64,000 nucleotides of DNA from Micractinium sp. NFX-FRZ. Lineage: Eukaryota; Chlorophyta; Trebouxiophyceae; Chlorellales; Chlorellaceae. Location of the stretch: contig JAPTJF010000149.1 of NCBI GenBank assembly GCA_029339195.1, forward strand, positions 62,001 to 126,000, written 5' to 3'. Position numbers and translations under genes: made by a program. Under the pieces are notes generated by a model, which made no database searches, was not told where the DNA came from, and saw nothing but the letters and a program-made list of their open reading frames with translations. Below are positions 1-64,000 of this stretch, in pieces. The first letter of the stretch is position 1; every line of letters begins with the position of its first letter.

Positions 1-2865
1 CTGCCACCACCCTCTCCAAGGTGGTCTCTCTGGGCTCCCTCAACAGCGGCAGCCCGCATGTAGGCGGGGTGCTGCCCCCAGGTGACGCGCTGTCCCCGCC
101 ACTCAGCGAGTCGCCTCAACAGCTGTCCCCGCGGGAGCTGGAGGCGCAGCAGCACCACATGCAGAGCCAGTTCTTTGCGGCGGGAGGCGGCGTCGCAGCT
201 GCAGGCAGTGGGTTGGGGATGGTGCCACTCAACTTGCAGCAGCAGCAGCAGCAGTACCACCACCAGCAGCAGCAGGCGTTTGCCCAGCACCAGCAGCAGC
301 AGCACCCATATGGTAAGCAGTATGCACCTCAGCAGCAGCAGCAGCAGCAGCAGCAGTACCAGCAGCCCTATGCCAATGGCCATGCCGGCAGCGGGCACCT
401 GGAGAACCCCGTACCGCCTCTTAACCTCAACGGTAGCGGGCGGCCAAGAGTGGGCCATGGGATGCCCAACGTTGCCAGCTGGCCGCGCCTGCACCAGCCG
501 CCGCTGCCGCTGGCAAGCTACGGCCCGGTGTCGGCGCGGGGCGGGGTGAGCGCGTTTGCCATGGCGCAGCCGCCGCCACAGCAGCACTACTACCAGCAGC
601 AGCAGCACTATGGCGGCGCAGGCGGCGGGGCGGCCCCCCACTTTGCAGCCAACGGCGCAGTGGGCAGCCTGCTCCCTGCTGCGAGCGGGCGGCACAGCCG
701 CAGCGATTCTGGCTGCTTTGAGCGGCCCGGCAGTGCAGGCCAGCCAGGCATGCTGCAAGGGAGGTCTGGCAGCCCACTGGATTTGAATGGCATGGAGCGG
801 CTGGAGCCGCGTGCGCTGGCGCTGTCAGCCACGCCGTACAACTGGCAGAGGTGCGAGCAATGACACGTGTGCATGTGTGCGTCAAGGAGTGCAGTGGGTG
901 TCACAGTGGTGGGTACCGTTTTTTGCCTGTCAGAAGCAGGGCAGCATGCAGGCCACAGTGCATGCTGCTGCTTGCCGAGCGCCACGGGCGTGTCCACACG
1001 CTGCTGCCTTGCATTGAACCCCCTGTGCACCTGATTCACCCCCGCCATCCCCCACTGTTCATGCTGCTCTGTGCTGCAGCTACGCGCCCCCTAGCGACAA
1101 GATAGTGAGCCTGAGCCCGGGTGCCACAGAGATGCTCTGGGCGCTGGGGCTGGGCGCCCGCGTGGCAGCCGTGACCGACGCCTGCGACTTCCCACCCGAC
1201 GTTGTGGCACGCGCCAAGGCGCGGCGCAGCTTTGCAGCCACCGGCAACTCTGGCTCGTACGCCTCCCTCGACCGCCACGCCATGGCTGCCAGCACAGGCA
1301 CTGCCAGCGCCAGCAGCGCCGCCACCAGCGCAGCGGCCAGCCGTCGGGAGAGCCCAACGGTGGGGCAGCAGCGCAGCGGCACGGCGGCCTGGGCGGCACA
1401 TGCCAGCTCAGCGCAGCAGGGCGCCAGCTCAGCGAGCCAGCTGGACTTGGTGGACGAGGAAGTGCTGGCGCGGGAGCGCCCGGGGCTGGTGGTATACGAG
1501 GAGTCTCCGGCAGACATCTGCTGTGGGGGCGGCGGAGCCCATGCCAGCGGCGCGCTGTGTGACGGCTGCGGCATGGGGCAGGCGGTGCTGGAGGCGCTCG
1601 TGGCGGTGGGGCTGCAGCAGTCGTGCAGGGTGGTGTGCGTGCGGCGGCGCACCCTCAGCGACGTGCTCGACTCCATGCTCCTGGTGAGCGGGTGGGGGGT
1701 GGGCCGGGCGAGAGCCTGGATGCCTGCCTGGTGTATGGCATAATCGTGCGGTTTAGTTCAGTAATGAGTGGCTGACGAGGTTCATGGTGCGGGAGAAGCA
1801 GCGGGGGTCCGCGCACAGCCAGGCACCTGCTCGCCAGCCATCGCCCTGCTGGCCTTGTGCCCGCCTGTGCATCGTATTGCCCACATGTGTGCCTCCCTCC
1901 CCTGGGCTCCCACAAACGCCGCGCTCCCCTGTTGCCTGGCACCCCCTGTCGTGCCGCAGGTGGGCGAGGCGGCGGGTGTGCGCGCCGAGGCGCTGTGCAC
2001 GGTCGACCGCCTGCGCACGCGGCTGCGGCGCATCGCCGGGGAAGCGGCGGCAGCGGCGGCGGCGGCGCCCTCCCGCCCGCGCGTGTTGGTGCTGCAGTCG
2101 CTGCGCCCGCTGCGCACCGTGGGCTGGTGGCTGCCCGACCAGCTGACGCTGGCGGGGGGCAGCTGCGGGCTGGAGGAGCAGGCGGGCGACCCGGCGCAGG
2201 AGCTGACGTGGGAGCAGGTGCGGCAGTGTTGAGTTTTACTTTGCTGCTGGCAGCTTGGTGTGTGTGGGACGCGAGGGGCTTGGGTGGTTGGAAACACGGC
2301 CTGTGAGCTGCTGGCTGGAGGCCCTGCACTCTCCTGCCCAAAGCTGCACTGGCGGCTTGCTGCCCAAACGCCACCTGCCTGCTCTCTGCTCCTTCCGTGG
2401 CATGCCCAGCACACCCTGGCTCCTGCGTGACTGCAGATGTTTGCCTCTCTGGTTGATCTCCCCTTGTGGTGAACCACCTCCGCTTACCTCACGCTCTTTG
2501 TCTCTCATCCTGGTTTTCCTTGGCAGGTGCAAGCCTTCTCTCCCGAGGTCCTCATCATTGCTGGCATGAGCAACGGCTCCGCGCTGCGCCCGCTCACCGA
2601 CCTGTGCGCCGTCGCCTCCCTCCCCGGCTGGTGGCTGCTGCCGGCGGTGCGCTCCAGCGCCGTCTACGTTGCCGACTGCGCCCTCTTCTGCCGGCCGGGC
2701 CCCCGGCTGATCGAGGGGGTGGAGAGCCTGGCGCGCATGCTGTGGGATGAGGATGCCGTGCCTGCCTGCTCCTGCCCCGAGCGGACAGTGCTGAAGCTCA
2801 GCCTGCGGCCAGGGCAGCGCTGCCGCCCGCGCCTGCTGCCCAACCACTTTGTTCCCTTCACCTGA
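1..2865 (+). CDS. BtuF-like cobalamin/metal-chelate binding-fold protein, 5' partial
   Basis: Exons 1-850 (open at the window edge), 1080-1683, 1960-2217 and 2527-2865; phases join cleanly and the stop is at 2863-2865. The exon-1 part is low-complexity, with long glutamine runs (CAG tracts around 236-255 and 330-360). The rest matches the periplasmic-binding fold of the bacterial vitamin B12 binding family (BtuF, COG0614-like). It opens with KIVSLSPGATEMLWALGLG, followed by TDACDFPPDV, then LVDEEVLARERPGLVVYEES, a CDGCGMG motif, RPRVLVLQSLRPL, PDQLTLAGGS, and the closing LPGWWLLPAVRSSAVYVAD...SRPGPRLIEG-type segment (here CRPGPRLIEGVESLARML). An Ala/Ser-rich insertion separates the first two motifs. 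In bacteria these proteins deliver corrinoids to an ABC importer; no importer gene lies in the window. The true start, any signal or transit peptide, and cell location are outside the window. Fold assignment is firm; B12 as the ligand is inference. Confidence 0.8.
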
Positions 2866-4611
2866 GCACCGGGGGTGGTTACATCTGCCCAGGGGCTGCG
2901 TGCAGTGGTGCTTGCCTGCCGGGCAGTGTGGTACCTGCCAGGCCAAAGCGGGTCACTGCCTAGGCTCCCCGCCGGCTGATCCCAGCGCTGAAGCAAGCGC
3001 TTCTGTGCTCAGCACGCCCGTACTGTTTTTTTGTTTGGCACTCCCCTGCCCCACAGTGCCCACCCAAACCATGACCAGTAGCGATGTGATATGATGTCGT
3101 CCCACACAATGCTGGCCTTCTCCCTGTCCTCCCTCACCGTCTCCTTGCCCCTCCCACCTCCTCCCCTCCCCTCTTCTTTCCATTCTTGTTTAGCTTGGCA
3201 TTGGCAGCTGACGGGTCAATGCCTGCCCCCCTACCCACCCTCGATTCTTGTGCCAGGCGATGTTTGTGTCTGACCAACCCGACGTTACCAACCCAACCCA
3301 AATTGTTTGACCCCTCCTAAGCCCCTGCCCCCCTCATTCCAGTCACCCTCCCTCTGCCCCAGTGCCTCGACTCTGCACACTCTGCGATTGGCAAGCCTCC
3401 TCCACCCGCACGCTCTTCTCTTTCGCCCCCTCAGCCCCCTCGCTCCCCACCCTCCAGCCCCCAGCCGCCAATCTCTGCACCTCCCTCCGCACACCCCTCC
3501 TGTCCTGACTTGCTCTCCGTGCAGCTCCCGCATGCCATGCCCCCTCTGGAACCTGCCAACTCCACACACATTCCTCCATCTGTTTGCTACGCTGCGCCAC
3601 CCCACGGCTGCCTGGTTGCGGCCCTGGGGCAGCAGCAGCCTGCCTGCCTGCACTGCACCCTCGGTGTTCCGCTTGCTGCCGAAGACGCCGCACGTCCCCC
3701 GCTTGCCTGCTCGCCTTCCCTCCATCCCCTGCACACTTGACAGCTCTCTGACAGCGCTAGCCGCAAAACCAACGAAACTGGGCCTTAAATCCTTGCCGCA
3801 AAGAAACAGAAGCACGTGCATAAAAGGAGACTGAAGCACGATGGCATGTAGGGAGAGTGGATGCAGTGCAGCCCGGGCCTTGCACTGAGGCAGGCAGTTC
3901 ACTTCAGCGCGCAGGGAGACAGATGAGGAGGATGCCAAGGGCACGTGCAGCATGCGTAGCCTCTGCCCGACTCTCCCCCAACCTGTTTGCTCTGCTTCAG
4001 CTCGCTTGCACCTGAAAGCCTACACAGAGTTGCATGCCAAGCTGCGCTGCGCCCGCATGTCGCTCTGCCCAGCAGCAGTGGCACGCCCTTTGTATGGACG
4101 CCTGCCGGGGGAGCGGCAACGCAGTGCCCAGCTGTCCAACAGCCAGGAGAGGGCTTGGTTACAATGGGGTGCACATTGCCTGAGGTTCCTATTGGGGGGC
4201 ATGCATGAGCAAGGGGTCAACACAGGAAACAGAAAGCTAGCGTGGGGACACTGGAAAAGCTAAGGGACACGCAGTGCTATCACCGCCGTGGGTATGCAAG
4301 AGAACGGAACGGAACGGGAAAAATGAAATGCTGCAGCCGAGAAGGTGGTGGGGAGGGGCGTGGGGTACATGCAAGGGTGGGGGGTGTGGTGGGGTGCGTG
4401 GAAAACGGCAGTGTTTGTGAGGTACTACTCTTAGCTCTCTAGACTTCACTTTCATGGGTCGTGCATAGCAGGGGGGGTGTGTGCTTTGTGTGTGTGTGTG
4501 CGCAACAATAAACAAGCAAGCAACAAGTGACTGAGGTGGGGGCTGGCCGGCACGAGAGCTGGCCGGCAGGCCCTGCAGTCATTCAACATCCAACTAATCA
4601 ACTGGGCTGGT
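2866..4611. other. Convergent intergenic region / 3' UTRs
   Basis: Lies between the stop of the BtuF-like gene (+) and the stop of the ankyrin gene (-). The 3100-3520 part is strongly pyrimidine-rich on the + strand; 4340-4400 is G-rich and a short GT run lies at 4484-4500. A minus-strand TGTAA (TTACA at 4159-4163) is a plausible poly(A) signal for the ankyrin gene, giving a ~450-base 3' UTR. I see no convincing coding region or TGTAA signal for the + gene here. Confidence 0.5.
4159..4163 (-). terminator. Putative poly(A) signal of the ankyrin gene
   Basis: TGTAA on the minus strand, the usual green-algal polyadenylation hexamer core, about 450 bases past the stop codon at 4612-4614. It is the first such motif I noticed downstream. 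Confidence 0.4.
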
Positions 4612-7600
4612 TCACTCAAGCCAGGGCTGCAGGCGCAGCACATCATCAATCCCATCTGCATCTGCTGCTGCCGCCGGTGCCACTGTATCCAGCTTCCCCA
4701 TGGGCGCCACGGCGGTGTGCTGCACAGCGCGCGCCAGCATGGCGGCGGCAGCTGCTGAGCCTGCTGCCGAGGGCGGCCTGCTGGCGTGCAGGCCATGCAG
4801 GCCGCTGAGCAAATCCTCTGCTGCCTCTGACGATTCACAGCTGCTGGCATCGCTGGGGGAGAAGCTTCCCCCCATGAACCCGGCCGCCGCTGCTGCTGCT
4901 GCTGCCGCTGCTGTTGCACCAGCTGAGGGCAGCGCTGCAGAGAGCAGCGACGGCTGCATGGCCAGCGGGTGATGCTGGTGGGCCAGCGGGGCAGCTGCCG
5001 CAGCGGCGGGCTGCGTGCCGCCTGCGAGTGGCGCCATGCTGGGGGCTGTGTAGGCTGGGGCGGTGGGTAGGCGCTGGCGGGTGGCCGGGCTGCCGAATGC
5101 GCTGGCTGCTGCGCTGCCTCCAGGCATGCTCCAGTCCACTCCCAGGCCTGCAAGGAGGGTTGCGGATGGTGGGATTAGGAGGAGTGGACGGGGGTACCGC
5201 AAGGGCAGAAGGACAATGAGGCAGAGCGTTGACAGGGGAAAAAGAGGGATATGGGCGTCACGATAAGGAAGACGCAAAACCTGAAGCAGCGCAGCAAACG
5301 CACACACGACTCTTACCTTGGAAGGTGGGCAGGTTGAGCCCAAAGAGGGGCACAAAGCCGGAGTGGGAGGGCGAGGTCGACAGCTGGGCAGACGGCTGCG
5401 TGGGCAGCTGCGGCAGAGGCTGCCCCATGTGCACCGCAGCGCCCAGGCCGGGTGGTAACAGCACGCTGCTAGCGGCGGCAGGGGCGGCGGCGGCAGTGTG
5501 GCTGCTCATAAGTGACGGCACTGCCTGGTGCATGCCGGACGTATCCGAGGCGCCAGGCTGGAGCTGCTGCAGGGGGCCCAACGCTGGGTGGCCGCGTTTG
5601 TTGGTGCCGTTGCTGCCACTGTGCAGCTGCGGCAGCGGTGCCACGCCCGGCTGCGCTGCAGCGGGCTGTTGCTGCTGCGGCGGCGGCGACGCCGCCGGTG
5701 GCGGGGCGGCGGCAGGAGCCGACCACAGCGGTGCCTGGCCCAGCACAGCAGCGGGCGCCAACAGGTGCTTCTGCGTCAGCTGAGAGCCAGGCCCCGCGGC
5801 CACCGTGCTGCCGAGGTGTGCGGGGCGCATGATGGTGTGTGTGGGCTGCGCAGCATGCACAGCAGACACGATGCCTGCAGCGGCGGCTGGCTGGGCTGCC
5901 CGTGCCGCCGCCACGCCGGCCCACGGAGCAGGCCGCGTGACAGGCTTGCCCCCTGCTGCCGCCGCTGCTGCTGCCGCTGCCACGGCAGCTGTCTGCCGAG
6001 CCGCCGCCTGCGCAAATGCGGCGGCGGAGGCAGCGGCGGCATGAGGGCCGGCAGCAGCCTTGCCAGCTCCCGAGTGAGCCTTCTGGGGCGTGCCTTTAGC
6101 AGAGGTGCCTGGGTGGGTGCGCGGAGGGGTGAGGGCGGCGGGTGCAGCAGCAGGGCGCGCCCCGGCACTGGGAGGGCTCCCCGCCGACCTGCCTGTCATT
6201 GCCTGCTTTGCGGCTGCGGCCGCGGCTGCGCCCTTCTCGTTGCCGGCCTGCTGCACGGCCGCCGCCGCCTCCCCTTGCTGCTGCTTATGCCGCAACGGCG
6301 CGGGAGCAGCAGCAGGCGGGGCACGATCTGGCTCCCCAGCGCTGCCAGCGCTGCCAGCGGAGGTTGTAAGCAGCTGCTGCCGCTGCTGCTCCTCCTGCTC
6401 TTGCTGCTGCAGCACCTCCTCCGCCTGCCGCCTCTCAGCCTCCTCCTCCTGCCGCTGCCGCATCTCGCGGGTGCGCTGCTCCTGCTGTGCCGCCACCTGG
6501 CGCGCCTCCTCCTCCCGCTGCCGCTGCTCCGCCGCCGCCTGCTCCGCCTGCTGCTGCCGCTTGACCGCCTTCTGCTGCTTCTTGGCGGCCTTCTTGGCCT
6601 TCTGCCGCTCCGCACGCTCCTGCAGGGCATAACGGGAGGGGCATCAGACGACAGGCAGGTGGTCAGAAAGGCGGGTCTGCCAGACTGCATCCGCTGCCTT
6701 TTTGCGGCCTTCTTCGCTTTCAGCCGCTTCGCACGCTCCTGCCAGGGGGGACACAGCAGGAGGGCACAGCGGAATGCAGGTGGGTCACGCAAGGCCAAGG
6801 CCAAGACCAAGCCCAGGCGTCCCCTTTGCAGCCTCAGCGTCATGAGGAGCGAGGAACCAACACATGTCATTCGTCTTTCATCCACCACACCCACCTTGTC
6901 AGCCTCCTCTTCTTCAAGTAGTTCAGCCATCACAGCATCCGCCGCAGCCGCAGCCTGCTTCAGGTCGCGCTCACCACCCTGCCCGCCAGCGCTGGCGCCG
7001 CTGCCCCCGCGGGCGCCGGCGCCGGCACCCGCCGCAGCAGGGCCCCCGGCCGCAGCCTCCCGGGCCAGCCGCCGCTGCCGCTCCTTTTCGGCGATGCGCA
7101 GCCGCCCCTCCACATAGCTGGGCCTGCGGTGGGAGGTGGGGGGAGGGGCCAGGTCGGCATCAGGATGAGAACATGCAGAGAGGGCTGCGAAGGCGGCGCA
7201 GGTGGGCCAACCGTGGGAGTGAGCCAGCTGGCAACCAGCGGGCTCGCTTTCAGCCGGACGTTTCAGTGTGCCGCCTACCTAAACGGCCCGCCAGCCGTTT
7301 ACCGGCAAAGCACATCAATCAACACGGACAGCCCCGCTCCCACTGGTACTCTGTACGCGTGTCAAATTAGCATGGCTGTTTGTGTGCAGGCTCAGCTCAC
7401 TTGAAGGTGGACTTCTTGGAGAGCAGCTTGACGACGTCGGCGTCCCCCTTGAGGCGCCAGGGCGACCCGTGCTGCACCAGCTTGAGCACCACCTCAAAGT
7501 AGCCGCTGTTGGCGGCAGACTGCGGGGCACGGGGGTGGGCAGGGGTTGGAGAGTATAAAGGGACTGGGTTGATTGGTTGTTAGCAGCACTAGCTTCCGAA

Positions 7601-10600
7601 GCACTGTTGGCGGCAACTACTGCATGAATGCATGCATGTGCTGGAAGAGGGTGGGTCATGTTGCAGCCAAAAGGCGAGGCAGTGCCCGGTGGGCATGTGA
7701 GGTGGGAGGGTCCACCCAGCTAGTTAGCCACCCCCTGCAGCCAGCCATTCCCAAGCTGACAAACTGGGCGTGAGCCAGATCGACTTGCCTGGATGGCTAG
7801 CCAGCCCTTGGAGTTTTTGATGTGAGGGTCCGCCCCGGCAGCCGCCAGCGCTTCGGCCGGCTGCAGCCAGCCCTTGCCGGCGGCCAGGTGCAGCGGCGTG
7901 TTGCCGTTGCTGTTCTGGACGTCACAGTCGGCGCGCGCACGCAGGAGGGCCTCCACAACAGCCGCATGGCCGCCTGCGTGGTGCGGGAAGGGGCCAGGGA
8001 GGGGGTGGGGGTGAGGGCAGGCATGGCGGGGTGCAAGGAAGCGCAGCACGACAAGCACACACAGAGTGAGGGTGGAAGGCAGTCCGTGACACACACTGGC
8101 TTCACAAATTCACAAGCTGAAGCCAGGCCTGCCGGCGCCGGGCATGCATGCAGCTTGCAGACGGCATGCGTGTGCTTCTCCGCCTCCTGTCTTGACACGC
8201 ACGCACACCAAGCCCACCTGAGGCCGCGTTGTGCAGCGCCGACGACCCGTTCTGGCTCTGAAGGTCGACGTCGCAGTGGGCGACCACGAGTCGCTCCACC
8301 ACCGCAGCATGGCCGTTGAGCGCGGCTGCAGGGGGCGCCAGGCAGGCAGGCAGATTGGGAGGGCAGGCAGGTGGGTGAGGGCGGGAGCGGGTGGGTGAGC
8401 TGCGCTGACCCGGCGGCAGAACAGACAGGAGCACTTGCATCATCAGGAGCACTGGCGTCACGACGGCGCAGCCTGCTGGCGCACAGAAACATGCACACCC
8501 CTGGCGCGCAGCCCTGCACCCCTGCGCACCCTCGCCCCGCCTTCCTCATCCCCGCCTGAACCCAACCCACCCGCATGCAGCGGCGTGCACCCCGACGTCG
8601 TCTCCGCATCCGGGTCCGCCCCTAGCTCCAGCAGCAGCCCAGCCGCATCCGCCAGCCCATTGTTGGCGGCAATGTAGAGCGGAGTGCAGCCGTTGGTGGT
8701 GGTGGCGTCCACTGCAGGTAGTGCAGGGGCGAGTGTGTGGATGGATGGCAGTACAGGTGGCACATCTCGCATGCGGGGCGCGCCCACCTGCCACGCCAGC
8801 AACCCGTGCGTGCGACCCACTTGCCTGCCCTCTCCCCTGCTGTGCCCGCTGCCCTCCTCCTCCCTCCTGGTGGCAGCACAGCATGAACAACAGGCTGAAT
8901 GACAGGTTGAATGACAGGCTGAATGACAGGCTGGTTGATGTGGCTGCCACTCACCGCTGGCCCCCTCCTCCACCAGCTCCCGCATGACCGCCAGGTGGGC
9001 GGGGTGACCCTGGCTGGCGGCGTTGTACAGCGGGGTGGACCCAGCAGAGTTGCGCTGGTCCAGCTGCGGGCGGGGAGGGAGGGAGGGTGGGTGCGCGGGT
9101 GAAGGGGGCGGGGGTGAGGGGAGGAGAGCGGAAGCCCCCCCCCGGCTGCGCACTTGGACCGCCTGCACCATTGGCACGTGGCCCCCAGTGCCTGCCAGCC
9201 CGCCAGCCAGACAACCCCTTGACTCACCAAACACACAAAGCTCAAGTCCCCTGCCCCCGGTCAAAACAAGCTAGCACGTAAAGCACACACACCTGGCTGC
9301 GCCCCTTGAGCAGCTGCACCACCGCCAGGTGCCCCGCCAGCGCCGCCTTGTGCAGTGGTGCATCCCCATCGGCCGCCGGCTCTTCAACCTCGCTGCCCGC
9401 CGCCAGCAGCGCCGCCACAATGTCGGCGTGCCCAGCCGCCGCGGCGTAGTGGATGGGCAGCCAGCCGTCGGCGTCCTTGGCGCTCACCGCCAGCCGGCGG
9501 GCAGCGATGACTTGCCGCACAATCTCCGCCTGGCCCTGCTGGGCTGCCAGGTGCAGCGCGCCGCGCCGCTTGGCCTCGGCTGCGGGCCAGGGAGGATGGG
9601 GTGCGTGGGAGAGGGGGTATGGGTGCCAACAGGAGTGCTGGAAGCAGAAGCTCTGGGGGAGCACAGCACATGGTCACCACTTTCCCTGCCTTTTTGGCAG
9701 AAGCAGGCAAAAATGGGGTTGTGTCCTCTTAGCCGGACAAGCAGGCCCCTAGGCAGCAGGCAGCCATCTGCCCACCTGCCACCTATGCGTACCACCACTG
9801 CCCGCCTGCATGCCCGCCCAGCCCCTTCGCCCACCCACCCGTGCCGTCCATATCTAGCAGCAGAGCTGCGCAGTCCGGGTGCCCATGCTCAGCTGCCAGC
9901 TGCACCGGCGTCTGCCCGTTCTGGTCCTTCAAGTCCAGCAGGGGCGGGCCCGCGGCGGCGGCTGGGGCGCCGGCCGCGGCAGCGCCAGGCGTGGCGGCGG
10001 CAGCGGCAGGGGCTGCGGCGGTGTTTTGTGGCGCCGGCCGCCGGCGCATCTCGGTGACAAGCAGCCGCACACAGGCGGTGTGGCCTGCGGGGGGGCAGCG
10101 GTGTGGGGATGGCATGGGCAGCAGGGAGGAGGTGGGGGAGTGAGAAACACAGCTGTGGCAGGAAGAGCGTGAGCACATGGTGCAGAGGGCAGGAGCACAG
10201 GAGGTGCGGGCAGCTGGCAGCAAGGGGTTCCAACAACACACAACACAGGCTTTCCGGGGAGAGAACACTGCGCCCCTCTTCACCCGCTTCTGACGCAAAG
10301 TGCAGCGGCAAGCGCTGGTTGCAGTCCTTCCTCCATGGGCTGGCGCCCTCCTGCAGCAGCCGCTCTGCCGCCGCGGCTGCAGGCAGGGGCAGGAGATCCC
10401 GGGAGGCAGGCAACAGAGGGCAGTTAAATGCATGATGAGGCAGGCTCCAGCCTGGCCGCCAAACAGAAAGCCGCACAAGAGGTAGCAGCAAGATAAACCA
10501 CCCAGCTACTGCCCACATCTGCTGTGCTCACACAGAAGACCAGCGGGCAGCAGACGCATTCCGCCCCCTCAGCCACCCTCCATTCCGCTCAGCTGCCCAG

Positions 10601-13600
10601 CCACCTCCACTGCCCCTGCAGACCATGTCTCACCATGCCCATTGTTGCAGGCCCAGAACAGCGGCGTCCACCCAATGCTGTCTGGGACATCCACCGCGCT
10701 GCCGCCGCCGCTGCTGCCAGCCAGCTCGATGAACCGACTCAGCATGTCCAGCGCACCCGCTCCTGCAAAATTAAATCATGCAAGAACCAGGCCAAGCACA
10801 GGCGAATGGATGAGTGCCTACCACAAGGTGCAGGAGCTGCGGGGATGGTGACGGAAAGCCGGAGAGGGGGCCAGAGGCAGGTCGGGGCGCAGGCGGCGGC
10901 CTGACGGCGCTGGCAGTGCTGGCTGCCGCCTGGCCCAGTCAGCTGCGTGCGCTCAGGCAGCTCCCGCAGCTGAGCTCCTCTCCTCCCTGCCTCCACCATT
11001 CAGCTGCTCCCCAACAACCGCCGGTCCCTGGTGCCCGCTTCTTTCTTTCAGCACAGCTCTCACCTGCCGCAAAGTGGAGGGGTGTGCAGCCGTGTGCATC
11101 CTGCGCATCCACCCGGCACCCAGAGGCCAGCAGCACCTCCGCCACTGCCCGGTGGTCGGCGCCGCGCCGCGCCGCCAGCGCTGCCTGCCCGCAGCCAATG
11201 GGCGTGTGGTGGAGGGGGGACTTGCGCTCACTGTCCAGCTCTGCACAGCGTGGCACAGCACAGCAGAGCGTGGCAAAGTAAGTGCAGCAGAGGCTTGCGC
11301 TCGCCATGCAGTCCTGCAGCGGTCGGTGCAGGCAGGCGGGGCCGAGCATGGGCAGGCAGGCAAGCGTTGTGTGAGGGGGACGCAGCTGGCAGCACGATGC
11401 CATGCACGCCTAGGCGGAGCGCGCCCGGCGGGCTGGCAGTACACCGCACCATGCTCCGCTCTTGTTTGGAATCCATACCCTACCTGTCATGTCGAATCCG
11501 GAGCCATACAGGTATTGCAGCACCTCCAGGCATCCCTCCCGCGCCGCCGCGTGCACCGGCGTCTGCCCCGCCTCCCGGCACTTCTGCGGAAAGGTGATAT
11601 GACACGGGCAGCAGGGCAGATGCTGATGAGCATGGCTGGTCGGGTCTAAGCATGTGCATCGGCCTCCAAAGACAACAGCTTGTGGTGCAACTGAGCCCAG
11701 GCCCTTTGAGGCCCTCGGCAGTAACCGTGCCGTGCCCCACCCAGCTCGTTCCCTTGGGGAATGCACAAGCAACCCACCCACGCAACCTGCGGCGTGCTGG
11801 CGCCCGTCAGCAGCACGATGCCAGCCATCTCGCTGCTGCCGCCGCGGATGGCGGCGGTGAGCAGCGCGGCGCCGGCGCCCGCGTGGGCCGCCAGGGTGGG
11901 GGCCGACGGCGAGAAGAGGAGGACAAACAGGGCGAGGTCGCCCCGCAGGGCGATGTAGTGCAGCGGCAGGCAGCCGTGGGCATCCAGGGCTGTGGTGGGA
12001 GGTGGGCACGGGAGGAGAGGTTAGGCAGGCAGGCAGGCAGGCAGGCAGGGGTTTCTGGCTGGGCCGGGCGTGGCATCGTCATCGGCGGTGCTGGGGCGCA
12101 CTGCAGGCAGCGATGGCGTGTGGCAGCATGCCTGGCGCTTCTGGCAGGGGAGCATTTCAACTCAATTGCAGGTCAACACACACCTGTGACGGAGCAGCCT
12201 GCTGCCAGCAGCGTCTGCACGGCGCCCACGTGCCCCGCCTTGGCTGCCAGGTGCAGCGGCGTCATGCCATCCGCCGCCGCCGCCTCGCGCGCAGCGCCGG
12301 CGGCCAGCAAGCGGCGCAGCACGCGCGTGCTCCCAGTCATGGCTGCCCAGTGGAGCGCAGTCAGCCCCTGGCTGTCAGCAGCATCCAAACGGCTGGCAGG
12401 CGCTGCTGCTGCGGCAGGAGGCACGCCCGTGCCTTGGGCTGCCTTCGCATCCCCCTGCTGCGCATGCTCAGCAGCAGCAGTCGCCGTTCCCGCCTCCGCA
12501 GCAGCGCTGGCACTGGCACCGGCACTGCCAGTTTGGCAGTCCACAGCAGGTCCAGCATGGCTCAAGTGTGCCGCGATCAACAGCTCGGCAGCAGCTGCCT
12601 GCCGGTGGATTGCTGCGCTGTGCAGCGGCGTGCGCCCCAGCCCGCGCCCGTCGGTGCGCCCCAGGGCGGCGCCACCGGCGGCTGCCAGCAGTGCGGCTAG
12701 TACCTCCTCGTCGCCCCGGCTGGCCGCCTCGTGCAGCAGGTCCTCCTGCAGTAGTGCAAGTCAAGAATGAGTTAATTGATGTTGAACAAGGATTCTATGT
12801 ATGAGCAGCGGTTGCGGACCAACGAGTGGACCAACGAGCGCGAAGGCGGGCTGGCAAAAGAAGTGAGCTGGCGAAAAGATAAGGGAAGGGGCGGGGCTAC
12901 AGCATGCACCGTGACAATTTGGGGGCTGCCTGTCTTGATGGCACCGCCTGCCCATGACGCAGCAGTGCTTACAAACAGCCGCACCCTCACCTGGTCTAAC
13001 GCCGCCGCCACGCTGCACCGGCTGCCCTGCCCATTCCGCTCGTCCAGCAACCAGCACACAAGGGGTGCGGCGCCGGCGTGCACCGCCGCCGCCAGCACCG
13101 CGCTGCCGGTGCGGCCGCGCAGTTCCAACCCCCGCCCTGCCAGCGCCTGCAGCACCTCCAGTCGCCCGGCTGCAGCGACAGGAAGCCAGGGTGGCAGCCA
13201 GTCAGTCAGCATTGGGGTGCACTGGAGAAGCTCACAAACACATTGCACACGCCACAGGGCAGGAGGGAGGGACGTGCAGCGCATGCTCCAAACCCCTACT
13301 GACGCTCACCCCTTGCGGCGCATTCGGCAAATGAGAGGCGAAAGGAGTCCGCCACCAGCTCTGTGCCGTCTTTGACCCCAGCAAAAGCTGGGTGCTGCAG
13401 CGGCGCCGGCACTGCCAGGCACTGCAGCAGGCCCATCTGCGGGGCGGCCGGGTCGTCGCCCGCCGGCTGCGCTGGGCACTCCTCGTAGCCTGCAGGCAGC
13501 AGGCAGGCGGCACGCGCCGGCCCAGCTTGAGCACAACATGGGGAATGGAGCCCGACACACAAGCACACACGCCTGTGCACGCAGACAATGGCACCCACAA

Positions 13601-16600
13601 CCGGCCATCCAGACAAGCGCGTGGCCCCGCTGCAGCCTGTCTGGGCGCTGCGCTGGGTTCACTCCACGGCCCGATCGTGCAACGGCAACCCCTTTCAGAT
13701 CGATGGCAATACTGATGATGATGATGAAGTAACTAGGTTGTGGAGCTGCAGCTAACACTAGTTAGTTACTTCAGCAGCAGCAACAGCATTGCCATCGATC
13801 TGAAAGGGGCTGCCCTTGCACGATCGGGACATGGAGTGATAAGACTCGTTCTGCTTTGCACGAAAAACCTTACCAAACCAAGAACTCACCCGACCCGTTT
13901 GTGAACCAGCAGCCGGCCTCCAGCAGCGGCGGGCACAGCGCCAGGTGGCCGTGCAGCACCGCAAGGTCCAGGGCATTGCGGGCGGAGAAGTCGAGGCGGC
14001 GGGGGTCGGCGGCGGAGCGCAGCAGCTGGCGCACCACCTACAAACAATGGGGGAGAGGGGGCAGGTGGGGTGAGCCAAGGGGCCAGGGAGGCCAGCGGTC
14101 ACCTGGCGAACAATCACAATCACTGGGGCCGGCAGAGTCGGACAAGCGTGCCATGCCTTGCGGGCATGCAGCAGTGGCAAAAATGTGGGCAGTGTGCGGC
14201 CAGGCAGCACACCCTGCCTCGTGTGCTGTCGCAGCGGCAGCATGCACCCCGTCGCAGCCGCCCTCACCTCCTCATGCCCCTGCGCCGCGGCCAGGTGCAG
14301 CGCTGTGCCGCCCTCGGTGCCGTCCGCCAGCGGCCCCGCCATACTGTCGACCACATAGCCAGCCAGCAGCAGGCGCTCCACGATGCCTGTGCGGGTGGAA
14401 ATGAAATGAGGCAGCGCCGATCGCTACAGCGTGCATGAAAGTGCCTGCCTGGCGACCGTCTCCTAACTGTGCTTGCCTGTTCCGGCACACCAAATATTGG
14501 TGCCACATTGAAACGACAGAGCAGGTATGCAGTGTCCAGCGTAGGCAACAGCCCGGTCCCTACCAGCCTCACCTGCAAACCCACGCTCCGCCGCCAGGTG
14601 CGCCGCCGTCACCCCTTGGGGGTCGGCCGCCGCCACGTGCGCCCCCGCAATCACCAGCTTCCCCGCCACCTCGGTGTGCCCTGCACGCGCGGCGTAGTGG
14701 AGAGCTGCACGCGCAAACACATGCCGGGGGCGGGCAAAGGGCGGAATCAAGCACTGAGAGGCCTGGGGAGGCAGTGGGGTGAACCAGTGCTGTCCCCCAT
14801 CCGGCAGGCAGGGCAGCCTGGTGCCTGCTACTGTAGGGACAGCAGCCTGGCGTGCGCGTGGGCCGGCCCAGCCATGGGGCCGGGAGAGGTGCACGAGGGC
14901 ATAAGAGTGCAAGCAAGCAGACCCTTCTGTTTACATCAAAGTATACAAGGTGATGTTTTTTCACCTGTCCATCCGTGCAGGTCAGAGGGGTCCACCAGGC
15001 CGCCCCGGGCCCACAGCTCAACCACCACTGCAGGGCAAAGAAAACTCCAGACTTTTGTCAGAAAGAACCTGCTTCATTTCCTGACTGCACAGGCGCGAAC
15101 GCTTGTAAGGCAGGCAGGCCGACCGGCCGGCCGGCCGGCAAGCAGGTGAGCAGGTAGGCAGGCAGGCAGGCAGGTAGATAGGTAGGTAGGCTTGACAACA
15201 CAGAGCGGTGCAGCTGGAGGCCCCCTGGCTGCTGCATTGATGCCGGCACAGCGCCATGAGGCAGGCAAGATCACGTCACACGCATCAGTCCAGCCCAGCA
15301 CAGCTGGCCATGTGGTGACCACCACCACCCACCTGCGTCATGCCCCCTGTTGGCCGCCAGGTGCAGCGGGCTGCGCCCCTGCAGGTCTGGGGCATCTATC
15401 AGCACGCCAGGCGCCCGGCACAGCCTCGCCACCACCTGCAAGTGGTGTGAGGCAAGCGGTGCCAGCAGCAGCGGCTGAGTGAGACGCAGCAGCACCCATG
15501 CGCAGGCAGCGGCCGGCACCCGCGCTGCCCTGCACACGGCACCATACAGCGCCACACATTGTACCGCTCTGCAGCCACCACAGGGCAAGCAGCCGTGTCA
15601 CCGTGACAGTCAGTCCGCACACCCGACAGCTTGCCACCCTGTGCACGTGGCGCCAAGCTGACACACATGTGCCGGCCACCCGCCAGCAGGGACCCCCACC
15701 TGAGCGTGCCCAGCATGGGCTGCCAAGTGCAGAGGTGTCGCCCCCTCAATGTTCCGCGCGTTCACGTCGCACTGCCCCGTGCCCAGCAACGCTCCGACCA
15801 CCTCTAGCTGCCCGTGCAGCGCTGCGAGGTGCAGCGCAGTACAGTACTGCAGGCTTGGCACGCCCACGCGTGGCGGGCCGGCAGTGACATACCGCCCCCG
15901 CTTGGGCGCCGGCGCACGCTCCTCCCCTCCCTCCTCCTCCTCCTCCTCCTCCTCATCATCACGAGCCTCTGCCGCCGTCGCTGCCTCTTGCCCTGTCGCC
16001 CCCTCCAGGCTGACAGCCGCCACGGCAGCGGCCACGGCATCAACGCTGGCCTCTACTGACACATCCACTGCCGCGGCTGCTGCCTGCCGCTGCTGCTGCT
16101 GCTGCTGGCCCAGCAGCATGCCGGGGTGCTGCCTCAGTAGCGTGCGATAGTCCATGGGAAGGGCTTTGTTCAGGCTGGCCCCTGCAGCAGCCAGCTGGCG
16201 CACAATGTCGGCCCGCCCCGTGGCGGCGGCCACATGCAGCGCTGCAGGCGGGCAGGGGGGCGGCGGGAAGCGTGCGGCGTTGGGCAGTGCGCTTATGCAT
16301 GGGCATTGCCCGCCAATGCATGGGTGGCGCTTCAGAGAGGACCGCGGCTGCAAGGCAATCCACCTCCAGCCCTACCACTCAATGTCGGCTGCGTGCACCC
16401 TGGCACCGCCGCCACCGCCAACGGAGGCCCCCAGCCCACCTGTGCGCCCCAGCAGGTCCATCCTATCCACCAAGCTGCCCCCCAGCAGCATGCTAAGCGG
16501 CAGGCCTTCCCCGCCAGCTGCTGTTGGGGCTCTGCCTCCGCCGCCGCTGCTGCCGCCATCCCCGGCGCCGTCGCTGCCGGCGGCAGCGGCGGCTGCTGCT

Positions 16601-18191
16601 GCCGCGACGGCGGCTGCAGGGCCGATCATGTGTGGGGGCAGGGACAGCCCCCGAGCCTTCACCACCTGCTGGAGATCGGTGACGATGCGCTGCACACATG
16701 AAACAGCAGGGCAATGCAACGTGGTGAGACATGACAGCATCTGGCCCAGCCTGGCTGCAAACCTGCACGCGTGGCAACACTCTGCACAGGTGCTGACATG
16801 CACCAGCCCGGGCCCTGCCAGCCGCACAGCATGCACAGCATGCACAGCAGCCAGCCAGCAGACCTGAGAGAGGTCGTGAACCAAGCTGAGGCTGTCTAGC
16901 AGCCCGCGCTGCAGCTGGGGCGACACCGGCGCTGTGCCGCCAGAGCCGCCGCTGCTGCCAGCAGCGCGCCCCCCGACTGAACACCCTCCCTCTCGTGGAG
17001 CCCCGCCGGGTGCAGCAGATGCGGTTGCCGCTGCTGCGCTTGAATCTGTGGCGGCGCTGCCAGGGTGATCAGCGCTGCTGGTAGCAGGGGCCCGGGGCGC
17101 AGCGGCCTCCACAGCCGCCGCCTCTAAACCCACGCCGCTGCTGCCGCCAGCGGTGCTGCTGCTGCCGCTGTTGCCGATGCTGAGTTTGGACACCTGGCGG
17201 ATCACGCGCTGCACCAGGGATGGCTTGCAGGCGGGGGCAGGCTCGCCCTCAAAGCTGGGAGGCTCTGCCGGGCTCCCGCCTGCCGCTGCTGCACCGCTGC
17301 TGCTGCTGCTGCTGCTGCCGGCCAGAGTGCCCTGGGGCGCAGCTTCCGACTTCTCGGCGCCACCACTGGTAGGTGCTATGGCTGCTTCTGCGCCCCGGGC
17401 GCTGCCCGTTTCTTCACACTGCGGGGCCCTGGGCGCTGCTGCTGGGCTGCTGGTGCCGGCCATATCTGAGGCCGGCAGGCGGTAGGGAGAGTCGGGACTG
17501 GCGGCCCGCTTCCGGCGCAGCCGCCTGCGCTTGCCATCAACATCAACAGCTGCCTCCGCACTGAACGCCCGCGCTGCCACCGCCTCGGCAGCCGCTGCTG
17601 CGGAGGCTGCACAGGGCGCGCCCGGTGTGCGCCCTGTCGCTGCCGGCGCCAGCACCCTGCCCACCCCTGCTGCTGTCGGCGCCGCCGCCGACAGTGGCAC
17701 AGTCGGCTGCCCAGCTGCCGCTGCGGTGCCAGAATTGGCGGTGGTGGCAGCACCGGCACTGCCAGGTGCAGTGCCTCCGGAGACTGGTTGAAGCGACAGC
17801 TGCAGCGCTATCATGGCTGCCACTTCTCCATCATACTTGGTGCGCCACTCTGGTCCCAGCGCCAGCGACAGCACCGGCAGCCAGTTGTGCGCGACAAAGG
17901 CATCCCAGCTGCCGGCGGCCTGCGGGCCGCATGTAAACTCAGACTGCAACTCCAGTGATGGCATGGGAGTGGGGAGGGGGCAGCAGGCGGCAATCACCAG
18001 ATGTGGGAGGGCCAGGCGCACGCAGGCACGAGCGGCGGCTACGGCAGCGGCGGCTGGCAGCAGTGGCGGGCAGCCCCAACCAAGACAGGGCCATATGCAC
18101 TCACCAGCATTTGAGCCGCTGCATCGCCTGTTGCTAGTGATCCATCCACCAACAGCTGCAGGCTGCTCAGAGCCGGCGCTTCGTAGGCCAT
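4612..18191 (-). CDS. Giant ankyrin-repeat protein with coiled-coil/Gln-Ala-rich tail (~2,467 aa)
   Basis: 27 exons (high to low): 18191-18105, 17943-16864, 16689-16440, 16241-15700, 15435-15333, 15027-14965, 14704-14573, 14386-14268, 14037-13890, 13489-13310, 13169-12991, 12745-12184, 11989-11787, 11583-11484, 11240-11064, 10762-10634, 10376-10284, 10084-9839, 9579-9293, 9063-8955, 8711-8571, 8325-8218, 7973-7789, 7519-7401, 7117-6895, 6619-5317, 5147-4612; total 7,404 nt. Residues 1-470 are mostly Ala/Ser/Gly-rich with a short ordered patch (SWDAFVAHNWLPVLSLALGP). Residues ~472-1770 hold about 25-27 ankyrin repeats (TPLHLAA, GHAAVVE, GADPDAE patterns). Residues ~1780-1960 are a charged Gln/Glu/Arg coiled coil, then Ala/Gln-rich disorder ending DDVLRLQPWLE. 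Many introns are phase 1 at equivalent ankyrin positions (after A-x-G or T of TPLH). Exon 23 uses a GC donor (7788-7787). No KH, kinase or membrane domain seen, so partners are unknown; likely a scaffold. The start at 18191 is the first ATG in the open frame of exon 1. Some splice choices may be off by a few bases. Confidence 0.78.
6699..6738 (-). repeat. Exon-edge echo of ankyrin exon 26 (pseudo-exon)
   Basis: In the intron before exon 26, a copy of the acceptor and first ~40 exon bases, 119 bases upstream of the real acceptor. It would read ERAKRLKAKKAAKR, against ERAERQKAKKAAKK in the real exon. It has no donor in a compatible phase, so inclusion would break the frame. Skipping it joins exons 25 and 26 in phase 0. 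Confidence 0.75.
8891..8934. repeat. 12-bp minisatellite in an ankyrin-gene intron
   Basis: About four head-to-tail copies of GACAGGYTGAAT in the intron between exons 20 and 21. Confidence 0.85.
12024..12049. repeat. GGCA microsatellite
   Basis: Six or more copies of the tetranucleotide AGGC in the intron between ankyrin exons 12 and 13. Confidence 0.9.
13658..13840. repeat. Long imperfect inverted repeat (hairpin) in ankyrin intron 9
   Basis: The left arm 13658-13737 and the reverse complement of 13840-13761 match at 68 of 80 bases by hand count. They share a perfect core around CCCCTTTCAGATCGATGGC, and the loop is ~23 bases. The element sits wholly inside the intron between exons 9 (13890) and 10 (13489). 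Single mismatches are scattered through the arms, as in algal miRNA precursors or old foldback/MITE elements. I see no obvious flanking target-site duplication and no coding potential. Confidence 0.8.
15107..15190. repeat. Tetranucleotide repeat cluster (GGCA / GGCC / GGTA)
   Basis: Adjoining runs of GGCA, GGCC and GGTA units in the intron between ankyrin exons 5 and 6. The GGCC part is self-complementary. Confidence 0.85.
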
Positions 18192-18986
18192 GCCGAGAGG
18201 TCAATGTTGGGTGGGCCTGCAGGGACTTCCACCTCGCAGTGCGGTTAGCGCTGATGTTGGGCTGTCCAATGTCGTCACTCCCAGCCACAGCTGCTGCTTC
18301 TTGGTGGCTAAGGCCGGTTGAACACCCCTCTCACAGTGCTCAGGTCGGCTGCGCTGGGTCCAGCAAAGCGTTTTGAGATGTGCAGATTGCCGCCCAGAGG
18401 AAAAGAAGAAGGGAGCGGCCTCCCTCTCAAGGCAGCCTCTCTTGGCAGCGCCTCACCTCCAGGCATTCAGCCGCGGCGCAGGTCCAGCAGTGCTCGGAGC
18501 ACAGCTGCGTGTCCAAAAGGCGCTCGCTTGGGCTGCAGGAAGGCCGCTAGAAGGACGTCAAGTTGGCAGCAAAAGTCCGGAACTCGCTCTCAAGCGTTGC
18601 AAACCGTCCGCAGGTGCATTAAAGCCACCAATTGGGCCATGCCATGAACCGGATGCAGCGCTGCCCCACATGCATGCTGCAGCTCCAGAGGCTCAGCAGG
18701 CGGCGGCGGCGCTGCGCTGGCGGCGGCATGGTGGTTCTTGACATTTCGCCACTCCCCATGCTCCAGGGCGCAGCCAATTGCACCCTTGATCAATTTACGG
18801 TATTAACCAGTGCTTAGGGGGTGCCAGCACCGAGGTGACAGGCACTTGTTTTTGCTACACTGCGCTTTTTTGTCCTCAGCCTTTTTTGGGCCCTTGTTTT
18901 TGGAAATTACAATCATACCGATTGATGCGCAATTACCAGGGTTCCCAACAGCAGTGCAGCGAGCAGACGCCCGCGCAGTGGCACTG
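18192..18986. promoter_or_regulatory. Divergent promoter region, ankyrin gene / ADC synthase
   Basis: A 795-base gap between two head-to-head start codons. The frame upstream of the ADC synthase ATG stays open back to an ATG at 18810. A longer N-terminus (possible transit peptide) therefore cannot be excluded. No TATA-like or repeated motif stands out. The 18830-18930 part is noticeably richer in A/T than its surroundings, as expected for a core promoter or 5' UTR. Confidence 0.45.
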
Positions 18987-24056
<5,070 letters not shown>

Positions 24057-24138
24057 GCAGGCGCGTGATCTTCACTGTGTGTACTCCCTGTGCCAATCGA
24101 TATCGTACCCTTCCCTGGAATTGATGTGCCATGCTGCG

Positions 24139-24150
24139 ATTACATGTAAT
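24139..24150. terminator. Palindromic, shared poly(A) signal between convergent genes
   Basis: ATTACATGTAAT is a perfect 12-base palindrome containing TGTAA on both strands. It lies 89 bases past the ADCS stop (+) and ~77 bases past the stop of the OFD1-like gene (-), inside a 165-base tail-to-tail gap. It is the only TGTAA I see for either gene in this gap. Confidence 0.7.
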
Positions 24151-24221
24151 GGTATGTCACAGCCCACCCAGACATAGCTGTCATCAGATGCCTGCGCTGC
24201 CCGCTTGGGCTGTGCGGGCCC

Positions 24222-27200
24222 TCAGAACTTGCCACTGTCCTCGCTGTTTGTGAAGTCCGACACATAATAGCCATCTCCTTCTCCTGCCGCTGCTGCTGCC
24301 CCAGCTGCTGCCGCCGCCCCTAATGCCCCAGCCTGGCTGCTGCCCGCAGCCGCCTGCTCCTCGCTGCTGCTGGCCTCAGCCTCCAACTGCTCGCTGCTCG
24401 AGCTGGCGGCATGTGGCAGCCCCGCTGGCAGCATGCCTGCGCCGCTGCCGCTGGCAGAGCGCTGGTTCTGGCGCGCACGGTAGGCCGCCAGGATGTCTGA
24501 CGCTGTGCGGCTTGGGGGCTTGGAGGCGTCTGCTGCTGGGGTTGATCCTGACCCTGACTGCTGGTGCTGCAGCGGCGGCGGCTGCTGGGGCAGAGACTGC
24601 TGGGTTTGCAGCGGCGGCGGCTGCTGAGGCAGCGACTGCTGGTTCCACAGGCCACTGCCCAGCCCCAAGTTGGACAGCGAAGGCATGAGCGGGGCAGAGG
24701 GCGGCAGGGACGTCTGTGTCTGAAGCTGCTGCTGCTGCTGCTGCTGCTGTGGGGCAGGCGGCTGAGAGGGAGCAAGGGGCGCCAGCCTGAGCGGCTGCTC
24801 CTGCCGCTCCTGCCCCTGCTGTTGGGAGGTTGTCGCAGGCTTGCTGCCGTAGGCAGCCCTGCGGTTACCAGCTGGCACCCCCGCTGCTGCTGGCACCATT
24901 GGCATTGGACCTGCAGGTGACTGCTCAGCTGAGCTGCTATCATCCTCGTCTGCCACAGCTTCCATGGACCGCTGCCGCCCCTGCACCAGCGTGCCCAGCA
25001 CCTGCTGCAGGCCCGCTGCCGCTGCCGAGCGGTTGGCGAGCGCACGCTGCTGCAGCTGCGCCGCCTCCCGCCTGAGGCCCTCCTCCACCTGCCGTGCAGC
25101 GGCCACGCGCGCTTCGGCGCCCTGCTGCCAGCGTTCTGCGTCCCGGCTGGCCGCCTGCAGTGCCGCTGCCAGGGGACCCTGCACCCCGGCAGCTGCCAGA
25201 GCCGCCTGCTGCTGCAAGTCGCCGACCTCTCGGGCAGCTGCCGCCAGCGCCAGCCTCAGTTCCTCTGCATGCTGCAGCGCGCGGTCCTGGGCCTTGGCGC
25301 TCTGCAGGCGGGTGGTGGGCACATGGAGTTGGAAGGTGCATACAAAGGGCAAGGGTGGGTGGGCAAGCACGTTGCAGGGGCCCGGGGTCGACGCCGGGCA
25401 TGAAGGCAGCACTGCTGCCAGCAGGACACAGCTCCAACTCTGACAAAGGGGCCAGGCCACTGAGGCCCTAAGCCTTGATTGTCCAAAAATCAGCCTACCT
25501 CCTCTTCTCCCACCCAAGCTGCCCCCACACCCCACACATGCACCTTCACACCCCCTCCGCACCTTGCCCAGCAGCTTCTCCGCCTCAGCTGCGCTCCCCC
25601 GCCACAGCCGCTCCCGCTCCCGCCCCGCCTCCACCTCGCCCTGCAGCTGCTCTACCCGCTGCATGAGGCGCCGCACCGCTTGCTGCAGACGGGCCGAGTC
25701 AGAGGGTGACAGCCCAGGGGCGGCTGTCACAGCCGCTGCAGCCGCTGTCTGGCGCTCCCTCTCCCCCCGCAGGGCCTGCAGCTCTTGCTGCAGCCCAGCC
25801 ACCTCCGCCTGGCGTACAGCCTGTGAGCTGGACAGCTGCTGCCGCAGAGCTCCCTGCTCCTCCAGAGCAGCTGCCAGCTGGCTTTGCAGCGCAGCTACAC
25901 GGCCCACCTCGCCCTCAGCAGCCGCCTGTGCCCGCTGAGCTTCTCCCCTCGCCGCCTCTGCATCAGCCAGCCGTGCCGCCAGGCGCCGCTCCCCCTCCTC
26001 CCTGGCAGCGTCAGCGGCGCGCTGAGCTACCGCCGCTGCTTCTGTCTGCTGCCTGGCAGTTGTCTCGCGTGCCGCCAGCTTGACTTCACTCTCTGCTTTC
26101 CAGCTCTGCAGCCGCTCCTCGTCGGCTCGCATGCGCCGCAGGTGGTCCTCCCGCATCTGGTCATGCTCACGGTGCAGCCGACGGGCTCGGTCCTGAAGCT
26201 CCTCCTCCTGCGGTGCAGGTGGGGAGGAAGCAGGAGGACGACTCCGGGCACAGAAATTGGGAGCAGAGCGGCCTCAGCATCCTGCGACACGACCCACGAG
26301 CTCCTCATCCTGTGCTGGCGGCTGCTTACAAGCAAGCAGAAGCATCTGCTCCAAGCCTAGCGATTTTCACGAAACACCAGCACTCAGTATTCACCAACCT
26401 GCTTGTTCAGCTGCGCCAGCCGCTCCTGATGCGCAGCAGCGAGCACTGCACGCTCAGCCGCCAGCGCCGCCGCGTGCTTCCTCGCTTCCTCCTCCCGCAC
26501 CGCCGCCAGCTCCCCCTCCCTCAGCGCCGCCAGCCGCTCGGTGAGCTGCGCAGCACAGCGTGCATCACACTCCCGCTGGTATGCTGCCAGCCGCTCCTCA
26601 AGGCTGGCTGCAGCCGCTGACTCCAAGGACCCCGACTTTTGCTGGTATTCCTCCTCTATAGCCGCCAGCCTGGCAGCCAGCTGCTGTGACGACAGCTGGC
26701 CGCCGCCGCTGCCGCCGCCACCGCACCAGCCCCCGCCATCCTCGCAGGTTTGGCAGGCAGTGGTGCGGGCGCTGACGCGGCCACCCAGCACGCCCAGCGT
26801 CGCCACCATGCGTTCTGCCAGGCTGGCAGGCTCCGACCCTGCGGAGGCACTGATATTCGCTGCTGCCGCGCCAGCACCCACCTCGCCCCAGCTGCCACTG
26901 CTGCCGCTGCTGCCACCCTCCTCGCTGCCCCCATTGGTCAGCAGTGCGTGCACTTTGGACTCTGGCAGCACGCCCACCAGGCGCAGCAGATCGTCGCGTG
27001 ACAGCCGCGGCAGTGTGCCGGTCCCCGTCTCAGAGAGGAAGACGGATAGGGTGTAGGTGTACCGGTGTGCCAGCAGGAACTCTGAGACCAGGGAGTTGAG
27101 GATGTGCTGGTGCAGGGAGGGGCTGCGGGGCGGGGCAGGCAGCGCCGGGCGCCAGGGTGTAGCACCGCCGTTGCCGACATGGGTGCTGCCAGAACCAGGT

Positions 27201-27578
27201 CCTTTGAGATCTGCGTACAGCCGTGCCCGCAAGTGCGCCTGCATGACGCAAAGAGGGCAGGTGGGCGGGGGATGGCAGGTGGGTGCTGGGAGCTGGGCAG
27301 GCACGCAACAGTCCGTGGCTTGCAGGACGCAGAACTGCAAGCGCATCACAACTTTGCGATGCGGACGCAGGGCCTGCTCACACGCCTGGTCTCACCTTGA
27401 CAGAGTTGATCACGTCGCTGGACAGGATGTGGCGCACGACATGCTCTCGCAGCTGCTCGGCAGTCGCAGCGGCATCATTCTCCTTGCCGGCGCCGCCGCC
27501 AGGCAGCCCTCTGCCGGCGACCCCGCCGGCAGCAGCCATGCCCTCGGCCGGGGCAGCCGCGCCTTCCATACGCAGCAT
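24222..27578 (-). CDS. LisH-domain coiled-coil protein, OFD1-like (~915 aa)
   Basis: Exons 27578-27396, 27238-26399, 26207-25563 and 25301-24222, all in phase 0; total 2,748 nt. After a Gly/Ala-rich start comes QLREHVVRHILSSDVINSVK, then HLRARLYADLKG, then a LisH-type segment (LNSLVSEFLLAHRYTYTLSVFLSETG) and LSRDDLLRLVGV. This order of short helix, LisH, YxYTLSVFxxE and L-rich helix is what the centriole/basal-body protein OFD1 shows; FOP/FOR20 proteins share the LisH but are shorter. Residues ~200-560 are a long heptad-rich coiled coil (EERLAAYQRECDARCAAQL and onward). The last ~250 residues are Gln/Pro/Ser-rich disorder with a repeated LPQQPPPLQ motif, ending in YYVSDFTNSEDSGKF. Head-to-tail with FtsH upstream; convergent with ADCS. 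The OFD1 orthology is inference from N-terminal pattern plus architecture. Confidence 0.7.
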
Positions 27579-28619
27579 TTCTACTGCCTCTGCGCTTGTG
27601 GGGCAGTTACTGCGCCCGGGAAGGGAGGCGAGCCGGTGGCGTCCAAGACAGCCGGAGACCGGCTCGGTTGACTCGCCTCCAAAGCGTCAGCTGCGCGGCA
27701 CCCAGACTGCCAGGTGCATTAAATTGACTGCATCCGCCCGAATGAGAAAATGTGAGGTGCCATGGAGTGCCTGCTCAGGGCCGCAGCCGGTGGCAAGTCG
27801 CCGGCATGAGCTTCTACAAATTGATCGCAAATTGGCAAATTGATCGCTTCACAACCTTCAGATGTAATTCTGCGAGATTTATGGGGCATCAGCCTGCCTT
27901 CCGCGCTCCGCGCCTGCGCCCTTCTCGCCCCGCCACTCAGCGCCGCCTTGTGGCTGCCCGCTCGGCGTGTGGAAATTGGAAAGCTGGGTTGTTCCTCCTG
28001 CTGCTGCTGAAATGGCACACCACATATACAAGCAACTCCTCCCGCAACGAAAGCCTTCAAGTACAGGTGATACATGGCAGACAGCAGGTGACAGACAGGA
28101 GGCAGTGCAGCGCCCAAAGCCCACCCGCCCGTCTCAACCGCCCATGCCACCGACTGAATTGTGCTAATTCTGCAGGCAATCAGCATACTGGACCGGGAAG
28201 TGGTTTCAGCAAATAGAGCAAACAGGTGCACTGGCCGTCTGAGCCAGGCTGTTGCCCATGTCTTCAGCCACCACGTAACACTGGGTGTAAAGCACGCGAG
28301 GCATGCTTCCGAGGAGGGCCGGTTACAGAGGCAGGCGCGCCTGTGTGCTGTGGGCGCTCAGATGAACACATGCAGAGAGTGCAGGCTCCAATTGGGAGGG
28401 CGCAGTCAGGTGACATATACAGGGGGAGGGGGGGAGGGGTATGAAATACAGGACATGCTTCGCTCAGAGGAGGGTCTCGGTGAAGGGCGGATGATACAGG
28501 GAGGGCGCTGAGTGTGCAGGTGCAAAGGTATGATGAAAGCAGGAGGGCGGGATAGGAAGGTATGGGGTGCTCAAAGCAACTCGGAAAATAGTAGCCGGCT
28601 AAGCCTCTATGCGCTACGC
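27579..28619. other. Intergenic: FtsH 3' UTR and OFD1-like gene promoter
   Basis: About 1.04 kb between two minus-strand genes. It contains a minus-strand TGTAA at 28323-28327 suited to FtsH. The 27780-27890 part has lower GC (direct repeat AAATTGATCGC / AAATTGGCAAATTGATCGC at 27818-27847), likely the promoter side of the OFD1-like gene. No coding region supported. Confidence 0.5.
28323..28327 (-). terminator. Putative poly(A) signal of FtsH gene
   Basis: TGTAA on the minus strand, ~295 bases downstream of the FtsH stop at 28620. Confidence 0.5.
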
Positions 28620-34775
<6,156 letters not shown>

Positions 34776-35336
34776 AGAGGGGCAGGGGAGGCCTGAAGGA
34801 GGCCCTCACGTCCCAAGCGTCCAGCCCGACCGTCTCCTGCGGCAGGCTTGGCCAGTGTAGTGCTACCCAGCAATAGAGGGTTGCGAAACAGCGGCCGCCG
34901 CACCTCCCAGGCCCCTGTCCCGGCAAGCTCGATACTCGCGAGCGAGGGCGCGAGTGGGCGCCTGCACTGAGTGTCCTTGTCGAGTTGGGTCCAATGTGGA
35001 GCTTCGTTGAATGGCTCACTCTGCACCACCCTAAGCTCAGCATGAGCACAGCAGCTGGCCACCTCAGGCGCAGAGCTTTCTGGTTGTCGTGGGTGATCGC
35101 CCATTGATCACAAGCGGCCGACAGCAGGCTAGAGCGAAGACTCGTTTGAGCTGTTGCCACCCGCCCTTCGTTTGGTTTCCCGCTGCCTAATGGCTTTCCG
35201 ACGCTAAGCAGGGTGCAAAGGCCAAACGGGGTGCGACAGCAGCGGCCTCGCAGCAACAGGCGAGCGTCCAGGTGAACTCAAACCCTCGCGGCTCTCTCCC
35301 TCCCTGCCCAGCGCTCCACACGCCTGACAGCCGATC
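34776..35336. promoter_or_regulatory. Divergent promoter region, FtsH / GCP2
   Basis: A 561-base gap between head-to-head starts. I see no coding region or distinctive motif, so promoter function is inferred from position. Confidence 0.45.
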
Positions 35337-38300
35337 ATGGCGAGCAACGGCGGCGCCACTGGACCGGCGGGGGTGCCCCCCGGGCTGCCCGCCCACCTGC
35401 AGCGGGCAGAGGTGCGGGCGGCGCTGGAGGCCACGCGTGCCAAGTTTGCATTGCAGCAGCAGCAGCTGCAGCAGGCCAACGGCGGCAGCGTGCCTGCGCA
35501 ACAGGCTCACCAGCAGCAGCAGCCCTACCAGCAGCAGCGGGAACAGCAGCAGCCAGCAGCAAGCGGAGCAGCGGTGCGGCGGGCCTCGGCGCCGACGGCC
35601 CCGGTTGCACGCTCCAACCCGATTTATGGGGAGGAGGCGGTGCTGTCTCCCAACAAGAAGGTGGATCCAGAGTACACTCCCACCCTGGCAGATTCAATCC
35701 GAGCACCCACGTTCAATGCGCTGGCCCCCGACTCGGGCCTGCCGCCCGTGGGGGACCTCTTCTCGGCGATACCGCCCCTGCCCAAATACATGGAGGGCGG
35801 CTGCCCCGGCGCGCCGCAGCTGCCGGGCTGGGACTCACAACGGCCCTTCCTCACTGGACGGTTCCTGTATGACGCGGCAGCCGAGCGGGCACGCGGCGAC
35901 GGCGCCGACGGCTCCAGCAAGGGCGGCAAGGGGGGTGCCGGCCGGCTGGGTGCTGGGGCGGTGCTGGAGAGCTATCCAGCGCATGTGCAGGAGTCTCTAC
36001 GTGAGTGCTGGGTGCTGCTGCATGGCATGGGGGGCCTTCGATGCGCTTTGCGGCCGCACTGCAGCGCCCTGGCCGCGCTTTCGACGTGCGCTCCCGCCGG
36101 TCAAGCGTGCTCTACCACCCTGGGCTGCAGCACCTGCCTGCCTCCCTTCTGCCAACCTGCTTCGCTGTCCCTCACCCGCTCTCAGGCTCGAAAGGCTGCT
36201 GCAGCTCCCTGCCTGCCTGCCTGCCTGTTCTTCCCTGCCTGCCAAAGCACCCATGTCTTCCCAGCACTGCTGCACCACTGCAGTGGTTGACGACCTCCTC
36301 TACGCCTTCCTGGGGCTCAGCGGCACCTACGTGCGTGCCAAGCCGGTGGACGCCCCCGGCGGGCGGCGCCTGGGCTACGAGGTGGTGCCGCGCGGCCAGC
36401 TGGAGCCGGCGCTGCACGAGATGGCGGCGCGCATGCTGCCCATCTGGTGGGTGCTGGGCTGCTGGGCGTGGGTGGCAGATGGCGAGCAGGGGTTGCCGCC
36501 GCGCACCTGCCTTGCAGGCCAGCATGCGGGGCAGAGCCGTAGCTAATAGCGTGCCGGGATGCATTGCTGCTGCTGCTGCTGCTGCTTCAAGCCCTGCCTG
36601 ACATGGTCATGCTGTGCCTGCTGTGTGTCACTTGCATGCGTTCTGTGCCCCGCTGCCGACTGCAGCGAGTACGTGGTGACGATCCAGCGGTTTGTGGAGA
36701 CACGGCGTGCATACGAGTGGGGGCTGGTGTGCCAGGCGCTGGCTGGTGCAATGCGGCACGTGCTGCAGGTGGGCCACGGGGGCTGCATGGGGCTGAAGCA
36801 CTGATGTGCTGCCGCTCAACTGCGATGTGCATGCAGGGACTAGGCATTTGGTCCCGTGTGTATGGCGCTGCCCTCCTCTTAGGATGTGGCGTCAAGTGCT
36901 GCCTGCCGGCCTATGCCCTCGCCTGCCCTATTGCCTTGCTAATCACCCTCCTTTGCCGTGCTGTGCTGTGGGTGCTGCCCCTGATCAGGACTGGGAGCTG
37001 ATGGTGGCCCAGCTGGAGCACCAGCTGCGCAGCGGCAAGCTCACGCTGCAGGCATTGTGGTACTACGTGCAGCCGCCGCTGTCGGGTGCGCACCCAACAG
37101 CTGGGCTGGGTGCCCCTGGCAGCGCCAGTGCTGCTGCCCTGACCGGCTGCAGCAGCAGGATTGGTGGCATGCTGGCCGGGGGGTGTTTGGTCAAGAGTAG
37201 TGCTGCCTGCATTTGCGCCTGCACTGCTGAGCTGGGATGCTGAGCTGGCAGTGCACTCCTGCAACTGCCTCCGCCTGCAACTGCCTCCTCCTGCAGCGCT
37301 CAAGCTGGTGGCCTGCCTGGCGGCAGACGCGTCGAGGCAGCGGCTGCGGGGCGCTGCCCTGCTGGATGCGCTGCACGCACGCTGCGCTGCCTGCATGGGC
37401 GACGCCGCGGCGCATCGCCTCATGCTGCGCCTGCTGGGGGCAGCGGCGGAGCCCTACTTTGCCATGCTGGAGCGCTGGCTGTGTGAGGGCGAGGTGGATG
37501 ACCCCTACGGCGAGTTCATGGTGCAGGAGGATGCGGTGAGTGAGACGCCAACAACAAGCGGTTGGTGTAGTTGCTGAGCTCACCATTGTTGTCTTCATTT
37601 GGAATGGCACGGTGCAGCTGGAGATCGGCAGAGCAGGGCCTGGGGCTGCATGCAGGCTGCCTGCCTACTTCACATGGCCGCTTGCTGCTGCCTATGGCCC
37701 GTCACGCGGCCACCCTCAATTGCTGCCATGACCACAGCTTCCTGCCCCCTGCATGCCTGCTCCCTGCTCTTCTGACCTCCCCTGCAGGCCATCGGGCGCG
37801 ACTCTCTCAGCGCCGACAACCAGTCTGCTTTCTGGCACGACCGCTACACCCTGCGCCCCGCCTTTGACAGCATCACCGGAATTGCGATACTGGAGCAGCA
37901 GGGGGCATCTGGGGCAGGGCAGCAGCCGCAGGCAGCGGTGGCGCTCACGCCTGGGGCCGCTACCGTGTCGGCGTCCGGACGCCCAGCGCCGGAGCAGCAG
38001 CACGACGTGCCCGTGTTCCTGCAGCGGCAGAAGCGGCTGATCCTAAACACCGGCAAGTACTTGAACGTGATGCGGGAGTGCAAGGCCAAGCCGCCGCGCA
38101 CCCTGCCGCTGGGCACGCACCTAGGTGGGTGGGGTGGGGTGGGTGTTGGGGTAGGTTGCGGCATGGGTGGCACCCACAATGTGCGCTGCCAGTGATGCAG
38201 CGCGCTTCTGGGCAGCAGCCCTGCTGCCCTACCTGCCCCTCGGGCGCTGCACATGCGCGCTGGCTGGCACTGGATCGTCGCCCGTCATGCCCAGCCTGGC

Positions 38301-41300
38301 CCCCGCCCCCCGCTGTCAACCGCTGCTCAACAATAACAAGCAAGCAACCCAGTAACAATCATCAACGCAGTCTGTTGGGACCACTGCCCTGGGGTGCAGA
38401 GTTTGATGAGGCGGGCAAGTATGCGCTGGCGATTGACGACGCGCACCGCGCTGCATCCGCTGCCGCCATGGAGCTGCTACGGCGGCGAGAGAACCTGGCG
38501 GGAGGGCTGGGCGCGCTCAAGCGCTACTTCCTCACAGCGCAGGTGCGGGGGCTGTGGCAGAGGGCCGCAAAGGGATGGCAAGCCGCCGCTGCCTTGTCGT
38601 TGCCCGTGGCGCTCGCACCGTGCTCTGCATTTCCCAGACTGTTCGCCGCTTCACCTCTGAAACGCTGACAGCGCCCCGCCCTCTCGCCCTCATATCACGT
38701 GGCAGTCCTGTGCAGGCGTGCATGCTGCTGCACCAAGTGGATGCGGCGGCGCCCACAGTTTCGCATGCTTTCTTCCAACTGCTGCGCCCTGCCCTCCCCT
38801 CACCTGCCGCAGGGCGACATGCTGCTACACACTGAGGGAAGCAGCGGGGCCACAACAATGTGCACTGTTTACACACACTGTTTGCACACACTTCACAGTT
38901 GATTCCAACCTGCCGCCCTCCCCTCACCTGCCGCACAGGGCGACATGCTGCTGCACCTCATGGACGCCGCGGAGCCCGAATTTGCGCAGCATGTGGGCGC
39001 CGTGCCGCTGCTGCAGCTGCAGTCGCTCTTGGAGTCGTCCGTGCGCGGCTCCTCCGCTGCTGCCGACCCAGAGGCCGCCCAGCTGGCGGTGGCCTTTGAC
39101 CACCGCAGCATCCTCAGCATGCTCATCGCCAACCAGCATGCGCTGACGGCGGTGCCGGGCGCAGAGGGGGCCAACAAGACGCCCTTCTCAAAGGTGAGGC
39201 AAGGGGCACAACAGGGTGGGAAGGGAGAGGATGCAGCAGGGACATGGGGCAGGGCAGGGAGCGACAAGGGGGCTGCAGCAAATGGTGCCTCTCCAACGTG
39301 GGCGGGCTGCACGGGTAGGGGACCTATTGCTAGGACGTCGGGGTCAAAGATGCTTGCCGGAGCAGCAGGCAGTGTGTGCGGTGCTGCGCAGCAGGCACAT
39401 GCTCCGGTGAAGGTTGTGTTATAAGGATGGCGCGTGCAGCACCTCACCAACTGTAAACCCTGCCGATGCCCTGGCCCAAGCCGCCCACCGCCTGCCTCCG
39501 CCCTCTCCCCCGATGCGCAGCTGAAGCCCACCACCCCGGCGCCTATGACTGCCAGCGAGCGCAATGCCTTTGGCAAGAAGCGCACCGCTCGCGAGTCCTT
39601 CATGCTCTCCTACGAGGTGCGGGCTGGGCCCACAGCAGCTGGGGCAGGCAGCAGGCATGGTGGGGTGGCGGCGAGTGTCGTGGCAGAGTAGGGGTGTGAT
39701 GCAGCTGCTTTCACTTGGTGGCTGCACAGCGGACAGCACCCCCTAGTCTAGATTTTGCAGGCGATGCTTCTTTTCCTGATGGCTGCCTGGTTGCCCGTCG
39801 CTGCTGGTGTGCCCTGATGTCTGGCGCTACACAGCTTGCTGCTCAGCAGGCCGCAGCCACCTCATGCCACCGCTCCCTTGCCCCTTACCCCGCTCATCCA
39901 AAACTCAACTACTACCGCTCTCTGCCCTCCCCTCGCGCCAGGTCCCCTGGCCGCTGAGCATCGCCGCCCCCGAGGCGGCGCTTGCCCAGTACCAGATGGT
40001 GTTCCGACACATCTTTGAGCTCAAGTGGGTGGAGCGGGAGCTCACCCGCATGTCCAGCCTGTACAGCCAGACCACGGGGCTGGCGAGCCGGCGAGCGCGC
40101 ATGCGCGCGCGCCGCGACAGCACGGGCAGCGACGGCAGTGGCGGCGGCGCCAGCGCGCACGACGCGCTGTCGGAGAGCCTGTCGCTCTCCTACTCCGCCT
40201 GCCAGCTGATGACCCACTTCTTCCGGCAGTACCTGCTGTACGTCACCTTTGAGGTGATGGAGCCGCTGTGGGCAGCCTTTGAGGCGCAGCTGCAGACGGC
40301 GGGAAGCCTGGATGAGGTGAGGGGGGAAGGGTGGTTGTGGGCGGGTGGGGCAGTGGACGTCATTTGTTAGACGCAGCTGCGGACAGCAGGCAGCCTGGGC
40401 ACGGAGCTGGGGCGGGGGTGCGTGGTGGTGGTGGTGATGGTGGGCATCAGTAGGTTGTCGGCGGCACCCATGCACATTGTTGTGAGGGTGAAGTATGAAG
40501 GTTCATCTGCTGCTGGGCGCCGCTGCGCCCCGTCTGTTCATGGCATGGCAGCGCATCAACTTAGCCTGCACCCGCCTGCTGCGCCATCCCTCCTGCTGCC
40601 CCACTTGCGCTCACCGGCTCGCTTTCACCTTGCCCATGCACGCCCCACGCTCGCCTGCCCACTGCCCGCAGATTGTGGAGCAGCACAAGGCCTTCCTGCG
40701 CCGCCTCATGAAGGGGTGCCTGCTGTCCCGCAAGGTGCGGCAGGGTGGTGGCACCTCAAGCGGCCATGCTGCTGCTGCCGCTCCGTTGCCTGCTGTGACC
40801 TATTCTCCTTCCTTCCCGCACACTTGCCTGCCCGCGCGCTGGAACCGGTTGCACTGAGCAGCCTGCTGGGGCCTGACGGGAGCTGGCGCTGCCTTGCACC
40901 CCCGCCTTGCACCAACCACCCTTTCCACCAACACCAACCACAACAGCAGCGTCCAACCTGCTTGGCCTCTGCAGGTGGTGGTGCTGCGCTCGCTGCTGGG
41001 GCTCAAGGACCGACCTGGCGCTGCACCGCCCCCTCTGCCTTGCACCACCCACCAGTACCGCTTGCATGCCGCCCCCTCCCAAATCAAACTGCCACCATCG
41101 CAGGTGGTGGTGCTGCGTGCGCTGCTGGGGCTCAAGGATCTGGCCCTGCGGTTTGTGCGGCTCAGCGACGAGCACGCTGCGCTCAAGTGGGAGCAGCTGG
41201 AGGAGGAGGTGGAGCAGAAGTGCCTCAGCCAGGGTGAGGGCAGCCGCTGGGTGCAAGGCCCTTTGGGGTGAAGCAGGACTGTGCAGCATGCACTAGTGGA

Positions 41301-42340
41301 AGTGTGCAGGGGTGTGGGGGTAGGGTGACGGGGTGGGAGCAGCTGGAGGAGCAGCAGAAGTGCCTGAACCTTTGATCCCGCTGACCATCTCGCAGGCCGC
41401 AAGCCGGATGGGCGGCGCGAGGAGCGGCTGCTCAAGGCCACCCTGGCACGCAGCGCGCTGGAGCGGCAGCTGTCTCAGTCCCAGTTTGCCAGCAGCGTCA
41501 AGTGAGGAGGGCCAAGGCGGTGGGCAGGGCGGGGGGGGGTCTGCTGCACCGGCGTAGTTGCCGCTGGGACGGTTGCAGCGCCGCACCCGCCTGTTGCCCT
41601 GGAGTGCTGCATCACCATGCGTGCTTAGCGCCGTCAATTGCCCCGCCCCTGTGTGCCCGGCCCATGCACCGTCCCCTGCCCCCCCCGCGCCACGCTGCTG
41701 CAGGGACCTGCGCCTGCGCTTCATCGGCAAGGTGCAGGAGTTTGTGGCGGCGCTGGCGGACGCGCACCGCACCGCGCACAGCGAGCGGTCAGACACGCGG
41801 GAGGAGCTGGAGAGCCTGCTGGCGCTCATGTCGCGCCTCGACTTCAACGGGTGGGGTGCTGGGGATCGTGTGCAAGTGCTGAGTTGGCAGGGGAGGTGGA
41901 TGCGAGGTGGCGCTCATGTCACGCCTCGACTCCAATGGGTGGATGGGTGGGTGCAGCGTGTTGCTGCAGGGTGGGAGGGAGGAGGTGGCCTCGGTGGTGT
42001 GAACTAGTGGGTGGGCTCGTGCCCATGCGTGGTGAATCGGCCCACCCTGGGTGTCTGGCAGTATCAGTATGCTGGCTTTATGGTTTGTGTGGGGCAGGAG
42101 CGGGCTCTTTTTCCCCCCGCTGTTCATCTCCTTGACGCAATGCCGTGCCCTGCCCCTGCGGCCCTCTCTCCACGCACCCTCCCTCCCGCGCCCTTTAGGC
42201 TCCTCTCCTCCCCTGTCTAAGCTCCCCGCGCCCCGCCCTGCCCCTGCAGCTACTTCTCCACTCACGCGCCGCAGCAGGCTGCACAGAAGGAGCCCCTGGC
42301 GGCTGCCGGCAGCGAGCGCATGACCGTGCGCTTCGGCTAG
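35337..42340 (+). CDS. GCP2: Gamma-tubulin complex component 2 (Spc97/GCP2 family, ~1,002 aa)
   Basis: Scaffold of the gamma-tubulin small complex, which nucleates microtubules. Exons: 35337-36000, 36284-36446, 36666-36768, 36989-37085, 37297-37535, 37788-38124, 38400-38542, 38939-39193, 39521-39616, 39942-40316, 40672-40734, 41104-41233, 41396-41501, 41704-41850, 42250-42340; total 3,009 nt. Disordered Gln-rich N-terminus. GRIP1 region: DDLLYAFLGLSGTYV, FVETRRAYEWGLVCQAL, WELMVAQLEHQLRSGKLTLQALWYY, AEPYFAMLERWLCEGEVDDPYGEFMV, FWHDRYTLR, VPVFLQRQKRLILNTGKYLNVMREC (GCP2 signature). GRIP2 region: YALAIDDAHRAAS, LKRYFLTAQGDMLLHLMD, VPWPLSIAAPEAALAQYQMVFRHIFELKWVEREL, MTHFFRQYLLYVTFEVMEP, IVEQHKAFLRRLMKGCLL. 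Exons 8, 10, 12 and 14 have decayed copies of their edges in flanking introns. Confidence 0.93.
38776..38836 (+). repeat. Exon-edge echo of GCP2 exon 8
   Basis: Copy of the polypyrimidine tract, acceptor and GGCGACATGCTGCTRCAC exon start, 126 bases upstream of the real junction at 38939. A stop codon (TGA) follows in the copied frame. Confidence 0.85.
40370..40406 (+). repeat. Exon-edge echo of GCP2 exon 10
   Basis: Decayed copy of CGCAGCTGCAGACGGCGGGA (exon 10 3' end), 90 bases into the following intron. The donor GT is lost. Confidence 0.65.
40905..41013 (+). repeat. Exon-edge echo of GCP2 exon 12 (5' side)
   Basis: Tandem copy, offset 129 bases, carrying the intron end, acceptor and 36 exon bases (33 of 36 identical). 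It would read VVVLRSLLGLKD, against VVVLRALLGLKD. No usable donor follows. Confidence 0.9.
41331..41372 (+). repeat. Exon-edge echo of GCP2 exon 12 (3' side)
   Basis: Copy of the exon-12 end (GGGAGCAGCTGGAGGAG...CAGAAGTGCCT) with a 6-base deletion, ~139 bases past the real donor at 41233. Confidence 0.8.
41907..41942 (+). repeat. Exon-edge echo of GCP2 exon 14
   Basis: Copy of the exon-14 end with its donor: 31 of 34 bases match, at an 88-base offset. It would read ALMSRLDSNG, against ALMSRLDFNG. Confidence 0.9.
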
Positions 42341-42578
42341 CAGCTGCAAGGGGGCAGGCTGCAGCGGGCCGCCCGGCAGCACCCACCACACGTCACCCCC
42401 TCCCCTGACTTCAGTGCTGGCTCCCAGAACACTGCGCGACCCCACCCTGTGACTTCAGCACTGAAACTGGGAAATGCGCTCTCTTCCACGTGCTCTCCTC
42501 ATCGATCGCAGCCAAGGGTTCGGTGTACTGCTCACTGACCCACCCACCTGTTCCCTGCCGGTGCTGCCAACCCCCGCA

Positions 42579-42583
42579 TGTAA
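42579..42583 (+). terminator. Putative poly(A) signal of GCP2
   Basis: TGTAA ~240 bases after the GCP2 stop codon. Confidence 0.55.
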
Positions 42584-42860
42584 TTGCGCCCATACAGTCA
42601 GCCCAGGCAAACTGGATCCTGAGATGAGGCTTTCCAAAAGTGGCGGCTAGGGGGTTGGGGGGCAGGGGAGAGAGCTGGCTATGGGACCACCCCACGGCCT
42701 TGTTCTGTGACTTGCATCATGCTGGGCGATGTGCACCATGGAGGGCATGCACGCCTTGCACATCATTCCAATGGGAGATGGGGCAGCGCGGCAGGTTGAG
42801 TGCCCCACTGCTTCACTACATGCCCGCTTGGCAAGCTTGGCTGACGACGTAACTGTGGTG

Positions 42861-42865
42861 TTACA
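42861..42865 (-). terminator. Putative poly(A) signal of CHLD
   Basis: TGTAA on the minus strand ~420 bases after the CHLD stop codon. Confidence 0.5.
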
Positions 42866-43283
42866 GTGCATGAGATGTTGTTGCTAGGAGTTTAGAGCGC
42901 AGCGCGTGCGGCCCCCTCCGGGTGGTGGGTGGGCGCACGCAGGAGCAGGACAGGAGTAGCAGCAGTGGCGGCAGAGCGCCAGAGGAGCCGCTGACACATG
43001 GACAAGTCAGGCGGATGCGTGCACAGGAGGCGTGGGCACCGCTCCTTCAGGAGTTAAAGCAGGCTGGGGCCAAAATGCAGGCCACCCCGCGCGCTCCTCA
43101 GCTCCAGGCCTCTGGCGGCAGTGGCAGCCAGTGCTGGCAAACAATTTGATTGGGGTATTGGGTGGATGAAAGGGGGATGAAAATGGGCGTTGGGAGGGGG
43201 GCAAAACACGAAGTCGAGCAAGGGAGTTGCTAGTGCTGGGGGGCGGGCGCCACGCGGGCAGCGCACGCCCTGCTGGCGCCAGC

Positions 43284-46200
43284 TCAGCCCGTCCTGGCGT
43301 CTGCCATGGCAGAGGAGGTGGCTGCTGCAATGGCCGCGTCGGACGCGTTGGGCAGCTGCACGCACAAAGGGGAGGCCAGGGGGAGGCGGGGATGTCAGCG
43401 GGGCCTGCGAGCTCAGCACACATCAGCGCACCCATTGGAGCACTCGTCCCATCAGTGATCGTACCAGCTCAAGCGCCCCAGGTTGCAGTGCGCTACTCCC
43501 CATGGCAACCCACTCTCCTCAAGCAACCTCATGCCACCACCAGTGAACTCACGTAGTAGTACTTCCCCTGGGCCGCCTTGGCAATCTCCTCCGCAAAGCC
43601 GGTGGACACAAACTTGTTCTCTGCAGGGGGGAGGGTGAGCGGTCCATGGCGCGCGGGGCGGGGCGGGTGGGTGGTTGTGGGAGGGTGCGGGGTGAGCGGC
43701 AGGATGATGCAGGGCAGCGCAGGGACGGCGCAGGGGCAAGGGGCTGCAACGCGCGAACACCGCAAGGCATGCGCCAGCAGCACCCATCCTAGCACCCTCC
43801 CTGCCCCATCCCTCCCTCCAGCCCCCCATCCATCACCCACCCACCTGTGTCAATGACCAGCAGGTTCATGCCCGCCGCCGCCAGCCGCTTGGCCATGTCG
43901 CGCACCTCGTCCTTCAGGTCCTCCTGCACATCACGGGAGGGCACAGCAAGGCCATGCAGCATGAGCACACACGCCCAAATGGGGCAGGCACGCCTCGGCG
44001 CGCTGCACACCCCGTCCCTCACGCCCTCGTGCACAAAGGTGCATCGCCTGGACATACTTCCATCCATCGTGTCAAGTCATGACTGTCATGGCGAGGCGCG
44101 CCTGCCAGCAGGCCCTCGCACACACAAGCCAGCAGGCTCAGGGGCCCGTGCCGCAACATAATGGACGCACCGAGGAGGGCTTGGGCGCGTCGGGCGCCAG
44201 CGCATCGGGGTCGTCGTTCGACTTGGCCAGGGAGATGTTGGCGCGCCCGTCGGTGATCAGCACCACCATGCACCGCCCAATGTCGCCGCCCTGCAGGGGG
44301 GTGGGGCCGGGCCGGGCGGTGATGATGATGGGGGAGAGGGGGAGGTGCGCAGGAGAGGAGCGGCAGGGCGGCGGCGGTAGCAACGGCAGGAGCACGGGCA
44401 GGGGAGGCGCTGGTACGCCTGGCGGCCGGGCTGGGCCCCACCATGCCAACAGCACCGTACACTACTGCACCCCATGCACCCCACGCCTGAGCTGGTCACT
44501 GCCCCACCCACCCCCCCGCCTCACCTGCATGGCCTGCGTGCCGAAGCGCACCGCCAGCGAGAGGCCGTGTGCCAGCGGGGAGCCGCCGCCGCAGGGCAGC
44601 GTGTCCAGCCGGCGGCGCGCCATGGCAATGGACTTGGAGGGGGGCAGCAGCACCTCGGCCTGCCGGTGGGGGAAGGAGCGACAGTCGAGGGTTGGGGCAG
44701 GCGTGGGGGGCAGGGCAACGAGGCGTCCCCATCTGCGCCACCAGGAGCTGCACTGCTGAACATAGCATGCGCAGCGCTTCCGCAGGCATCCGTGCTGCCA
44801 GCCACAGCGGCTGTAAGGCATGTGCCCGCCCGTCACGCCCCTGCCAACCACCCGGGCGCCCCTCCCAAGCCCCCCACCTTGTCTCCATAGAAGGGGATGA
44901 GGGAGACAAAGTCACGGCTTGTGTAGGACTCTGCCAGCAGCCGCATCACCGCGCCCTGCAGGCCGGGGAGGAGCAGCAGGGGAGGGCAGAGCGGCACTCA
45001 GGGTTGTGCAGCGGAAGTGCTTGGTATCGCACCACAGCACAAGCACACACGTGACCGGCCCCCAGGCCGCCCAGGGTTCAGGGGCATCACGGCACACAAG
45101 CAGTGCCCCGCCTTGCCAAAGGGCATGCGTGTAAGTGTCACGGGCCCATGCACCCATTCACAGTCCAGTCCAGAGCATTCCCCACATCAACAGTACCCCT
45201 GTCCTGCCCTGCTGTTACACCTGCTGTTACCTTTACACCTGCTGTAACCTGCTGTGAACATTACACCCTCTGCCCGGCCCACCTTGGCGGAGGACATGCG
45301 GTTGAGCGCCATGGAGCCGGAGGCATCCACCACAAACATGACCAGGGCACCCGCCTTGCGCGCCAGACGCTTGGCCCGCATATCGCTCTTCTCCACATAC
45401 ACGGGCCGCTCGGTCTTGCCCTCTGCAGGCGCGATGCGGTGTGGAGCGGGTGTCAAGGGGTGAGGAGGGTGGGTTGTGATGCGAGCCAGGCACAAGGGCG
45501 GAGCAGAGGGCGGGTGGGCGGCACGCGGGGGGCGACGCAGAAACGGGCCCCCTCTCCTGCACTGCTGTCAACACCATTGACAGCGCGCCCTCCGCCCCCA
45601 CGTCCCCCAGCCCGTGCTGCCCAGACCCAGCCCGGCCCGGCCCAGAGTGACTCACCGCTGCGCTGGCGCTCGCGCCGCGCCTTCTGGTAGGGCGCCGCCG
45701 TGCGCAGCGTCGCGTCCACTGCCAGCCGCCGCACCTTGTTGCCCTTGGGGAGCATGGGCTTGATGTCTGGGGGGGGTGGAGGGAGGACAGGGAGACGAGA
45801 CGAGAAGAGCGTGAGGAAGAGGGGAAAAAGGCGGGGGCAGAGGTGGGCCAGCGGCTGTGCAGCAGCCTCGCATGTGCGGCAAGGGAAATGCCTCCAGTGA
45901 ACTGCGGCCATCCCCGACCTGCGAGGCAACATGCCAGCCGGCACTGCTGCCCACTCATCCCAGCGTCAGCACTGCTGCCGGCTCAGCCCCAGCGCCAGCG
46001 CCAGCGCCGGCTCAGCACCCCCTTTGCCCCAGCGCTCACAGCGGCCGCGGTCGTCTGAGAAGATCATGGTCTTGGCGCGCCCGGTGCGCCCCTGCGCACG
46101 CTGCTGCTGCTGTGCAAACATGAGGATGGAGGGGTCCAGGATGACGCCCTCGCTCTCAAACATAAACTGCTCCGGGATCTGGTCGTTCTGCTGCTCCTGC

Positions 46201-49200
46201 TCCTCGTCCTGCGGCAGGCGGGGGGGTGCGGGAGGGCACACGGGGTGGAGGGTGAGGGAGGAGGGTACAGGGAGGGGAGGGGAGGCAGGGCAGACACGCT
46301 GGGCGGCAGGCTGGGGTGGTGTGAAGCAGCTGGCCCAGCCACGGGGATCCTAGCCACCTAGCCTCTGCCTACGGTAATGGTGGCCACGACACGCAGCAAC
46401 GCACCCTGCCCTGCCCTGCCCTTTCTGCCCGCAGGCCTACCACCAAGCCCCCACCTGCTCCTCCTCGTTCTCCTGCTCCTCCTCCTCCTCCTCCTGATCC
46501 TGCTGGTCCTGCGGCGGCGGAGGCGGCGGCGGCGGCGGGGGCTGCTCCTGCACAGGCGGAAGGGGGCAGCAGCACAGGAGAGGACTCAGCGCCGTGTGCG
46601 GTATGCTGGCAGGCCAGGCATGGGGTTGCTCAACGATTACTGATGCTCTTTGGCACCCTTTCCTGGCAGCAGCCCAAACACGGCTGCACACAGGCAAGCC
46701 GTACACACAACCGCACCAACCACGGCACTCCCCTCCCAGCCACTGAGGGCCCCATATGCAGTGCCGTCTTGTCTGCACTGTGCCCCTCGGTTTCGCCTCT
46801 GCTTGCATCCCACGCCTTCTCTATCACAACTCGGCCCCAACCCCCGCTGCTGCACTTACGTCCTCCGGCGGCGGCATGTCTGTGAGGGTGGAGCGCGGCA
46901 GGATCACCAGCTGCACCGCCTTCTGGAGATCATCAGGCTCGACCTGCAGGCGGGCGGCAGCATGGAGCGGGCGGGCAGGGCAGACAGTCAGTCGGGGGCA
47001 GCGCACAGGGCCTGGCAAGGGCAGGCAGGACAAGAGTCCTCAGGCTGAACCTGCGGTGACCAACCCAGGCACGTGGGCTCGGCAATCCACCTCTTGCTGC
47101 GTGCCGCGTGGGCATCTGCCTCGGTCGCGCAGGGTTGAGGCAGCCTTCCGCCGTGGCCGAACAGCTGCTTGTGCCCGGTCACGCCAACCGCTGTCCTCCA
47201 CAACCCTGCCCTAAACTGCCCGCCCCCCGCCCAGCCCAGCCCAGCGCCCCACCTTGTCCCGCCCCTCCAGCGCCGCCGCCGCCTTGGCCACGCGCACCGC
47301 AAACAGCTCGGCGCGGTGCCCCTGCACGCCGCCCCGCCGCGCCTCCTCCACCAAGTACTTGACCTGCCGCTCCCCAATGTTCACCTCCTGCAGGTACTCC
47401 CGCGCAAACACAATCTGCGGGGCGGGGCAGCGGCGGCAAACGGGGGCACAGGGTTGAGGTTGTGTTGGGTGGGTTGAGCTATTCAACCCTACATCCATCC
47501 GCCAATGGGCATGCGGCCCGTCGACGGTGTCCTCCACATGTCAAGGGCAGCGCACACGCCCCTCCACACACGCTTTCTGTCACCTAGCCCCTGTGCCTCC
47601 TCCCCCGACCCCACCTGCGTGCACAGCCCGTCGGTGGTCTCCTCCGACTCGGACAGCATCTGGGTGGGCTCATCCTGGAAGCGCGCCGCACTCTCCACCG
47701 CGTTCACCCGCTCCTGGAAAGTCCACTGCACGTCCGCAGACAGCGTCATGGCGATGCGGTCCAGCAGGTGCTCACGCAGCGGCCCCTCCTCGGGGTTGTA
47801 TGTCGCAATCAGCAGCGGCTTGCAGCTGCACAGGGGGGTATACGGGAGGGAGCAGGGGCAGCGGGAAGCACAGCGAGCAGCGTGAGGGTGGCGTGTGGCT
47901 GCGTTGCGGCATGCCGTGGTAGAGCGCAGCGGGCGCGGGTGCTGCCACGTCAGCACCACCGCCACTCACGGGTGGGAGATGGAGATGCCCTCGCGCTCCA
48001 CCACGTTGACACCGTCAGACAGGATGGACAGCAGCAGGTTGGCGATGCCGTCGTCTGCGGGAGCACAACCAGGCAGGGAGGTGAGCATGTGCGCAGAATG
48101 GCTCGAGTAGGGGAACTCGGCTGCCCCCTCGCTCCGCCTGCTGCCGCCTGGCGAGGGCGCCAGGCCATGCGTTGACATGTTGGACGACACACACCCAGCC
48201 GCCCCCATCGCCAGCGCTCATTCTAATGCAAGGTGTCCCCGGCACCTGCCCCACCCACCAGCACCCCCTCCACACACCACAACCCCACCCGACATCCCAC
48301 TCACACAGCAGGTTAAGCTCGTGCACACGCATGAATGCCTGCAGGCCCCGCCACCCACCTTCCCACTCACGCTCCTTCTTACCCAGTGTGCACACCAACA
48401 CACACCCACAACACATGCAATCCCACTCACCCAGCAGGTTGAGCTCGTCGACGTACAGGATGCCACGGTGCGCCTCCGCCAGCAGGCCGGGCTGGAACAC
48501 GGGCTTGCCCTCCTGCGGCGGCACGGCACAACACGAGCATGGCAGGTGCGCAAGTGTTGGCAGAACGCTTCGACCCACACACCTTCACTTCGCCCCACCT
48601 CTTCTCTTTCTCAGCCATTTGCACGGCCTCCGCATCCCGCCCCCGCCCCGCCACTGCGCCGGGAGCTGCATAACTTCCCCGCACCTTCATGGACGCCTCA
48701 ATGTCGACGGTGCCCACCAGGCGGTCCTCGGTGACACCCAGCGGGATCTGCACAAACGGCGCGTCCTTGATGCGCGTCTTGATCTCCTGGCCAGCCAGGC
48801 GCTCGGCCAGGCCGTCCTGCAACAGCGCACATGGGGGGAGGATGTAAGCCATCAGTTACAGAACAAAACGTGCGCGCTTTGATCCCCCTTTCAGGCAGGC
48901 CGCCCTGCTTGCCTGGGAAAGATGCAAGCAGGGGAGGCAGGGGCTTGGACACAGACCAGGGCAGATCAGGTGAAAGTAGGCCATGCACATCCCCCGGTGA
49001 CATTGCCGCAACACCTTGCCCGCCTCGCTCGCACACTGAGCAAAGCGTGTTGGCCCCTGTGCCGGCCGGAGCGCAGCACCCAGACCCCAATTCAAAAGGA
49101 TCCAGCGCTTGCCCCCCTCTACCAGCTGTCGCCACTCAAGGCACCTCCCACCCGCCCAGCACCCACCTCCCACTGCTGGGGGTCCTCTGGGTCAGCATTG

Positions 49201-49803
49201 CAGAACGACCCCTGCACCACCTCAATCGGTGGCATCAAAGCGTGCACGCCGCGCGCCATGATGGACTTTGCGGTTCCGCGGCGCCCCGCAATGGCGATGC
49301 CGCCCACGGCGGTGTCCACGCTGCCCAGCAGCAGCGCCTGCTTGATGTGGTCCATGCCCACGACAGCAGACAGAGGGAAGGCGCGCTGCAGGCGGATGGG
49401 CTTGTCGGAGATGAAGCCCACGTTGTTCTCTGCGGCCTCCATGTCAGCGGCCAGCTTGGCTGCACAGAAGCACGGCCGGGAGAGGGGATGTGTGGAGGTG
49501 ACTGATGCAGGGATGTTGAGAGGGCAGGTGCGCGGGGCAGGCAAAGAGAGCAGGGAGCTGCCTGCCGCCGCTCCCCGCCCGCAGCTGCCGCCACCCGCCC
49601 GCCGGCCGCTTCGCAGCGTGAGGTGCCTCACCCCGCCTCTCCACATCGGCGTCGACCTCCGCCACGGCGTTGCACTTCAGGCTGGTGCGCCGGGCCTGGC
49701 CCTGCAGCGGGCGAGGCGCGGCCAGGCGGCGCCCGGTGCTGTAGCTCGAGCGAGCGGCCGTGAAGGGCGCCCTAGCGCCCCGCAGCACGCCCACTTCCTG
49801 CAT
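43284..49803 (-). CDS. CHLD: Magnesium-chelatase subunit D, plastid precursor (~761 aa)
   Basis: Part of the ATP-driven Mg-chelatase (CHLI/CHLD/CHLH) inserting Mg into protoporphyrin IX, the committed chlorophyll step. Exons: 49803-49632, 49459-49167, 48816-48685, 48512-48431, 48054-47970, 47825-47615, 47414-47253, 46943-46860, 46547-46455, 46208-46040, 45766-45656, 45422-45283, 44955-44878, 44659-44525, 44290-44171, 43923-43845, 43620-43553, 43355-43284. An Arg/Ser-rich transit peptide precedes [11 protein letters not shown]. The AAA-like N-domain has [27 protein letters not shown] (degenerate Walker A), [19 protein letters not shown] and [21 protein letters not shown] polyproline plus Glu/Gln-rich linker (exons 9-10) follows, then a von Willebrand A domain with MIDAS motif [24 protein letters not shown] and [10 protein letters not shown], ending [18 protein letters not shown]. 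Length equals the plant family norm. The in-frame ATG at 49986 upstream adds residues unlike a transit peptide, so 49803 was preferred. Confidence 0.95.
48295..48340 (-). repeat. Exon-edge echo of CHLD exon 4
   Basis: Copy of the exon-4 end plus donor (real DELNLL then GTGAGTGGGA; echo HELNLL then GTGAGTGGGA), offset 126 bases in the following intron. A shorter third copy of the donor part lies at 48361-48370. Confidence 0.85.
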
Positions 49804-51340
49804 GGCTGCGCTGGCCGGCTGGCACGCAGCGAAGGGAGGGTGGCCGGGAGTCGCTGTCACTAGGGGTGGCACACTGGGCCCCCTGGCTGCTGCAAATAGT
49901 TCCTCCGAGGTCACAGATTGCGCGGTTGCGCAGGTTTGCCCAATGCAAGCCGACGCCAGTGTAAATTCACCGAGGCTATCTTCCACGTGGCCAGATAGCT
50001 CGGGCGCCAGGACGCAGTAAGACGAGATTGGGGCACAATGGACACCTTGTCAGTGCTTGCGCGGTCATATGCTGTGCTGCCCTGATCGGGGAAAGCTCGG
50101 GCCACACCCGACCCACCATGACTGTCGGGGGGAGAGCCTGTTAGGCTTGCCACCATGGCTTGAAACGCAGCCACACTTGCTGCAATCGTTGGAAGGGGCG
50201 ACCGGCAGAACTACCGTCAGAATAGGAGGTGTGGCAATGGTGGCGGGGCCCCGCGGGGCGGGAGTGGCGGGGGCTGCGGCATTGTTGTTGATTCGCTGCG
50301 AACTCGTGTCTGCAGACCTTGCGATTCGGCGCAGAGCGGTGGCATATGCCCAGCTGTGGTTGCCTATTATATCCTGTAAATCAGCACTTGCTTGCCGCTC
50401 GCCACCATGCTGTCTTGCTGGTCTGTTGTGGCCACTTCCGGGAGGTCAGGCCAAGCACTGCGCATGCTGGTTTGCCCGTGCTGCATGTGCTGCACATCCT
50501 TGATCCTGAAACAACACCAGCACACACCACCGTCGCAGCTGCACGTGCAGCCTATCTTGTGCGCTCTCAGAAGCGTGTTCACAGCTTTGTTGGCCAGGAC
50601 TGGCAGCAACGGCAAGCCATCCCGGTTGTCGTTGTGGAATGCCATCAGCAGCATGGCAAACTTGCAGGGTCCTGGGATGCTGAGCCGCAATTTGGCTGGT
50701 AGTGCAGAAGGTCGAGAGTTTAGTTGGGGGACTGTAGGGAAGCCGGGCAGGCACCCATATTTGCGTCTGGCACGGCACTGCAGTGCACGCATGGCCGATC
50801 AACATATGCATTGTTGAAGAAGAGGCTGGAAGGGGGTTGTATGGCTGTCCAGCGGGGGGTGCCAGTTAGGGAAGAGAGTGCACCAGACTGCCCCAGCGCT
50901 GCCGTCTGGAAGCGGTTGGGCCCAGAAGCTGGCACCCGTCCATGTTGCTGCTCTTTTGCTTGCCACATCCCTCCCATGACATTTGAACTGGTCATACCAG
51001 AGAGCTCGGCGAATGCTCACAAGCTTGCAAGTCTGCCAGCAAGCTTGTGGTACCCAACAGCATGCTGGCACCGCAGTGGTAGTCTGGCCGCCAGCTCATG
51101 ATGTGTGGCCAGGGCTGCACCTCCTCCCTGTGACGATGTCCGCGCTGCCCCGCACTTCCTCCACCCTCTGATCGCCTGACCGCCGGCCAAGGCGCGCGCT
51201 GGCGGCCAAGCCCTCAACCCCACTTCAAAACTGAGCGGCCCGAACTCTCCCCCCGAGTTATAAGGCGTGCTGGCGGGCTGCTGGGAGCTTGGGAACGTCC
51301 ACAAATAACAGGCCCTCCGTCTGGTGACAAGACGATCGCC
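49804..51340. promoter_or_regulatory. Divergent intergenic region, CHLD / CBM45-like gene
   Basis: 1.5 kb between two head-to-head plastid genes, with lower GC than the genes around it, especially 50300-51050. Several 100-150-codon open frames occur on both strands but show no family resemblance and no splice-coherent extension; I do not call them. A TGTAA at ~50376 on + and an AT-rich patch (CTATTATATCC) nearby leave room for a non-coding or small unrecognised transcript. Confidence 0.4.
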
Positions 51341-54300
51341 ATGCAGGCCTCTTGTGGGGTCAGCCTGGCGCCTTGCGCCCGCCTGGCGCCCTCCTGGAGC
51401 CGGGCGCAGCGTCGAGCAGGCCAGATGGGCGGCGGCGCGGCCAGCAGCCAGCGCGTCGGCAGGTGCGGCAGCCGGCGCCGCCACCCGCCGCCGGCGGTGC
51501 GCGCGTCGGCAGCCGCCGACTTTGCTGACCTGCGGGCCGCCGCTGCTGAGGCCGTGGCGAATGCACAGGCCAAGCTGCCCAAGCTGGAGCAGGCCAAGCG
51601 TGCGGCAGAGCAGCACCGCGAGCCGGCGGCGGAGGCGGAGCGGCACTGGCAGGAGCTGCACGGTCAGCTAACTTCACTCCAGAAGGAGACAGCGTCAGCA
51701 ATGAAGTCGCTGCGGGAGGGGGTGGTGAATGCCGCAGGCGGCGAGGCGGTGGCCACGCATGCCATGCTGCAGCGCCACGTGGCGGAGCGCGTCGCCTACT
51801 TCCGGGCAAACCACGGGCTGGCGGACGCGCAAGTGTGGAAGGTGGGTGCGGGCGACCTGGGCGGGCATTGGGGGGGACCGTACTGCAAGGGGGCCTGCTG
51901 GCAGGAATAGGTAGTGCGTGCAAGATACTGGGGTCCGGTCCGGGGCTTGTCCGCGTTTGATTCATCGCTGCTGCCCCTCCGCTGCTAACGTGCCCATTCA
52001 GCCCGGCGCCTACTGCTCTGCCGTGACGCCGCTTTGCCTGCCGCCTGCTCGTCGCCCCCAGCCTGCAGTACCAACACATAGCAGTACCATCACATAGAGC
52101 CCGCCGCTGTTCAGAAACCCACCGCTCGCCCCTGTCCCCGCCCCCTTGCCACCGCCTCATCACGCAGGAGTTTGCGCCGCTCGACCTGCCGCTGCACTCC
52201 ATCCCTGGCGGCAAGATGGTGTACCACCTGGCAGCCGCTGAGCTGGACGGCGAGCGCTACGCTGTGGTCGCGCTGGGCATCTCCAACCCCTTCCTCTTTG
52301 ACAACCTGCGCTCTCTTATCATGCACTGGGGCGTGACCGAGGGGCAGCACGCCGGGTGGGCGCAGCCGCCCAAGGGCTGGCACTCCTCGCCGGGCGTCAG
52401 CACGGTGAGGCGCCCAGCGGGCGCCAGCAGGGCCGGGGCAGGGACTTGGCGTTTTGTAGTTCGAGGGAGAGGGCTGGGGGAAGTATCTGGGGACACGTCT
52501 GGGTGTCAGTACTTGTGGGCGTGACTTCTAAGGAAATGTTACGGCTGCGGAGGAACCTGCACTGGCCGCGCCTGCTTGGCGGGCCATGCGGGCCTCGCCC
52601 CCGCTCCCTTCTCTGCTCCCCCTTGTGACTCGTCCCACATTCTGCTTCCTGACCCCTGCAGCCCGCGGGGGAGCGCGCGTGGGAGACGGTGTTTGGCGCC
52701 TACGCCCCCGTGCTGCGTGGCGAGTCGGTGCTGGATGCCGCCGTCTACTCTGTGGTGCTGCAGGTCCCACTGGAGGGTGAGCAAGCGGGGCCAAGCCATT
52801 GTGTATGCATGTGTGACAGGGGGTCGTTTGTGTGGCTGTGTGAGTGTGCGCGTGCAGGTCCCGCTGTAGGGTGAGTGGAGCCCCGTGCCATCCTGGTATT
52901 TGAGATGTGCCGCCGCGGGGCGCGAGTCTGTTCTGTGCAATCTGTATCCGACTGGTTGGTCTGCTTACCACCCTGCACCCCACTGGAACGTGCATTGTTG
53001 GGCGGGTGGGCGCCCGGTGTGGATGTGGCTGGTCCCTGGCGTGCCTGCCTCCCTCTTCAAGCGTGCTTGCTGGCAGGGCCTGTCCTGGCGGAAGCGTCCA
53101 GTCAGACCTCCCACACTGCCTCCGCGTGCCTGCCTGCCTGCCTGCCCGTCATCCCATGCAGGCATGCTGGAGCTGCATGGCGGCGTGAAGTGCGTGCTGC
53201 GACGCACAGACCACGGCCAGCCAGAGTGGATCAAGGGCGGGTGAGTGGGGTCGATGAGGGGTGGGGCAGGGAGGGGGGGAGGCGCCTGGGGAGGGGAGCA
53301 GGGCACAGGAGGTGTCGGGCACATCCCCGCCGGCCCGCTTCAGCGACGCTGCTGCCACTGTGCCATCTGGCTCCTGCTGTGCGTGTTCCTCGAAATGGCC
53401 TTTGCTCCTCTTCCCATGCACGCAGACACCACAACAACGCCGACTTCTTCCTGGACTTTGGCCCCGCCATCGACCTGTTTGAGCGCAAGCGGCGCAAAGC
53501 CCAGGTAAGGGTTCCCTCACAGGGCAAGAGGCAGGGGGGCGCCTTGCCCAACCCTGGCTGCCTGTGCAGCAGCAGGCGGCTGCGGCATTCAGGCCCAGCC
53601 CAGCCCAGGAAGAGGCGCGCCTGGGAAGACTGGCTGCGTGCCGCTAGCCCATCTGACTTGCACTAGGCATGCCTGAGCTGTGCGTCACTGGTGCAGATCA
53701 GTTACCCGGCTCTGCTGCCCTGTTCCCCTGGCCCGACCCGGCCTTGCCACCCCACCCTCCTCCCCCCCTGCCCGTGCTCGATTGCAGGCCGCCGCCATCG
53801 CGGCAGCCCGCGAGCTGGCGCGCGCAGCAGCCCTGGAGAAGGCGGCGGCCGCGCTGGCGGTGGCCAAGGGCGGGCGGGGCGCTGCCAAGGGGGCAGCAGC
53901 CGTGCCTTTGGATGTCAAGGAGTGGGCAGCCCTGCTGGATTCTGATGAGTGGGGGGAGACTGATCTGGAGGAGCTGCTCAAGGTGAGGGGGCGGCTTGCA
54001 CCTACTGCCACAAGCTGCCCGCTGTCGTGTGGGGAGGGGCGGGGTGACTTTGTGGCTGGGTGTGCCGCCTTGCTGGGCTCGGATGAGTAGGGGGAGGCTG
54101 CAGCTCAAGGTGAGGTGGCGGCTGAGAGGCTGTTTTGAAAGGTCCTCATGCACCATCTCCACATGCTTCCCTGCTGCCATGTGGGTTGGTGGGGTGGGGC
54201 CGATCTTCCTACCGTCAAGGGGGAGCCTGCTCTCGAAGCGGCTTTGAGTGTTGGTTTCCGGGGTTGCCTGCTGGATGGGCCGCCCTGCCGCTGATTGATT

Positions 54301-57300
54301 TCCCTGGTGCCTCCGTGGCCCCCGGTTGCCGTGCAGGAGCCTTCCTCGGCAGTAATCGAGGAGGAGGAGGAGGAGGAGGCAGAGGAGGAGCTGTCTGGCC
54401 CGGAGCCGCCCCGGTGAGTGCAACCACACGACACCGCCTTGGGAGCGTGCTGCCCAGCATGCCACCCCCTGCAGCTCTGGGCTGCCCAGCTCTCCACCCC
54501 GCGCACATTGCAGGCTGGGCCACCCCATCTTCTGTTTCGCTCGGGCGCTGCGCCATGCTGTGGCTGCTGATGCCCTGACCTGCCGTGGCCCTGACGTTCC
54601 TGCTATCCCCTGCTGTGCCTGCTGCCCCCCTCTCCCCCACCCTGCAGCTGGGTGGGCCAGGTGCAGCAGTTTGTGCAGCTGTCCGACCTGCCCACCGAGC
54701 GCAGCGCCAGCGAGCACGCCAAGTGCCTGCACGCCATCGCCTCTGCCGTGGCCGAGGCGCGGCACGACGGCGCCAGCGAGGCGCGCGACCTGCTCAACCG
54801 CTGCCTGGAAGTGGAGCGCCTGCTGCAGCAGACCGACCTGCTGGAGCTCAACACGCGGGCGGCGCAGCAGGAGAAGGAGCAGCTGCAGGTGGGCGGGGCG
54901 GGGCAAGGTGCGTGGGGTGTGGGGTGAAAGGAATGTACAGACCCCGCTGGAAGTGGACACGCGGGCGGGCCAGCAGGAGAAGGAGCAGGTGGGCCTGGGG
55001 TGTGGGGGGTGGGGTGTGAGGTGTGGGATGGCAGGATGTGCGGGGTGTGTGTCAGGGAGGCTGGGGGATGTGTGCAGGAGGTGTGTGGGAGGTGACAAGG
55101 TGTTGGGTGTGAAAGAAAGGGGCGGACGTGCCGGAGCTCACCACACGGGCCGCCTCTGCCTTCCCCGACCCTCCTTGAACCTACCCCTCGCTGTTTGCAC
55201 CCGCCCCGCCCCCCTGCCCCACAGGCCATGTACAAGCAAGCGATGGATGAGTCTGCCCGCTTGACGCACGAGCTCACCCATGCCGCCGACACCGCGCGCC
55301 GCACAGCCGTCAAGCTGCGCGGCCGCGAGACGGGTGCGTGCCCACTCTGTTGGCGCCATTCATCCCACATCCAGTGGGCGTGCGAGCGGCGGCGCATGAA
55401 TGCACAGCCCTGGTGTTTTCGTTTGTCATGCACCACACACGTCAGCCTGCCGCGCCGCTGAACCTGCACTTAGGCTCTCCCTCCCCCTTGGTTGCACTGC
55501 TCCTGCTGCCTCCCCGCCCGATTGCGCCCCGCTCCCAGCCCTCCTCCCCCCACCCCTACAACACATGCATTTCTTGCGATTCCCCCTTCCCCTGTGCGCC
55601 CGCTCCCTGCCCTCCTTCCCCCGCCCCTACACCAACACATCCATGCCTTTTCCCGTCCCCTGTGCCGCGCCGCGCTGTGCCCGCCTGCAGAGGTGACTCA
55701 GCGTGACCTGGAGGCGGTGGCCCAGCAGGCCGCCCAGGAGCTTCTTAAGAAGAGCGGCGGCGGCGGCTTCTGGCCCTTCAAGGAGGAGGAGCGCCAGCTG
55801 GTGCGTGGCCGTGCAGGGCACAGGGGGGGACTGTTTCAACCCACCCTTCTTGGTTTCAGCGGGGACGGCTGTTGAGGCGTGTGGGTGGGGTGGGCGGCTG
55901 CTGGCCCTTCAGGGAGGAGGAGCGCCAGCTGGTGGGTGGGGTGGGCCACCAAAGGCCCGGCCGGTGTTACTGCTACTCTTCAACTGCACAGATGGTGTGA
56001 GCCGCCCGTCGTTGCCCCGCTCGTGATCGCCCGGCCTTGCTCTGCCCATGCTGGCATCTGCGACTGCAACCTGCATCCTGCCGCCGCCCGTAGCCCTACC
56101 TTCACTCCCGTATACTGCCGGTGTGTGAAGCAGAAGGCCGGTGATGGTTGGTGTTGGGGCTGGCGGTCAAACTGTTGTGCATTCCCCCCATCCCCCTAAA
56201 CACGTTTCTTTGCCTGACCCCTCCCTCCTCTGCAGGTGTTTGTGCAGCAGAAGGTGATGGAGGTGGCGGGGCTGGAGGCCAAGGTTGTTGTGCAAGTGTT
56301 TGTGGAGGGCACCAAGGCGGCAGTGGAGGCCGCCACCGCACCGCCCCTGCCCCCGGACACCGACTCGGAATCCGAGGAGGAGGATTCAGAGGCGGAGGGG
56401 GAGGCGGAGCCTGCAGCGGCCAAGGACAATGCGGCTGCTGCTGGGGAGGAGGGCGCGGCTGGCAACGGCGCGGCGCCGGCTGCGGCGGGCAAGAAGGCAA
56501 AGGCGAAGAAGGCCAAGAAGGAGAAGAAGGAGAAGAAGAAGGCGCCCGGGTTTGAGCACGTGGTGCTGGGCATCGCTGTGGGGGAGTCCTTCCCTGACGA
56601 CCGCCTCAAGTGAGCCTGCCCGCTGCTGTCTTTCTGGCTTTCCTCCCACCTCCGTTCCTTTCGTTGCGTCTGTGCGGGCGAGGGATTCGGGATGTGTTGC
56701 TGGGCATTGTGTGGGTGAAGCCTCCCCCAACGAATGTCTCAAGCAAGCGATGCTTCTATGTCCCTCTTTGTCCTGCATTATCCATGTGCACATGTCGGCT
56801 TTGTGGCAGGCAGGTATTACTGGCAGAGACCCTCTTTCTTTGGATGACAAGGTTGAAGTGCGACTGCCTTCATGTCTCACCGTACTGGGCGTGCTGGTCT
56901 GTCGGTGCTAGGCAGTACTTACCGGCAGCCCACCATGCGCACGTGCCCTCCCCCTTCCCCTGCCCCCTCTGCAGGACGCCCCTCATCATGCACATGGGGT
57001 GCGTGGCCCACCAGTACGCCAAGTGGCGCTCCCCGCCCGAGAAGTGGAGCTGCTCGCCGCCAGCGGTGTCAGAGGAGGGTGAGCGGGGCTGCTGGGCATT
57101 TGCATGGCGGGCGGCTGGGCGGGCAAGTGCAAACACGTCTCCAACGGTGGGTAAACTGCGCTGTGCGTGCCGTCCTGCCCTACCCGCCCCGGCCGGCCCA
57201 CCATTTGCCCTTGCATCCCCTGCAGTGCCCAGATCCCCCACCCCCCAACCCCGCCCCACCTCCCAACCTTGCTCTCTTTGGCCCCTGCTTGCTGCCCTCC

Positions 57301-57806
57301 TCCCTTCCCATTTCCCCTCCTGCAGGCGCATCCGCCTCCCAGGTGCCCTTCCAGCGGTACCGCATCGCCGCCGAGGGGGGCGCCTCTGTGTTTGTAGACC
57401 CCACCCTGTTTGCGCTGGCCCTCCGCTTCCCCCTCAAGGACTGCCTGAGCGAGAGCGTCAGGTGGGCCAGCCAGCGTGTGTGTGCGCGGCAAACGGTGTG
57501 TGTGTGGAGAAGCCTTTGGTCGGGCGGCGTGGCATGCTGGGAAGCCTGGCAGGCCTCTGCCGTTGCTGCTGCTGCTGCCCGTGCTGCCGCGCAGGACGCT
57601 ATCACGACGCTGCGCCTGCTTTGGTCCCTGGAGGTATGTTGGATGCCCCCGCGCACCAACCGATCCCCCCTCCCACCCCTCCCACCCCGCTCTGCAGGGG
57701 CATCGAGTTTGTGCTGAAGACGGGAGACGGGCAGTGGCTGAGCTGGCAGCACGGCCACAGCCAGGTGTCCAACTTCTATGCAGAGCTGCCGGTGCCCATG
57801 CGCTGA
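51341..57806 (+). CDS. Plastid-targeted protein with two CBM45-like starch-binding modules, no dikinase (~821 aa)
   Basis: Exons: 51341-51841, 52168-52404, 52662-52776, 53162-53240, 53426-53504, 53788-53982, 54337-54413, 54648-54888, 55225-55333, 55691-55800, 56236-56609, 56975-57078, 57326-57461, 57698-57806; total 2,466 nt. Residues 1-60 look like a chloroplast transit peptide ending near AVRASAAAD; 60-150 is a coiled coil. Module 1 (~170-335): LIMHWGVTEGQHAGWAQPP, ETVFGAY, YSVVLQVPLEG, VKCVLRR...EWIKGG, NADFFLDFG. The middle (~340-580) is Ala/Glu-rich coiled coil. Module 2 (~582-821): PLIMHMGCVAHQYAKWRSPP, VPFQRY, LRFPLKD, GIEFVLKTGDGQWLSW, NFYAELPVP. This HWG...W..PP...FVL..G..W....NDF pattern is the CBM45 signature of alpha-glucan water dikinases, but the gene ends without phosphohistidine or ATP-grasp domains. 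Module 2 has a long acidic/Lys-rich loop. CBM45 assignment is by pattern only; glucan binding is inference. Confidence 0.68.
52853..52880 (+). repeat. Exon-edge echo of CBM45-gene exon 3
   Basis: GCAGGTCCCGCTGTAGG then GTGAGT copies the exon-3 end GCAGGTCCCACTGGAGG then GTGAGC at a 94-base offset. The copy has gained a stop (TAG). Confidence 0.8.
54063..54130 (+). repeat. Exon-edge echo of CBM45-gene exon 6
   Basis: Decayed copy of the exon-6 end and donor (CTGCTGGATTCTGATGAGTG...CTCAAG, GTGAGG), offset 127 bases. GAGTGG has become GAGTAG (stop). Confidence 0.8.
54938..55155 (+). repeat. Two exon-edge echoes of CBM45-gene exon 8
   Basis: The first copy (54938-54997) repeats ACACGCGGGCGG...CAGCAGGAGAAGGAGCAG plus GTGGGC, offset 100 bases with a 6-base loss. 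A third, weaker copy of the GAGCTCAACACGCGGGC part lies at 55124-55155 with no donor. Confidence 0.75.
55893..55945 (+). repeat. Exon-edge echo of CBM45-gene exon 10
   Basis: 34 of 36 bases of the exon-10 end (WPFKEEERQL; echo WPFREEERQL) plus donor GTGGGT, offset 131 bases. The copy is intact enough to act as an alternative donor. Confidence 0.9.
56117..56180 (+). repeat. Exon-edge echo of CBM45-gene exon 11 (5' side)
   Basis: Copy of the exon-11 start (GTGTTTGTGCAGCAGAAGGT... to GTTGTTGTGC) at a 115-base offset upstream. The acceptor AG is mutated to CG. Confidence 0.7.
56685..56745 (+). repeat. Exon-edge echo of CBM45-gene exon 11 (3' side)
   Basis: Copy of the exon-11 end (GGTTTGAGCACGTGGTGCTG ... 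CTCAA) at a 133-base offset. The donor GT has become GC. Confidence 0.75.
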
Positions 57807-58586
57807 GCTGGCTGCTGAGCTGCCTCTGCTGAGCTGCCTCTGCTGAGCTGGCGCTAAGCTGGCTGCAGAGCTGGCTCTGCCCATGGGGTGAGGTGGCGCT
57901 GAGTCGCACACACTCGTGTGCGCTGCCCCGCTCTTGTGGAGGACCCCTCAGAATCGTATTGCAAACCCTGTCCTGCTGTGTGTACTAGACCCCACCTTAC
58001 GTGTGACCACAACATGTGTGTTAGTAGCCTCAGAACTACCACCCCCCTTTGCTAACGCCCCCAGCCCACACCTCATGTGTGCCATACTAGCCGATAGAGC
58101 TGCGTGGGCGCACTTTCTAGCCCCATTTCATTCGCTGCCGCCAGCCAGCCCTGCGTGTGCAGCCCCCACACCCGTCCCAAACCTAACCCTGTGCCGTCTC
58201 TTCTGCATTGGCACTGCCAAGCCAACCCCTCTTGGTATGAGGCTCTACCGCCCTCCAAGCGTTCCACGCACGTATGACTGTGTCCCTTTCGTCCCAGTAG
58301 CGCCCTTTCATCTGAGCATTACTGCACCTCGCCGCCTCTGCTGTTTCTGTCTGCTGTCTGCGTCCCGTTTGCTTCGTCCTGCGCCCGCCTCCGACCCCCG
58401 TCTATCCTAGCTCCGGGCCCTCTGCTGCCGCCCTTCTCTCAACCCGGGCTTTTCGCTGCCAATTGTCGAGTTGACACCTCTTCATTGCAAGCGCACAGCA
58501 CAACACCAACTTTGGCCTGCCTCTCCAAGCAGGCTGCAGGCAAGCCTAGCATCTGGGAATGAGAACGCGAGCTTGGTATATGCAGC
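57807..58586. other. Convergent intergenic region
   Basis: 3' UTRs of the CBM45-like gene (+) and PEX2 (-). Just after the stop, 57806-57880 is a short degenerate repeat of GAGCTGGCTSYTGAGCTGCC units. No TGTAA seen on either strand and no gene supported. Confidence 0.5.
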
Positions 58587-60923
58587 TCACCCTCCGCCGC
58601 TGCTGCCTTTGCCGCCGTCCTCGTCAGCACTGCCCTCGGTTCGTGCCACCCATGGCTGCATCGCCTCCACGCGGCGCAGGCACAGCGGGCAGCTGTACTG
58701 CTCATCCGCCAGGCAGTGCGAGCGCAGGCAGTAGTAGCAAAACAGGTGGCCGCAGGGCTGGGCTGCCCAGGGGGAGAGCATCTCAGGCACGCTGCATATG
58801 CCGCAGGGCTGCTGCTGCTGCTGCTGGTCGGTGTGCCTGCCGCCGCCCGCTGCGCCCGCTGCGGCGGCGCTGCCGGCGGCCGCAGACAGGATGGGCAGGC
58901 GGGGGAGGTAGCTGCGCAGGGCGTGCGTGATGGCCTTGACGTTCAGCAGCGGCAGCAGGAACAGGAGGAGCTCGCTGCAGCAGCAGGCAGTGGTGGTGGG
59001 GGAGCGCGGGAGGAGAGCTCAGGTGAAGGTGAGCAAACAGGTAGGAGGCAGCTTGTGTCATGTGGCACTGAACTGACCCAAGCGCCTTGCTGTCCACACA
59101 GCATGTGGCCTTCACCTGCTCTTGCAACCTGCCCCACTCGCCCTGCCCCTGCCACACCCACCTGAGCTCGCTCCACACCAGCTGCCTGTTCAGGTACTCA
59201 AAGCTCACAGAACGCGCAGCAGACGGCTGCTGGTACACCAGCCGTGCCCGCAGCAGCCGCTCCAGCAGGCTCCTGTTGTGTTGAGCGAGACAGGGAGGCA
59301 GGGGAGAGGGCGGCGCTGTATATATAAGTGGTGCAATAATCCCGACAGGCTGTGCACCTACTCAGCAGGCAGGCAGGCAGGCAGGCAGGCACGTGTACCT
59401 GGCTCTGTACAGGTGCCCAGAGGGACGCCGCCTTGCCGCCCCTAGTCCCGGCCTGCCCCCCGCACCTGTAGCGCCCCCAGCGCAGGAAGGCCAGGAAGTT
59501 TGCCAGCGAGGCAAGCCGGTAGCCAGACTCTGCCTGCCGCATCAACACCCAGCACCGCCGCCGCCAGCTGCTGCTGTTCGCTGCGTCACCCCAGTGCCGC
59601 GCCGCGACATGGTGCCCCAGCCGCGCCCAGGCGTAGCGCAGCAGCACAGCGCCACCCCCGTAAAGGCCGCGCTGCAGGGGGTTCAGACCGGGGCCTTCCA
59701 CCCCGCTGTGCCTGCCTGCCAGCTGCCGCGCCATGCTGCTGCTCAGGCCGTCGCCAAGCCCCCCGCCTAGTGTACCGCTGCCGCCACCGCTGCTGCTGCT
59801 GAGGCTGCTAAGGCTGCTGATCGTGCCAGCATCTGGCCCCGCGGCTGCCAGTGCTGCTCGTGCTGCCAGGGCCTGCCGCTGCCGCTGTACTGCCGCCTCA
59901 TTGCGGTGCCTCAAGTTCATCAGCGCCATGCCAGGTAGCGGCCGCCCCTCCCAGATGGAGAAACGAAAGATCTGGAGGGTTTGGGTTGGAGGGCACAGGC
60001 AGGCAGGGTGGTTGGAAGGTCGGTGCGACAGGATGACCAAGAGAAGCAGAATGGGGCAGAGGAAGGTGCAGGGTGAGCGAGCAGCAAGGGTGGAGCGATG
60101 CGGGGCAGGCATCCACTGCCTTGGACAGGCTCTTGAGCAACCAGCCAGGCGAAAGAAGGACCGTTACGCAGGTCGCATGATGCAGCCCCCTGTTCTGCCT
60201 GCTCTCGACCCACCACTCCCTCAACAGCAGGTCAGGCATCAGCGCCGGCCCCAGCTGCCGAACATGCAATCATGCAGTCCTGCACCCATAGCGCGCATGA
60301 GCTATACAGCAGCCTGCACAACCCAGCGCACCGGTACGCATGAGCTCCGGTTGACTGAGCATGTGCATGAAGCGTGCAGTGCAGCCACAGCGGGGCCCAC
60401 AGGTCTACAAGGGTATCAACCAGAACAATGAAAGCCTGCCCTCAAATAACTAGCTGCCTCGCTCACCAGCAGGTCCAGCAGCAGCGTGAGCTCCGGCTGC
60501 AGCCGGGCGATGGCGGCGGGGCGGAAGAGCTGGAAGCCCGCTAGGAACTGCTCCCGCAGCATCGCCGTCAGCTCGTCGTCCAGCCTGGCAGCGTCCAGCT
60601 GGCTGGACCGCATGATGGAGACATCGCACTGCTGCGCAGCGGGGCCGAGCCGCCTGCAGGCGAGCAGTGCAGGGTCAGAAAGGCGCAGCCAAGGAGGCGG
60701 GTAAGGCAGAACGGCGGCAGTGGCGGCGGCGGCGATGGCGGCAGCGGCGGCAAGGGGGATGTCGGGCGTGTCGGCAGCCCGCGTCCGCGCAAATCCCGCA
60801 CCTTGTCAGCCGCGCCAGCTCTGGGATGGTGCGCGCCCAGGCTGCCTGCCACTCTTCGGCCGGAGGGGTGCTGGGCAGCGGCGCCGAGGGCCTAGCCCCC
60901 CTCGGCGCTTGCTGATCAGACAT
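58587..60923 (-). CDS. PEX2: Peroxin 2, peroxisomal RING E3 ligase subunit (~437 aa)
   Basis: One of the three RING peroxins that ubiquitinate the import receptor PEX5 at the peroxisomal membrane. Exons 60923-60802, 60653-60467, 59971-59466, 59272-59162, 58974-58587; total 1,314 nt. N-terminal Pex2/Pex12 domain: QLDAARLDDELTAMLREQF, FRPAAIARLQPELTLLLDLL, PLPGMALMNLRHRNE, GLNPLQRGLYGGGAVLLRYAW, LLRARLVYQQPSAARSVSFEYLNRQLVWSEL, ELLLFLLPLLN. The C-terminal RING (~366-410): CGIC, PCGHLFCYYCLRSHC, YSCPLC. A Gly/Ala/Gln linker precedes the RING. A plausible Ala-rich insertion sits in exon 3 (59800-59900). PEX10 and PEX12 were considered; the FEYLNRQLVWSEL motif fits PEX2. Confidence 0.9.
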
Positions 60924-61022
60924 CTGCAGCTGTGCAGTTTGTCAAGAAGCGGCGTCACTCTGTTTAGGCCGCACGGCGGGAGCTCCACTGTTTACTCTCC
61001 TTGGCGCGCTCGGTTATTGTGC

Positions 61023-61027
61023 TTACA
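61023..61027 (-). terminator. Putative poly(A) signal of frataxin gene
   Basis: TGTAA on the minus strand, 116 bases after the frataxin stop and just upstream of the PEX2 start (60923). The two genes are only ~220 bases apart. Confidence 0.6.
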
Positions 61028-61142
61028 GTCAGGGCGATGAATAATGAAAGAAACGAAATCATGAACGGGTCAGAAGATGGCAACGCAACAGCCTGCGGCG
61101 CCGTGCCGACAGTGCGCCCATGCTGACGCTTTGCGCCGCCAA

Positions 61143-62681
61143 TCACATGCCGTTGTCGCACTGCTCGCCCTGGCAGGTGTTTAGCTTGCCGCAGGCGAAG
61201 CAGGGGCTCAGGTCCAGCTCGTGCCCCGTCAGCTGCTTGAGCTCTGCAGAGATGCGGCTGTGCATGTCGTGCCCGTCGCGGTGGTACACCCACTTGCCTG
61301 CAGGGAGCAACAAGAGGGCAACAAGAGTGGGTCCGTGGTGCGCGCAGCAAAGCGACAGCACCGGATAACGGCTGCTCCAGCCAAGGCCTTCGTGTGCAGC
61401 CGGCGGCACCCCTGCACCCATCGCCAGGGCTGGCTCCAGCCCCCGCCCCGTGACCCACCCGATCCCGCCCCTCCCACCTGGCCCCCAGTCGTAGCGCACA
61501 GGCCCGCTGAGCGGCGAGGACATCCAGATCTGCCGGTTGGGGGTCTGCTTGTTGATGACGTAAGTCCCCAGCTCACCCAGCCGCACAGTCAGCACGCCTT
61601 GCTGCAGCACACAAGGGAGGTGGCAGCAAGGCATGGCACGCTTTGCTGCTGGCAGGCAAAGGTGCAGACGCGGTCGGCCGGCAGCCAGCTGAAAAGCACT
61701 GCTGTAAGCTGCCAAAACCTCGGGCAGGGCGCAACCAGTGGTCTTCCCACGGCGCGACATGCTGCACTGCACTACTCACCAGCTGGCGCCCACCCGCCCA
61801 CCCACCCACTAGCCCAGCTGTGCCCTCAGCACCGGTGCACTCACGCTGTACTCCACATCTCCGTCGGCAATGTCCATCTCCTCAACAAAGCACTGCAGCA
61901 GTACAAATGCGGTACCGCATATGACAGCTGGCCGTGAGGGTGAGGCAGCCACGGTGCCCGGTGGCTGACAGGCAGGCAGCAGGCAACAGAGCCAAGCTGC
62001 AGCGACGTGTGTGAGATGCACCCACGGACACACACAGCAAGCTGCGGCAGCAAGTTTCCAGCGCCCATGCTGGTGCCCTGCGCCGTCCCCTATGCCAAGC
62101 CTTAGTAAGGAGCAGAGGTCAGTCCCGACCACCCTGCACACCATACCCTCCCAGGGCCCACGAAGCATCATGCCTCCTCACCTCCAACCGCTCCAGCAAG
62201 TCGTCTAGTGTGTGGTCCACAATCTTGTGGAAATGCCCCTCAGGCATGGCTGCTGCTGTGTTGCTGCAGTGGACACAACAGCAGCCGGACAGGGAGGCTT
62301 GGGGTTTGGAGTGCTGTGATGCCGCCTGCACGTAGTGCCAGCGAGCGGCAGCAGAGCGGCAGCGGAGCGGCAGCAGAGAGCAGCGCTCACCTGGCCTCGT
62401 CGCTGCCGTGCCGCCGCTGCTGTGTTGCGCATGGTATCTGCTTCCGCGCTGCCTGCAGTGCGGAGCGCAGGAGCCTGCGGGTTTGGCAACATGGACGCTG
62501 CCACTTGCGAATGTTGGCAGGTTGTGTCACCACCCACCTGCCCCCAGACTCCGTTTCGCGCTAGAGTCACGGCTGCTGCACGCTGCAGCGTCTGCCAAGC
62601 CGCCTCGGCTGCGGTCCCGCCAACAGCGCCCTGTCGCGCGACCGTCTGCAGCGCCGACCGCAGCTGTGCCAGTCCTCGCAT
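61143..62681 (-). CDS. FH: Frataxin homolog, mitochondrial, with Cys-rich C-terminal tail (~204 aa)
   Basis: Iron-binding activator of mitochondrial Fe-S cluster assembly. Exons 62681-62538, 62452-62391, 62263-62182, 61892-61845, 61601-61478, 61297-61143; total 615 nt. Residues 1-65 are Arg/Ala-rich and lack acidic residues early, as a mitochondrial presequence. Fold: [16 protein letters not shown] (helix 1), [13 protein letters not shown] (acidic ridge), [39 protein letters not shown] (family signature), [20 protein letters not shown]. After the usual last helix, the protein continues [20 protein letters not shown], with four cysteines (C-x2-C-x6-C-x4-C), which is not part of typical plant or animal frataxins I know. 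The small second exon (62 nt) is supported by phase only. Confidence 0.92.
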
Positions 62682-63595
62682 GCTGATGGCAGAGACTGGT
62701 GATCAAAAGATGCACAATTGGAGTCGGGTTGTGGCACATGCCCTTCTGCTGCTGTGCTGGGGCGGGTGTCGTGCCGCCGCTGAGCCGCTGCCGAGCTGCT
62801 GCTGCAGAACAGTGCCCTGCTAATTGAGAGTTGTTTTGGCGGTCTTTACATAAATAATGCGCCCAGCACGCAGCTGGTTGAATGAGAATGCCCAGAAAGA
62901 TTGCCCGGAAGCTCAAGGGAAAGGTTGAATGAATGGTGCCGGTGCCTGCCACGTCGGCCCGTACCCGCATGGAAGAGGTGCGGGCACAGGCCAGCTGGGA
63001 AGGAAGGCACTTAAGAACAGAGGTTGGATGAATGGCATGGGCTGAACACACTCATGGGCTCTTGCCAGGCACGTCAAAAGGTGGGGCTGGGGGGAGGCAG
63101 CAGGACTCTCGGGGGCCGCACGGACGGACACAGGTTGGATGAAATGGCAGTGGTGGTGGTGGCGCCCACGCGCGAGCCCGCCGCGGCACAAGGGCAGATC
63201 TCTAGATGCGTCGGCGTGATCAGGACAGGGATGGAAATCAAGGCAGGGGTTGAATGAATGCAGTGGGCGTCTGACGCCAAGCTCAGGCACGCTCCCGCAC
63301 AGCCAAGAGGGCGGGTGGTCCGGGCATGGCAGCAGCCCCTCTGGTTCGAGAGAAAGACTGAGGCAATGGCCCCAATGGGAAGAGTGAGGGATAGGGAGGG
63401 GCAGCAGGAGGCCAGGGATATGCAGGGTCGAAGCTTCAGAAGAAAGCTACATATGCAGGTGAATGATATGCAGGGTGAAGAATATGCAGGGTGAAAGCTT
63501 GCGCCGAAAGGTTTGCATACGCTTCCAACAGCAGAGTGATGCACGCGCCCCCTGTTAGCTGCAGCAATCGGCAGCAGGGCTTCTGCCTGCCCCGC
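62682..63595. other. Intergenic / 3' UTR region with spaced GGTTGRATGAATG repeats
   Basis: Between the frataxin start and the stop of the last gene (both minus). Copies or near-copies of GGTTGAATGAATG occur at 62877, 62923, 63022, 63133 and 63248 on +. TATGCAGGGTGAAG-type repeats lie at 63418-63495. A minus-strand TGTAA (62850-62846) could end the downstream gene's transcript, which would place the repeats in its 3' UTR. Confidence 0.55.
62846..62850 (-). terminator. Possible poly(A) signal of the right-edge gene
   Basis: TGTAA on the minus strand in an AT-rich patch (TTTACATAAATAAT), ~745 bases beyond the stop at 63596. Confidence 0.35.
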
Positions 63596-63817
63596 TCAGT
63601 CGGAGGCGGCGCCGCCAGCGGCGGGGCTGACCAGCACGGTGCGCCCATTCAGCGGCATGACCTGGCGGTTGGTGGTGCGCGCCCCCGTGGGCACCTTGCA
63701 CGCCAGCTGGACGGTGTCCCGGGGGCCCGCACCCGACCCGGCCACCAGCTCCTCTGCGGGGCAGGAGGCCAGCGACTCGCCCTGCACGGTGGCGGAAGCC
63801 GCCTGGAAGGCGTCCAG
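63596..63817 (-). CDS. Last exon of an unrecognised gene, 5' part outside window
   Basis: A consensus acceptor (CCCCGCAG) precedes 63817. The exon reads LDAFQAASATVQGESLASCP, then AEELVAGSGAGPRDTVQLAC, and ends RTVLVSPAAGGAASD before a TGA (63598-63596). The frame is phase 0 and of 73 codons. The sequence 63818-64000 behaves as intron. I do not recognise the family; no domain can be named from this fragment. Confidence 0.5.
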   Translation of the reverse strand: MDAFQAASATVQGESLASCPAEELVAGSGAGPRDTVQLACKVPTGARTTNRQVMPLNGRTVLVSPAAGGAASD

Positions 63818-64000
63818 CTGCGGGGCGGGTGGAGCACGTTTGGGTGGGGAGTAGAGTTGGGTGGGGAAGGTGGGGAGGCACTGTGCCCCTGGACATGAGT
63901 AAGCGGGCAGCCCGGCCCAGCCTAGCCCATCTCAGATTCACACCCACTCCTATCCCAGGCCAGCCAACCAACCTCGCACCCACGCCCTCCCCCCCCGCCC

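Follow-up and report, generated by a model that had tools for sequence, protein, structure and literature searches.

The 64-kb window analyzed here, one stretch of a 66 Mb green algal genome whose nearest named proteins for this window come from Micractinium, has introns in which an edge of the neighboring exon, together with its splice site, appears to be repeated in decayed form. These exon-edge echoes raise the question of whether they exceed chance similarity and, if so, what produces them. A preliminary description of the window attributed them to a process that makes short tandem duplications at exon-intron junctions, an interpretation that our analysis partly supports.

Exon edges resemble their own introns

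We compared exon edges with their own introns in a 314 kb sample, made up of the window and 25 ten-kilobase pieces from outside it, and scanned predicted introns of 70-1,500 bases. At a score of at least 34, an own-intron match was found at 59/1,054 exon edges. Roughly 1 in 18 of the sampled junction edges would thus retain a readable trace of past duplication. At the same score, non-adjacent introns within the same gene gave 0/1,023, dinucleotide-shuffled introns and reversed introns gave one match each, and a random intron stretch or the own reverse complement gave 5/2,108 (26/2,108 at a score of 30). With an earlier scoring and a threshold of 32, 54 of 1,058 edges matched, compared with none in the controls. 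Three further echoes, at offsets of 166, 111, and 106 bases, were found among 34 introns of genes outside a flavodiiron pair in a further 20 kb. Exon edges thus resemble their own introns in excess of control introns, and exon-edge echoes are real, also outside the window.

Echoes in the window

Sixteen junctions in the window carry an echo at offsets of 87-140 bases, spread over five genes: ankyrin, FtsH, GCP2, CHLD, and PF23166/CBM45-like (Table 1). Fourteen of them reach a score of 34 in the exon-edge search, while those at 48430 and 52776 (29.5 and 27) rest on self-matches (E 4e-8 and 3e-4). For junction 38938, the score belongs to the copy at offset 223, whereas the one at 124 was identified by a self-match. 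The echoes of 40316 and 54888 each overlap a short exon of the gene prediction and were found only when that exon was skipped. Three places that score at least 34 were left out of the 16 on account of their longer offsets: 9292 (151), 28766 (161, a match that requires skipping one predicted exon), and 17133 (206). The remainder of the 37 window rows scoring at least 27 either score 27-34 or repeat a place; the controls also reach that level.

The preliminary count of at least 17 places therefore becomes 16 at offsets of 87-140, or 19 if the three longer-offset places are counted. Five of the six genes first named have echoes; in the sixth, ADCS, no echo scoring at least 27 was found among predicted introns of 70-1,500 bases. 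The pair 55762/55893, first described as 94% identical, was confirmed exactly.

Table 1 Exon-edge echoes in the window (positions in the 64-kb stretch; offsets in bases).
Junction	Span (strand)	Exon-side copy	Echo	Offset	Identical	Score	E	Remark
ankyrin acceptor 6619	6571..6738 (-)	exon start 6571-6619	6690-6738	119	41/49	62		
ankyrin acceptor 6619, self-match		6571-6672	6690-6795				6e-13	
FtsH acceptor 30569	30535..30689 (-)	exon start 30535-30569	30654-30689	120	29/35	37	8e-5	
FtsH acceptor 31851	31821..31958 (-)	exon start 31821-31851	31928-31958	107	26/31	39.5	2e-6	
FtsH donor 33137	33036..33213 (-)	exon end 33150-33213	33036-33099	114	50/64	65	8e-11	
GCP2 acceptor 38938	38721..38988 (+)	38915-38976	38791-38851	124			1e-14	
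GCP2 acceptor 38938, further copy	(+)		38721-38765	223		45	2e-5	
GCP2 donor 40316	40265..40398 (+)	exon end 40265-40311	40350-40398	87	37/47	41 with predicted exon skipped	0.001	echo overlaps predicted exon 40377-40439 (+)
GCP2 acceptor 41103	40863..41149 (+)	exon start 41104-41149	40975-41024	129	42/46	62	6e-13	
GCP2 acceptor 41103, further copy	(+)	40993-41053	40863-40920				2e-6	array of more than two units
GCP2 acceptor 41103, long match				130				204 columns
GCP2 donor 41233	41187..41370 (+)	exon end 41187-41230	41333-41370	140 (146 at far end)	35/38	46.5	2e-6	
GCP2 donor 41850	41803..41938 (+)	exon end 41803-41850	41892-41938	88	39/47	52	4e-9	
CHLD donor 48430	48271..48448 (-)	48399-48448	48271-48322	126-128	16/17 (exon part)	29.5 (exon part)	4e-8	mostly intron
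PF23166/CBM45-like donor 52776	52759..52875 (+)	52759-52781	52853-52875	94	16/18	27	3e-4	weak
PF23166/CBM45-like donor 53982	53922..54100 (+)	exon end 53922-53962	54060-54100	138	33/41	46 with 6-base predicted exon skipped, 42.5 without skipping	4e-8	
PF23166/CBM45-like donor 54888	54829..54991 (+)	exon end 54829-54885	54938-54991	106	47/54	62.5 with predicted exon skipped	7e-12	echo predicted as exon 54941-54988; absent from homologous proteins (read by eye)
PF23166/CBM45-like donor 55800	55762..55931 (+)	exon end 55762-55800	55893-55931	131	37/39	69	1e-15	
PF23166/CBM45-like acceptor 56235	56121..56294 (+)	exon start 56238-56294	56121-56181	117	47/56	47.5		same intron as donor 55800
PF23166/CBM45-like donor 56609	56548..56742 (+)	exon end 56548-56609	56682-56742	133	45/61	44		

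Arrangement of the echoes

At a score of 38 or more there are 49 edges, 43 of them with offsets of 70-165 bases, and exon-intron copies at 80-140 bases are direct in 42 cases and inverted in one. Donor and acceptor echoes were equally common with the earlier scoring (27 and 27), and the identity of the aligned exon columns spans 73-100%. The narrow offset range, the single orientation, and the many events of varied decay noted from the window thus hold in the larger sample. Intron lengthening holds as well: mean intron length is 334 bases with an echo, 221 after the offset is subtracted, and 267 for all introns of 70-1,500 bases, so that echo-bearing introns are longer by about one unit.

Copies at about twice the spacing (offsets 206-223) were also observed, and some loci have more than two units. 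Other copies lie wholly within introns (nine events at 80-140 bases) or between exons (six events, by a loose criterion). The exon part was 24-91 bases long (mean 49) in 32 events with exons of at least 110 bases and offsets of 70-165, and a unit centered on the junction was set aside. The echoes are strongly clustered by gene, one gene having nine in 12 introns. With genes as dense in echoes as this one, it can be tested whether the echoes are linked to transcription or to the gene itself. A regional hotspot was rejected, as the genes flanking the flavodiiron pair have an ordinary echo level.

A probable origin in local tandem duplication

We consider it probable (about 0.6) that the echoes are relics of many independent local tandem duplications, mostly of 80-140 bases, that span exon-intron junctions. 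The duplicated unit would straddle the junction and would be contiguous in all cases. The gene models, and two junctions compared with homologous proteins, suggest that the outer splice site, in its original position, stays in use. A second exon edge and its splice site would thereby be stranded in the intron, which would grow by about one unit, and the stranded echo would then decay freely. The copies may be products of the repair of staggered breaks or paired nicks, which is known as a source of duplications in other organisms.

Junctions would stand out mainly because selection holds the exon copy constant, so that an old duplication stays recognizable. The excess at junctions does not, for this reason, imply that junctions are targeted. 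Of the process first proposed, the recurrent junction-spanning duplications are probable, but the data do not show a special targeting of junctions, as copies also lie within introns and, by the loose criterion, between exons.

We then considered the sequence on the intron side of the matches. Its similarity at the tandem position, relative to other windows of the same intron, has a mean z of 0.79 (SE 0.21), with z above 2 in 9 of 39, and exceeds that of other genes' introns in 16 of 49. In 16 matches with at least 35 intron-intron and at least 12 exon-intron columns, these columns are 70% and 81% identical overall, close to the 2:1 ratio of divergence that a fixed exon should produce. A minority of matches is full or nearly full in length (6 of 44 cover at least 0.75 of the offset), and matches are longer with loose scoring.

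Other observations count against tandem duplication. There is no rise of the intron-side z with exon identity (0.82 for identities of at least 0.90, 0.74 below 0.85), which is unlike a common age. Some echoes that are 90-96% identical, such as that of 55800, have no intron-side similarity. When the sequence between the copies was examined in 20 high-identity events, the best match lay near the tandem position in four, none of which exceeded the best of 60 shuffles. The strong clustering by gene is also not predicted by a uniform process.

These observations leave some room for a second explanation, which we regard as unlikely: repair of an intron break uses a templated insert of 30-60 bases taken from the nearby exon edge, so that the copied block does not span the whole offset and no duplication of the intervening intron ever took place. 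The alga would then have a process, concentrated in certain genes and distinct from plain tandem duplication, that copies exon edges with their splice site about 110 bases into the adjacent intron, and introns would grow by gathering pieces of their own exons. Consistent with this, the ratio of match length to offset has a median of about 0.40 and is below 0.6 in 37-38 of 44 matches, several highly identical echoes lack intron-side similarity, and intron-only events are few. However, intron-side homology is real on average and long in 16 matches, multi-unit arrays are present, and inverted copies are almost absent though templated inserts are expected to give some.

Simulations of duplication and decay bear on both explanations; they assume that a unit needs about 35 bases of intron, a value built in from the exon-part sizes. 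A neutral model of plain tandem duplication, in which all parts decay equally and the rate is constant, was rejected: it gave a median match length of 0.99 of the unit and about 42 intron-only events (40-46 in another run), compared with about 0.40 of the offset and nine observed. The fit was still poor when only young copies were dropped (median 0.87, 33.6 intron-only events) or when indels were four times more frequent (0.66, 25.9). With no young copies (d>=0.10) and intron flanks decaying 3-fold faster, which is a fitted value, the median was 0.43, the proportion of matches below 0.6 was 0.77, and 7.2 intron-only events were expected compared with the nine observed. As modeled, uniform duplication would fit only with young copies missing and with a decay of intron flanks about three times faster than that of the echo. 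Pasting of exon edges, as parameterized, fitted match length no better (median 0.56, with 0.56 of matches below 0.6).

Decay of the echoes and their splice sites

Mismatches in the echoes are spread evenly over codon positions (98/109/109), which opposes a coding echo, and 17 of 27 indels are single-base. GT is retained in 8/22 echoes and AG in 13/22, compared with 0.69 and 0.75 for aligned dinucleotides, a reference that is biased upward (p 0.002 and 0.14, two-sided); the loss of these dinucleotides in echoes had been noted at the outset. The mean splice score has fallen to -3.8 at echo donors (real sites, 8.7) and to 0.09 at echo acceptors (real sites, 11.1). Echo splice sites are thus mostly degraded, and the echoes decay free of coding constraint. 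The suggestion that echoes supply cryptic splice sites is weakened by these mean scores, although 10 of 44 echoes have a score equal to or above that of the real site.

It is improbable that the echoes are functional, that is, kept by selection as decoy or alternative splice sites. Those 10 echoes would agree with such a role, and so would the fact that intron flanks are lost faster than the exon-derived part. Against it are the lost dinucleotides and collapsed scores, the even mismatches together with frameshifts, and the homologous proteins, which have no echo at the two junctions read by eye; the echoes did not have the conserved splice signal or sequence expected of a functional decoy site.

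It is very improbable that the echoes stem from an introner or another mobile element that makes a long target duplication at the edge of the exon. In some events, the sequence between the direct repeats has no visible homology, as such an element would give. However, three stretches (one exon with its echo, and two complete echo introns), searched genome-wide with a tool that skips very common words, matched their own locus only (the echo introns matched themselves and their own exon edge), and with no dispersed copies of the three stretches in the whole genome an introner family was rejected.

Significance and comparison with known systems

Genome-wide exon-edge copies in alga introns were not found among the papers listed in our literature search, whose coverage leaves out most subscription papers. 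Small tandem duplications in rice were reportedly described by Vaughn and Bennetzen in 2014. If the sample rate holds genome-wide, short duplication would be a measurable source of intron growth, and the genome would offer a natural experiment on the tolerance of splicing to duplicated splice sites. With the exon as an internal ancestral reference, both duplication and decay can be followed inside one genome.

Introners (PMC9860276) likewise change intron content en masse in one lineage; they form dispersed families, whereas the three alga stretches searched are single-copy. Small tandem duplications made by fill-in at staggered breaks (PMC8355091) resemble the echoes in being short and direct, but differ from the alga units, which are mostly 80-140 bases. 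Intron gain of the AGGT type also involves a short tandem duplication whose unit contains splice sites. In that case an exonic segment is duplicated and the intron lies between the two AGGT copies, whereas in the alga the copied site is found mid-intron, as first described, in an intron that already existed, and introns exceed the offset in nearly all listed events. For the RdRp gene of potato, Ma et al. (2016, PMC4974935) describe a tandem duplication across an intron-exon boundary, as well as an 83-bp duplication inside an intron. As proposed for the alga, the potato unit crosses the boundary and carries the acceptor region and the exon start. The potato duplication gave a new spliced intron and an extra piece of exon, whereas the alga gene models keep one intron, with the copied edge dead inside it, at many junctions of one genome.

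Excess of echoes over chance

A simple gene finder was trained on 314 kb of the 66-Mb, 838-contig genome, made up of the window plus 25 pieces of ten kilobases each. It predicted 67 genes and 579 introns with the splice consensus AG/GTG at donors and TGCAG/ at acceptors. When these 314 kb were compared with themselves (E<=1e-4), direct copies peaked at 80-150 bases, and a single inverted copy lay within 1,000 bases. We then counted exon-intron copies (E<=1e-3) in offset bins of 30 bases. Bins 20-50, 50-80, 80-110, 110-140, 140-170 and 170-200 held 0, 3, 20, 22, 4 and 1 direct copies and 0, 0, 0, 1, 0 and 0 inverted copies.

We also matched each exon edge (at most 150 bases) to its own intron; the threshold score of 34 was reached by 59 of 1,054 edges versus 0 of 1,023 comparisons with a same-gene intron at least two places away. 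Dinucleotide shuffling and intron reversal each gave 1 match, and random intron stretches or the intron's own reverse complement gave 5 in 2,108. Thus the echoes of the preliminary description (decayed copies of exon edges with their splice sites) are real and recur across the sampled genome, with similarity between introns and adjacent exons exceeding shuffled and non-adjacent controls in the sample. Frequencies were alike at donors (27/527) and acceptors (27/531). At score >=34, donor echoes were observed in 31 introns, acceptor echoes in 28 and both in four. An additional 20 kb contained 3 echoes (offsets 166, 111 and 106) in 34 introns outside a flavodiiron-like gene pair.

In the window, echoes were found at 16 places in five genes, and three further places passed score 34 with longer offsets (9292, 17133 and 28766, tabulated below); ADCS, one of the six genes originally named, had none in the scan. 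Two echoes overlapping predicted exons were recovered by skipping short internal predicted exons. Pfam backed ADCS (chorismate-binding and GATase), FtsH (M41 and AAA) and GCP, and the PF23166 protein shared 72% identity with Micractinium tetrahymenae and 70% with M. conductrix homologues, which, as the evidence of one protein, suggests a chlorellacean green alga. Ankyrin, CHLD and, outside the window, flavodiiron are presumed names, taken from the preliminary description or from translations read rather than searched.

Features in the window and in sampled pieces (L handles)
Position	Feature	Detail
9292	echo, score >=34	offset 151
17133	echo, score >=34	offset 206
28766	echo, score >=34	offset 161
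40377-40439	predicted exon overlapped by echo	
40863-41149	array	more than two units
54888; 55800	donors	homologous proteins continue directly into next exon (alignment judged by eye; gene models predicted)
54941-54988	predicted exon overlapped by echo	
55801-56235	intron	echoes of both adjoining exons
L003 (G000:C1:50001-60000) and neighbours	two flavodiiron-like genes	head-to-head; named from translation
L005:2957-3285	tandem repeat within predicted exon	117-base unit, a multiple of three; 86% identical over 212 bases
L006:5717-7031	long tandem array	period about 150 bases; 1.2 kb

Four matches in the sample were wholly exonic, three with offsets divisible by three (117, 87 and 129).

Anatomy and decay

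In 49 events with score >=38, aligned exon columns were 73-100% identical to the echo. Mismatches were even across codon positions (98, 109 and 109) and 17 of 27 indels in echoes were single-base, so echoes are not maintained as coding sequence; 2 of 316 changes in echoes would introduce stops. The exons are little changed since their echoes arose. Echo mismatches in the 314-kb sample lacked a third-position excess, which suggests that synonymous sites of echo-bearing exons change much slower than intron DNA.

The proposal that echoes supply splice sites was weakened: mean scores had collapsed (donors -3.8 versus 8.7 at real sites; acceptors 0.09 versus 11.1), with GT retained in 8/22 donor and AG in 13/22 acceptor echoes, though 10 of 44 scored no lower than the real site. 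Echo-bearing introns averaged 334 bases, or 221 with the offset subtracted, compared with 267 across all introns of 70-1,500 bases. Further copies, 206-223 bases away, point to third units. Three stretches, two of them whole echo introns, matched only their own locus in a whole-genome search.

Origin of the echoes

The favoured mechanism is short tandem duplication spanning the junctions, with later decay, at a probability of roughly 0.6. Contiguous duplication is supported by intron-side similarity, which at the tandem position exceeded that in the rest of the intron's windows (mean z 0.79, SE 0.21; above 2 in 9/39 events) and, against other genes' introns, was above 2 in 16/49, and by 16 matches spanning both parts (81% exon-intron, 70% intron-intron identity). 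Counting against it, the visible match covered about 0.40 of the offset (under 0.6 in 37-38 of 44), intron-side z showed no increase with exon identity, and some 90-96% echoes lacked any similarity past the splice site.

Equal decay at a constant rate was rejected, with simulated median coverage of 0.99 and about 42 intron-only events (40-46 in another simulation) versus 9 observed. Omitting copies younger than d 0.10 and letting intron flanks decay 3 times faster, a fitted parameter, brought coverage to 0.43 and intron-only events to 7.2, with a spread of identities that fits. Faster flank decay is plausible because flanks are less complex (dust score 0.92-0.99 versus 0.62-0.63).

Duplication might still be directed to junctions, as initially proposed, in view of an intergenic signal at lags 80-140 below that of introns (9-10 versus 34-44 identical 10-mers per million comparisons, from only 61 kb of intergenic DNA) and of the clustering of echoes in particular genes (chi-square 143, 60 df; 0/5,000 shuffles as high). 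One flavodiiron-like gene carried 9 echoes in 12 introns and its partner 3 in 16; the remaining genes of that 30 kb were at the ordinary level (3 in 34). Intron-intron similarity at these lags was flat relative to junction distance, and visibility under the fitted duplication model accounts for the junction excess without targeting. Pasting of exon edges alone, as parameterised here, gave coverage of 0.56, no improvement on duplication.

Comparison with known systems

The predicted mean intron here (267 bases, among introns of 70-1,500) exceeds the means given in PMC12633428 for Chlorella vulgaris (206 bp) and Auxenochlorella (179), not that for Chlamydomonas reinhardtii (272), so the comparison is not informative. 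Small tandem duplications can arise through fill-in at staggered breaks (PMC8355091), and an AGGT model describes intron gain (PMC3443670). Among the cases compared, the nearest to the echoes is in potato, where a duplication crossing an intron-exon boundary created a new intron (PMC4974935).
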